The notes under the pieces: generated by a model
Told to the model about the DNA's origin: nothing
Databases searched by the model: none
The model's input: the letters and a program-made list of their open reading frames with translations, nothing else
In this document: one piece after another, positions 1 through 64,000 of the stretch
Layout: each line of letters begins with the position of its first letter
Position numbering within the stretch: the stretch's first letter is position 1
Assembly (NCBI GenBank): GCA_036852015.1
Contig: JAANDG010000317.1
Span: 103,716 to 167,715, forward strand
Origin: Pelodera strongyloides
Lineage: Eukaryota > Nematoda > Chromadorea > Rhabditida > Rhabditidae
Length of the DNA: 64,000 bases
Direction: 5' to 3'
Made by a program: the position numbers and the translations under genes

Positions 1-69
1 AAACATAGCACGGAGATGCTCAGAGTGCAACAAATGCTAATATAAACGCGATCGAGGTAGTTTGGAGTG

Positions 70-87
70 GGCCCTAGGCCTAGGGCC
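70..87. repeat. 18-bp perfect palindrome
   Basis: GGCCCTAGGCCTAGGGCC equals its own reverse complement. It stands alone in AT-rich sequence; no function can be assigned. Confidence 0.7.
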
Positions 88-326
88 GACAAGACGCTAT
101 GGCACGGCTTATTATTTGGCCATGAATTTTGGAGAAAATTAGGGAACCGAGTGACCAATGCATATAGGTTTATCGGCATAACTAGTCATGTTAATTAGTT
201 AAACGTCGATTTATATTTGTCAATGTATTGTTTGGCTCTTTAAATATGAACTTATGCACTCTGTAAGTATGTCTCCAACTATGAACTTATGCACTAAGTA
301 TGAACACTCTAAGTCTAAGGACATAC

Positions 327-1416
327 CTCTTGATTCGGTTTCAGGATCAGAATGCATCGGTCGATAGCGATTGTTGTCAAAGTAAACGAAGAGACGAAAA
401 TACTGCCGCCCTGAAAACATAAGAAACTAGTCAACCAAAATGTGATAATTCATCGTGCAGTACTTGAAAACCGTATTTTCGCAAACATCCAGAAAACTAT
501 ACAGTAAGAAAGCTTACCTGAAATACTCCAATTAACTTGCATAAGAAAGAAGGAAAAGCCCAATCCCGGGTGAATGTTGTGATAGCAGTGACAGGCAGTG
601 ACGTCATACACATGACAAGGTCTGACACGGCCAGACAACCGATGAATACAGTACGAACAGACAGCGACACCTGCAAAAAAAAGAAAATATTGTATACTGT
701 AATATTTTTCATCCCAAGTCAGTTATGGGCAATTCTAAAAAATTTCGATCAACGTTGAAATTTCAATGGCCGACGTATGCCTTATCAAAACTGTAGAAGG
801 AGTACGTTTAAGTTTACAAACTTACCTAATCGATCTAGGAATGAGTACGGTAAAATGTACACCCAATTAGTAACCAAATAAATTCTCAATTGAAGACATT
901 AATTTTCCGGATTCCAGTATGTACAAACGATGTCTGACATTTATAAAACATGCAATGTCTATGATTGATGTTCATGCAAAAAAATCCCCAGAGAAGTACA
1001 TGTCCGCTTACCTGATTGAAAATGACGACATAGAGCACTAGGACATTACCAACTGTGGCCGCCACCCACACGATTGAGTAGAGAATTGTGAAAATTACCT
1101 TAAAATATTGAAGCTTGAAGATTTTATATTTCCAAAAAGTCAGCCTACTGTCAAGCAGAAATAGTAACTATAGTAAGGAACACCCTTGGAAAATGGCGCA
1201 CAAAAAATCAGGAACATAAAAAAACACTGTTACCCCGTGTACATGTAAACGATAATGATGTGCCGTTGGGTGCCACCTCTCCACAAACCGCGTACCACAC
1301 CACTTTAAAATATTAAAGGGTTTGTCTACCTGTATTGATGGCAGATCAATTGATTCAAATTGTAGTGCTTGAATAGAACTGCAGTTGTCTTCTGGCTCTA
1401 GCGCCCTAGTTAGCAT
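327..1416 (-). CDS. Neuropeptide-type (NPY/NPF receptor-like) rhodopsin-class GPCR, N-terminal part
   Basis: Plasma-membrane receptor of the peptide-GPCR class; ligand not predictable. Four coding exons join in phase 0: 1330-1416, 1012-1098, 518-670, 327-410 (137 aa), and the gene runs off the left edge. The start ATG (1416) lies 15 nt after a TTTTCAG-type acceptor, giving a short N-terminus with one glycosylation sequon (N11-C-S). TM1 has the GN motif (N47); TM2 has LAVSD with D75 at 2.50; W95 and C102 are the usual first extracellular loop Trp and TM3 disulfide Cys; TM3 ends in IAIDRC, so the DRY motif reads DRC. Donors are CAG/GTAAGC, CAG/GTAGAC and GAG/GTATGT; the 1012-1098 exon uses a less usual TTTTAAG acceptor. 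TM4 onward is outside the window. The NPY/NPF-like assignment rests on the LAVSD and LCKLIG blocks; the exact receptor type is inferred. Confidence 0.88.
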
Positions 1417-1431
1417 ACCTTGCTTGGGAAA

Positions 1432-2889
1432 CTGAAAATATAAGAATAATGTGAATACTAAATTGTTACACAATGTACAGTAAGCAACAGAAACGCGCGA
1501 CGATAACGATAATGTAAGGTAACGATTAAAAAATTCTACATGTTTCTAAAATGTCTTAACTAATAACATATTTTTACTAATAATACTAATAGTTGACTAG
1601 TACATACATAACAAGTACATACATATCAACATATCGAGCAATCGCGAGTCGCAGGATTTTATCGCAGTTTTTCACTTTCGAAAAGTGCAGTAAAATTTTA
1701 AATGTTTACGATAAGTGTTCAAAAAATAACTGGTACGTCTTAGAATCTATTTGTCAAAGCGGCCGTATAATGCAATTTTAAATTTCGAACATAGACACAA
1801 AGAAAGAGTACATAGGAATAAGAAGGCCACAAAGATGTTTAAAAAAATGTCAGAAATTTTTTTTTGTGAACATAATTTCCTTATAAAAAAAACCCGTACG
1901 AGACAGTTTAACTACCAGAGGGAAAAGAGATACAGTATTCTAATTAACGTGCACGCTATCCAAACACAACCAATATGCTAATTACGTTGTTAGCCATCTG
2001 AATTTGCTCGAAAATTCGCAAGAATAGCGGATAAACATAAGCACTTTAATTTTTGAGATGTCTGGCCCGGAGACTGAGAAATTGCAAGATACCAATAGGG
2101 TAAAGAGAGACAGAGAGGAAGAGAGAGGAAGATAGAGAGAGAGAGGGAAAGAGAGACAGAGAGAGAGACAGAGAGAGAGAGGGAGAGACAGAGAGACAGA
2201 GAGAGGAAATTTTTTTTTAATAAATATTCACAGCATTGAAATCACAAGGTTTGCAATTATTGGTCAAACACTACAGATGCATCCGTTTACCTTACTGTTG
2301 ACGACAGGGGCAGGAGTTTTCCGACTACATTGTCTGATACGCGATTAATTTCTACATTTTCTGGGAAATCTTTATAAAAATAAGATTTATCTATGTTTTT
2401 TTATATTATTTACTGGACGAAGCACATGCAAAAATATGAATCCATACACTAAATGGTTACACTTGGGTTATGTATTGCTCGCAGAAAGAAACTGATGCGC
2501 GGTAAAAAAATATACCGAACGAGTGCATGGTGATGATTAGAATTTGCCGAAAAATCCCAGCGTATTGCTTGCGGTTGCGGCATGCGTGCGGCGAATTCGC
2601 TTGTTTTCAAACGCTTGCGAATATCAGGCGGACGATGGGCGCGAACGCCGGTATCCCGACCATCTTTCTTACTGTAGTAATATGTAACAAAAACAAACGT
2701 CGCATCTATATTTATAAATGCATTTCCTCAATACGATATGGTGTGTTATTTTGAGTAGGAAGCCCGTTTTTGTACCTTTAGAACCCCACAAACTCTCAAT
2801 TAACTTCATTAGCAGGTGCATTAATTTCAGCGAAAGTGTACTAATGATTATTTCCGGTTTCGCCGACTCAAAAGTCAAAAACAATCCAG
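1432..2889. other. Gene-free stretch upstream of the GPCR
   Basis: AT-rich DNA on the 5' side of the GPCR gene. Apart from the purine-rich simple repeat at 2098-2207 I see no exon, RNA gene or paired inverted repeat. Short ORFs here have no coding character. Confidence 0.6.
2098..2207. repeat. GA-rich simple repeat
   Basis: About 110 bp of degenerate GAGA/GACAGA units on the plus strand, followed by a T run. Confidence 0.9.
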
Positions 2890-2944
2890 AAATGTATGTT
2901 TAATACTTCAATTGGAACTTAATGTATGTTTAATACTTCAATTG
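2890..2944. repeat. Tandem duplication of a 24-bp unit
   Basis: Two copies of a unit beginning AATGTATGTTTAATACTTCA, at 2890 and 2920, separated by a few bases. A recent local duplication. Confidence 0.85.
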
Positions 2945-2999
2945 AAAAGTAGATTTCATGAACGGAGCTGCAGTCAAAGGGTTATACAACACGAAGCTC

Positions 3000-3237
3000 G
3001 GTTGGTGTGCGGCGAAAAAAGGGGTTCGTCCAGGTTTCGCGGCGCATTTCGCCCAGTATTCTTCGCCAGACGAGTGCCTAGTATGCCAAGAAACAGCGCA
3101 GACGAAACGGGTGCGCGGCGCTTTCGCCCAATCTTCGGCCGGTTTTTGAGAAAGAGTAGTCAGTGCACTCGCCCGGACCTGGCCAGAGTCCGGCGAAAAC
3201 TGGGCGAAGTGCGCGGCGAAACCTGGGCGCACCAACC
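3000..3237. mobile_element. CG-rich TIR element (MITE-like), GGTTGGTG ends
   Basis: The left end GGTTGGTGTGC and the right end, read on the minus strand as GGTTGGTGCGC, are terminal inverted repeats. Both are followed by CCAGGTTTCGC and a CGCCCAGT block, so the inverted similarity covers roughly 70 bp per side. A related single end occurs near 40634. The open frames here on both strands are by-products of high GC in an AT-rich region. No transposase is encoded. Confidence 0.75.
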
Positions 3238-4740
3238 GTTCGTCAGTGGTTGGAAATATATACCTTGAAACACACTCCTAGATATAATTGTCAGACCATT
3301 TAAGAGTTGGCAACAACAAGCAGGCTTCCTCAACTACTAACTACTAAACTGAGAAAGCCCAAGACGTAGTAGAACGTATAAATACTTGAGAACTTTATAT
3401 AAAAGTGATCTCTGACGTCATACACGCAATTGTCTCTGCGCTCTCCTTATTGGCGTGCTCGTTAGTCACTATCTAACCTAGAATAAAGGGTGGTGTTCAT
3501 TAATAATTAACTAATTTTGGCACATTTGGCAACAATTAAATATGGAACTGAAGAAAAGAAAGAATTTCCCCGTAAAGAAAGGAGCGCTACTTCCGGTTGG
3601 AAATGATACCGTTGAAAAAATAGGAATTGAACAAAAAGTACGTATTTTTGAGGATTTCATCTATGAACTGGAGAATTTATTGGAAACTTTAACGCGAATT
3701 AAGTCCCCACGGCAACAAATACACGCTTAATGCGCTTTTGTAAATTTTCTTAGGATTCGCCTCACTAGTGAGAGTTCTAAAGGATAAGGGTGAATTTATA
3801 AAAATTTATTTACAACAAAACACGCCTTACCTTTAACGTCTCTTTGGTTCCGAACACTGAAGATCACACAGATATGCATATGCGCAACTAACAATAAGCT
3901 GAGTTGTATTGTGACAAAAGAAGAGAACCTAACGGTAAACCGCATCGCATTCCGCTATGAAAATTCGCAGAATTATCTCTTCAAGAGAGGGCTCTCTCTC
4001 CCCGACGAGGAATCGTAGTACCCTAGAATCTTTACCGTGAGACTCGTAGTAAAGAACCGTTACCTTGTAACTCGTAGCACCCTAGAATCTTAACCTTGTG
4101 ACTATCAGGCGAGGCATCCGCATCGACGGTGAGGCATAAGGCATAAGGTTAATATTGAATTTTATCTTTCGTTTTCGTTTTTATTTGCTACTCTCACTTT
4201 TCATGGTTCTTTTCCGTCGACTGTAGTAAATATAAGATGTAGTTGGAGAAACAGAGCGAGCGGTATAGCAAAGCTTACCTACCTTTGCAGCAGAGCTACA
4301 GTACATTTGGGTATCACAGTGCTATGTCGGTATGATCCGGTGCCGATGTGAGTGTTATGCCGCACTCAGTTCTATTCCTTTTCTATTAAATACACCCCTG
4401 GTTATACTAAAAACAGAGACATAACAGTACACGTGACAATATCATTAATTACCATTTTACTCTATTAAATCTTATCAAAGAATAATTTTATTCCCAAAAA
4501 ACTGCAAAATAACGTATTTTATTTCACGAAAGGTATGCTTTTAGTTCCTAATAAACTTCAAAATAAGCTTTTCGAGAACAGAAGGGTCATAATTCTGATA
4601 TTATTAGTTATTAATAGTGTCATACTCCAGACGGACACCTGTCTTTTATTTCATTTTAACTTTTTTTCCTTAGGATATTTTCATTAGCATCACATGGTAG
4701 GAGGCATATTTTAAAAGTTATAGTTATTTCCTGTTTAATG
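3238..4740. other. Intergenic stretch with one small ORF and a degenerate direct repeat
   Basis: A plus-strand 62-codon ORF at 3542-3730 encodes a charged peptide with an amphipathic, heptad-like stretch (FEDFIYELENLLETL). It could be a small gene or an isolated exon, but has no recognisable family and no splice context I trust. A degenerate direct repeat sits at about 4021-4043 and 4081-4104 (CCCTAGAATCTT...ACC...GTGA). Otherwise nothing is recognised. Confidence 0.3.
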
Positions 4741-5102
4741 TTAAAGGGATCGACTCACCTTAAATTGTGTCTGTTTTTTTTGTTTCTTTATTTTCTATAA
4801 GGGATAATAAAAATTTGGAATACAAAAAGTAGTGTTCTAATTCAATACTCACGGAGATATTAAGTGATAAAGTGGTGGATTGATCGGTCCAAAATGGCAA
4901 AGGGTAATTGTCCTGCCTTGTTTGTATAGAGACAATTACCCTTTGCCATTTTGGGCCGATCAATGCACCACTTTATCACCTAATATCTCCGTGAGTATTG
5001 AAATAGAACACTACTTTTTGGATTCCAAATTTTTATTATCCCTTATAGAAAATAAAGAAACAAAAAAAACAGACACAATTTAAGGTGAGCCGATCCCTTT
5101 AA
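4741..5102. mobile_element. Near-perfect hairpin MITE flanked by TTAA
   Basis: Inverted arms of about 170 bp run from TTAA-AGGGATCG at the left to CGATCCCT-TTAA at the right, with a loop of only about 20 bp (4912-4930). I see only scattered mismatches between arms. The TTAA on both sides looks like a target-site duplication of the piggyBac type. It is non-autonomous: the two mirrored 67-codon ORFs are translations of the arms, not genes. Confidence 0.85.
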
Positions 5103-6182
5103 ATGACTGCAATAAATTAATCAGTTCATTTCTATGTTGATTTATTACTTAAAACTGGAAAATGTTATTTATAATGATGGCAATTTATTACACAGTATGA
5201 TAAGGCAGCAAGTAGAAAGCAAATAAAGTTCAACATCGTTCCTACCGAAGCAAAACGCTATGTCTGAAGCAGATATTCGACTCAAAAATTATGACCGACT
5301 GAAAGGATCAGGCGCACAAAAATATATTAGATTGTTCGGGATGAAACGATAAGATTTGGAACCCTGGTATAATTGGAACCCTGGTATAATACCACACATT
5401 GATCTAGCCAGAGGCCAGAAGCGTTGCGCGTGAAACATCCCGAACACGCTGCCACAAACAAAATACAACTCTTATCGTTGTTAGTGTTTACTACTGTAGG
5501 ATCGAAGTCAATAGCAAAATACGCAAAACGTCGCGAGTATCTTGTGCCAACAATACGTTATGAAGCTATGATGTTTGCCAGCTCACCGACGAAACAGACT
5601 TTTTGATATAACGACGAATAAAAGTAGACTTCTATGTTCAGGCATACATAAGAGAAGAGAGTGAGAAAACTACGTCTGGGACACTCACAATGGACGAAGC
5701 TGTTAGCAAAAAAATGTTCTCAGAAATCAGAAATAATTGTAGCAGTTGGAGCAAAAAATGAGTTTTTACTAGATCATTCAGTACGTTAGCAAGAAAATAT
5801 TCGTTGAGTTGTTTCAATACGAATCAATTCTGAATTCGGAGAGAAAACAGAAAAAAAATACAAAAAAAACCGATGTGGTTGCATAAAAATCGGTATTTTG
5901 GACCGTGAGATCGTCATAAGATTTTACCCGCATTTCGAGCATAATTGGTTTCTAAGGTCACGGATAGGTAATGAAAAGATTAAACAAATTATAATGAGAA
6001 AATAGTGAGAAATCTGCGAATGACTAACTAATCAAAGAGAAATCGTAGAACCTTAGAAAGAGTTGAAATAGAACAACACAACAAAAGTGTGTGGTTGGCT
6101 TGAATGGCAGGACCATTACTATTCCAGTCTTTATGATTCTGTCTGGGTATTATGGTTTCTATTTTCTTTTCTTTCTATCACT
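5103..6182. other. Gene-free stretch
   Basis: Contains a 17-bp unit (TTGGAACCCTGGTATAA) in two adjacent copies at about 5356-5390 and otherwise AT-rich sequence. No exon, RNA gene or inverted pair recognised. Confidence 0.5.
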
Positions 6183-6296
6183 ATTCTCTCTCTCTCTTCT
6201 TTCCCTCTATCTCACTATATTCTCTCTCTCCCTCTCTCTTTCTCTACTTTTCTCTGTTCTTCCCTCTCTCTTTCTCTTTCTCTCTTTCTTCCCCTT
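6183..6296. repeat. CT-rich simple repeat
   Basis: Pyrimidine-rich plus strand (TCTCTC/TTTCTC units). The Ser/Leu-rich ORFs in three frames over it are low-complexity artefacts. Confidence 0.9.
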
Positions 6297-6509
6297 CAGA
6301 AGTCATCAAAGAACAGTTGTTATTTTTTATTATTTCATATACATATTTATTGCTTCCCCTGGCTCAGGTAGAGGGTCATTAGACTCCTACTTACATAAGC
6401 GACTCATAAGCAGAGATAAAGCCTGAAATATGTGCAAGGAACGTAAAAGAATTGGACATATGGTTTTAAAAAAAGACAGGAACATCCTAAAGTAAAGTTT
6501 ACTAACTTT

Positions 6510-6690
6510 TTAAAGCGAACTACCGGTCGGTTTTTGAAACACATAGAGTACACCAGCATTCTTCTGCAGCCTATGCAAATGAACATGAATTAGGATAAAA
6601 AATCGAGCTAAATATAAATTCGAGCAAAACGTTAGAGTTCAGTTGTCCACGATGCGTTTCAGGAACCGGCCGACAAAAACTGTGAAATAA
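6510..6690. mobile_element. TTAA element, AGCGAA..CCGG family (degenerate copy)
   Basis: Left end TTAA-AGCGAACTACCGGTCGG with TTTTTGAAACACAT; the right end has GATGCGTTTCAGGAACCGG in inverse orientation but lost the terminal TTTCGCTTTAA. Same family as 9951, 13576, 39170 and 41972. Confidence 0.6.
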
Positions 6691-6867
6691 CACAAAATAG
6701 ATATGACAGTGAAGGAAAACTATGGAAATTTATGGCTATGGCAATAGGCAATGTGAACCTGACAAGGATCAATTGTGCGTATATTCGAGACTGGTAGCTT
6801 ATTTTATTTTGTTTATTTGAGTAGGAAAACGTCCGTTACCAATCAGTATCAGTATTACGGAAACAAG

Positions 6868-7038
6868 TTAAAGCGAAAGGCTAGCCCCTTTGGAAAATTA
6901 GCATACGATAAGCAAATCCTATGTATTCTATGCTAATTTTGTACGATCGTCCACAGCAATCGTACAAAATTAGCATAGGATACATAGGATTTGCTTATCA
7001 TATGCAAATTTTCTAAGGAGGATAGCATTTCGCTTTAA
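6868..7038. mobile_element. TTAA hairpin MITE, AGCGAAA..CTAGC family, copy 1
   Basis: TTAA-AGCGAAAGGCTAGCC at the left and its inverse ending in TTTCGCTTTAA at the right. The inner arms (CTATGCTAATTTTGTACGAT and inverse) meet almost without a loop. Copy 2 of the same element is at 25633-25803. Confidence 0.85.
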
Positions 7039-7749
7039 GTTGCGGACATTGTAGAGAATAGGTGCGGTTTTCTTCTACAGCAACTGTTCAAGGGAGAAGA
7101 CAGCAACTTGTCAAAGAAAACTGACAGAATCCATTGCAAAGAAAACACATAATTTTGGAAATATTGATCTCATTCAAACTGTAAATAGTGATCTCATTCA
7201 AACGGTAAATAGTGATCTAGATTGATTGAGCAACCAATATTAGAATGGCGTGTGTGTGTGTGTGCGTGTGTGTGTGCGTGTGTGTGCGTGTGTGTGCGTG
7301 TGTGCGTGTGTTAATGTGTGTACGTAAGACTTTGTGAAAGCGCCATCGACGTTAAAATGAGTCCTGCAACGTCCATTCCAAAGCAGAAATGTGTGTCGTA
7401 CTTATACTTTTTACAAAACTACTGTATCCCTGCCAATGTGCCAACTACAAACTACGGTGACAAACATTGCGCTTGATTACACCACCAGACTAGTATACGT
7501 ATTACAGAGCGTAAACTGAGGGCAGTCTTCAGCGACATGTTGCAAGTTCAATTCATGTCAAGCGTTTCTGTCTTGCAATTCGTATTCACTTCAAAAAGAC
7601 TCCCCACTTAAATTAAATAAGTGGGCTGGGTTTCAGGTTACGAGTTCAACTCTAATAGACTGATTTGTCTAGGCCACGAAAATGGATGGCAGCAACAAAT
7701 TTTGAGTTATGCATGTAACTTAAAATTGTGAAGAATGTACAGCTTAATT
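7039..7749. other. Gene-free stretch with simple repeats
   Basis: A 25-bp unit (TGATCTCATTCAAAC followed by GTAAATAG) is duplicated at about 7168-7215. A GT-rich microsatellite follows. No gene recognised. Confidence 0.6.
7248..7316. repeat. (GT)n microsatellite
   Basis: About 70 bp of TG/GC-interrupted dinucleotide repeat. Confidence 0.95.
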
Positions 7750-8611
7750 TTAAAGGAGGAGGCTCACGAGTACAATTTCTTGCGTTTACCAAGGGTGCAT
7801 GGCTCTTATTGTGTCCCGAGGGTATCTGGCGAGAGAGCCAGATGCCCTCGGGACACATAATACGAGGTAGATTACATGGACGATTAAGAACTTTGATAGA
7901 ATTCAAAGCATTATACTGATTCCTTCCTTCTAATTAAAGGTTCTTCTTTATAAGGCATGTTTATTGGAAGCTACAACGAAACTCAAGAGTTGCGCGCGGC
8001 AACAGTTTGGGGGTGTTTCCCGCAAAAGAATTTGATGCGCGCCGCAAAAATTTTTCCACCGACTCTGGTTGCCGTTTTGGTGCGGGAAACACCCTCAAAC
8101 TGTTGCGGGAAACACCCCCAAACCGTTGCCGAAAAGGTGCGGAAACGGTGCGGGAAAAGTAGCAACTGCAAAAAGAAAGCAGCGTGTTGGATTCGAACCC
8201 TACACTCTTGTTAGATACTTTCTCTGAACAGCGCCTTAGACCACTCGGCCACACAACAGATGTGAGACCTGTGCTTGCGGACAAATATTAGTACAACAAC
8301 TGCACTTACGGCAGATCCTCCGAGCGCTTTCAAAAACGTTGCCGAAAAGGTGCGGAAATGGTGCGGGGCGCAAGTTGCGCGCCGCACCATTTCCGCACCG
8401 TTTCCGCACCTTTTCGGGAAACACTTTGCGCGCCATTTCTAATCCGCGCGCATTTTGTTTCCCATTCCTTTGCGGCGCGCATTTTGTTTCCCGAAATGGT
8501 GCGGCGCGCAACTCATCGGCTCTCAGTGAGCACCATCTTCTTTTGATAAAAAGGAATGAATTGTAAAGGAAAAAGAAGGTACACTTAGTTCTCGTGAGCC
8601 TCCCCCTTTAA
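7750..8611. mobile_element. TTAA TIR element with a tRNA-Leu-like core
   Basis: Ends: TTAA-AGGAGGAGGCTCACGAG at the left and the inverse of TTAA-AGGGGGAGGCTCACGAG at the right. Inside are several CG-rich inverted blocks built from GTGCGGAAA, GGGAAACACCC and GCGCGCCGC, an almost perfect small hairpin at about 7811-7857 (TGTCCCGAGGG..CCCTCGGGACA), and a tRNA-like sequence near the centre. Only one tRNA-like copy is present. No transposase; non-autonomous. The ends are close to those of 15476-15919. Confidence 0.75.
8183..8257 (-). tRNA. tRNA-Leu-like sequence (degenerate) inside a TIR element
   Basis: On the minus strand the A box TGGCCGAGTGG and the run TCTAAGGCGCT are typical of class II Leu/Ser tRNAs, and the B box GGTTCGAATCC is perfect. 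The loop TTCAGAG would give anticodon CAG (Leu). The anticodon stem and acceptor stem do not pair well, so this is a tRNA-derived sequence rather than a clear functional gene. Confidence 0.6.
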
Positions 8612-9950
8612 ACCATTGACTCTAGTGTGGTCTTTTTTTCGTCTAGATATCCAATCAAAAATGCATATACATATGTCCACCAAGCATCAGCAACGTCAAA
8701 AAAGTCTGTTGACTTGACGTTAGTGGAAACATATTTATTAATTGCCCGGACTCATCAAACAGAACAAGAAAGATACTGCGAATATATGCTGCAGTAAAAA
8801 ATTTTAAAATCTTTTGAGTAGTAAGTAGACTTACAGCGTATTTTGGACTCTGTATTCACATGTTATTTATGTATCCAAATCATGGGCTATTTGAGTATAA
8901 TTATTTAATTTGAATGCAACACATGAAAATGCAATTGGCAAGCATACTGTTCAAAAACCGGGTGTTATATCGCTTCAACACCGGTAGCTAGAGCAAGAGC
9001 GTTAATGTAATTACACTAAAGTATAGCAGCGCATCCAAACGTAGAGACCACAAGCTGGCGGGCAAACATGTGCTTTTTTTGTTTCTTTTGTGATTTTTTA
9101 AGGTTTCAAGTTTTATAAGATCAAACACATAATACCTTAGCTTTTATATTATTAATGAAAAAGTGTGTGGAATAAGGAACACAATGAGTATTTCTCTCAT
9201 AATTCATTAGCTAGATCTTGACAGGAAATTAGGCGTAATGTTATTCATTAATTCTATTGGGGCAACCATTCGAAGGAAAGGGATCAAACTACAAACTTCA
9301 ACAAAATTTGAATAACTCAGAATGATGCATTTTTGTGACGAAACATAGTACTCGAAGAAAGCTTTAGGTTTGGGCGGAAACGTAGGAATTTTAAAATGTT
9401 TACTGGGATGTTTGGACAAAGAGACCCCTCAAAATGGCCTCTAAACTTGCAAAGAATAGAATACGCCGTCGTCTTTAATGACCAAGAGAGATAAGTAAAA
9501 ATTATCTCAAGAGCTCTCCACGAAATTTGGCGCCAAGGCTCTCATTTGAATTTATCTAATAGAATTCATATTTACACTGCTGCGCAATGTTAATACTGAT
9601 AGTAATATTTAGTTTACCTCCACAGTTCGTTCATGATAAGAATAAATATTTTGAAGTAAAGATGCTATAATGCATGATAAGTTATGCAACGAGCAAAGTA
9701 AACATTAGAAAAATAATAGCATTGTGGTGGGAAAAAGTAATTATGTGCAATATAATATGCCAGGAGACTATTATAAATAAATTAATATATAGATTGGCTT
9801 GCATGGAAGAGTAACATCATTTCACCACGAGTCACATGCGAAAAGTTGTGTGTGGTGTCATTAGAGTGAACTAACATGTTGTATACTACATAATACGTAA
9901 TAATGAATAATTAATATAGTATATTATATTCACTCATCGGTTGCACTCTT
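8612..9950. other. Gene-free stretch
   Basis: AT-rich. A single degenerate end of the AGCGAAA/CCGG element family is visible around 8950-8985 (TTCAAAAACCGG then TATCGCTT). Nothing else recognised. Confidence 0.5.
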
Positions 9951-10131
9951 TTAAAGCGAAATACCGGCCGGGTTTTGAAACGCATCTCAAATATCTGCAT
10001 TCGCATGCAGTTATGCTAAGTGGGCCGAATTTGGGTCTATTTTTTATTCTAATTCATGTTCATTTGCCTATGATGCAAACAAAGCAGGGGCACGCGATGC
10101 GTTTCAAAAACCGACCGGTATTTCGCTTTAA
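9951..10131. mobile_element. TTAA element, AGCGAAATACCGGCCGG family
   Basis: TTAA-AGCGAAATACCGGCCGG, then GTTTTGAAACGCAT, at the left; inverse copy ending CCGGTATTTCGCTTTAA at the right; about 180 bp in all. Only about 35 bp at each end is inverted; the middle is AT-rich and unique. Confidence 0.85.
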
Positions 10132-10749
10132 TATGGCGTATTCCATGCGATAATAAAGCAATCACCAACGATGGCAGGTCTACTAACACTGACACTCCGC
10201 CGGCTCCCCGGCAAACGCTGACTAAGGGATATCTTGGAATTAGAGGCTTAGGGTAGGCGTCTACCGGCCTTCCACCAAAAACATAACAATCCAGGCGTCC
10301 AATGATCTTCCATAATCAGAAGAAAGGGGACCAAGGCCTTAAATTCCCCAGAGAACATGGACGTGGGGACATTCATTGAACATTTCTTGCAGAAAACGAG
10401 GTCTGGGTGAAAAAGCAGAAATGGGCCAACTTTGGCATTATTTACCACGAAAAATCCCGACAAATTGATGCAATATGTCATACGGCATGCGACTTCAGAC
10501 ATGGAAAAGAAGAACCCTGGGGTAAATGTATGGACAACCCAGGGTCGATTCGGGAATATTTCCACATTTTGACTTTCGTGTGCTCTTTGAATTATTTTCG
10601 ATTTTCCAATTTGAAATTGAAACCGAAAACGAACAACAAAAGAATCGGACAGGGATTTTTGTTGCAAAGAGAGTTTAGTTCGAATTACGTCTGCTGGGTC
10701 AATTTTATTTCCTGCTTTAGAGATAGACATGGGACTCTAAATATCTCCG

Positions 10750-11057
10750 TGAGATAGAGGGGAGAGAAGGAGAAAGAAGAGAGAGATAGAGAGAAGCGAA
10801 AAGATAGAGAAGAGAGAAAGGGAAGAGAGAAAGGGAAGAGAGAGAATAGAGAAGTAGAGAGAGAAGAGAGAAGAGAGAGAAGAGAGAGAAGAGAGAGATA
10901 GAGAGAAGCGAAAAGAGAGAGAAGAGAGCAAGGGAAGAGAGAGAGAAGAGAGAGGTAGAGAGAGAGTGAGAGAGAGAGAGAGAGAGATAGAGAAGAAAGA
11001 GAAGAGAGAGAGAGAAGAGAGAGAAGAGAGAGAAGAGAGAGAAGAGAGAAGAGAGAG
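10750..11057. repeat. GA-rich low-complexity tract
   Basis: About 300 bp of GAGAGA/GAAGAGA repeats. The long Leu/Ser-rich minus-strand ORFs across it are artefacts. Confidence 0.95.
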
Positions 11058-13464
11058 GCAACGAGGCACTTTGTCATCCAGGACTTCAGGAGTCATTTCA
11101 ACAGTACCCCAGAGGCCTATTTTGACACTCTAAGCGCTCCCTGGGGTTGAATTGTCCCTAAAAGACTGCATCGCGACAATCATGGTGAACCATTAGCTTG
11201 TTTTCTTCTTTAAAATGCCTTGTGTCGTTACAAGGAAACACGATTTCTGAGAATTTTAAATGTTTATTGGTCTCTTGGAAATAGCGCTTAGCCGCTAGGA
11301 AAGGTGAAAGAACGAGCATATATCCATATCAGCACAGGGAATAAACAACGAAGGGAAATTTTTAACTTAAACATCTAGAACATGGAGCGTTTCCCAAAAG
11401 AAATGAGCAATTGTCCAGCCAGCAATGAGCTTGTCGAGCTCTTTTTTTGTATGTAGAGGACGACCTTATTACATATGGTTTACCAGAAAATATAGAAAAT
11501 TTCTAGCCTAATTAGCATAATGAATTGCAACAATGTGAGATGAATATTATTCAGCGTATTCCAAAGTTTCAAGCTCTATTCTAATCTAAACTCCGCCCAC
11601 TCCCAAAAAAAAAGCATTTCCAATAACAAGTTTATCGTAGAAAAGAGGCCAGATACTAATTTGAGTTTAATTGAAAAGTTGTCCTTCATGATTGAGTAAC
11701 CCAAGTACGAACTCGAGTTCCAAGAATTTCAAAGATAAAATACCCTTAATTGTAGACACCAACTTGTATATTCCGAACTCTGAACTCCAAACGATCCCTT
11801 GTCATCAGAGCAAAGTCCTTTAATTTGAGAAACGGGAGACTTTCAAAGAAAAAAGGGTTGTTTTCACCCTTCCTCTGGGACGTTTGATTGGGGACACCAA
11901 TAACAGAGTTTCTAAGTCCAGTTTAGCGAACGCAAAAACCGGGGAAATGCAATCCAAGTGTCCTTTTCGATGTAGATAAGCGGGTTTAGAAATTCGCTAC
12001 ATTAGAAGTAAAAATAGGCAATAGTACAGGTCTCGGAACGAACTATCATAATGCATGTTTTTCCCGTCTGCATCGCCATTGTATGAGGTGGCGCATACAA
12101 ATTCAGCGAACGCGCACAAGTTGTAAGACTTAGAAACTCTGCATAAAAGAGAATAAATATTATCAACTATCCACGGGCGTAGGCACCATTATAATAATGG
12201 GCCGCGCAATCAACAAGAATAGGCTCGTGTGCGGCAACGTATTTGTATGCGGTATTTGACACGCGCGACACCTTTTTTGATGTTTAGTTGCGATAAAACT
12301 GCCAAAAAAGCTGCCGAAACTTTGCAGGAAGCGAAAACCTTACGTAGAATAAAATTTTCTTGAATTTTTTTAACCAAATGTTGGAAACGATGAGAACTAA
12401 TCGATAGATACGTTTTCAAACCAGGATAAGGAAAGAATATTAATTTATTGATTGGAAAAATCTTTACAATGTTTATTAGACTCTTATTGTTAGAAAGAGC
12501 GCAACGGCGTAAGAGACGATAGAAGAATTCAACAGGTTTAAAATTCAAAGTAGTAAATGAGTAAATCTTTCCATTGATTGGAAATTCTTTCCATAATCTA
12601 GGGGGCCATACTTTCATACTTTCATACTATCCAAAAATCGGGTATATTTATGCTTTCTTGTAAGACACATGATTAAAACAAAACAAGACACGTGTCCCGG
12701 AAGGTCTAATAGAAAATAACACTCAGAGAACATCCATGTATGCAAATTAATCCAATTTCCTTACTTATTCATGTGTGTAATATAAAAAGGAGAGCTCAGT
12801 TGGCAGGCAATTAGAGGGTCTTGTTCTTCACTCAAAAAAGAGGGAGAGACCACCCAGAAGCAGAGAGAATAAAAATCACGATGGAACAGATAAAGGACAC
12901 GTACACTGTAACATCTCAGAAATTAGCATAGTTCGAATTCGAAGTAACAACTTTGGAATTTATACTTTTAGCTAGCAGTTCAGCTCCATGAAAAACGTTA
13001 TACTACAAAGGGAAAAGCATGTGCTCATAAATTTCTAATACAAATGCAACTCAGCACTCTCATGGACCAACACCTATTTCAAAAGTAGCGTGTCAAGTTA
13101 TTTTGATTCAATTCTCAGATCAGTTAGAAGTGCAAGTCCTTCACCATCCTTTTCCAACAACTTTCGTTAAATTCCTTTCGTCTTCAACATTTTGTTGCTC
13201 AAAGAATTTATATTCTTCTTATAATATGGCTGGAAATGACTCAGATTCAGTAAAAAATTTGGCAATGGCAGATGTTTCTTGACAAAATTAATGCAAAAGT
13301 CGCGCACATCTATTTACTAATACAGCTTATTTACGGAAAATGTCGTGTAAGTCGGGTTTCCTTGTTATTTGCCGGAGATGCGAAAAAAGTCTTCGCGAGA
13401 GAAAGTAAGCCTCACAGGGCACAATGTGAATGTACCTTCCATCCTCTAGACTTTTGATTACTTG
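11058..13464. other. Gene-poor stretch
   Basis: No exon pattern with credible splice sites. The 135-codon minus-strand frame at 12210-12617 is K/F/I-rich with no recognisable domain; I do not call it a gene. 11100-11150 has short CCCCAG/CTGGGG inverted pairs. Confidence 0.4.
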
Positions 13465-13488
13465 CCCTAAGCCTAAGCCTAAGCCTAA
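13465..13488. repeat. Interstitial telomere-like repeat (TTAGGC)4
   Basis: The plus strand reads CCCTAA then GCCTAA three times, i.e. TTAGGC x3 plus one TTAGGG variant on the minus strand. TTAGGC is the canonical nematode telomere unit, which supports the assignment of the organism. The run is only 24 bp and lies inside chromosomal sequence. Confidence 0.85.
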
Positions 13489-13575
13489 ATTTCAGTAATA
13501 AATACCAAGGTTGGATGGTGGAATAGAGAATGATTTTTTGCGACATCCACGGTGGATTCGAATTTTATCCAAAAT

Positions 13576-13736
13576 TTAAAGCGAAATACAGGCCGGTTTT
13601 TGAAACGCATCTCAAGTACTTGCATTCCTATACATGTGTGGTGTGGGGTCTAATTGGTCTAGTTTTTATTCTGCTCATTTGCATATGCTGCATAAGAAAG
13701 CAGGTGCGTTTCAAAAACCCGTCGGTATTTCGCTTC
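13576..13736. mobile_element. TTAA element, AGCGAAATACCGGCCGG family
   Basis: Left end TTAA-AGCGAAATACAGGCCGG with TTTTTGAAACGCAT; right end TGCGTTTCAAAAACCCGTCGG then TATTTCGCTTC, with the last bases and the TTAA lost. Confidence 0.8.
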
Positions 13737-14618
13737 TACTTTAGAAAGTGTCGATGCCAAATTTCGTAAATGGTCAATGTAGTGACCGCTGCGTATTTTT
13801 TGTGGCGTAACTTTGAGCCATCCTATTTCTAGACGACGCAAAAAAACGAAGAAGAAAGCAATTAACTAGTGACAATTGTAATTATCTAAAAATGAATTCG
13901 TTTCTGCAGAATCGTTAGACGACTTCTGCGTCGCAAACTGATGCATACTTCTCATATTTCAGAATGTTTGTGCCTGACTTGACGACGTTAGAAAACAAAG
14001 TGAACGCAGTTGTAATGTTTCTAAGACGTTCACAACATGTTTGTCATTTTCATTGAAATCACTCAAAAATGTCATGTTCTAAATGACATGTAAGCGATTG
14101 TCTTTTTGACAGAAAAGAAACTAGATGACACATCCGTCATTCATTTACAAACGACATTTTTTCACCGACAATCCTAAAATATCAGAAAAACATGAAACAT
14201 GTATAAAAAAATAAAATCTGTGTAATGTTACATTTTCGAGAATTTAAAGGGCTGGCACATAGAATAGAGAAGTTATTCATTAATGTTTCTATAACAGCGA
14301 CTGTATAAATAAAGAGAATTATTTAATAATAAAAAAGGAAGCAAACATTATCCTTGATATGGTATGCTATGAGTTTGCTATTCTTTGTTTTATTACACAG
14401 TTTGATATTCATGAAATGATCAATTGTGCTCTCTCAATGAGAAATTAATTGGACTTTAATAGCACAGAAAAAACACGAACAGAAAAGCTTTTGGCTGAAC
14501 GATCTTCAAGATGTTTTAGCACTTCTACTAGGTATAAGCGAATGCAGAACAGTAATATATGAAGAACCTAATTTTTGGTTTTTACCATTCCGAAATTCTA
14601 ATTGCAAGAGTGGGGTTA

Positions 14619-14769
14619 TTAGCCCGTATTCTCGGGTCGACGGGAATGTTCCGTTTGGGAGCTCATTCGTATGCAAATTTTTCCTCCAGCTAGTCTAGAT
14701 AGTCGAGAAATTTGCATACAATGGATTTCCCAAATGGAACTTTCCCTTCGACCCGAGAATACGGGCTAA
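14619..14769. mobile_element. TIR element, TTAGCCCGTATTCTCGGGTCGA ends
   Basis: Inverted ends TTAGCCCGTATTCTCGGG and CCCGAGAATACGGGCTAA, with further inverse matches inside (GGAA..TTCC, TATGCAAATTT). About 150 bp, no ORF. A different family from the TTAA/AGCGAAA elements. Confidence 0.85.
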
Positions 14770-15475
14770 TGTTGCCAGAACTGTAGAGCAATTTTTAGGA
14801 ATCAAGTTTTGTTATTCTTTCTTTTCAAAAGCCTCTATGAAAATCTAATCAAGTCTTTTGTATGGATTTTGCACTCTCATAAAGGATGTTCAGAGGTAAA
14901 AGAGTCTGCATATATCTTCATACATAGTTATCTATCCATCTATACATCCAAAATAAATAAAAAGTACTTTTTATAAAGATGACCCATTAATTATAAATGT
15001 GATAAAATCAGTGCAGTAGCAGCACACGCAAGGTGACAAAACATCAGAAAATAAAAAAAGTTTAAAGTTTAAAGCTGGGACTGTCCTTCATGTGAACATT
15101 ATTAAAATCGTGGTCGGGCTAATGGAAAGGGTGGTTGAAATATTACTCACTAAACGAAAAACAAAACAAGCTAAATGGTCAAACAGGAAGAATGAAGAGC
15201 CTTACTTAGTACTTCTTTTTCTCCTTCTTATTGTGTTTTGGGTGCCTTTATCTGATCTCGCCTTGGCACGTCAGGCCGGAATTCCGTGTATAAATAACCG
15301 TTGGCTAGATAAATAGTTCATCAATTGGTTTTGAGCGCAAGTGCAGTCTGTAGAGAGTTAATTGGATTCTAAACTGAGTAAACGTAAATAAATTGACCAA
15401 GTGTCCCAAATTGTTGTTTCACTTGTTAAAGTTGAAAACAGTATAAATAACTAAATTTAAATTGCGGCACTTTCA

Positions 15476-15919
15476 TTAAAGGGAGAGGCCCATGAGAATA
15501 AAGTTTTCCTCAATTTACTTGCACAGAATGTCCGGAATTTCAGAAATATTACTGTGAAAACCGCATTGTTTGAATCCCAGAACTCCGGCAAACAGTTCGG
15601 GCAGGTGCCGTTGTCGGGATCAATTTTACCGCTTTTAGGGCATTCCTGTGTTCGAAACGCCTCTTTATAATTGTAGTAATAATCTATATTCGTTTGTACA
15701 TTATTACGTTAAAAAAGAATGCAAGTGTACGGATATAAACCGTAAAAACTAATTTTTGTGTTGCTGACTACGGTACCTGGTCGAACTGTTTAGCATAGAA
15801 TATCTCTGCGAGTTCTTGATGCAAATTTATGCAGTTTTCACAGTAATATTTATGAGATACCAGACATTGTGCTTAAGTAAATTGAAGAAATTCTTTTTCT
15901 CGTGGGCCTCTCCCTTTAA
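15476..15919. mobile_element. TTAA element, AGGGAGAGGCCCACGAG ends
   Basis: TTAA-AGGGAGAGGCCCATGAGAA at the left and the inverse of TTAA-AGGGAGAGGCCCACGAGAA at the right, about 440 bp. TTAA on both sides is the presumed target duplication. Subterminal AATTTACT and AGTAAATT stretches extend the inverted similarity. Its ends resemble those of 7750-8611, but it lacks a tRNA-like core. Confidence 0.8.
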
Positions 15920-18429
15920 AAATTAATACAGTTTGGACACATACGGTAAAAAGTTGTAATGCAACATAGCCTTGCAACATAACTGTGAAAACTGCGTCCC
16001 GTCATAAGCTCATAATCACCCAAAACAGCGGAGCTACGACGATTTTTGCAAGATGTCTCTTTATTTATTTACTGGCTGCGATAGGTAGGTTTTTGCAAAT
16101 AGCCCACTGAAAGCTTTCCAAAATATCAACTGAATTGTTTTTATGCAATACGGTTCTTAACTACTCGAAAAAACAGTCGAGTACGTGAGAAATGGGCAAA
16201 CAAGAGAAACGTTTGTGTTTTACGCTAATAAGAGCTTTTTTTGTGCTCAAATTGTGGTTGATTTCTGGGAGTCTTGTCTTGCTAAAAATTTGAGTTTTAT
16301 GCAATGCGTTCACAGCCATGATCACACTGGTCGTGCGCGGCAAAAACCTGGCTCGGAAATGTCGGGCGGCGAGATCCGGGCCAAGTTTGGGAAGCCACCT
16401 GTTTTTTTTTATTATATATTTTTCTTACAGAAAAGATTATTCCGTGGGAGGATGTAAATACTTTAAAACGTCAACGAATTTCAATCTCTAAAATCAGCTG
16501 TTAGCCTACTACATCTACATTGTTCTGCAGCATTCAAAAATTCTCGGAAACGTTTTTGCGGGCCCTTTTTAAATCTGCCGTGCAAGACTTTTTGCCCTCT
16601 TAGTGCTCATTCTTTATTAAAGGTAGAAAAGACGAATAGGAAAAGCCACACACGAAGGCAAAGACAATGGTGAGGTAAAAAACAACAAAGAATATAAGTT
16701 TTAAAGAAAGGTGTGAAAGAAAAAAACACACTCCCAATAGAACAAAAATATCAGAAAAAAGTTATTACGGGATTTTCTGTGAGAAAACAATTAAATGTAA
16801 TAATTAAAAATATGGAACCGATGTATTACACTCTAACTCTAAACAGATGATTTTTTTAGAAAATAAAGGTAGAAATCATTTTTATGAAACTTTCATTTTA
16901 CTCAGTTTATCGATTTTTCGGGGGTGGGGGTAGCAAAAAAAATTGTTGAACCGGCAGGTGATATACCGCAGTGCGAAGATTTTGATCAACACCTACGTTC
17001 CCTACATAAGCTAGGGTTTATCCCACTGCTACTGCAATCAGAAACTCACGGTCAGCTATGGATTCTACTGCGACTGTAGTACATGTACATGAACATGACA
17101 GCGGAAGTGAACCTTGTTCCGCTAATAACTTCAGCGCGGAACAAATTCACCTTTTCACTGTCCTTTTGTAGAAGTAATTTCGCATGGTTGAATGGACCCC
17201 CATTAACAAATTTAATATCAAACAATATTGCATTTTTCTTATTTATTCATTTGTTGGAGCATAGCCATCATATTGCTCTTTTTGTATTTTTAATATTGGT
17301 TTGAATTGGGTATTAGAATTGTTGGTATATATTGAATGGCTTCGTGTGTGGTCCAACCCAACCCACTTACGTTGCAAGATACAAACTGTAATTGAAAACA
17401 AAGGTAATATTGAAGGATGAGGCCCACGAAAAAAATACGCTGCTAAATTACAATATCGTGTTACAGTTTCGCTCTGGTTACAATCGATAAATACACCACG
17501 AAACTTATAAGGTTAAAAAAAACATACGTGTGCGCTGAAAAGTAAAAATTTATTTATATATAAGACATTAACAGGATCTAAATAAAGAAGTAAATTAAAC
17601 GGAGTGTTATAAATGGAACTCTTTTGAAAGAAATGTGTATCTATGTGGGGGAGGGGCACTTGCGTATATTGAAGTGAACCTAATCTTTTCTAAAATAAAC
17701 CCCGCGTACTCGCATTTTATGGCCCAAAATTGGACTTAATTTAGATAAAGTGACATTCCAAAATACTAAAAAAGTAAGTCATTTGATAGAAAATTTACGT
17801 AAATGCTATGTCGGCCAAGATACTTATTGAAATACAAATATCCAAAAATAATCGACCGTACAACAGTGCCAGCTGTATGAGTATGTATATACTGTTATTC
17901 TGCAAATACAAAGTGATTGTACGAAAGTAAGCCGAGACTTTGTTATCCTAATCTGGAATATTCTAGCAACTATGTTAGCTTCAAGTTAACGCGATTCTCA
18001 GACTGGATTTTCATTTGATTGCGTGGCTGAATAAGCGCAAATTTTGCATGTGATCACAAAAAAAGATGCAAATATGCCCTCATCCACAATGTGGGTTCCA
18101 TAGAATAATTCAGTAATTACAGTGACTGCTATTTAAACAATAGTTAAAAAAAAATAGTAAGTAGTTTGGTAGCGCAGAATTGTGCTTGCTCTTACAATGA
18201 TTCTACTTACAAACAAAATATAAAACGATCAACAAAAAGTGTTCCATCCAAGACCAACACATGGTATTTATAAACAAAAATGAACCAGACGTAAACATAA
18301 ATTATTAATGACAATTGTTGGAAGGACGGAAGGAGACATAATAATAACATCAATTGTATGTCTATGTTTTCTTTGTATGTACAGCGGTACAAGGAAACAA
18401 CAAGTGCCGGGCCCGCACCTATGACTTAC
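15920..18429. other. Gene-free stretch
   Basis: AT-rich sequence with a solitary element end at about 17413-17431 (GGATGAGGCCCACGA, same family as 15476) and a short CG-rich patch near 16330-16390. No exon with usable splice sites recognised. Confidence 0.5.
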
Positions 18430-18612
18430 GTATATTTGAAATGTGATTTTTTTGGGCGAGAAATCGCAGCAACTCCGCAGTACGTTGCTAGAAAGCAAGC
18501 AAGACAAAGGTAGAATAAATCCCACGAAATAGAACAGAGTAATTCAAAACCCGTGCGACCGAACGATCGTTTTCTACGTGAAAAATCATAGTCTTGGGTC
18601 GGATTACAACTT
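18430..18612 (-). CDS. Possible isolated exon with a hydrophobic segment
   Basis: A minus-strand frame bounded by a TTCTCAG acceptor and a TAC/GTAAGT donor stays open over the full 183 nt (phase 1 in, 2 out). It encodes about 60 residues: an RRKR basic stretch near residue 12, then a hydrophobic Cys-rich segment (about 25-50), then a basic tail. I found no neighbouring exon that extends it and recognise no family. It could be chance or a TE remnant. Confidence 0.2.
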
Positions 18613-19160
18613 CTGAGAATATTATTTACGTGGGTTTGTAGATAGAACACCAAACAAAGGTAAACATTTTCCGATGGAACACCTGAGACGTTCAATGGTG
18701 GCTAGTCGCTAGTGCTTTTACCTCTACTCACTAAACCAAAGCTCCAATCTAGCTCGTGACATCTGTTGACACCCTACGAGGGAAAATACATCTAAATGAC
18801 ATGTAAAGTGGTAAATCACTGGGTTATTAAACGTGTTTCGCAAGGCAAAAACATATATTCTTCCAACAGCCGGTTTTGAACGTATGCAAATAACTGCAAG
18901 ATACTGCCCGATTTTAATCTAACATAGGTGACTCTAGGCCCGCAGGCATGCATTTAAGCAAATATGCCCTAGGGCGTGCCCTTCAATTGTAGAAGGCCGG
19001 GATAAGGCCACAAACGGGGAAAACGTCGGTCCGAACCTCGGGCGTGCCCGTTACATGGCACTTTGCCGTAGCCTTGCATTTTATAAAGCGCGCGAAAATT
19101 GGGATTTAAAATTTTGTGAAGCAGCAGCCGTCATATTTCGCAACCAACAGAGACGACCAT

Positions 19161-19243
19161 GCGCGGTATGGCCGAGTGGTCTAAGGCGCTAGTTTGGAGT
19201 ACGTGTTTAGCTAATGTCGCAAGTTCGATTCCTGTCCGGTGCA
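19161..19243 (+). tRNA. Class II (Leu/Ser-type) tRNA-like sequence, left arm
   Basis: A box TGGCCGAGTGG with TCTAAGGCGCT, a long variable region and B box AGTTCGATTCC. The acceptor pairs only in part (GCGC.. with ..GTGC) and the anticodon stem is broken; the loop TTGGAGT would read GGA. Pol III promoter elements are kept while the cloverleaf is degenerate. It points toward the centre of the palindrome. Confidence 0.65.
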
Positions 19244-20442
19244 TTTGTCTTGCGAAGTTCTAGGTACTTATGTATGTTGTGTTTCCGTGTGTAAGTTCGT
19301 GGTTGGTTAGCTAAAACTGTGTATTTTCTTTTTCTGCCCGTTTCAAAACGGCCCGTTTGTGGCCCTCTCACAAAAGCCTCAGGGCGTACCCAGGGCACCT
19401 TCTAAGGCCGGTAACGGGCCAGCCCCGTTCCACAGAAAAGGGCACGCCTTCGGGCCTAGAGTCACCTGAGAATTATATTGTATACAGTAAAACTAAATGC
19501 AATTTTCCAAGATAAGCTTCAAAAACCGTCCGTTATATAGCTTTAAATGAAAGCAAAATCCATAAATTCGTCTGGAACCGTGGTTCCGAAAGTCATCTAT
19601 CTCCTTCAGTTGCTTCGTGTGGTTCCGAACCAACTTTTTTGAAATTTTCACTTTTTTTCCTCAGTTCAAAAGCCGGAAGTGTAACTAATGAACTCCAATT
19701 TTGGTGGGCAAACGAAGCGCAATTTTGGTTGCTATTTTTTGCCAATAATCTTTAAAAAAGGAGGAGTCCTCCGAGATTTTACAGCCTCTTGCAAACGCGA
19801 TCATCCTAATGACATTCTACGAAACTTGAAGCACATGCACATGCTGCACGATGAGATACTAGAAATAACTCAAATTAAGTAAAGTAAGCAAAATATCGGA
19901 GTCTACTGATATTATGATATTACCATAACTGTAAGAGCATGACACTACTTATGATATATTTATACTAATGAAAAGAAAATCGTGATGTTTATTGCATCTT
20001 TTCACGTAATAATTGCAGTTCCTGCAAACATGTGTAATTTATGTGGATAATGTTGGTGGAGTTGCGCAATTAGCATAATTTGTTTGATAAGGAACCTAAA
20101 AAGACAAATGTGTAGCGCGTCAACAACAAAGTTGCAAATGTAGGCTTTCGGAATACAAAAATATGTATATGCTTGTTTCTTGCATAAAATACAGCTTCGT
20201 AAAAGTGATACTAATCTCAGGTGACTCTAGGCCCGAAGGCGTGCCCTTTTCTGTGGAACGGGGCTGGCCCGTTACCGGCCTTAGAAGGTGCCCTGGGTAC
20301 GCCCTGAGGCTTTTGTGAGAGGGCCACAAACGGGCCGTTTTGAAACGGGCAGAAAAAGAAAATACACAGCTTTAGCTAACCAACCACGAACTTACACACG
20401 GAAACACAACATACATAAGTACCTAGAACTTCGCAAGACAAA

Positions 20443-20525
20443 TGCACCGGACAGGAATCGAACTTGCGACATTAGCTAAACAGGTACTCCAAACTAGCGC
20501 CTTAGACCACTCGGCCATACCGCGC
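20443..20525 (-). tRNA. Class II (Leu/Ser-type) tRNA-like sequence, right arm
   Basis: Inverted copy of the tRNA-like unit at 19161-19243, differing by one seen base (TACCTG for TACGTG). It is read on the minus strand, so the two units are convergent. Confidence 0.65.
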
Positions 20526-21504
20526 ATGGTCGTCTCTGTTGGTTGCGAAATATGACGGCTGCTGCTTCACAAAATTTTAAATCCCAATTTTCGCGCGCTT
20601 TATAAAATGCAAGGCTACGGCAAAGTGCCATGTAACGGGCACGCCCGAGGTTCGGACCGACGTTTTCCCCGTTTGTGGCCTTATCCCGGCCTTCTACAAT
20701 TGAAGGGCACGCCCTAGGGCATATTTGCTTAAATGCATGCCTGCGGGCCTAGAGTCACCTATGAAGGAATTCCAAATAACGCATCATGTAAGATACGGTA
20801 GATATTAGAATGATTTAGAAAAAAACAGTGTTTCCAATAAAAAAAGCACAGCGTTTTTCCCTTCAGGAAGAATATGTTTGAATGTTGAAATGTTTGTTGG
20901 AACGCAACGCTGCGAAAGCATCGCAACGCTACGCTATACACTATACATACTCCACCTTCCGAAATAATCGGAAGACCGTCTGTGGAAAGAAATTCAACAT
21001 TTAAATTCGTCTTATCCAATATCGGAACGTGTAACTATTAGTTCATTTGCCATTTACACATTCCCTGTTTGATTTGCACTTACAATTAGTAATTTTAGCT
21101 TACTTAGTTCATGCAGTCTGTGTTATTTTATCTTTCTACCGCAGGTGACACCCTTTTTCAAAGATTCAAATAAACAATTAAACATTTAAATTTAAATAAC
21201 GCAAATTATCAAAGTGCGTACGAGTACGGTAGAAAGTGTCTGGATTAATGCAAAATTCTACAAATTTATAAATAGTTTAATGTAATTAGCCCAACTGCGT
21301 AGACATTTCGATGCATTACAAAACACTTGTAGAGTAACTAAGAAGGAGTCATGGTTTCACAAAACAAGTCAAGTATAGAAAATATAGATAAATAAATATA
21401 ATAGAAACACAAAAAGGCAATTGATAAGAATATATTAAAGTATTAAGAAACATCTCAAGATATATGTCACATTAGAATTACGGTACCTAGTTTCGACCCC
21501 TAGA

Positions 21505-21615
21505 CCGAGGAAACGTGGCCGGTGCGCGGCCTACACCAGGCCCGAAATGGGTGGTGCGCAGCACCTGGGTCCACCTGTTTTTTTGTTGGCCGCACACCGG
21601 CCAAAGTTTCGCGTT
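21505..21615. mobile_element. CG-rich inverted repeat
   Basis: GAAACGTGGCCGGTGCGCGGCC on one side; its near inverse GGCCGCACACCGGCC then AAAGTTTCGC on the other, around about 55 bp. Likely the remnant of a TIR element. Confidence 0.6.
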
Positions 21616-22117
21616 GTAGGCGAGGATTTTCCGATCGAGGTGGTTCGCCATGGTGTATTGCTTTTGAACCAAAAATAAGTCTGTATTCAGGTAGTCAGTG
21701 GTCTAATATAAAAAGGAAGAATGTAAATAAAAAATAAAAAATGTGTCTGCAAGGATTTCGGGAAAAGCTCAACTTATGTCGCAACATCATTTTAAGTTAA
21801 TTTGCTAGAGGTCGTTTTGCCTTCTCCCGACTGCAAAAGTTGTTCCGAAATCGTCAAAATTTGATAAACTTCCCTCGCTCGGAAAATGAACGCCACAACA
21901 CAGAACACAAACATAAAGGAACTTTTTTTGAAAATTATTTCTTCCAGCTATTTCAACCTTAGAATTTAGCTTTACCAGCGTCTGGGCCTAGTAAATAAGT
22001 TCGATCGAAAATTATCTAATAAGCTCAACCGAAGTTGCAATTCAGATCACTGCGCAACGTAAGTCACTTTTTATTTCAATTTTTTATTCCACGATAAACT
22101 CAGGTGCGCGATGATCA

Positions 22118-22257
22118 GAGGCCATATTCATTACTCAATTCCCCGATTAGGAACTTCTGTCCTTTTCACTGCGATCCTCACTATAGAGTGGAGTGCTATT
22201 TTCTGTCCCCAGGGAAGATTTCCCGACCCAAAGGAATCGAGTAGTGAATATTCCCTC
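22118..22257. mobile_element. TIR element, GAGGCCATATTCA family
   Basis: Left end GAGGCCATATTCATTACTC; right end AGTAGTGAATATTCCCTC in inverse orientation. It carries TTCTGTCCCC and GGAAGATTTCC inside. Relatives are at 28887-29017 and 61622-61750. Confidence 0.75.
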
Positions 22258-22319
22258 AGTGTACAGCTTGATTCCAAAGGGAGAATATAAAAATCCTAAA
22301 ACGCCTATGTTTTATTTAA

Positions 22320-25105
22320 TTATTTATTTGTTTGTTTCGTTTGTGATGGTCCTCCACTTTCCGATTTCTCCTTTTCACTCAATTGTTTCTGAAGGGAAGA
22401 GACCATGGAACGCAGTTCGTCGATTGCACTCGCCTAAATATTATTTATAGTAATTACTCATCATTTGATGATAATAATTAGAGAACCAGAATTTCGGTTT
22501 TAAAGTGATATAAAGCCGTTTTTTTTAATGTATGTTGGACAACTGCAATTCCATATGATTGTATGAACTAGACTACGCTCATCCACTAGCAACTATAGTA
22601 ACGTTTCTTACGTATTGTATATCCACAAGCAGGCATTAGCATAGTGTTACATATTAGTACCAAAAATTCGCATACCTGCATGATAATATGATTCTTTGCA
22701 AGTAAAAGTGTGGCAATCTTGCTCAGTTTCCTCACAGAACTTCCGTGGGCATAGGGGATCACGGCTCTGAAAGTAATAGTAATTCAACAAATAATTTTAC
22801 TTCTTATACTTTAATATAATTTTCAAATGATTTTGGAATTTGGAATGGAGAGAAAAATTGCATTTTTGAACTGTTCTCACGAGAGCAAAATACGTATTTT
22901 CAATATCATATCATGAAAACTAACGTGGAGCACTTTTTCTGAAAAGGTTCTTTGGTGAAACTCATGATGGGATACAAAAGAACAAAAATTCGTCCCACCT
23001 GAGATCATCTAGTGCTTCATTCAGATCATGCATTCTGCATCTTTCTCTTAGGTTGATACTCATACGGACTCCGGTGTCTGTTGCACGCTGCATACACGAA
23101 GGCAACACTTCTGAACATATTAGTTGTGAATAAGATTGCTGAAACTAAAGCGGTATAACACTCGGTTTTCGAATGATTACTGGACAACGGAATTTCCATG
23201 TATGAAGATTGTGTTCCATTCTCCATCGGCCAGCACAGTAATTTAGGCAGTTGTACCTCATGTATCTCAAAACCAAGTGTCATACCAAGTTTACTATCGC
23301 GACAGAAAGTAAGCATCAATTATATATATAAAAAATGGATCGCAGCAACAGGCAACAGGAAAGGTGATTTTTATTGGAACAAGCGCAATGCTATCTAACT
23401 AAGAGTAACAAATAAATACAGGCCCCAGACAGTATAAAGCGGACATGACCCTAGACACTTAAACTACAGAAAGAATGAATATAGTAGAAAATGACATAAC
23501 TACAGTAAATATCCAAATAAATCAATGGCCCAGAAATCCAAGTAACACTAGCTAGGGCCCCCGCCCTACCGTATGCCCAAAGGCCCAAAGGGTCCCATGA
23601 TGAATGACATGCCGGGAAATCATAACTGACAACCGACTGGCGCCTTCATTTGTATAAGAATGGAATAGAGAAAGGGCCAGGAGACCTTTTCATTCTACTA
23701 TTCAAGATGCTACTCAATTGGTTCTAGCTATATGCCGGGTATCATATTCACACTATTTTCGTTGTTGTGATGTAGATTCTGAACGTAAAATTTCCCGGGC
23801 ATAATAATAATGAGCATCATGCCATGCGGTTGAAAAAGACGATAAATATTAAAGAATACAAGTGCAAATAAAATTTGTTTAATTATATATAAAATTATTT
23901 ATTTACATCCTCAAAATAACGTTATATTTCTTTTCATACGGTGCCTATTGGAATTGGCAAGGCATAGAACTCTACGAGCGTTTGCAAACACTTGAAATAC
24001 GAAAACTTGAGATTCTAACGAGTAACGCAATGGGTAACCAATATAATCTCTAATAATACGTGTGCATATTTGTAGTAATATACTTGTACTGCATTCAATT
24101 CATATTCATCAGAGAGTGCTCATTACCACAACGGAGATGCATCTCCCGATCATGTTAAATCACTTGAATATTTGAATACTAATATAGTGGCAAGAGGAGA
24201 TCAAACTGAGACCTTCTAGAACAAAGTAAATTACCAGTAACCGTAAAATCACATGTCATTTGTTTAACTTTTTCTATTCGAGTCAACCTCAAGTCTAATT
24301 GTAAGTCTAAAGATCTCTAAATTCTAAAGATCTCTATAAAGTCATAACTTCTAAACACGCTGATGTGTAATCCTAAATAAGCAGGTTCCAGATGAAATTG
24401 GTAGATAAAAGATAAAATATTGACCAGACAAAATATGGAATGAAATATTAAGAAGCAGAAAAGAAGAATCAGATTATGAATAAATTTTGGACTTACAGTA
24501 GTTTCCTCGAATACACTTTTGATGTTGATGTTATTGTTGTTGTTTCCTACGGATCCAGCTTTGTTCCCTGGGGGTATGATACCCCAGATTGTACCATCTG
24601 TGAGAGCTGGTAGGAAAGGCCAACTGGGGGTATCAACAGGGTGAGCCCCTAATAATATAACAGAGGATTAAGCCAAACACTAGTGACATTGCTTTTAAAA
24701 CTCAATCTACAATTCTCAAAAACTAAGGAACGAAAAACTACATTGAAAAAAGAAACAATGTTTATTATTCAACACTCATAAAATATTATACCAAATGTCA
24801 ATAAAACTCTTTTACTGAAAGCAAAAATGATAAAACTAGGTGCATACTGCAAAAACGATAATCATGCAAACAAAACCCAAAGCCAGTGATGACTTATAAA
24901 AATAGGAAATAGGAGGACGGGGTTTTTTACACTTCGTCGATAATATGAGAAAAAGAAACAAATAGGAATAAAAAATATATAAATCAAATACAATCTATGT
25001 AGGATAGGCTAAAACTGATGAAAAGTATTTCAATTGTATTCATATAAACCATTTGACATGCAATGTACCACAGAAAATATTACCTAGATTGGCAACCGTG
25101 TAAGG
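22320..25105 (-). CDS. Olig/Beta3-family bHLH transcription factor (5' end unresolved)
   Basis: Nuclear DNA-binding factor for E-box sites; vertebrate relatives are Olig and BHLHE22, nematode relatives the HLH-17/31/32 group. Exons: 25084-25105, 24551-24648, 22999-23138, 22676-22766, 22320-22433, with phases that join without error. The basic region and helix 1 ([18 protein letters not shown]) end exactly at an intron; the next exon carries the loop and helix 2 ([20 protein letters not shown]), which is diagnostic of this family. The last exon gives a leucine-heptad helix ([15 protein letters not shown]) and a Ser/Lys/Gln tail to TAA; AATAAA lies 3-9 nt after the stop. The first two exons encode a Pro/Trp-rich stretch. 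The 22-nt exon 25084-25105 is the least certain, and no start ATG upstream was convincing. Confidence 0.88.
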
Positions 25106-25632
25106 CTGGTAAAAGAAAATACAAAGAAAGAAAAGGATGAAAAATACTGCAAATTTAATGGGACAGACCCTTGTTCATTATTTTATACTAACATAAGACT
25201 GCCGATAATTATATGTAAACTAAAATTACCGTACCTATGGATCTGTTCGGTTTTTATCGCAATTTATAGGAATGATAGGAGGCTCAAAAGGTCATATATA
25301 TTCACAATCAATAAATGTAGCTAAAACACAGTCATGGGGTAAAACAATCTATGGCAAGGAATACTGTATGGTGTGTTTCTAAAACCACGAACTATTACGG
25401 TAAAGCAATTGTACTAAAAAAAGACATCCATAATTTGGCACATGTACCAGGCTTGCTGATAAGTTGATAATGCCTAATTATTAATGATAATTCGAAATAC
25501 ATAAGGCACAAACAAACGATACTAAAACTTGGATCCCTTACAAATATTAGTTCAACGAAAGATTTTCAAAGCTCAAAATGAAAGTGAATTACTACAACAG
25601 CCTGGAAACACTGGCGTTGTGTTCGCGAAAAC

Positions 25633-25803
25633 TTAAAGCGAAATGCTGGCCCCTTTGGAAAATGTGCATATGATAAGTAAATTCTATGTATCCTATGCTA
25701 ATTTTGTACGATTGCCGTGGACGATCGTACAAAATTAGCATAGGATACATAGGATTTGCTTATCATATGCAAATTTTCCAAAGAGGCTAGCATTTCGCTT
25801 TAA
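25633..25803. mobile_element. TTAA hairpin MITE, AGCGAAA..CTAGC family, copy 2
   Basis: TTAA-AGCGAAATGCTGGCCCCTTTGG at the left; inverse copy ending TAGCATTTCGCTTTAA at the right; central arms TGCTAATTTTGTACGAT. Same element as 6868-7038. It lies between the bHLH and the first transporter gene. Confidence 0.87.
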
Positions 25804-25972
25804 CATTCTCAAACCTAAAGTTTTCCAAATAAAGCCTAAAATAATGCATATATCGTACGTTACTACGCATCGCTCTCTTAGTGGTTAAAATACATTTTGC
25901 TGGGCTTTCCCTGTTCAATTAACACATTACCAATATAAAGATCAGGCACATTCTTGAAAATCCCCTCTCTAC

Positions 25973-28900
25973 CTATGATTTGAGCTTGATCTCTTTGAGC
26001 TCTGCATCCTGTGCGTCGGGGTCCTGAGTAGGGATAGGCTGGTGAGGAGCCCTGTAGGGGTTCAAGCTAGAAAGGAAACAATTACGACTTACGACTAGCC
26101 CAACGAACATGCAAAGCGGTACAAACAGTGGTTTGTGAAACGTGTTATGCAAATTGCGTGCCCATGTTCCTTTTTCCAGCACACGGTTCACAAACCAAGT
26201 GACATATCGCTTTGAAGACGCAACACAAAACTATGATGACAAACTCCAAACCAAACTATCAAACACAAAATGCAAGGAAAATTATACTGAGTGAACAAGC
26301 CACTCATCTGTTTTATGTTCATATCTATCTAGTATCTATTTAGCATATATGTACAATCATCGAATAAGTGCTAAGCTAAGTCACTTACACTAGCGACCCG
26401 CCACCGACAATTTGGCGACCACTTAGAGACCATTTGGTGACCACTTGCCGCCGTCGAGGTCGCCAAGAGGTTGCCAAATGGTTTGGACTACCGAGTCATA
26501 CCAGCCCCCCCCCCACACATCCTATAAATAACCCTACCTGTATACAAAGACAGCACCAATAACCATCGAAGCTCCAACAACAAAGAGCATTGTGGGGGAG
26601 AAGTTGAACAGTTTATATGCCAGGATACAGTTGAGCACAATGGCGAATGATGTAGCGAACGCCTGAATAGCGATTTTAGTCCGCGGACCACACCGTTACC
26701 CGTACCATGCCGTACCGTACCCGTACCTTAACTTAACTTATTCACGTCGGCCCGCTGACCGCTTATCCCTGGTACGATCTCTTTTTAACCGGGACTTTCT
26801 CTAGACTACTTATCGTTGTATTTCTGTTTCCAATTAGCACTTATATCAACATGTATGGTAATAAGGATTCGATATACAAATCATTAGACTAGTTCGCGGT
26901 CCAAGGGGAGAACAAGATCAAGCTATCAAGTCAACTGTAGAACCTACCTTCAATATATTGTCGGCAAACTTTATCACCACTGCCACGACAAGTCCTCCGA
27001 ACGCTGAGATTCCTATCGTCACCCAGACCGCCCAGTCGAATCCGTACATCATTCTGTGATAGGCGGATTCATTTTCAATACAATAAGATGGCTCAACATC
27101 CAAAAAACGTTGACAATTCAAACCTGGCCAAGCTACACAGTGCTTGGAGTTATATCACTACTTTATTCACACATACAATTAATCAGATACAACATCAAAC
27201 AAGTACATGAAACAAGTGCGGAAGGTCATACTACATGCTACAGGAAAACAATACGTTCACGACCACTAGTTTCTTTTATTGACCGATGAGTTTGATCTCA
27301 GTCTCTACTTCCACAAACCATTGAACAGTCTTATATCACACACCTATCAATAACACTGGCGGGATTGATTCCATCAGCAAAGATTGTCGAATTGTCCTTC
27401 ACCTGAAAACAGAAAAAATTAAACATGCTACAACAACTCGTCAGCAAAACTATCAAGTAAGATACCGCACACTTCAAAGATATATACAAGGCTTCATTTC
27501 CAGACAAGCATCAGCACCAAACCATTGAACCGTGAATATACGTAGTGCCTGAAACATACTGCCCAAACAACGTAACAACATCATGGTCCCGGGTGCTAAC
27601 CGCTACACAAAGTTGCCAAAAATAACTCAAAAATGAAAAAAAAATGAAATAAACTCACAAATGCAAAGAGAAGTGCAAAGAAAATGGAAGGAAGGGCTAA
27701 CTGGATGTTGCGGATCCAAATTGACACCTCAGATCCTACAAATGGATTGTAAAAATTTAAAACTTCTTTTACGCTTCAAGAGCGTAATTGGATGTAATTA
27801 ACAAATGGGGAACTCGGTCGACTCTGGTAATAGCCAATGATCCCTTGATGAAGCTGGCGACACAATGAACTATAGAAGAAGCGCGGCCTTCAAATGCCGA
27901 CAAACAATGCAAATCCTTATAAAATGAGAATTCTAGACCTAGCCAGGGTATAAATTCCGTGCGTAAATGGAGGTGGTTTCTCTAGCTTAGTGATAAACCG
28001 TTTTAAAAAAAACAGCATGTTTCGGTCAAATATATTAGCTTGGAATTGCCTCCGGAGTTGGTCAAGACTAATCCGGAGGTGGTTCGTGCGTGTTTTCACG
28101 CACCAACCTGTACCCCTGCCTAGCTACCGTAGTCCACTTGGGAATATAATTAAAATACCCCCTTCCAAACAAACCTTTCAAAATCTTCTCAAAATATATT
28201 CCCGCGAATCCAGAAAGACAACAGGCGACGAGGACCGCGATGAATCCAATGATCGAGTTCTGTTCGTGCGCTTTGCCCGCTTTCACAGCCGCCGTCACGA
28301 CACTGGCAGTTGACGTGGCCAGTTCATCAATTAGGGTACCATTCGCTAGAGAGGTACCATTGCCATCAGAAGAGGAACCCTGAACGATCAGTTCTTAGTT
28401 ACCTTTCTGATGTACAATATTACCCATTTCAAGACAACAACACAAAGATCTAACACACAATTTTGCATCCAAAGTTTGTGCGTGAGAGAGATATTGATCA
28501 AAACAATTAACAAACTAGATAACAGTGTAATTGTTAGTACAAGTGACCAAAACATAACAAATGAAAAAGCAACCAATGAAAAAACTAACCACAAATCGAT
28601 TGAATGCATCCTCAATGGATGGCTGGGTGGATGTGGAGAGAGAGGCAGCCGCGGCCAGTGCTTCAGCCTTGTTACGGTCATCGGACATCTTCTGGTCCTG
28701 CAACAACATTTGGTGGAACATACCGTAGAATGCCATAATTACTGTAGCACAGATATCATAACATACTTGGGTGTATGTGGAGATATCATTCATATCATTT
28801 TGACACGCTTCTGCGCAAAACGTTCGATACTCACACACACACAAGGAGGCGCAGCCACCTTTTTGTATGCGGCCAAAAAGAAACCAGAGGCCATATTCAC

Positions 28901-31369
28901 CACTCCGATTCCCTCGGGGAAATAGTCCCCGGGGACAGAAAATAGCATTCTAATGTGAGAGACGCAGAGAAAAAGACGGGGAGTTCCCACGGGGAATTGA
29001 GTGTTGAATATGGGCTCTGTATTTACGTGAAGGAATGCTTACGAACATCAAGGCTCAGTTACCAGCATCAAAAGTGATATGAACAGAACACGGCAACACT
29101 TACATACTGCACCACAGCGACTCCGGCGAACAAGAAGAGAAGGGCGATCCATTGGCGGGCGGAGAGCTTCCTCTTGAGCACGAGCACGGTAAAGCCAGCA
29201 GTCGTTAAGATCTTTAGCTGGTAAGTTACCTGCAAACAGCTTCATTATACATACCAATACGACGTTGGCTGCTGAATGCTGAAACGTTCCTCTTTATTCA
29301 GAAGAACACAGACAAAACTTGTTTCCACGTGGGCAATACCGCTACAGTAATTTTTCCGCGGAGATTCGTTTAGTGTACAAAAAAAGCGATACAATGACAA
29401 ATCGCCCGCACCGCCATATATCACTGCGGATTATTTGATATACCTTACGGTTAACAAAAAAAGTTCGAAAAAACGCACCATATAAGTAGCAGCTGGAAGG
29501 TTCTCGACGGCGACATATCTAAAGTAATCAAGGTTACTGTAATAAACTGTCAGTAGAGTTATTATACGATAAAAGTAACATGCTCGTTAGTCGACGACTC
29601 CAAATATACCGTGTAAAGTCGAATAAATTAAAGTATAAAAAGTGCTCACAACAAGAAATTTTGAATTGTGTAGACAACGGCTGGCACTAGCACTTTGATT
29701 GCATCACCTCTGTGATTGACAAACTGGTCGTAGATCTGGGCAAATCCCCTGAAAACATATGGTTAGTGCGCATTCGAGTTGGGCAAAATGCATAAATTTC
29801 GCGAAATATTCTGTTCGAGTTGATAGGGTGAGAGATTGTTGAAAAATAAGAGGGCCCTGGAAAAAATATTTTCGAGACTCCGGGATATTTCGCAGCGCGC
29901 TAACACTGGCAACAGCGAACTCGAACTGATTTTTTCGCGAAATTTGTGCATTTTGCCCAACTCGAATGTGACGGCGACCTACATGAGGATGGAAGAATCA
30001 ATACCAAGATACCCCCTATAGCATGATATTACAAGCTTGAAACACGCCATTTTTAGGTTGAAAAAATTACAACTTGAATACGAAAGTTGTAAAAAAAATA
30101 TACTTCTTCTGAATAGAAGTAATAAGTAATGTCAAAAGAAGCAGGATAGGTGTTCAAAACGTAAATAATGTATTAACCCGAATACTGAATAGGTTAGGTT
30201 TCCAACAACTATCACAAATTCAAATTACGCACTTAGATACGCTCTTCTCCTGCAGACAAACCAACACGACCGATGCGACAAACTTGAAGATTTCAGCGAA
30301 AAAGACAGATATCGCCTGAAAATTTGGTAAACTTAGGGTACATGGCACAATCTGCTACCATTTCTGCCTTACCATTATCATATTCTAGTATTTTTTTGTG
30401 AAATTTGAAAATTTAATTTTAAGAGTTAGTTAAAGAAAGAATTAGATTATTTATACTGATCATCGTTTAGACTTCACACCACGCATTCCTTACCATACCC
30501 TAGCCGTTTTTACACGCATACCCTTGTCACGGTACACCATTTCTACAGTACTCCGAGAATATCCCTATTTGATTTCACTTTCATACCTTTAAGAATTTGG
30601 GTCTGTTTCCCGTCATTGCAAACCGCATAAACAAAACGAGTGAAGTATTCTGGAGGACCAAAACACCGAGGGAAGCATACTTGATGGCCACATCTTCTGC
30701 AACACAAATTATTCAGAAAAGAAAACTATCAGTAAAGCTAGAACGAGCCTCATTTAACCAACCAATAAAGATTAGTTTTATTGTTGTCATTATTACGTGC
30801 TAGGATGTCAATATTCCAAACCTATCATGCATGTTTCCAAATGCTGCACATTTCTAACCATTTGAAAGCTTGAAAGCATTCGCTTACTAACAAATTTCAA
30901 AAATGAAACCTTCGCATTTTATTCCCTGTCATATTGAAGCAACATTAAAAATCCGTATGATCATTAGTGGAACACATAACAATAATTGAAAATATCACAG
31001 CTCTAGAAACAAGCCGAACATTCAAATATCTAGAAACCTAAGCTTTCTACATTCAAATACCTTCAACAGCGGACTCAGCGGACAACAACATTGGTTTACA
31101 AAAATCTAACTCCTAACGCTAATTAGAATTAGTTATATTTGCAGCGTAGAATTTCTGTACATTGACTTCTGCGGCATTGTATCAGTGTTTAACTAATTAG
31201 TGCTAATGCGCCGCATTAGTTAGAAGTGGTAGGTACTGTAGTTTACCGCAGACCTAAACCTGGAGAGCTTTGGGAGGTAGAATACAGATTCACTGCTCCT
31301 ACCTACCTACACTGTGAAAAATGTGCGATTACCTGTTATGAAAAAATCATCGGCGGATGGGAGTTTCAT
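25973..31369 (-). CDS. SLC35A-type nucleotide-sugar transporter 1 (complete, 422 aa)
   Basis: Golgi membrane antiporter that imports a nucleotide sugar in exchange for the nucleoside monophosphate; substrate (UDP-Gal, UDP-GlcNAc or similar) not decidable. Thirteen exons, all phases consistent: 31333-31369, 30587-30696, 30233-30315, 29650-29748, 29479-29518, 29104-29229, 28590-28697, 28175-28379, 27659-27735, 27344-27402, 26948-27053, 26538-26662, 25973-26066. Family blocks: [10 protein letters not shown] (about 124), [11 protein letters not shown] (about 258), [24 protein letters not shown] (about 334-350) and AFATS. The start ATG fits a 12-residue leader and lies about 30 nt after a TTGCAG site. 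Odd: a hydrophilic loop of about 76 residues (166-241) with two NGT sequons replaces the roughly 17 residues of human SLC35A3. Introns host TIR elements at 26112, 28887 and 29771. Its tandem paralogue is at 41749-45451. Confidence 0.93.
26112..26214. mobile_element. TIR element, CAAAGCGGTAC family, in a transporter intron
   Basis: CAAAGCGGTACAAACAGTGG and TTTGTGAAACGTG at the left; CACACGGTTCACAAACCAAG and TATCGCTTTG at the right in inverse orientation. Similar ends occur at 51064-51183. It lies in the last intron of the first transporter gene. Confidence 0.65.
28887..29017. mobile_element. TIR element, GAGGCCATATTCACCA family, in a transporter intron
   Basis: Left GAGGCCATATTCACCACTCC; right GAGTGTTGAATATGGGCTC in inverse orientation, with CTCGGGGAAATAG and CGGGGACAG blocks. 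It lies in the intron between 28697 and 29104. Confidence 0.8.
29771..29968. mobile_element. TIR element, CATTCGAGTTGGGCAAAATG ends, in a transporter intron
   Basis: CATTCGAGTTGGGCAAAATG then CATAAATTTCGCGAAA at the left; TTTCGCG then AAATTTGTGCATTTTGCCC and AACTCGAATG at the right. About 36 bp of almost perfect inversion around 125 bp. A family not seen elsewhere in the window. Confidence 0.88.
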
Positions 31370-32835
31370 TAGAATGCCAGCTTTTTAATAAAACTGCAAT
31401 GAGAAATAGAAATACAAAAAGAGACGAAACTTGGAAAAACAAAACACCCAAAAATAAAAACTTTTCTCAATGCTAATACTAAATAACAGTATGTTTCAAG
31501 CTGTCAATATCACTTCAACGGTAGTACAGGAGTTGTTGTTTTTACAGCCTCCTTTTTCATAAAAGTATAAAAGAGTATAATAAGATTACTAGTTACACAT
31601 TTGTATAAACTTAAAGCGTACAATTTTTGGGACACAGTAATGAAAGTCCAAAAGTTAACATAATAACCGGCTGAACGAGGTGAATTTTCGACCCATGAAG
31701 AACAAATTCAAATTCAGCACCATCAAAATGAATGAGCCAGTATTCAACAGTTTAGTGGCGCATTCAAAACAGTACTCAACATCAATAATACATGACTGTA
31801 TAGATTTGGAACGCCACATTCCGGTTAGTAGTTATAGTCTCTACTGTGGACAACTACAGGGGATGGTTTTACATTGCCCCGACACGGTGATCCGTTATGC
31901 AAATATGTGAGTGCAGTAATTTCACAACACTCGCAAACAGATCAATTCAGAAACAAAAGAGCCTCGTCATTCAGTGTATCATGCAATGCAAACATCATGA
32001 TAAGTTGTGCGATTTCAAGCGATATAACATCCGGTTTTGAAACGTTTTTTGGACAAATGTTTGAAAAGTTTTTTGGACAAATGCATTGCTATGTGTTTAC
32101 GTCAAGTGGGGTGGGGTGGATTTCATTTTTCATTCTAGTCTTACTCATTTGCATATAATGCACAGGAATCCAGTTGTACATTCTCCATTGTACGTTTAAA
32201 AACCGGATTTTATATAGACTTCATCTATAGTCCCACTCCTTTTTTGGGTATTTGCAGGACTTATTTCTTATTATTTTCTTACTTTTGAAATAAAGAGCTG
32301 TACTTATTGTTAAATATTACTCATCTACATCTTAGCGACCCGGAATATAAAAAGATAAAATAAATAACAATTGAAGAAAAATGAACAATTCCGTTCCTGA
32401 TCAAATCAAGTCCCACTATCAATCACACAGTATAAAAAATAATAATAATAATAAATAAAACCCACGACGACTTGGTCCAGACGACGCAGCCATTGTTACC
32501 TATGAACGGGCTTCCTTGGAGTCTAGTTCCGCAGGACTACGACCACTAGACCAACCCTGTAATAACAAAGGTCAATATTAATTAGTATAATAATCATATG
32601 GATATATACAGAAGCGGACATCCAAACAAAAAAACTTTTCAATGGGCTACCAAACAGGCGAAGAGCACGAATGAATGTACAATTACCGTATCTACGCAAT
32701 GTTCGTCCAAAACGGACAGTGGTCAAGAGTCAGCTGGGCAATTAAACCACAGCCCCACGCTCATTAGGGGGTGATATGACAGAAATCGATAATTAGATGA
32801 TCAAACACCAAAACCTTTAGACGGTAAAAACTACG
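31370..32835. other. Gap upstream of transporter 1
   Basis: No gene. 31108-31228, just inside the gene's first introns, has degenerate TCTAACT/AATTAGTTA inverse pairs. 32013-32223 is a degenerate AGCGA/CCGG-family element. 32466-32556 on the minus strand has an A-box-like TGGTCTAGTGG but no good B box. Confidence 0.4.
32013..32223. mobile_element. Degenerate TIR element, AGCGATA..CCGGTTTTGAAACG family
   Basis: Left TTCAAGCGATATAACATCCGG with TTTTGAAACG; right GTACGTTTAAAAACCGGATT and TTATATAGACTT in inverse orientation. An old relative of the TTAA-AGCGAAATACCGG family. Internally a 25-bp unit (TTTTTTGGACAAATG) is duplicated. Confidence 0.5.
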
Positions 32836-35432
32836 TTCTCGGACGCGCAGACGCGCGCGTAGCTAGGCGCGCAAATTGGAGTGCACGCGCAGCTATCCGC
32901 GCTTTTGTGAACGCGCGCGTACTTTGGCGCGTTCCGCGCAGTTAGCAAACTACGCGGGTAGGTGCGCGGTAATGGGGTTTTTATTTCGTGCGTGGAGTAC
33001 CGTACCCAGAATACTGTACTTGCCGCAAAAGTGCAGGAAATAGTGCAAAAGGGCTGAAAAGTTGCAAAAATATTATTTAACTTATTTTTTTTTTCAGTGT
33101 AAGATGTTTATCTTGTTATAGTTTTTTTTCTAATGTTTGACTTCGTTGTTAGTGTATCATTACGCTTATTGCCTGTTCTTCCAGCTTATAACTTGAGGTT
33201 TGGCTTCCAATAATTTCCGATTGCGCTTAAATCCACTTTTTGTGTTGTTATGTATTCTACATAACACTTTAAGAACATTACATCAGTTCATCATGGATGG
33301 ACGGGTTCGTCTATCGGGACTTCAAAGGCACCAAGTACAGTGTTCAAGGTGTGTGTTATAGTTTCTGCCTGTTTCGCGTGTGTGCTTGCATTGTGTAATT
33401 ATTTGACAAGAAAATGCTATTTTGGCATAAGAAGCTGAAAAAATTTAGTAAGCAGTTTTAGTAGCAAGTGCCGGTTGTATCTAAGCTTGGATATGAGGCG
33501 CCATAAGCTCTTTCGTATAAATAAGTGCTTATTTTCATGGCTGCATCCACCAATGTTCTAGGCTTCAATGGACATCACATGTGCTCCGTGCTCCCATTCT
33601 TTAAGCGATTTAACAACTTCGTGGCGTTTTCCAGGTAGTTTTCTTTGATATTCCCGTTTTACTTATGGATTTTCGTACAAATTGCAGTATTTGTAATCAA
33701 TCATTCCGTGTGTATATGTTTAGATGATGTTTTTGAAACGGTGTTTATTTAGGTGTTAGTGTTTCTCCACCATTATGTAATTTTCTTTATTCCAGATCAG
33801 CTTCAGAGGCCACTGGCGTTTACCTTGACATTCTCAATTCTCACTGTCGAATTCGATTTTCTATTTTATATGTCGCAAGTGAGAAGTCAAAGCGTCATAG
33901 CAGTTCATAGGTGAATATAGCTGTAACTTTTTGAATCCTCAAATTTTTTAATTGAATTGTAGTGCTCCCGCTGCACCCGAACCGGGACCAAAATTCGCTA
34001 CAGTTTCTCCACAAGAATTGGTTTCCCGGATAACTCGGATAACCTGCTACCTGCTACATGATGTATGCTGTGCTGTGATTAGGTGTGTCCTGCCGTATGT
34101 TGATGTTATTTTTGGTCTACATTTGTAAATTACTTTGGCGTATGACTAAAGCCGAGTCAAAGACCTAGACCTGCAAAGTTTATCCTGATAAAAGTCATTA
34201 TATTACATTACGTTGAACGATAATATATTCAATTTAGATCACATACAAACCCCGCTGTTGGCGACGGGCGACGGGTACAGTCTGCACTCAACAGGTTGGT
34301 AATAAGGGCTTATTCTTCTTTTCATTATAAATTTCATATGTAGTATGCAGTATAGTATGTAGTATACAGTATAGTATGTAGTATGCAGTATGTAGCATGT
34401 AATAATATGTAGTATACAGCTTTTGTGAATGTAATAGCTTATGTAGTAGTGCCCAGCTTATGTAATGACTGTGTGTCACTCTCCATACTCTAATGGGTGT
34501 CAATAAGAAATCAGTTAAGTTGCGTTAAGTCGTTTTTATTACTATTTTCAGATTTACTTCCTTGCGAAATGTTTGACTGTTGTGGATGGGCAGTATTTAC
34601 TAAATTCGAATAACCGTTGGAATTTGGAATCGCGGGTGTTGAGTGCTCGTGAGTTGCGGTTGGAGTCCGTAAGACGAGTAAGAATAGAGGCTGCTCAACA
34701 ACCTGAGCGTCTGGTGATTAAAACTTTCCCTGTTTCGTTTAGCTTTTTGTTAAGCGCGAACCGCTTATCCGTTATTCCTTCTGTATCGATATGATTTCAC
34801 TATTTCTCTCACGAGATTTTAATTTCCAATAAGTCACACAATATTGGTAGTTTTCCATTTTTCTTCTTTATCTTTTACGGTTACTAACTGTATTAGTACT
34901 ACACTGTTCTATTTTAGCCGTATAAAGGTAGTAACTAAATTTTAGTTACTAAGTTTATACGTTTAATCTTTTCGTTTTATACAACTTTTCTGTGTTGTAT
35001 AAGTAGAAGGAATATTTACCCCCCCCCCCACTGGCACGCGTAATGATTGGAAATGTGTATGTCTTTCTTTCATTGATCATAATTTATATATGTAATTATA
35101 TATGCCTTGTTTTTATTTATATCGCACTTGTTACCATGTACGAACTTTCCTCGTAATCTCTACATGTTATTATTTTTATGATGGTTAGCGTTATTTCTTG
35201 GCTACATACTTTCCATATATTAGTTAGGTGTCATACTTTCTACGCTTTTTATTTGGTTTTTATATCGTTTTAAGAGGGTGCAATAGTGCGAAAAAGGTGC
35301 GCGGGGAAGGCATTGTGCATGCACGTGGTCCGTTTGCGCGCAGTGCAGCAACATTTTTGCGCGGACGCGCTCCTGCAATTCGGCGTCCGCGCAAATGCAT
35401 TGCTGCGCTGCGCGTCCGAGGTTCAGAGAATG
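32836..35432. mobile_element. 2.6-kb CG-rich-ended element
   Basis: The left end CTCGGACGCGCAG and the right end, read inversely as CTCGGACGCGCAG, form short TIRs. Each is followed by 100-150 bp rich in GCGCGC/CGCGCA that contrasts sharply with the AT-rich surroundings. The inner 2.2 kb is normal in composition and holds a row of exon-like open segments on the plus strand. No clear target duplication and no transposase motif recognised, so the boundaries are inferred from the terminal match alone. Confidence 0.5.
33293..34576 (+). CDS. Unrecognised multi-exon ORF inside the CG-ended element (passenger?)
   Basis: Six segments with GT..AG borders join in one frame from ATG to TGA: 33293-33334, 33562-33634, 33796-33910, 33963-34082, 34238-34294, 34552-34576 (143 aa). 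Acceptors are TTCTAG, TTCCAG, TTGTAG, TTTAG and TTTTCAG types. The predicted product has a Cys pair (TCAPC, about residue 20), a hydrophobic stretch (LAFTLTFSILTVEFDFLFY) and an acidic/Pro segment (APAAPEPGP). I recognise no family and it is not an obvious transposase. The first donor (CAA/GTACAG) was chosen over a better one to keep phase, which weakens the model. Confidence 0.28.
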
Positions 35433-36522
35433 TTACTGAACAGTTTAATGTTCCATGCATCCATGAAGTTCGGACAAAAGAGAGAGGACAGAGAGACTAG
35501 AGAAAAATGAGAAAGGGAGCCAATAGAGAGACAGAGAGAAAGAAAGAAAATAAAACGAAACTCCTATACACAGTCACAATCCACGTGTTCAGTGAGATCA
35601 GTATTGCTATTGCACTTCGTGTGGTGCCCCATCAAAGGACGTCTGAACTAACAAAGAGAAAATGGAAAAAGGAAATCGACCAAATTATGGATTAAACGAT
35701 TATTATTCTTCGTCACAGAAATATAGAAAAACTGAGATGCCTTCCTTGTACAACTTCCGTGCATATAGACAATGGGCCATGAATAAGCAAAACCACTGTT
35801 CAAACGCACTAGTAAGAAAAAGTTCAAAAAGACTACATAAAAATCGATCGTGCGCTACAAATCACGGCACGTCCCAAAAGTGAACAAAGGGCATAAACTA
35901 CTACTCATGGCACGCAGATGTCTCACTGTTGACAAGTACCGTAGTATAGTAGGCTACACACGTTATGGGGTTTCCAAGTATCCGGACAAATTTACCGTAT
36001 TTTACGACTTCGCGAGACCCATGTATTCCAATTATAACTCATAGCCAATTCTCATGTCAAATATTCAATTCAGGGAAAATACGGTAAATTTTGCTATACT
36101 TGGAAGGGAACGCACAGTTGTTTTTGGCATACATGGAAATCCCATAAGAATTCACAAGCACGTTACGTCTGCGTACCTACGCACCATGTCAATCGGTATT
36201 CTCACAACTAAACCCTCTGACGATGTCACTTGTTCATTACAAACAAACACTACCGTCAAATTGCATTGTTGAATTCATGAAAAGGTAAAAAAAGTACAAC
36301 TGTTCTGAACTCACAACCACACAAGACCGGTTTACAGTTCACACTGATAGTGATAATACGTGCAAAAGCTAACAGATTATCTTGTACAAAGAAGGATCAA
36401 ACTCAAAAATAGCCAATCACAACACATCACAATGTAAATAATACATAATTCATTTGTCAGTTTCGGAATGGCCGTTTACAGTTTACATGCTTATAGTCAC
36501 AGGGGAAACTGGGGCGCTGCGA
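35433..36522. other. Gap with a small TIR pair
   Basis: No supported gene; overlapping K/R-rich plus-strand ORFs have no splice support. A TIR pair is listed separately at 35971-36107. Confidence 0.4.
35971..36107. mobile_element. TIR element, TTCCAAGTAT..AATTTACCGTATTTT
   Basis: TTTCCAAGTATCCGGAC then AAATTTACCGTATTTT at the left; AAAATACGGTAAATTTTGC then TATACTTGGAAG at the right, inverse, around about 70 bp. Confidence 0.7.
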
Positions 36523-36980
36523 TGGCGAAAGTATGGCGATGTCTGTGCGGAAATACCGCGCGCGTTTCAAAAGGAGGACACTATACGGCTTTAAAGGGAT
36601 GGGGTCACTAGGGGACACTTTTTTTTAATATTTTTTATTGATTAGCCTAAAATATATACAATGCTTGATGCAGGGCCCTTTTTTCACCCTCTATCACAAC
36701 ACTCTCTACACCTCTAGTCCTGTCACGCGAGTTTAACAACGGCTGCGGTACTTCACTTCAGTTGTTTTATAATGTGAGGTAAGCTTAGCTTCTGAGCATG
36801 CCCGTTACACGGGGAACAAAGCTAATCTAATTTAATTTACAGCAGTGTGAACATTTTAGGCTCTTGTATCATAAAAAAATATCCAAAAAGCGCAATTCCT
36901 ATTGACCCCATCCCTAAAGCCCTATAATGGCCGCTACGTGCGCGGAATTTCCGCACAGACGTCGCCATACTTTCGCCATC
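36523..36980. mobile_element. Nested palindromes: TTAA element inside a larger inverted repeat
   Basis: Outer arms: GATGGCGAAAGTATGGCGA, TGTCTGTGCGGAAAT and CGGCTTTA at the left, with the inverse (GCCCTATAATGGCCG, ATTTCCGCACAGACGTCGCC, ATACTTTCGCCAT) at the right. Inner element at 36591-36917: TTAA-AGGGATGGGGTCACTAGG and inverse ATTGACCCCATCCCT. Either the inner unit inserted at the loop of the outer one, or both are one long imperfect foldback. Confidence 0.7.
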
Positions 36981-37493
36981 CCATACACTCAAACTCAAGA
37001 ATTCCTAGACAGAATACGAATAAGAAAAAGGGATCAACAAATCTAATTGTAAGAGAAAGAGTAAGCGAAACTGAAATGAATGTGAAAAACCAGGCACAAC
37101 AAAGTCGCCACAACAACAAAGGCAGACAGACATGGATGGCCAAAAGTGTGCACACAGTATATTAACTATCAAAGAAGCCAGACTTCGAATACTCGTCGAA
37201 TTCCGAATTTATAAACATAAAATTTTGTTGTCTTACTTTCCTAGACTAGTTTTTTTCTCACAGTCACTTTTCAATATATCTCGCACGTATGTGCCTCACA
37301 AAAGTGTACAAAAGATGAATGAACATTTATAAAACCTCCAATACATTTGAAAAGCCAGACTATACAGGATTAAAATAAAATATGATTAGTATTTCAATAG
37401 TACACAAAAACCAAAAGAATAGTTCAAGTTCAAGCAGATTAATAGACAGGAAAATCTATATCATAAACAAGAAATACAACAAAAAGTGCACTA
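36981..37493. other. Gap, nothing recognised
   Basis: No exon, RNA gene or repeat pair seen between the nested palindrome and the large palindrome that follows. Confidence 0.5.
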
Positions 37494-37691
37494 ACAAGGA
37501 TATATAAGGCGTAGACGATGACCCACGCTACAAACTGCAACGCTACATGATAAAGTACATAGGAAAGCAGATCTGAGAAAAATAATACTGTACTATTTTT
37601 TATTTTGAAAGGGAGTTTTGGCCCCTCAAAGTTTGTGTTGTGCTCCATTTCAGGCCTTTGTCATATGCTGCCAGGGAGACTGAAAAGGTCA

Positions 37692-37760
37692 TCTCGTAGT
37701 GTAGTGGATAGGGTTGCAGGCTGCTGAGCGGAAGGTCACGGGTTCTACTCCCCGCTACTG
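37692..37760 (+). tRNA. tRNA-like sequence (class I, Val/Gln-type D arm), left arm
   Basis: A box TAGTGTAGTGGATAG and B box GGTTCTACTCC at tRNA spacing, with the GTAGTGTAGTGG block typical of Val-type tRNAs and AAGGTC before the T arm. The anticodon arm cannot be folded with a 7-nt loop and the acceptor ends barely pair. tRNA-derived; functional status doubtful. Confidence 0.6.
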
Positions 37761-38761
37761 AAACTATTTTTGCATTTTTTTTCCGATATTTTTTTTCCAA
37801 CTTATACCTTGAATAATTTATGGAAAAACAATTATTTTTGTATTTCAACAACTTTAGGAATGTCCATGGCCCATTTATGCACTATTCCGGGCAAAAAACA
37901 GGTAAGTGATTTTTCCAATTTTATCATGAAATCACTGATGGTACCCATGGTGGAAACATCAGCCGAAAATTATATGATGGTAAACAACAACAAAATGACT
38001 CTGAAGCATAACCTTCACAGTTTCAGAGTTCCATAAGATTGAAAATTATGTATATTTTATCCTATATGACTTATTGGAGATTCTGACCATGTGTTGGAGT
38101 TCATAAAAGAAGCGATCTACGTGACCTTCTGCAGCAACTTCGTAGCACATATAGACTTCCTCTCCTTGAAGATGACACACACTGACAAAACACGACAAAG
38201 AACGACACGCAACATTGAATAATATATTTCCTTCTAGTTAGGTTAGAGTTCGGAGAATGGCAGGAGGGCCCCCATAATTCGCCTTTTCGCTTCAAATTTT
38301 ATTGTAGATTGTGTGCCGTGATTTAGCAGTGTGTGCCATCTTGAAGGAAAGGAAGTCTATCGAATTCTACACATGGTCACAGAATCTGTAGAAGGTCACA
38401 TAGATCTTTCTTTCATGCTCTCACATCAGAAACACATAATCAGAAACTCCAATAAGTCATATAGAATAAAATATACATAATTTTCAATCTTATGTCTTAT
38501 GGAACTCTGAAACTGTGAGGTTGTGCTTCAGAGTCTTTTGTGTGTTTACCATCAATATTTTCGGCTGAGTTCCACCATGGTTACCATCAGTGATTTCATG
38601 ATAAACTTGGAAAAATCACTTACCTTTTTTTGCCCGAATAGTGCATAAATGGGTCATGGACATTCCTAAAGTTGTTGAAATACAAAAATAATTGTTTTGC
38701 CATGAATTATTCAAGGTATAAGTTCCAAAAAAAATCTCGGAAAAAAATGCAAAAATAGTTT

Positions 38762-38831
38762 CAGTAGGGGGGAGTAGAACCCGGAACCTTCAGCTCAGCA
38801 GCCTGCAACCCTATCCACTACACTACGAGAT
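38762..38831 (-). tRNA. tRNA-like sequence, right arm
   Basis: Inverted copy of 37692-37760 with a few changes (GGTTCTACTCC kept, GAGCTGAAGG for GAGCGGAAGG). Convergent with the left unit. Confidence 0.6.
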
Positions 38832-39169
38832 GACCGTTTCAGTCTCCCTGGCAGCATATGACAAAGGCCTGAAATGGAGCACAACACAAACTTTGAGGGG
38901 CCAAAACTCCCTTTCAAAATAAAAAATAGTACAGTATTATTTTTCTCAGATATGCTTCCCTATGCACTTTATCATGTAGCGTTGCAGTTTGTAGCGTGGG
39001 TCATCGTCTACGCCTTATATATCCTTGTAAGCTCCTAATTGTAAGGCCCAAGCGAAAATTGAAAACAGAAAGACCTAAATGTGTCCTAATATAACAATCG
39101 TAGAATAAAGTCACAAGTGAAAATAGATGCACTTCTTTGACTATACTAATTTACTTTGCATCTCAAAGC

Positions 39170-39341
39170 TTAAAGCGAAATACTGGGCCGGTTTTTGAAA
39201 TGCATCGCGGGCAACTGAATACTTACGCATATATGCTAATTTGCTCGAATTTAGCTCGATATTTCTTATTCTAATTTATGTTCAGTTGCATATGCTGATG
39301 TTATCGATCCGTTTCAAAAACCGCCCGGTATTTCGCTTTAA
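39170..39341. mobile_element. TTAA element, AGCGAAATACCGGCCGG family
   Basis: TTAA-AGCGAAATACTGGGCCGG with TTTTTGAAATGCAT at the left; CCGTTTCAAAAACCGCCCGG then TATTTCGCTTTAA at the right; 172 bp. Confidence 0.88.
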
Positions 39342-41748
39342 CCAAAATGCCACACAAAATATCTTCTTCCGGTTCCGGGTATCTCTCCGAGGTCCCCTTT
39401 CAGTATAACAACAACAACAAAGGTCACTAGGAGGACAAGAGCTGAACCGTTTCAAAAAGATATCCTCTTTCATCAATGAAGCACCATACATTAATGAAGA
39501 AATCAGAAACTCCCCGATTAAAAACCATACCACAAAAGAAAGGTGAAAAGGAAAAAGAGAAAAAAAGTGAGACTAAGGAAAGCCATTAGTTATGATTAAC
39601 TATTATTATGCACCAGATACTGAGATGATATTGATTAATGAACAAGTTGCCACATGATAAGTTCAATGGATTGGAAACAGAACTCAGATATGGTTATTAT
39701 TATTATTATTATTATTACAAACAACTACAAACTGCTTTTAACCAGTTCTGAACGCGCCAATTGTTATCTTATCACAACGGAAAGTTGTGCAAAAAGGTTG
39801 TCGTTTATGAGAATAGAGCACTATAAAACTTATTAATAAAGTTCATATACAGACGAAAAGGATAGGATCTGATGTTCACGTACCGATTATTTGTTCCACA
39901 CCTCAGTGTTATTTAATAAATAAATAAATATTATCACAATTCACCACCAGAAAAGTAAAAACATAAGAAGGCCCAGACTAAAAAAAAATCAAAACCATAA
40001 CATGTAACAGGTGAGTGTGCGTCTACAGCTGATACTATTTTGTTTACGTTTCCCCAACATAAGCCTCTAAAATAAACAAAAACTAAAAGTCTCCAGGAAA
40101 ATAAACTACCAAACCTCCAATTCAATAGTTACATGGTTATAAATAAACCTCGAAACGCCCAGTATACAAATACACAATGTCGGTCTTCCCCCACACAGAA
40201 ATGTCACGCATTCTCAATTTTCTCACGAAAATGACAATTTTCCACGCTTTCCTACTGCTTTTCCCCGGTCAAAGTCAACAAACCAGAATTCGCACCACTA
40301 AAGATTCTACGAGCAAAGAAAGAGTGAAATATTCCATGGTCGGAAAAGTCCGACGGACTTACTCAAAAGCAATTGTACCTACTAAAGAAAAGCAGAATTT
40401 TACACAATTGAAAATGAATGAGACTTAAAGTTAGCACTTTGGCCGAACTATCCGAAAAGAAAAGATACGAAATAGAAAAAGGCCCAGCAGCAACTGTTCA
40501 CCAACGAAACATCACGCATGAAAAGGGCATATGTCTAGCAGACGAACTTTGAAGAAAAGAAGTCGCATGGATATATACCACTGTCTTCACTTTTGCTTCA
40601 TGTTAATACGGCAACTCTACCCATGAAAGTCGGTTGGTGAGCGGCGAAACGCTGGCGCGAAAAGTTCTCGCGGCGAAAGGTATTACAAAATTTGATTCAC
40701 AACCAGATAAAAGGGCCCGCAGTCCCGTTACAAGTGAACCAACGCAAGCAAATTGGAGAGGAGTTACGAGTTATGAATAAAAAGATTTCCAAAGAAATAA
40801 AAGAATGAACCAAAAAACCACATCAACTGTGTTAGAAAGTAAAATGTGAGGCTGAGAAACTACAGCTACTTTATGGGTTAGCAAACACACGTGAAACACA
40901 CAATATATCATCTTTATTCATATTCCACCCACACTAAAGCTTTAAAGCCGGATAATAAACAGAATGAATAAGCCACAAAGTGGAGTGCACAAAGAACACA
41001 TTCATATATAAGCAATAAATTAATGTTTAAAGTATTCATACATAAATATCACAGAATAAGTGACTCATCTCATTAGTTTTATACATACTCAACAAAATTT
41101 GGGCTGGGCAACACATCCATAAATGGATAGGCAGACTGGCAAAAACACCCGCGAATAGGCACAGTCCAACTTCAAAACGCAAATTTGACAATTAAAACGG
41201 CGCGGTACCGGTTTCATTTCACGCATTTGCTCAACTATTTTGGGCCAAAAATGCGCAGAAGGTCCAAATTACTTCAAAACCACGTAACACATCGCTTTAA
41301 ATTGCTACCCCAACCATCCTCTTAAATGCTCTCTATCTAAAAATCAAGTTAATAATTAATCAATATCATGCTAGTATCACAGTAACGAAAAGTTGCCAAT
41401 AGAGCAATGCTTATAAAGGCACACAAATTATACCAAACAATTCGGATTCGGCATACTGACATGACTTTAAATTAGTACTATCACAGAAACAAAAACAATG
41501 ACGTAAAAATAAACAATGAGATTATTCTATAACCTAAAGCATTTACACAGAAAAAAGTTGAATCACAACTATGAAAGCACTCTTCCTTCTTATAAATATA
41601 ATAATAAACATCTACTAAACAAGTGCATATGTAAGGCTGGAGCCAATTGTTTTCCAAAAATTACTGCCATAATGCCATATTGTGTGCCATAAACGACTAC
41701 CTCGCTTAGGTACTAAAAACGAGTCATTCGTTCGAATTTTGATTAAAA
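39342..41748. other. Gap downstream of transporter 2
   Basis: Contains a short ATT repeat (39696-39717), a solitary end of the GGTTGGTG element near 40634-40660 and a degenerate CCGGTTT/AAACC inverse pair ending in ATCGCTTTAA at about 41198-41301. The plus-strand ORF at 40177-40428 is described separately. Confidence 0.45.
40177..40428 (+). CDS. Hypothetical small secreted peptide ORF
   Basis: An 83-codon single-exon ORF. From the second Met (40201) it starts with a possible signal sequence (MTIFHAFLLLFPGQSQQ is its hydrophobic part), followed by a very basic, hydrophilic tail with VRR and no cysteines. No family recognised and no splice or trans-splice context identified; it may be chance in a gene-poor stretch. 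Confidence 0.2.
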   Translation: MSVFPHTEMSRILNFLTKMTIFHAFLLLFPGQSQQTRIRTTKDSTSKERVKYSMVGKVRRTYSKAIVPTKEKQNFTQLKMNET

Positions 41749-44700
41749 TTAAAACAAAGTTGACTTTTTCGAAAAGTACTCCAGGAATGGAGTGGTGCTA
41801 GAATACATGAATATTGAGAGGATAACTAGTGCAGCTCCCACAGTGAAGATGAAAGTCGGTTGGAATCCAAAGATGTAGATCGAACCGATTGTGGCCAGGA
41901 TAATTGCCACAGAGGTGGCAAAGTTCTTCGCAATGTTGTCGGCGTATCTGGAGAAAGACGTAGCGGTTAAGTTAAAGCGAAATACCGGCCGGTTTTTGAA
42001 ACGCAGCGTGTGGGCGCAACTGAATTCTTAAATATTTATGCGAAGTTACTCGAATTTAGCGCGATTTTTTATTCTCATTTGCGTACGTTGCATAAGAATG
42101 CTGGTGTACTCGATGTGTTTCAAAAATCGGCCTTTATTTCGATTTAAGTTAAGCGGTATTTTACTTGGCTAATCTATCTCACGAATTACTGTAAGCATAG
42201 TGCACAAAGCTCTTCTTCACTCTTCACACCACAGTAAAAATAAAGGGAAGACATTTAGTAACCAACCTTCCTTAACATTATACAATTCTCATACAGGGAA
42301 ACGAAAGGGATGCACGGTTGTCTTTCGCGTAGTATACGTAAATGTTGTACTTGAACAAGGATATTCAAGTCCACTGATATGAGAATAACAGAAGTAAATA
42401 AAACCCACTTGATACAAACAGCCACCGAAAGTCCTCCGATTCCGTACCAAAATACAGTCAACCATACAACTGGATCGAATCCGTACAGAAAGCCGTGCTC
42501 CTTCACAAATTCACCGTCCTAGAGAAAAACAAAGGAGTTTACAACAGCCAAAAAAAACGATCATGAGCACTTTACTCTTGAACAATCTGGTAACAGTATA
42601 ATATTAATAATTTATTACGCACACATACAATTCATGAGAAAAATTTATGCAACGTACAGTAAGTATGCAGAGATAGGGTAAAACTTGATATTCCGACACC
42701 ATCATATAGGGAAAAGTAGCGATAAATAATGTAAATGTACGGCAAATAAAAAAACCTTGCCTGGACAAGAACAGCCAATAGTGAAGCGGGTATAGCAAAT
42801 ACTGACATTTGCACATTACGCATCCATAACGATACGGGTGCCGATCCCTAAACATATTGTATCTTACACAACTGACAAAGAATTGGAAACAAACAAAGAT
42901 GAAATTGCCGTATGAAACGATGATAGAATGTCAAGCTTTAAGCGCTATTATACCACCCCGCCCATGTGCAAGCCTAAAGTTCTATACCCCCCACCCCCGC
43001 CCCAAAAAAACCAAATACAAGCTCACCTTCAAAATCTTCTCAAAATAGATACCGGCAAAGCCTGACAGACAACACGCAACGATTACCGCAGTGAAGCCTG
43101 CAAGCAAATTGACAAAACCTAATTTCTCAATAGAAAACTCGTCAGGGTATGGGACAGGTTAGCAGAACACTCAAACTTAAGCATCCCAGAAACGGCCAGT
43201 AAATAACAACAATGAAACATGCGGTATCGTAGTCTAGTTTCAACATAAATCAAGAGTCCAAGAGCACTTTCAACACTCTTTAGTTCCTATCTATGGGGCT
43301 AACAAGGTAGAGACATTCCTAATGCTAAACATCCTTAACAAAAGCATGCGAGAAGCCGTTTACTTTATAAAACAAAGAAAAAGACCCACCAATCACTGGA
43401 TGTTGGTCGGGCCCGCCCGTTGATTTCCCACTAGACGATTGTAGTTGCACCATGGAAACACCGACAAACAGCACACCGAGAGCCACCTAAAGGTTAATCG
43501 TTAATTACAATCACAAGGCAACAAATGTTCAACTCCCACTCTCTCAAACGTTCAAACAATAAGCATTGCACTTTGGTTGCACCCACGATTTTACATTGGT
43601 TGCGCCATTTAAAGTTTAGTTTATAGCTATAACTGTTCAACAATGCCCTGCTCCCTCGGTTTTTTCAAGCGATATAAAACTGTGCGTATTTGAGAGCAAA
43701 ACACCACGACGGAAAAAAAACAAGTTGAAGATGAAGAAAAAAAAGGATTGTGACATACCCATTGTGATCTTGACAGTGATCTCCTAAGGATTAGAACTGA
43801 GAAGATGGCAGTTGTGAAGATTTTCATTTGCGACGTGATCTAAATATACACTCAATTGATTCAAGAGAATTGATTGAAACATGAATACCGACCACTCAAG
43901 TCGGGAATTGAAACGTAAATACCGACCATTCAAGTCAGGTAGAGGTCTAGGCCAAATTATCAACTTATTTCGTAAAAACATGCAGTTTTGTTCCATCAAC
44001 TACCCCAAAAGATCAATGTTTCTTTCATTCAATAATTCATAAGCAATCAGTCAATAATGATTCTTCAGTCATGACGCCCAGTAGACTCAGTTTCAGGAAA
44101 GCAGTAACTAAACTCCACATACCATAAAAGTAGCTGCATCCAAATGAGAAGCTGCCACATAGAATAGATTATTCTGAATAGTGTAGATCATTGCCGGGAT
44201 GCACACCTGAAGAAGTACTGTATAGAATAATTTGAGTATTTCTCATTATTCAAACGAAAAACACCGAATCCGAATCATAAACTTCAAAGTATGAGATGTA
44301 TACAAAACATTCAAAAATTACCACACAATAAGAAACTACAAATTACAGTAGTTTTCTTAACGCAATAATGGTCTCTCACTATACTAAAATAATCTGATAA
44401 AAAATAATTAAATAAAATACCTCTCACTATACTAAAATAATCAATATTATAAAGTAGTATAAAACAATTAAAACAGTCCCAACCTTCAAAGTGTCTCCTG
44501 GCTGATTAATAACTTGATTCACAAGCACGTTGAGAAACCTAAAACAATAAAAGAGATATCTCACGTACACAACTTGCATATTATCACAAAATCCCGGACA
44601 TACCGTAATATACAAAGCATCGTTTCCGTCCTTATTGAATAAACAATAAACTATCCAATATATGCCACAGACAAAATACACAATTTTATGATAATATTCA

Positions 44701-44886
44701 TATACTCACTTTAATGGGCTCTCCTCGTACATCACCATCAAGATACACATAACAAATTTCATAATCTGAAAAGCATAAATTAAAGTTCAATTCATAGCTC
44801 TTCTCATTCTATCAACCCCCTCAAAATAGGAAAGCGCGAGAGTTCCTAAGAAAGTAAACTGTTGTGCATAATAATAATAATTAATG

Positions 44887-44985
<99 letters not shown>

Positions 44986-45451
44986 TTGTTACGCACACAC
45001 AAATGTATGACGCATAATAAAATGTATAACCTAAATACAAAATGCACCTCCGTAAAGAAAACAGCCACCGTTGAGGTAAACATTTCATCGACTTGCCGTG
45101 CCCGAGAGTATCTAAATAAGAAAGAATCATCTAACTTAAAGGAAACTACATATATAAAGACTAAAATTCTATAAAACCACAGTCGCACATTATCGCAATA
45201 CTTTATAACACTCTATTTTCCATACACATTGTACAGTAACATCCACAACACTGCGCCACTGCAGTTAACATTGTAATTGTAAACAAAACTAAGAGTATAG
45301 TACACCACAGACCTTTTGTGTATTGAAAATTACAACGTATACATCGTAGCGACCCAGAGCCACTTAAAAAGGTAAAGAAACTTGCGCACCTAATGAGTAA
45401 AGTATGGACCGAGTTCTGCAGTGTCAGCCATACTAAGATGGCCGTCCTCAT
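41749..45451 (-). CDS. SLC35A-type nucleotide-sugar transporter 2 (complete, 321 aa)
   Basis: Multi-pass Golgi antiporter of the SLC35A family; substrate not decidable. Eleven exons, all phases consistent: 45390-45451, 45048-45111, 44710-44765, 44484-44538, 44123-44206, 43759-43839, 43390-43486, 43027-43097, 42761-42847, 42409-42518, 41749-41947. Family blocks: YSRA after TM1, [93 protein letters not shown] (split over two exons), GFQPTFIFTVGA. The start matches the family start (MRTAILVW) and lies about 45 nt after a TTTTAG acceptor. The length is normal; the long loop of paralogue 1 is absent. The 42761-42847 exon uses a GC donor (CAG/GCAAGG), the only choice that keeps phase. Introns hold a TTAA element (41972) and a TAA microsatellite. 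Confidence 0.93.
41972..42147. mobile_element. TTAA element, AGCGAAATACCGGCCGG family, in a transporter intron
   Basis: TTAA-AGCGAAATACCGGCCGG, TTTTTGAAACGCA at the left; GTGTTTCAAAAATCGGCC then TTTATTTCGATTTAA at the right. It lies in the last intron of transporter 2, 25 bp upstream of the terminal exon. Confidence 0.87.
44887..44984. repeat. (TAA)n microsatellite, about 32 units
   Basis: Uninterrupted ATA/TAA trinucleotide run in an intron of transporter 2 (between 44765 and 45048). The poly-Ile and poly-Leu ORFs over it are artefacts. Confidence 0.97.
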
Positions 45452-45796
45452 TTTGGTGTTACTCGGCTCACGGACAACCGTTCGTTCTACCTAAAAGGTT
45501 ATTCAGGTAATTCACAAGGAGTTAAAGGTTATAAGGAATATATAAAGAAAGTTAAAAGGTTATAACTAGAAGCAGCTCTAGAATGCAGAACACTCCGGTA
45601 TCATTGTGCTACATTCACAGTTACACAATTGTATCATAAAGCCCGGAACAACAAAAATGGGCATAAGGCATAATTCGCATAAATCAGCCCTGGTTTATGA
45701 TTTGTTTACCAATATGTCAGCAAGAGTCATGACCAACTAAGCAGTAAGATTTCTACTTGTTTTTCAAAAAGTAATATAAGGGAAAAAGATAACTAA

Positions 45797-48092
45797 CGCC
45801 ACAGGAGAGAAACGCCTTGCGAACGCCGTGCACGGCCACCCAACGCCGTGCGAACGCCGTGGTTTCAGGGTGCCTTGTGAATGCCGTGCACGGCCACCTA
45901 ACGCCGTGCGAACGCCGAGCCTGGCGTTTGCACGGCGTTGGGTGAATAGTGCGCAACTGTACAAATTGCAAAGGACACTAAAATTAGCGCTGTAAATAGG
46001 TTTTTATTGTATTCTTAAACATTTTTTTTTTGAAAAGTTCTGTTTTTCTGTTTATTGTTAGATTTCACTTGTTTAAGTAATGTTTATGTAATATTTAATA
46101 TGTACTATTGTTAAAATATGCAACGTTCTCTTCTATATGAGTTGCAGAAGTACGCTAATTGCGAATAATGCCCATGAAACACAGAAGCAATGATGTCTGA
46201 CGATAAAATGGATTTGGATAAGAAAGTGTATGGCAAAGTCAATAGGTGATTAGTGAATTGACAGTGAATATGAACTGCCAATGTTGCACTGTGAAACGAT
46301 GTTACTTCATATATATTGTAATAATATCTACGTATTGTATCATCAATTAACGTCAATTGTTGATGAGCAAATCACCACTTTTCAGGATCATCGGTCGTCG
46401 CGCAGGAAGCAGTATTACTCCTATATATTAAAGGAAGCATAAATGGTGCTCCAAAGAAAGAGGTTTGTGATATTGAAGTACGTGTATGTATGTATCAATT
46501 ATTATTGTATTATTCCATTTTATTATAGTATTAATTGGCAATGTTCAGGCAACGAGCAAGGAAGCGAATCTCCTATGGAAGGAATGCCTGTAAATAGTGA
46601 TTCGGAAGCGCAGGGAACATCATAAACTGGCAGTACGACGTGCGAGTTTGAAGACGATTGATGATCCGGGCGATCCGCCAGCGCAACATAATTCAGGTAC
46701 AGGTTACTAGATTGAACTTTGCGTATCATTATTATATGGTATGTATTCACTGTGGCGTATGAATTTACCTAGAGCGTGTTCGGTCACACTAACTAAATAA
46801 TTAAGGAGACCAACTGCGTACTTCGTTTAGGGCACTCACTTTAATCCGCAGAGAAGAGTCCTTCACCTGTCTTGGAAGGTATTTATTGAATGGAGAATAA
46901 TTCTTCTTACAAGAAACAAACTTGGTGCTTGGTGGGGGCGGGATAAGACTGTATTTCTTGCCACTTTACGGGATAGTAAGACTTCACATAGTTCATATAT
47001 AGTATAGAGTAAGAGTTGAAACCTTATATTGTACCGTAGTAAAGTAATCATTTAGAAGCCCACGACTACGCCGTCGCCGATTCAATGTGGATGTGGCTTG
47101 TGGCTGCTCACTACTCTTGATTTCAACGTGAAAAATAATACGCCTATTTCATCACGACACACAGCAAGGAGTTTACTCGTTGGCTGCCGCGTCTCTCAAA
47201 ATGTTGGGTTCGGGACGTGTCAAAATAGTCAGAAGCAACCTTTGAATAATGTAGTGTGCCTCCTTTAGTAGGTTACTGTAGCTTTGTTAGCCCTGTAAGC
47301 GTTGTATTTGACCTTTTTCATGCAATGACTGTCATAATTCACGTATAGTAGTTACGAGTTTTTCCAGCTAACCATTATGATAAGAGAAAGCATGTTCACA
47401 TAGAATGAAAATGGTATACTGTGATCGCATCTGATTTCCTCCCCCCCCCCCTAGAACCTAGAACGATAAGTGTTCAATCAATGAATCAGTCATATGCTAA
47501 TTGTGGTCGTTACATAGATACTGGACAATCTGCTTATGTATCTGTTATGGAGGACATGGGCATATCTGGGGTTATTGGTTGGTTTAGTAAGTTTTCCCAT
47601 TTGTGCAGTTTGTTGATTAGGTTTCCGTGTTGTGAGTAGTGTCATTTCCCGTGTAGCTGGAATAGTCCATGCAATATTGCTCCTAATGCTCCTTGTGAAT
47701 AGTTACCTTCTTGCTTGGGTTCTTGTTGTTGTTATTTTGCTGTTGCTGGCATACACTACACGCGCTTGATATTAGTATTCGCTTTTTCCTGCTAATAATA
47801 AAGACGTTTTCATTCTTTATGTTATTGTTCACCATCTTCGCTGGTTTATATATATGTATAATCATGTTGTATTTCGTTATTATACTGCTAATTACCTAAT
47901 TATGTATCACCACGGCGTTTGCAAGGCCACCCAACGCCGTACGTACGCCTTGACAATGGAGCCACGGCGTTTGGCACGGCAAAAAACGCCGTGCGAACGC
48001 CTTGACAAAAGTACCACGGCGATCCGACCATTTTGCCAACGCGTTCGCACGGCGTCTGCACGGCGTTGACAAGGCAAAGTAACCCCTGTGGC
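45797..48092. mobile_element. 2.3-kb element with AACGCCGTGC subterminal repeats
   Basis: Ends GCCACAGG at the left and CCTGTGGC at the right. Both are followed by 130-180 bp made of repeated AACGCCGTGCGAACGCC / GGCGTTTGCACGGCGTT units in both orientations, a subterminal-repeat structure known from Mutator- and hAT-like transposons. The inner 1.9 kb is ordinary AT-rich DNA. It holds exon-like plus-strand segments, for example 46853-47017 (open, including GAWWGRDKTVFLATLRDS) and 47454-47590 ending at a TTTA/GTAAGT donor, but I could not join them into one protein. Confidence 0.6.
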
Positions 48093-49490
48093 TTATGACG
48101 AGAAAAAGCTCATATGTTTGTACTTGTGGAACCTGTACAACATTTTGTCCAGTTCGACCGGTTAATTATGATATCGATAGTATCTTTCCAAGCTCTTCAA
48201 AGGTTCGCATAACTGGTTTAGAGCCTGAGCGCGCGCGTGGGAGGGGAGGAAAACAAGCGTGCTTTGGTCAAAGATCGGTACGTACCTTTGTTACTTTGTT
48301 TTAGTTAAATTTACCATTAATATAAAGTTGAAAGACAAGGAACTCGTGAAAAAAGTAAGAAAAGATGCAAATTTCCAAAGAGCTTATAGATATTCCCAGC
48401 TCAAAATTCGTCACTACTACGGGAACACGATTTTATATTAAAAATCGAGCTATTCACAAACTAGACAGTTTGTGAAAATTTGAAAATTGAAAAGAGGAAA
48501 GAGGACGGCCAAAAAAGGATTTAATCAAATGAGATCACATCTGCCAAATGACCGAATAACGACCACAATTATACAGCGCAGAAAGAAGACGTCGCAACAA
48601 CAAAAAAGTTCATATTCGGCCAAAGGAAAGAATCAAAGAATAAAGCAAAAAGAGGTCTGCACGTCACTTTTTCTCAATTTTCAGTCCTGAATCTAAGGAC
48701 TACGCCCAAAAAAGGTTCTGGTCTATTGTTAGAACTTGGAATGACAATAAGCTCAATGTCTTTGAGACTAGCACTACCAAGCCAAACAGATCTCGGATTC
48801 AGATAGCGCATTGTAGAATGGAGAGCGCCGAGAAAGAGAGAGGTGAGAGTGAGTGGACATCTGAGATACTCGGGATGCAGAGAGAGGGGAGAGAGAAAGA
48901 AGATTACAACAGACATCGAATGGTGGAAAGCCGGATCCAGTGACGAAAAGACTTCAGATTTAGATCTAACAAGGAATGAATGAATGAACACTTTTGTAAT
49001 GTTCCGAGCCGCAGTCGGCTAAATTAAGGCACACAAACGCTCAGCTCAGTCAGAGTCAGTTAAAGGAGGGTTATGGGAAATGAAACTTCTTTTGAAAAAT
49101 TGAAGACATTTAGTATCCAAAACATCAAAATGGTATCTTATGGAACGAAAATGCACAAAAGAAATAATTGGAAGAATATAAGCACTTGGAGACTGGAGAC
49201 TACACTTATTAATGGAACTGGAATAATGAAGCACGATAAAAATTCAACCCACACCTAAAAAGAGCTGGCTACTTATTTTGTGGCAATTGATTATCGACGG
49301 CAATGGTGCCAGCAGTGGGGACGTGGGGAGCAGATCTGGTAAAAAAATAGTGCGCACATCTGCGTCACGAAACTGCGAGCATCTTATTATATAAAGGAGA
49401 AGAGTTTGTCACGGGTTTGTTTTTATGTGCACAACGAAATCCCTTCATAAAGAAAATTCTTCGATCGAAAGAGAATACAAAATCTTTGTC
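48093..49490. other. Gap, no supported gene
   Basis: Contains K/Q/R-rich small ORFs and an AG-rich stretch at about 48820-48900. No exon or RNA gene recognised. Confidence 0.4.
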
Positions 49491-49569
49491 GCTGGCGAGA
49501 TTCGAACCCACAGCAGCACACAACCTCTCGATTCACAGTCCGACGCTCTACCGGTTGAGCTATGCTAGC
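49491..49569 (-). tRNA. tRNA-His(GTG)-like sequence
   Basis: Minus strand: a well-formed D arm (AGCTCAACCGGTAGAGC), anticodon loop CTGTGAA with GTG, B box GGTTCGAATCTC and a T stem that pairs with two wobbles (GTGGG/CTCGC). Against this, the anticodon stem lacks a base, the variable region is too long (about 17 nt) and only part of the acceptor pairs (GCTAGC../..CAGC). Probably a tRNA pseudogene or tRNA-derived repeat; not inside an evident palindrome. Confidence 0.5.
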
Positions 49570-49766
49570 TTTTATAGGGGTAGCAATATGCTCTACATAA
49601 CGTCAATGGCAAATTTGCATGGTAGCATTAGTCGAGTGGAGATCCAAACTGATTATTATACGTTTCCACAATCAGAGACGTGTGAATGTAAGTGGCACGG
49701 AAGAGAAAGAGACGAGAGTTAACTTTTTACATTGTAGCAATTCTTTTTTCAAATAGGGAAACAATC

Positions 49767-49826
49767 GGCCGAAGGCCGATTCCTCCAGTCGGAGAAGAGC
49801 CCGTAGGGCTCTTCGAACGGCTGGTA
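49767..49826. repeat. Two adjacent strong hairpins
   Basis: ATCGGCC-GAA-GGCCGAT (49767-49783) and, within a longer stem CCAG..CTGG, GAAGAGCCC-GTA-GGGCTCTTC (49795-49815). Both stems are perfect with three-base loops. Confidence 0.85.
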
Positions 49827-51063
49827 ACATATAAAGCACCGAGCACTTTCTTCAATAGATTAGTCCCCAATACACATAACAAACCGAAAGACATAATCTA
49901 GGATCAATCTTCAATAATAAAGTAAGAAGCGCACCGGTATCCGAATAGTTGTGTCCTCCCTCGATCCGTGCAGTAATGGGACCGCATCTTCATCGCGTTG
50001 CGGGCGCATTCAACGCCCTGAAAATTACCCTATAAATGAAAGATAAATGTGAATAAAATGACAAATTAAAATTTACGATAGTATAAAGTACATGAAAAGT
50101 TACATGAAAATGGAAAAATTCATGAAAAGTTCGCACAACAACATAAATATTCAATAGCACGCACTCCCAAACTAAGCATCTAGACTTAATAGCACATACA
50201 ATGATTAAATTAAAGTATTTTAAATTGCGCATTTCAATTAGTTTCATATTTCCAATACTGTGTGAATTTGCCACGTATACACATGTGGAACGCACTAAAG
50301 GGCGAAAATACAATGCTAAAAGGGGAGGAGCAGAGAAAAATCTGACGACAAAGCCACTTTGCCAGAGTCGAACATTAGTTTACGTGGCTACCAAGGGGAC
50401 ACCAGGCCAACCCTAATAAATGGTGTATACGAAATACCAAGTTTAGTAAACTAATACCCACTGGAGAATGAATGTGTTTTCAAATATTACAATAACAAAC
50501 TTTTGGTTAGGCAAATCTAGACCTCCGGAGCTCACCATTCGCAAAAAAACACTACCATATGCTTGAAGATAAACGTTCACAAAATTCATAAGACAAAGGT
50601 AAACCAGAAAACACAAAAATACGATCGGTCACTTTAGATATCAAATAGTCACAAAAGGGAGTGCCATGCGATAAGACTTGAACCCCCTTATGGCTTATCA
50701 AAATCAGGGTCGAATCATGGCCCCTCACTACCTCGCCATAGCATGACTTACTTGTCTTTTTAAAATACACATGAGACTGCTTTTTTCAATATTTACGTGG
50801 CTTCTAAAAACCAGCAGTATTGATGGTAATAACAATTCTAAACAACAATTGTAATTTTTATTGACAGCCATTTCAAAGTCCAAACAATATCGACGAATCT
50901 TGCATGTCTTCTTTACAAATTCGAACAAAGCAAAAAACATAGAATTCTAATAAAATCTCATCGTGTCAAATTGAAAATTCAAGAATTTTACAGGAAAGCA
51001 AAACCAAATGTGATGATGCGAGTGTTGCTGATAACAAGTACGAATTGTGCCAGTTTTCATATA
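49827..51063. other. Gap with degenerate tRNA-like fragments
   Basis: Minus strand 50354-50415 has GGTTGGCCTGGTG and GTTCGACTC at tRNA-like spacing. Minus strand 50651-50753 has TGGCGAGGTAGTG and GGTTCAAGTC, with GCCATAAG/CTTATCGCATGGC inverse flanks. Both are too degenerate to call. No protein gene seen. Confidence 0.3.
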
Positions 51064-51183
51064 CAAAGCGCTACGGTACGTGGTTTGTGCGTTGTGTTCC
51101 ACTCTATGCAGGAAAACAGGAAAACTACAGAAAAATTTGCATGTTGGCATACATAACAAAACCACGTGCCGTACCGCTTTGAA
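51064..51183. mobile_element. TIR element, CAAAGCGCTACGGTACGTGGTTT ends
   Basis: CAAAGCGCTACGGTACGTGG at the left; inverse AACCACGTGCCGTACCGCTTTG at the right; about 120 bp. The ORFs on both strands here are arm translations. Confidence 0.82.
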
Positions 51184-52731
51184 CAATGTTCGCTACTTCT
51201 TACCCTCAACATCCCTAATGAAGTATAAATCCAAATTCAGAACAAAAAGGGGAAGAATAGTTGCAATTTGCAATACAAAAAATATGGAACAACTGAGCAA
51301 ACACACAAGTATGACTGTCGTATTCTGATCGATTATTGATTGCGAGCATATACTTCTATCAAAGCCGCACAGGCGACACCTCCAGAAAATACTCACTCAT
51401 GGAAAACGATTTTCCAACAAACAAATAATCATTCACCACACCACAACTCAATTACCAATAATGGGAAGAAATTCGAAAAAAAGTCACACGCTAAACTGAA
51501 AAATCGTAAAATTTCAAGAATATCGAACAACTGGAAGTAGAACCCTACATTGAATTTATAAACACACACTAACAAAGACAAGGGCACGTAAAATGGAGAA
51601 ATTATAAAAGGGCACTCGGAATCAAATATCGGTTCTGCACATTTTTGGACATAGAAAGTGGTCTTTTTGACGTAGACTATTTTTTTATAGTTAAGAGTTA
51701 CTGACAAATAGATACACTGATGAGTCGAAAAACTGGTCTAACTAACATATATGAATAATAATTATAAAACAACTTATGGATACTGTAAAGTGGAGGACGG
51801 GAGAACTACAGTACCCGTCAAATTAGCATATTTGTAGTTCATATTAATAGTTAGGAGGCACCCTGATCGGACGTTCACAACGCTTCTCGACCGGCCGCAC
51901 ACTCGCCGCCGGGCAGGAAAAGAACAACTGTAGCAGTTGGAGCAAGGGAAGGGAGAGTTATAACAGTATGTACAGAGAGAGGGACCAAAGTGTACGGTAG
52001 CGGGCGGGTAGGTCCCTAGTAAGGGCCAATGGCAGGCCGGCCATATCTGGCCCGGACGCCCACCGAGTGGAACATTAAAGGTGCCTTGCAGGCGGTAACC
52101 CCAGTTTTCGGATCAAGTTTTCACACGCAACGTATAATACAGCTGACAAGCACGCACATGCCATACCGCCCTAACAAAATTAAAAGGTCTTGGGGTTTTA
52201 AGTAAACACTTTGATGTCCCACCCGCTAACCCCGCCCACACAACCCACGCAAAGTCCCGAATCCTCCTCCCACCAGCGAGACCCGACATTTTGAATGAAG
52301 ACACAGAGGGAGAAAATGAGAATGTGAGAAAGAGAGGTGGGACGGATAACAACAAACGAGTGAATAAAATAGTATAACAATGTAATAATAATAAACTAGT
52401 AAGAAGCCGTCTGTCTTACTACCAACAACAAGCAAGTGAAGGAAGGCATTTGTGGCGATTGACACACTGATAGCGTATCAGGAAACCACCGAGGTGGGGA
52501 AAAGGCACTTGGAATACAAGTTAGGAGAAATGTCAGAAGAAAATGTAAGTAACTTGTTTTAGTATATTACAGGATTAGGCTCACAAAAACTCACTGATGA
52601 TGAAGTTTTAAGTCATGATATTGGTTGAGTCTGATCGTGAGCCTGATCCTTTAAAAATAATTTAATCGAGTTGATGTACCGGGAAATAGTGCATTTAAAA
52701 AATACAAATATGAACTTCCTGGGGTGAGCAG
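51184..52731. other. Gap downstream of exportin-T
   Basis: Mixed AT-rich DNA and a moderately GC-rich patch (51860-52110). No exon or inverted pair of note. The exportin-T stop is at 52732. Confidence 0.4.
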
Positions 52732-55700
52732 CTAGCAGCGCAGGCGCGCATAAAGCGTGTTGAGATTTTTGTCCAGTTCCTTGCCTTTGGACGATGACAG
52801 AATAGTGAGAAGATCCTAAAAGAGAGACAGAAATAAGGAAAGGGTAAGGATATTGGTATATTGCACACAAAACACTGTTTGACGACTAACTGGGTGACTA
52901 TTCTAATTAGGAATAATAAAAGCACGAAGTCTTCAAATTATTCCAAAGTCGTCAACTTTTCACAATTCAAAACATTCCCAAACAAACTCACAGGTCCCAT
53001 CTGGTCAGGCATCAGTGAAGTGACCAAACCATCAAATGGCTGCTGGGCCGCAGTTCGAAGAGCGAGCAGAGAAACACCACTCTCATGGATCACCTACGCA
53101 GAATGAATCATTGTAAAAGCAAATAAACACATGTTTGCGAATTTCACTGCTTACAAAAAAAAGTAATCTAGGCAAAGAATTTCTAATAGGTCCAAAAATC
53201 TTCAAACTGGTTCCTAAAAAGGAAAACAAAGGACCCACATCAGCATATGTATATACGAACGGAAAAATCTAGTATTGCTATTACAGTACCTGTATACCAA
53301 ACAATAATAACTCACCAATTGACTTGCAGCATCAGTGGTGGACAAATGAGAGAGAGCGGGCACTTGCAAAGCAGTCCGCACAGCCATCTCGAACCAACGA
53401 CCGCCATTTTGCTGTAAGAACAAAGATTCAACAAAAAAGCGTTTTCAAACCAATTATCATCGAAATTATTAGTCAATTTTAAATTTTCGACGCCTCAAGA
53501 TATTTTCCAGCATGCTAGAAATATAAATCAACAATAATAAAATACATACCGTGATACTCTGCACTCCGGCCTTGGCAATGCTTGCTAGAGCCTGTTTCTG
53601 CGAAGATGCATCCGTACCCAGTGACAGACGGCGTGCAGCCTCAAGAAGTACCTCAGCAGTCTCATCTAGAATAAATAAAATTAATAACAATAATAATCAC
53701 AGTAACGAATATTAGTAAGTAACTTAGATCCCATAATATATTTTTTGTATCCAACCCAACGACATATGTTGCATAAAAAATCCAATGAAATAAATTAACA
53801 CAGCCAAATCAACAAATAATTCTGACAAAAACCCTTACTAGAGGCCAGATCATTGAGCATCTCCGAGTGCACGACAGTGTAGAGAATCTGGCAATACGCA
53901 CGCTGCACGTAGACCTGTAATAAGAAAATGTATATAAACACAATTTAAAACCACCAAATACTCTAAAGAGAAATAAAGAAGAATACTACAAAGTAATGTT
54001 CATGCTTCATGCAGATGTATGAACATTAAGCACTCTAACGAAGAGACGAAAAGAGAGGTAAGGCAGACTCTTCAAGGGCTAGGGGGAATTCGCTTCGTTT
54101 CAAGTACGCTAAGTACTTGCGGTATGTACCGGTACAAACTGTAATATATTTTTTAATAGTCCGTAAGGAAAAGCACATACGAAATTCTGAAAATACTCAC
54201 CAGAGATCTCTTATTCGCCTCATCCTGTGGCCATTTGGACAGGGAATCCGGATCCGCCGAGAAACGGGCAGCATTTGTGAGAATTGCACCGAAATCCACA
54301 CCAGACACCATCACTGCTTTCTGGAAACAAAAAAAACATCTCCAAAAAAGTTTACATGCTACTCAAATGGCCTAAATCAATAGCTCTTCTGTTGTGATTC
54401 GCTTGTACACATCAAAAATACAAGCGTACATCTTGGGAAATTGTGAAACGCAAGTTTTTGCTACAATTGAATGTTTGACAATAAATTAAACACCATTTTG
54501 TCATTTGCGGAAGGCGGAAATAAAAGATTGCGGAAGGCGGAAACGCAGACAAAAACAGTGAGTATCCCAGCAAAATTGTTCCCCACGTACCTTGTGCTTA
54601 GCGATAATCTGATGACAGAGAATGAGCAAATGTTGCATTGAATCCAGATCTTGACTGCACTCGCCGAGCTTTGACAGAATAGAAGGCAGGAGAGGGAAAA
54701 TCTACAACCACACATTAATAATAAGTGTACATAATATTATACACTATGGCCCCTTGTTAGTATGGGATGTTTTTATGCGCATTTCCGTCTTAGCCTTTTG
54801 ATTGTACGTAATCAATGAACATTTATTATTATACACGAAGTGTTACAAGTATCACTATACGTGTAAGAAAAAGGCTGCAACATACAAGACATAATTCAAA
54901 CGAAATGAAAGAAAAGAAAACCAAAACTATACATTAAAATGAAAAATGCAAAAGAAATGCACGACTCGATAACCAACTAACCTCAGTTTCCAAGCACACG
55001 ACCATTCTATGTGACAATTGGCGGGTCACTTCCAAAAGGAATAAATTGGACATTGTCAGGGCAGACAGGAACAACTGAAAATAATGCACTGATTATTGAT
55101 TGAAATGTTATTATTCAAATGTCATTATTCTTTGTCAAGTTAAATGAAAAATGAAACAACCGTACGACAATGAACGATAAACCAATGGGCGCATTTTTCT
55201 CTTACCACACCTCTGCACTCTGCACATCTATGCGTCCTATCTAACAATACGATAAAGTTTTAATAATGGCAAAAAATAATGACTTACATTTAGAAGCTTC
55301 AAGAATATTTCCTCGCACATACACGATTTCATAGAGGTTGATGTGTTGAACGCCTTGGTCATACGACTGAAATAAAAATAAAATTAAAGTGTAAACACTA
55401 ATCAAAGGCAGAAAAGTCTAAAATTCTCGAATATAACAATTAACAAACACAATGTTTCGATCGATTGTTAAGAACCAAATGCGAAAAATTCTACAATAGA
55501 GAAAGCGTATACATTTATGCCAGCACAGTCAGAAATTCAATCTGTTCAATACTCCATACTCCAACCAAAATATAGTAAGCAGTGATAATAAAGCCTAACC
55601 TAGCGTATCCAACAATAGCCGAGAGGAACTGAGCAATCATGGCCGCAGAATTCTTGTCCACTCTGCTTCTTGCGGCCTCCAGCTCACTGAGACCCGCCGT

Positions 55701-58700
55701 GAACTTCTCTCCAAGAGTAGTCGCCAGTTCAGAAATGTATTGACTCTAAAAAAATAAGGCATGTCACGAAAATCCGATAAAACTAAAAGACATAAAATAA
55801 TAATAACATATATCTAAATGTAGCCCTAGTGTATCAGCAATCAGTAGTCAGCACTATTTTTAAAGACAGTATAAAATGATAAACAATGAAAATGAAAAAT
55901 GATAAACCTTCTGTTGCATGTCAAAGTTGGAAAATGCGATAAGTGTGGTTGTGGCCTCGAAGATAAATCCCTGGTCATCAGAAGCTATCATGCAATGCTG
56001 CGAATCCGGTGACACAGCCAGAAGCGGGGCCAACCGAGACACAACCTGAATAAGTCGAGTGTAGATTGGCAAGTTCAAATGTATGTTAATACACCTAATC
56101 AATTTCAAGTCGAGCCAAGTGCCGTAAAAACCACAGCAGCACTAAGCCCTAACACCCACCCCACCCCCTTCAAAAAACAATAAATGAATAAATTACAAAA
56201 TTACTTAACAGACAATTCCCCACCTATGATAACGAGCTAAGATCTATCTTGAACATACGAAGAGGACAATAAATCTTACCTCTGACACCAAAGGACTCAG
56301 GACAGCCTTGTGCGCCTTCACGAATCTCACAAAGAGATAGACAATGCGGGAGCGCACCTTAACAAACATTTTGAAAAAAAAAACATTACAGAAATACTAA
56401 TCATATAACTAAAACTAACAAGAAATATCGAACAAACGCAAAAACCAACCTTCTCTAGTCGGAAGGCGATTCCCCTTTCATCCAAAAAGGCGGCGCAAAT
56501 GAGACGAACAGCATTATCCGGAGATGTGCCAATCAACTTGTCATATCTGCAATTGCAACAACATAATTATTTAATCGTGGTGCCTAAGCAGTTATCACAC
56601 AACGATGACTTCGTAAAGAGCATTGTTACGTTAGAAGAAATGTAACCGGTGATATACAAATAAAATTTATACTAGTATAGCTTCTCCATAACGACAGAAA
56701 CTTCGAAACAACTACACTACTGACCTGCATGCATTTTCAAAGAACATCACGTGAACTTGAGCGCATTGACAGTTCAGAGGGACAGCGTCAACTAAAATTC
56801 ATATTTCGAGTTAGAAGTGAGGACTTACCTTTAACACAATAAAAAGTAGTCAACAATTTGTGTACAGACAAAAAAAATCAATAATCCATTATCCATCCAC
56901 CTACCCAATCGTAATGGGAGTCGTGCAGCCCGCGCCAGAATCGGGTCCTTCGAGATGGTGAAATTCGCCTAAATGAACCATTCATACATAAAAAAAGGTG
57001 GTGAAAACATGAATAAACTCATTATGTTTCAAGGAAACAATAATATCTGTTCATTTTCATTGTTGACAGTAAGTTGTTGACTTGTTGACTTGTTGACAGT
57101 AAGTTCGAGTAATTCTCACGGGGATAATTTCAGCCAGCGAATATACGAGTTGCACAATTGCCTCCACTGGTTGCACCTTCATTGTCTGTGCCTCGGCGGC
57201 CATCTTCTCAAGCATCTGCTCGAGGGGCTCAATGATGAGGAGGGGACGCTAAATGGGACTCATTGTATAGTGAAACAACAATAACATTGTGTGTTCTTAT
57301 TTCCGATTGACGGCGCTTGAGCTTCGGGCTCGGTGCACAAAGTCTTATATATTATACAATGGTGAAAGCAATTCAACGTCACTTGTACAATAAATAATCA
57401 AATCCTATATAAAATAACAATCATATAATGACGACTTACCCTCATTCCGATCGGGTTGAGCAGTGATCTCAGTTGTCTCCGATACTCCATAAACTCATTG
57501 ATTGTTTCCGATTCGTTGTCCGGATGCAAATCATTCGGCATCGCATATCGACACAGGCAAATGGCGACAATTCTTGCAAGAACGGCAAGGTGATCCTAGA
57601 ATAATAAAGCTTCAAAATTTTGACTGTACTAGACCGGGTCACTTGACCATGAGCAATACAATCAACTGTGGGGACAATTCTATAAACTGAGCAGTATATA
57701 AACAGCACATAATAAAGAATGTGTTTAGGCGACACACGCACTATGTGCTATGCACACTGCGTGTCAATTGCCCGGCCAGAACATTAAGGTCAACGACCAA
57801 CCTAATTTAATTGACTATCGGTCTAAAATATCAGTTCATAAAGACTCACTGCATCCTCGCGGTGTCGCACCCGATGTACGTATTCTTTGAAGAACTCGAT
57901 CACAATCTGAAATGTTTGTACATATACATCGTTTTTTTAGCATTCCGATAATTATTGAGAACGGTTTTGAAATTGAACCCGTTTATACACAAACAACGGT
58001 TATAAATCAAAACATATTTCTACATGTTGTTATAAATATACCAGTCGAGTCGGCTAAAGCCAGACTGATGGTCGGGAGGTGGCGGGTTCGAATCTGGCTG
58101 AGACCGAGAATTTTGAGTTCTTTTACTTTAGCACACCGAACGTTGCATAATAATATGTGCAATAATCCCAACCCCACACCAACTAAAAACCAACCTCGCT
58201 ATTATAGTAATCGGGGTTATCCAGGACATGGAGTGCTGTGGGCACAAACTGTTCGGCGATCGACAAACAACGGACCGCGTCTGCTTCCGAGCCACCATCA
58301 GAGGCGATTCTGAATATCAATTATATAAGTTTCTGTGGGCATCTTTGTGATGTAATAAACTATAGTTATTATTATAAAATTCATTAAAAAAAGTCAATTA
58401 TCTCAAACAGCCCCACAAACTTTAAAACTCTACATCTACACGTTCGTTAACACTTTTATATATTCCCGGAGAAAGTCAAAACATCAAATGGTAACTTTAC
58501 ACCAAAAAAGTTAGCAGGAAATGTAACACAAGCAAGCACAACCAGTTTGTTACGCCGTCGACCAGGATTTGGTTTGGAACAACGATCAAAAACTGGAATC
58601 AAGTCGCCATCGGCTAGCACTAGCATTTGATATCTTTCGGATTTCGGAAGACAGCAGTACCACATATACTCATTAAACTACTTATATGCTTTACAATCAT

Positions 58701-61700
58701 TGCATGTTATATTTTATAGTATTTGTCCATTGACATATATTATTTCCCGACACTAAAAAAATAGTCCAACGCACATCGTCCACAAAAAAAATACGTTATC
58801 AAAAAATGTCAAGCACACAGTTACAAACATCAATATCTTACGAAAAAGAAACAAACACATGAGCACGTCACCAAAGTGTCTTTCTAAGGTCTAGGTCTAC
58901 TTAGCTTAACGCGCAAATTTATCGCCCATGGCAAACACCGCTTCAACCAACAGGTTTTCCCCCTCACTCAATGCAAAATGCCGTCGGAAAGCTGCCATTA
59001 TAGGAGAGGGGATTTTCATTTCACCCTTTCGTTCTTGTATCACCGCGGACAGGATATATCCTAGTGCATCACAGCTACTTTTTTTTAATTTCAAAACGTT
59101 ATGTGTGCTTCACCACTATTTTTTTAACAAAAAAAATCATCTTCTCGTTTTTGCTTCCATGAACACGCTTTTTATTTGCAAAATTGCAAAACATTAAATA
59201 AGCATTCTTGCTTATAATATAATAAATTCTTTTTCAGGCCTTCAGGACGAAAAGAAAAAGTGCAAATAAATCCGCCTACAATTTCACGTATTCACTGTTT
59301 ATTTCCTACCTTCATTTTTCTAATCGGTCCCCTTTCACTTCCGAACATCAACCTATCCTGCATAATCGGAAGACACCCCGTCTACAATACAAATGGGAGA
59401 ACTATTAGAGAGAATCTTTGGCCGGTCGCCAATCAATCAACTTTCACTTTTGTTGGCGACAATCGTGTGTACATATGTGCAACAAGCGAATGGACAATGG
59501 AACCCTTGCGACTCGCTCATTTGTGATCCACCAAAGAGGTGCGTGGTGGAAAACGAGGTGGGTAACTGATTTACATAGTATATTTAGCCTGGATGATCTT
59601 TTTCACAAATAGGCCGAGATGATGACGAATGGAAATTTATGAAAACGCGGCATTCTAGCTAATTACCAATACAAATATCATTTTTTATAAAGAGGAACCA
59701 AGCCGGGAGATATGAAAAACCTGCTAATTACCTAGAGCTAAGTACCAATGTCGTAGCGAGCAACCGAGTAGCCAAGAAAACAGTTGGAAGAAATTCAGCA
59801 TAGCTTCAGCAGTTCTCACCATCCCCAGGGCCCCAGCAAGTGTTTATCGAATCGAGCAACTTCAGAAAATAACATGATATTTTTTCATCTAATAATTCCA
59901 CTCAATCACAGATCGCCCAGTGTTCTGCTTTGAATAATGGTAACTCCCTTCTCGGGGCATCCTCCCCGGTCTTCCCGACAGCTTCACCTTCACTGACTTC
60001 GCCACCCGTATTCCCACCACCGCAGCCCACACCAGCCCCCAGTGGTCCTCAGTTTCCAGGAGCACAACAACAAATAGGTAAGCCGAAAGATTAAAATGCT
60101 CGTGGCCTAAATGTGATAACACATACCAATACCATAACTTGTATTTCCATTCAATCAGTCAAAGTTATTTTGGGCCACGCCTCATTTAAAATTGCGATAC
60201 CCATTGCCGCACGTCTTCCTTAAATATAATAAGTGACGTCTTGTTCAGGCTTCCCAGCAGCCCCTGCTCCCAACACTCCTCCGCCTTTCTTCGCTGGGCT
60301 CCCTCCGGCACAACCGCCTCCTACATTCCCTCCCCAACCACCTCCACCCCAGGCTCCTCAGCCTCCAGCAGCGGTTACTCCCCCAACCGATCCATTCGCA
60401 AATATTCTACAGCTATTCAGGTACTCGTAAGAAAAGCGGTACGCCCAAGTGGTTTTAAAAGAAAGCCACAACTATGTTTCCATGGTCATCTCTGGCGAAA
60501 TGCGAGGCAGTTGTCCGGCACAAGTGTCAAAACAAGTCCGGTATTTAGTGACATGCAGGCTATAATTTCCATGCGTAATTTCGGAGACGGTCGCTTAGTT
60601 GAGAGTCGAACCGTAAATTACTACTGATACGTTTAACCCAAATCTATATATTTATGTTGAAGGTAGCAAACAGTAACATTCTTCCGGCTAATAAAAACCG
60701 AAAATCAAAACTGAACGTCGAGGAAACACATCGAAGTGCATTTCATTGTCTTTTATCTATCCATTTCAGCTTCCCCACGCTGCCTACACTACCACCAATA
60801 ACGCCCCCACCACCTACAACAACTACATCGGTTCCACAACAAAATATATGTCTGATGCCTCCTCTCACGGGGACATGTGGCAGGGCCAGGATCATGTGGT
60901 TAGTATATTAATTTTCTGGCTCTGCAAATACTGAATATATATTTCTCAAGAGAAAGCGCCGAATGCGGATGACAACCTCCCGATCTCCCGGTCATCACCC
61001 GTCTAGGTGAATCACCCGAGACGGTATCACCTCCCAAAATTTTTGAGTTGCAGACCTAATTTACGCCCTGCTGGGTTGTACCGTAAACCAACGATTTTCA
61101 CTTACAGGTACTACGATACAGAAACAGAAGGCTGTGAACGGTTTTCATTTTCTGGTTGCGGGAATGGGAATCGATTCGAAAGTCGGGCGGCATGCGAGAG
61201 GAGATGTCTCAGGAAACAAGCCATGTTAATTAGGAACTAATCAACGAATAAAATAAATGGATGACCAATCACAAATATAAGGGCAAGTCGCACTGTCGCA
61301 CACAAACGAACAACAATAAAATACGCGAATGAAAGGAACAGGACAAGAAAAAAAGATTCTGAACTCACTTGCTCTGCACATCTAGCAGCTGGTGACCCAT
61401 AATTGAGATGAGGTTTCCAATTCGTTGCACGTCATCTTCATCCACGTCGCCGTCCTGTAAAATCAGTTGATACTTGATACTTCAGAATGCCAAAAAAGCG
61501 TGCTTTTATGTATATGTTCTCTCCCATATGAGTTCACATTTCTTTAACTAAGTAGCGATAATAACCCAGAATTGAGAAAAACGATAGGTGCGCTGCTCTT
61601 GCAAGAGCCTTGCACAGTACAAAGGTTGTATTCACCGACACAGGGAGCCCTCCCTAGGCTCACGAGCGCTCGAAATCTCTCCTGCTCTCGAACTCTTTAG

Positions 61701-63963
61701 CTCCCTGGGGTGGCCATGGAGGGCTCTCTGCGTGTTGGTAAATACGGCCTCAGGACTGCTCTTTCCTTTCGAGCCGGCCACGTTCGTATCGTAGTGAAAA
61801 TGAGCTACATACAACAAGTTACAAGTTACAGTACCCGTAATTACAGCCTTCGATATTCCCCACTCTCTTCTAACAAACCGAACATGCTAGAAGTCATCGC
61901 GTCCATTAAGAATAAGAAAAGAAAAAGGCGCACCTCATCGGGGGTCAGTGTGAGAAGTTTGCCGTTGTTCATCACTTCAACAAGTGCAACCACTAAAGTC
62001 AGCTTCTTCGAGGAAGGCATTCCCTTCTGCACAAGCCCCTCCACAGTGCGAATCGCTGACTAAAGGAATCGAGTTTTCTGTGAAATCATGAAATGAAACA
62101 AGCATACCTAGTATAAAGACCCGACGGCATAGTCTCACCAGGGATTTATTTTCTATGTCGCCGTTTAGAGGTGAATCTGTGTAGGCCACGTGAAAAGGCA
62201 TAGTTTCAGCTACATTTTCAATAAATAAAAGTGTTCGTTATATTTTTCAGAAGCGAGTAATTGGCCTTCAGAATTTTTAGCACGTTATGTGTGTAAGGCA
62301 AAAAACGGCTAAATATTTAGTTGCCAGATAGCAATTTTCAGTCATTGGTAGTATAGTGGTGAGGGCATGGGATTGTCAAGACGACGGTCAAGGGTTCGAT
62401 TCCTCTATAATGAATTTTTTTTTGCAATTTTTTGTATGTCTAATTTTGCATTAAAGCGCTAATAATTATGCTTAGTTACTTGTTTTCGACTTTCAAACAC
62501 TTTCCTAGTGTGAAAAACAAACATACCTACCAACCAATACCAAAAAATGAGAAAAAAAATTTCCAAGATTTTCTGATAAAATCATGGTCCACTACATGGA
62601 AAAATTTCGATGCCATAATATAAATTTTTTTAATGAATATTTATTTGCAACACGGGTCGTAACACTACGGAAATCGATAATAAAATCCTTGCTTGATTAG
62701 AATGTGCGCAGACAAGGAGAATTACGCCGCGCCATGATAATGCCATTGGGCTCCTGATCGTTTCATAGTTGGTTGTGCATGGCTAAACAAACTACAAAGT
62801 ATAAACTTTGTAGTTTAGGCTAGTACACATTGGTGGAAAGCATTGAAGCAACTTATATATTCGGTTCACTGACCAAAAATGATCTTCGACGCTGCCGAAG
62901 TAGTTTCACTGTTCAAGGATGTGTTTGGTACGTTCGCCGGACCTCTGCTTCCTTCTCATTTAGAGTGGGAGCTATCTGATAGCTTCTCAACAATACTACG
63001 TGGTATTCTTGAAGGAGAGGTATTTGTCAGAGGAGCTGCAACGAGACGAACCAACAGTCAACAGTGGACGACGACATCATTCTCCTTGTCTGCGCACATT
63101 CTGATCAAGTTATTTTTTTCAAGCATTTTATTATCGATTTCCGTAGTGTTACGACCCGTGTTGCAAATAAATATTCATTTAAAAAATTTATATTATGGCA
63201 TCGAAATTTTTCCATGTAGTGGACCATGATTTTATCAGAAAATCTTGGGAATTTTTTTTCTCATTTTTGGGTATTGGTTGGTAGGTATGGTTGTTTTTCA
63301 CACTAGGAAAGTGTTTGAAAGTCGAAAACAAGTAACTAAGCATAATTATTAGCGCTTTAATGCAAAATTAGACATACAAAAAAATTGCAAAAAAAAATTC
63401 ATTATAGAGGAATCGAACCCTTGACCGTCGTCTTGACAATCCCATGCCCTCACCACTATACTACCAATGACTGAAAATTGCTATCTGGCAACTAAATATT
63501 TAGCCGTTTTTTGCCTTACACACATAACGTGCTAAAAATTCTGAAGGCCAATTACTCGCTTCTGAAAAATATAACGAACACTTTTATTTATTGAAAATGT
63601 AGCTGAAACTATGCCTTTTCACGTGGCCTACGCAGATTCACCTCTAAACGGCGACATAGAAAATAAATCCCTGGTCAGTTTCAAGCAACAATCCTAAAGA
63701 AATACACATGAAAACAAAACAATAAAGGTATAGATAAAACAAAGAACAGCGAAATATTCAGGACTCCGCTATGCAGAACAAGGGCAACTTTTAGGCGAGA
63801 AAAATATTTTTCCACATACATCATCAGTCTCCGAGTTTGAAAGTCCTTGTACAAGAAGTGGTACAAATCGATCGTTTGCAACTAGTTCCACGTCAATCCA
63901 ATCGACATACGCAGCCACCACATCGTAGACTAGACAACGAGCATCCACGTCTTGAATCGTCTC
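52732..63963 (-). CDS. XPOT: Exportin-T, tRNA nuclear exporter (N-terminus outside window)
   Basis: Importin-beta-family carrier that takes mature tRNAs out of the nucleus with Ran-GTP. Twenty-two exons (759 aa plus stop, all phases consistent): 63820-63963, 61934-62059, 61369-61454, 58195-58309, 57850-57906, 57440-57595, 57120-57248, 56905-56968, 56725-56791, 56450-56546, 56280-56357, 55908-56045, 55600-55745, 55288-55366, 54982-55074, 54591-54701, 54201-54320, 53839-53914, 53550-53665, 53316-53411, 52992-53093, 52732-52815. Diagnostic blocks collinear with human XPOT: YVDWIDVELVANDRF, LVQKGMPSSKKLTLV, FMEYRRQLRSLL, LVYSLAEIIP, AAFLDERG, VRSRIVYLFVRFVK, SDDQGFIFEA, HRMVVCLE. About 200 N-terminal residues are missing to the right. 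One intron (58310-61368) contains a whole opposite-strand gene; another (62060-63819) is almost filled by a tRNA-bearing palindrome. Confidence 0.95.
58023..58105 (+). tRNA. tRNA-like sequence (anticodon loop GAT) in an exportin-T intron
   Basis: D-arm-like GTCGAGTCGGCTAAAGC, anticodon stem CCAGA/TCGGG (4 of 5 pairs) around CTGATGG (GAT, Ile), B box GGTTCGAATC and T stem GCGGG/CTGGC (4 of 5). A matching acceptor stem is not evident. It lies antisense in the intron between 57906 and 58195. Confidence 0.5.
59393..61240 (+). CDS. Secreted Cys-rich, proline-rich, Kunitz-domain protein (complete, 254 aa), nested in exportin-T
   Basis: Five exons, phases consistent: 59393-59557, 59912-60077, 60249-60420, 60770-60898, 61108-61240. 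The start ATG gives a hydrophobic signal sequence (about residues 17-34, ending in ANG) and follows a TTTTTCAG site 155 nt upstream. Order: a four-Cys unit (C39, C44, C50, C59; CDPPKRCVVEN), a Pro-rich linker (about 70-193) and one C-terminal Kunitz domain with Cys 195, 204, 220, 228, 240, 244. Kunitz domains usually inhibit serine proteases. Here the residue after the second Cys (P1) is Gly205 and the Cys4-Cys5 gap is 11 instead of 12, so inhibition is uncertain. AATAAA begins 6 nt after the stop, so the 3' UTR is very short. The whole gene sits in the 3.1-kb exportin-T intron 58310-61368 on the other strand. Confidence 0.9.
61622..61750. mobile_element. TIR element, GAGGCCGTATTTACCAACACG family, in an exportin-T intron
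   Basis: Left GGTTGTATTCACCGACACAG then GGAGCCCTCC; right GGAGGGCTCTCTGCGTGTTGG then TAAATACGGCCTC, inverse. Related to 22118 and 28887. It lies in the intron between 61454 and 61934. Confidence 0.8.
62342..62413 (+). tRNA. tRNA-Asp-like sequence, left arm
   Basis: Acceptor TCATTGG with ATAATGA pairs 6 of 7 (one wobble); the TAGTATAGTGG D-arm block and B box GGTTCGATTCC match eukaryotic tRNA-Asp. A loop TTGTCAA (GTC) can be placed, but its stem does not pair. Acceptor and promoter elements are kept and the anticodon arm is lost. Confidence 0.65.
62879..63115 (+). CDS. Unrecognised coding-like ORF in the loop of the palindrome
   Basis: From ATG at 62879 a frame with ordinary protein composition runs through the loop (MIFDAAEVVSLFKDVFG.., then LLPSHLEWELSDSF.., ILRGILEGE). 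The better reading may stop at a GAG/GTATTT donor at about 63020, since beyond it the frame becomes Thr/Ser-rich and enters the right arm, where it stays open to 63229. It resembles a first exon or a captured gene fragment. I recognise no family. Confidence 0.3.
63399..63470 (-). tRNA. tRNA-Asp-like sequence, right arm
   Basis: Inverted copy of 62342-62413; I saw no difference between the two. Convergent with the left unit and co-directional with exportin-T transcription. Confidence 0.65.
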
Positions 63964-64000
63964 CTGCAAAACACAAATAAAATTAAAGAAGTATAACAGC

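What the first reader, a model, noticed from the sequence alone, without database searches (positions are those of the whole stretch)
18923..63675. Recurrent architecture: long palindromes carrying a convergent pair of tRNA-like units
At three places (18923-20763, 37494-39028, 62137-63675) a 1.5-1.8 kb palindrome has a tRNA-derived sequence in each arm, always oriented toward the loop. The arms are unrelated between loci and the tRNA families differ (Leu/Ser class II, Val/Gln-type, Asp-type), so one element did not simply spread. A and B boxes are intact while anticodon arms are not, as expected if pol III promoter function or RNA structure, not decoding, is kept. Convergent pol III transcription across a hairpin could give dsRNA. 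Alternatively, tRNA loci may provoke inverted duplication, or this is a class of foldback elements with tRNA promoters. Palindromes with tRNA-derived arms are not a named class I know.
Basis: partly seen in the sequence, partly recalled or inferred. Interest (0 to 1): 0.85.

Follow-up and report, generated by a model that had tools for sequence, protein, structure and literature searches.

The report
Palindromic nematode transposons carrying tRNA promoters
Two of the three palindromes are copies of related, short mobile DNA elements of a nematode whose two mirror-image arms each carry a decayed tRNA gene with its promoter boxes kept, while the third is most likely two separate tRNA-bearing elements that landed near each other in opposite directions.

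Summary
The three palindromes and their inward-facing tRNA-like units are real, but they are not one kind of thing. B (37495-39027) and C (62138-63674) are mobile palindromic elements: copies at other sites keep the same ends and have an identical 3-bp duplication TNA inside CTNAG (12 of 16 distinct B places; 12 of 18 C loci), so they look like PIF/Harbinger-type, non-autonomous, long-TIR elements. B, C and two further families (B2, C2) are one diverged lineage. The unit sits about 200 bp from each end, and a T-run follows box B in 44 of 44 arms tested. Of 77 places parsed from capped match lists, 60 hold a convergent pair, 17 a lone unit, none a divergent pair: the orientation is inherited. 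A (18923-20763) is two inverted copies of another 548-bp TIR element around single-copy DNA. Boxes A and B outlast the cloverleaf, which fits a kept TFIIIC/Pol III promoter; the T-runs argue against dsRNA from convergent Pol III. The nearest precedent seen is C. elegans CeRep3, tRNA-pseudogene repeats bound by TFIIIC without Pol III (PMC6950938, abstract and passages). New variant of a known kind; function is inferred.

The parts
18923..19470 (+). Family A element, copy 1 (548 bp, begins CATAGGTGAC, ends GTCACCTGAG; flanked by AA on both sides)
19160..19244 (+). Leu/Ser-type tRNA-like unit in A copy 1
   Evidence: ARAGORN; Rfam 21.3 bits; box scan
19471..20215 (.). Spacer between the two A copies: single-copy host DNA
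   Evidence: 20 matches, one full length (itself), 19 others of at most 77 bp
20216..20763 (-). Family A element, copy 2, inverted; no matching 2-bp flanks of its own
   Evidence: L002
20442..20526 (-). tRNA-like unit in A copy 2
37492..37494 (.). Target duplication TAA (target CTAAG), left of B
   Evidence: L031
37495..39027 (.). Family B palindromic element, 1533 bp, ends CAAGGATATATA
37697..37751 (+). B left tRNA-like unit, box A to box B, followed by T-runs
38771..38825 (-). B right tRNA-like unit, box A to box B
39028..39030 (.). Target duplication TAA, right of B
   Evidence: L031
62135..62137 (.). Target duplication TCA (target CTCAG), left of C
   Evidence: row win
62138..63674 (.). 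Family C palindromic element, 1537 bp, ends CCAGGGATTTATTT
62342..62414 (+). C left tRNA-like unit, Asp-type loop TTGTCAA in the family consensus, T-run after it
63409..63463 (-). C right tRNA-like unit, box A to box B
63675..63677 (.). Target duplication TCA, right of C
   Evidence: row win

Best explanation
B and C are copies of two families of one lineage of short, non-autonomous, palindromic (long terminal inverted repeat) DNA transposons of a nematode. A transposase acting in trans moves them into CTNAG, duplicating TNA. An ancestor took up a tRNA gene (Asp-type, judged by the anticodon loop of C and C2) about 200 bp from the end of what became the repeated arm, so copies carry two convergent units. 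The cloverleaf decayed, but box A, box B and the T-run stayed: the units most likely persist as TFIIIC-binding type 2 Pol III promoters that give at most short, self-terminated transcripts; TFIIIC on both arms may keep the element open for the transposase or form an extra-TFIIIC-like chromatin site. A has another origin: two 548-bp single-unit elements inserted nearby in opposite orientation. SHOWN: repeat families, ends, duplications, lineage, orientation counts, box conservation. INFERRED: transposase class, tRNA uptake by the ancestor, TFIIIC binding, any benefit. The stated confidence is for anatomy, mobility and origin; for the TFIIIC step alone I hold about 0.45.
For: Repeat families: 141 matches, 40 of 151 candidates scored; 138 matches, 40 of 51 scored. 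TNA in CTNAG on both sides: B 12 of 16 distinct places (29 loci, many of them refetches), C 12 of 18 loci, B2 3 of 3 read by eye. B-C inner arm z 6.2, tRNA block z 12.3; B/B2 versus C/C2 blocks score 47-64, but 17-40 against the A and D units. 60 convergent pairs, 17 lone units, 0 divergent. Boxes 19-20 of 22 identical between B/B2 and C/C2, other tRNA positions 29-32 of 50, rest of arm 211-234 of 445-469; boxes versus rest p 0.00055 or less. T>=5 within 60 nt of box B in 22 of 22 B and 22 of 22 C arms. Precedent: TFIIIC on tRNA-pseudogene repeats of C. elegans, PMC6950938 (abstract and passages).
Against: No transcript, ChIP or small-RNA data. The tRNA block is not everywhere the best-conserved stretch: windows as good or better number 123 of 510 (B-B2), 33 of 510 (C-C2), 10 of 510 (B-C). 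Boxes versus other tRNA positions is only p 0.007-0.047, uncorrected, on an alignment the boxes may anchor; other tRNA positions versus rest p 0.04-0.13. B2-C2 outer arms show no homology (z 0.9); C2 rests on one locus (L074). No transposase was tied to these ends: the one Harbinger-type locus read (4 kb) has no matching ends. N in TNA is any base, whereas PIF/Harbinger duplications are usually TWA (recalled). The window copy of B has one box B mismatch in each unit. For A, the outer flanks of the pair also match (AA, rows L001/L002), so one move of the pair as a whole is not excluded.
Confidence: 0.7

Rival explanations
1. Same mobile elements, but the tRNA units are passengers: caught when the ancestor formed, copied with the arm, without any role.
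For: Stems are decayed and window copies score below Rfam's cut-off. In close family pairs the block is not specially conserved. tRNA-like units are frequent in this genome (16,725 loose first-look candidates of which 63 were scored; 4 in 115 kb of flanks), so capture by chance is easy.
Against: Across B/B2 versus C/C2 the boxes outlast both the other tRNA positions and the arms, and a T-run follows in 44 of 44 B and C arms. Three other element families here (A, E, D) also carry a unit with both boxes.
Confidence: 0.4
2. Convergent Pol III transcription across the palindrome makes dsRNA that feeds siRNA pathways.
For: Units face the loop in all 60 pairs counted; the arms are near-perfect complements.
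Against: T>=5 within 60 nt after box B in 44 of 44 arms should end transcripts long before the middle, and two such short transcripts are the same strand of the same repeat, not complementary. A Pol II read-through hairpin remains possible but needs no tRNA unit.
Confidence: 0.05
3. tRNA loci provoke in-situ inverted duplication, giving palindromes without transposition.
For: Arms within a C copy are more alike than copies are; the D dimer L083 is a tail-to-tail inverted pair.
Against: Fixed ends and TNA target duplications at scattered sites are the mark of transposition; B, C, B2 and C2 share ancestry.
Confidence: 0.03
4. A tRNA-derived SINE inserted in an arm that was later duplicated.
For: A tRNA head followed by a conserved T-rich GCA-containing tail in all four family consensuses.
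Against: Homology between B/B2 and C/C2 continues inward in 4 of 4 and outward in 3 of 4 comparisons, so any insertion is older than the split. Insertion duplications around the unit were not looked for.
Confidence: 0.07

Closest known systems
CeRep3 repeats / extra-TFIIIC sites of C. elegans (PMC6950938; abstract and passages seen)
   Same: Interspersed nematode repeats suspected to be tRNA pseudogenes; [quoted passage not shown]
   Different: The passages seen do not describe CeRep3 as a palindrome, a TIR element or a convergent pair; no CeRep3 sequence was compared here, and TFIIIC binding is untested in this genome.
Palindromic transposon-related repeats of C. elegans (Dreyfus and Emmons 1991; seen only as a citation in PMC3212995; not held) and palindromic MITE-like elements of Anopheles gambiae (PMC3212995, passages)
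   Same: Palindromic, non-autonomous, inverted-repeat elements; the Anopheles ones are of similar size.
   Different: The main text of PMC3212995 holds 'tRNA' 0 times; tRNA units in the arms are not part of that description.
PIF/Harbinger MITEs (features recalled)
   Same: 3-bp duplication beginning with T and ending with A inside a palindromic CTNAG target; TIRs; no frame of 120 aa or more lies inside the window copies.
   Different: N is any base; the TIR spans the whole arm; a tRNA unit lies in each arm; no linked transposase found.
tRNA-derived SINEs (features recalled)
   Same: Box A and box B type 2 promoter and a T-run.
   Different: Target duplications are 3 bp at a fixed motif, ends are inverted repeats, units lie about 200 bp inside and come as an inverted pair.

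Membership tests
MITE / non-autonomous TIR DNA transposon | Terminal inverted repeats at fixed ends in many copies | tested here: met
MITE / non-autonomous TIR DNA transposon | Target-site duplication of fixed length | tested here: met
   TNA in 12 of 16 B places and 12 of 18 C loci; the others have a damaged, diverged or unmatched end
PIF/Harbinger superfamily | 3-bp TWA duplication in a CTNAG-like target | tested here: inconclusive
   TNA in CTNAG, including TAA and TTA but also TCA and TGA
PIF/Harbinger superfamily | Mobilised by a Harbinger (DDE_Tnp_4) transposase with matching ends | tested here: inconclusive
   9 domain matches exist in the genome; the one locus read (4 kb) shows no matching ends; the others were not read
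tRNA-derived SINE | Variable-length duplication, no TIR, tRNA promoter at the 5' end | tested here: not met
   3-bp duplication, whole-arm TIR, unit about 200 bp inside
CeRep3 / extra-TFIIIC repeats | Both box A and box B in a dispersed repeat | tested here: met
   definition from PMC6950938
CeRep3 / extra-TFIIIC repeats | Bound by TFIIIC without Pol III | not testable with these tools
   no ChIP data
CeRep3 / extra-TFIIIC repeats | Sequence homology to CeRep3 | not tested
   no CeRep3 sequence at hand

The most novel reading that the evidence does not exclude
In this nematode, a tRNA-derived TFIIIC/Pol III promoter is a working part of DNA transposons: it is kept by selection in both arms of a diverged palindromic lineage (B, B2, C, C2) and was taken up separately by other element families (A, E, D), so that transposition seeds the genome with paired, convergent extra-TFIIIC sites that can act as chromatin boundaries or as open doors for the transposase.
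Probability: 0.3. Interest if true: 0.72.

Novelty: new variant of a known kind. Interest (0 to 1): 0.5.

Why it matters
In C. elegans embryos half of the identified TFIIIC sites (504) lack Pol III, and 214 of those overlap CeRep3 tRNA-pseudogene repeats (PMC6950938, abstract and passages); their role is open. A lineage of mobile palindromes that spreads such boxes, with datable insertions and a clear CTNAG target, gives that question a direct test: do insertions create TFIIIC sites, and do the boxes help the element move? It also warns that tRNA scans and inverted-repeat scans of nematode genomes will meet such elements.

Tried and rejected
(1) Treating A as a mobile palindrome: its spacer is single copy, so no repeated palindromic unit exists; but the outer flanks of the pair both read AA and copy 2 lacks matching flanks of its own, so a single joint move of this one pair is not excluded. 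(2) Independent origin of B and C: rejected by homology outside the tRNA block; B2-C2 outer arms gave z 0.9, the one of eight outer/inner comparisons across the two groups without support. (3) dsRNA from convergent Pol III: disfavoured by T-runs. (4) Finding the autonomous partner: Pfam PF13359 gave 9 matches; the 4-kb stretch around the best one has no matching ends and its protein matches no other fetched locus; an ends pattern with up to 2 mismatches is near its control (182 forward and 162 reverse against 149 and 151), and its listed exact hits are mainly known C copies. (5) Pfam on five window ORFs: nothing. (6) Naming the species: only 'nematode', from 315 exact SL1 22-mers against 0 in the control; the 18S search did not complete. 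(7) The 2-bp duplication of A holds in 20 of 30 copies; ten lack it, unexplained. (8) A first script for the A ends misplaced them and gave 10 of 30; one search replaced it. (9) Literature: ten searches of open-licence PMC papers listed no paper that I recognised, from titles and abstract starts, as describing tRNA units in the arms of palindromic DNA transposons; most subscription papers are not held.

Rows dropped: one search used 65 of the 141 matches and 50 of the 138; mirror-strand rows of the same place and small fragments were left out by hand, and those lists are themselves capped. The alignments used 11 B and 11 C copies (22 arms each), chosen for intact ends; B2 rests on 3 loci and C2 on 1. 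Background flanks come from 28 A and 11 B loci only.
Full report
Observation. The window lies in contig C317 of a 159.9-Mb genome in 1171 contigs. Exact matches to the nematode spliced leader SL1 (22-mer recalled) number 315, control 0, so the host is a nematode; the species was not identified. Three inverted repeats match the report, and a scan for box A plus box B (at most 1 mismatch) finds 8 units, six of them in three convergent pairs inside these repeats; six Markov resamplings of the window gave none.

A is not a repeated palindromic element. Its arm alone is a dispersed 548-bp element: 45 matches with 40 of 280 candidates scored; 41 of the 45 cover nearly the whole element at 87-100% identity. 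Thirty fetched copies share the ends CATAGGTG..CACCTGAG, and 20 of 30 have a matching 2-bp flank (expectation about 2, binomial p about 1e-15 at p 0.08); the other ten are unexplained. In the window two such copies (18923-19470 +, 20216-20763 -) flank 745 bp of DNA with no other full-length match; the 19 other matches are at most 77 bp. No other close inverted pair of two full copies appears among the 45 matches (C697 has a full copy next to a 156-bp inverted fragment). I read the pair as two insertions, perhaps a local hop; since the outermost flanks both read AA and copy 2 lacks flanks of its own, one joint move is not excluded.

B and C are palindromic mobile elements. B: 29 fetched loci are 16 distinct places; 12 show the same trinucleotide TNA on both sides, each inside CTNAG; the other four have a damaged or missing end. 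Two of the 12, L035 and L037, share flanks in opposite orientation and are probably one site on two contigs. C: 12 of 18 loci, the window copy included, show the same; L063 and L066 lack both standard ends, L064 and L065 have one altered end, and L075 and L076 are diverged and were not paired by the pattern. A further family, B2, shares with B the tRNA unit and everything inward of it (70-77% identity) and also lies in CTNAG in 3 of 3 copies read by eye.

One lineage. Arm consensuses of B, B2, C and C2 (a diverged C subfamily, here from one locus, L074) can be aligned with the unit at the same place. Local alignment scores against 200 resampled sequences support homology outside the unit: B-B2 inner z 55, outer 5.1; C-C2 inner z 41, outer 50; across the two groups inner z 5.7-6.2, outer z 4.2, 5.8, 4.2 and 0.9. 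The tRNA blocks of the two groups score 47-64 against each other, but 17-40 against the A and D units. So the architecture of B and C was inherited. From the match tables, 60 of 77 places hold a convergent pair, 17 a lone unit, none a divergent pair (rows chosen as told in Tried and rejected; the lists are capped, so these are not genome totals).

What is kept. Between B/B2 and C/C2, box positions agree in 19-20 of 22, other tRNA positions in 29-32 of 50, the rest of the arm in 211-234 of 445-469; boxes versus rest p 0.000035-0.00055, boxes versus other tRNA positions p 0.007-0.047, other tRNA positions versus rest p 0.04-0.13. The stems are decayed: in the C consensus the acceptor stem has 6 of 7 pairs, the anticodon stem 2 of 5; in B2 the acceptor stem has 1 of 7. 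The anticodon loop of C and C2, TTGTCAA, holds GTC, pointing to a tRNA-Asp origin (tRNA-Asp features recalled). All 22 B arms and all 22 C arms tested have T>=5 within 60 nt of box B. Against this: windows of the arm as conserved as the tRNA block or better number 123 of 510 for B-B2, 33 of 510 for C-C2 and 10 of 510 for B-C.

Age and conversion. Arms of one C copy differ by 1.5% on average (0.2-4.2%, 11 copies), copies by 4.5%. For B the gap is smaller: 2.9% (0.4-8.8%) against 4.1%, and 3 of 11 copies have arms further apart than copies are on average. C arms are thus close to identical when a copy lands, which suggests arm-to-arm conversion or copying of one arm during movement, and some insertions are recent; for B this is only suggested.

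Wider setting. Single-unit families also exist: E (about 555 bp, window about 7971-8528, 40 of 994 candidates scored, 97-99% identity) and D (about 450 bp, window 49381-49826). A and E share only 25 bp, the box A region, and D matches neither, so they seem to have taken up their units separately. One D locus, L083, is an inverted dimer with convergent units.

Mechanism. The anatomy fits elements moved in trans by a transposase with a CTNAG preference, PIF/Harbinger being the nearest class (recalled). Nine DDE_Tnp_4 matches exist in the genome, but none was tied to these ends; one locus was read. The kept boxes fit TFIIIC binding. In C. [quoted passage not shown] the sites cluster in autosome arms near H3K9me3 regions (PMC6950938, abstract and passages). 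B and C may be this species' counterpart with a clear mobile, palindromic anatomy; homology to CeRep3 was not tested.

Verdict. Real, mobile, and a variant of known palindromic MITE-like elements; the retained paired tRNA promoters are the unusual part. The claims of independence and of dsRNA are not supported.

Noticed in passing
7971-8528: Family E: abundant element of about 555 bp with GC-rich inverted subrepeats and a Leu-type tRNA-like unit at 8189-8251 (-); 994 first-look candidates, 40 scored, 97-99% identical.
   Followed up: partly
49381-49826: Family D: element of about 450 bp with an Asn/His-like unit in the middle; L085 and L089 show 9-11 bp flanking repeats by eye, unlike B and C.
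   Followed up: partly
L083 541-1432: Inverted tail-to-tail dimer of family D, a palindrome of about 890 bp, 97% self-complementary, with convergent units; how it formed is unexplained.
   Followed up: partly
4741-5102: Near-perfect hairpin, 172-nt arms with 18 nt between them and no tRNA unit; sub-threshold miRNA-precursor matches in Rfam.
   Followed up: no
6867-7041 and 25630-25804: Inverted copies of a 175-bp hairpin-forming repeat 18.6 kb apart.
   Followed up: no
G000:C42:120181-130667: Array of at least 26 high-scoring tRNA genes on one strand, often 288 or 308 bp apart.
   Followed up: no
G000:C26:1276-12412: Tandem array of SL1 sequences about 600 bp apart; many other SL1 22-mers are scattered.
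   Followed up: no
L035 and L037: B copies on contigs C593 and C71 share flanks in opposite orientation: the same site on two contigs, an uncollapsed haplotype or a duplication.
   Followed up: no
58042-58095: Weaker tRNA-like unit (+), 2 mismatches, a level that resampled sequence also reaches.
   Followed up: no
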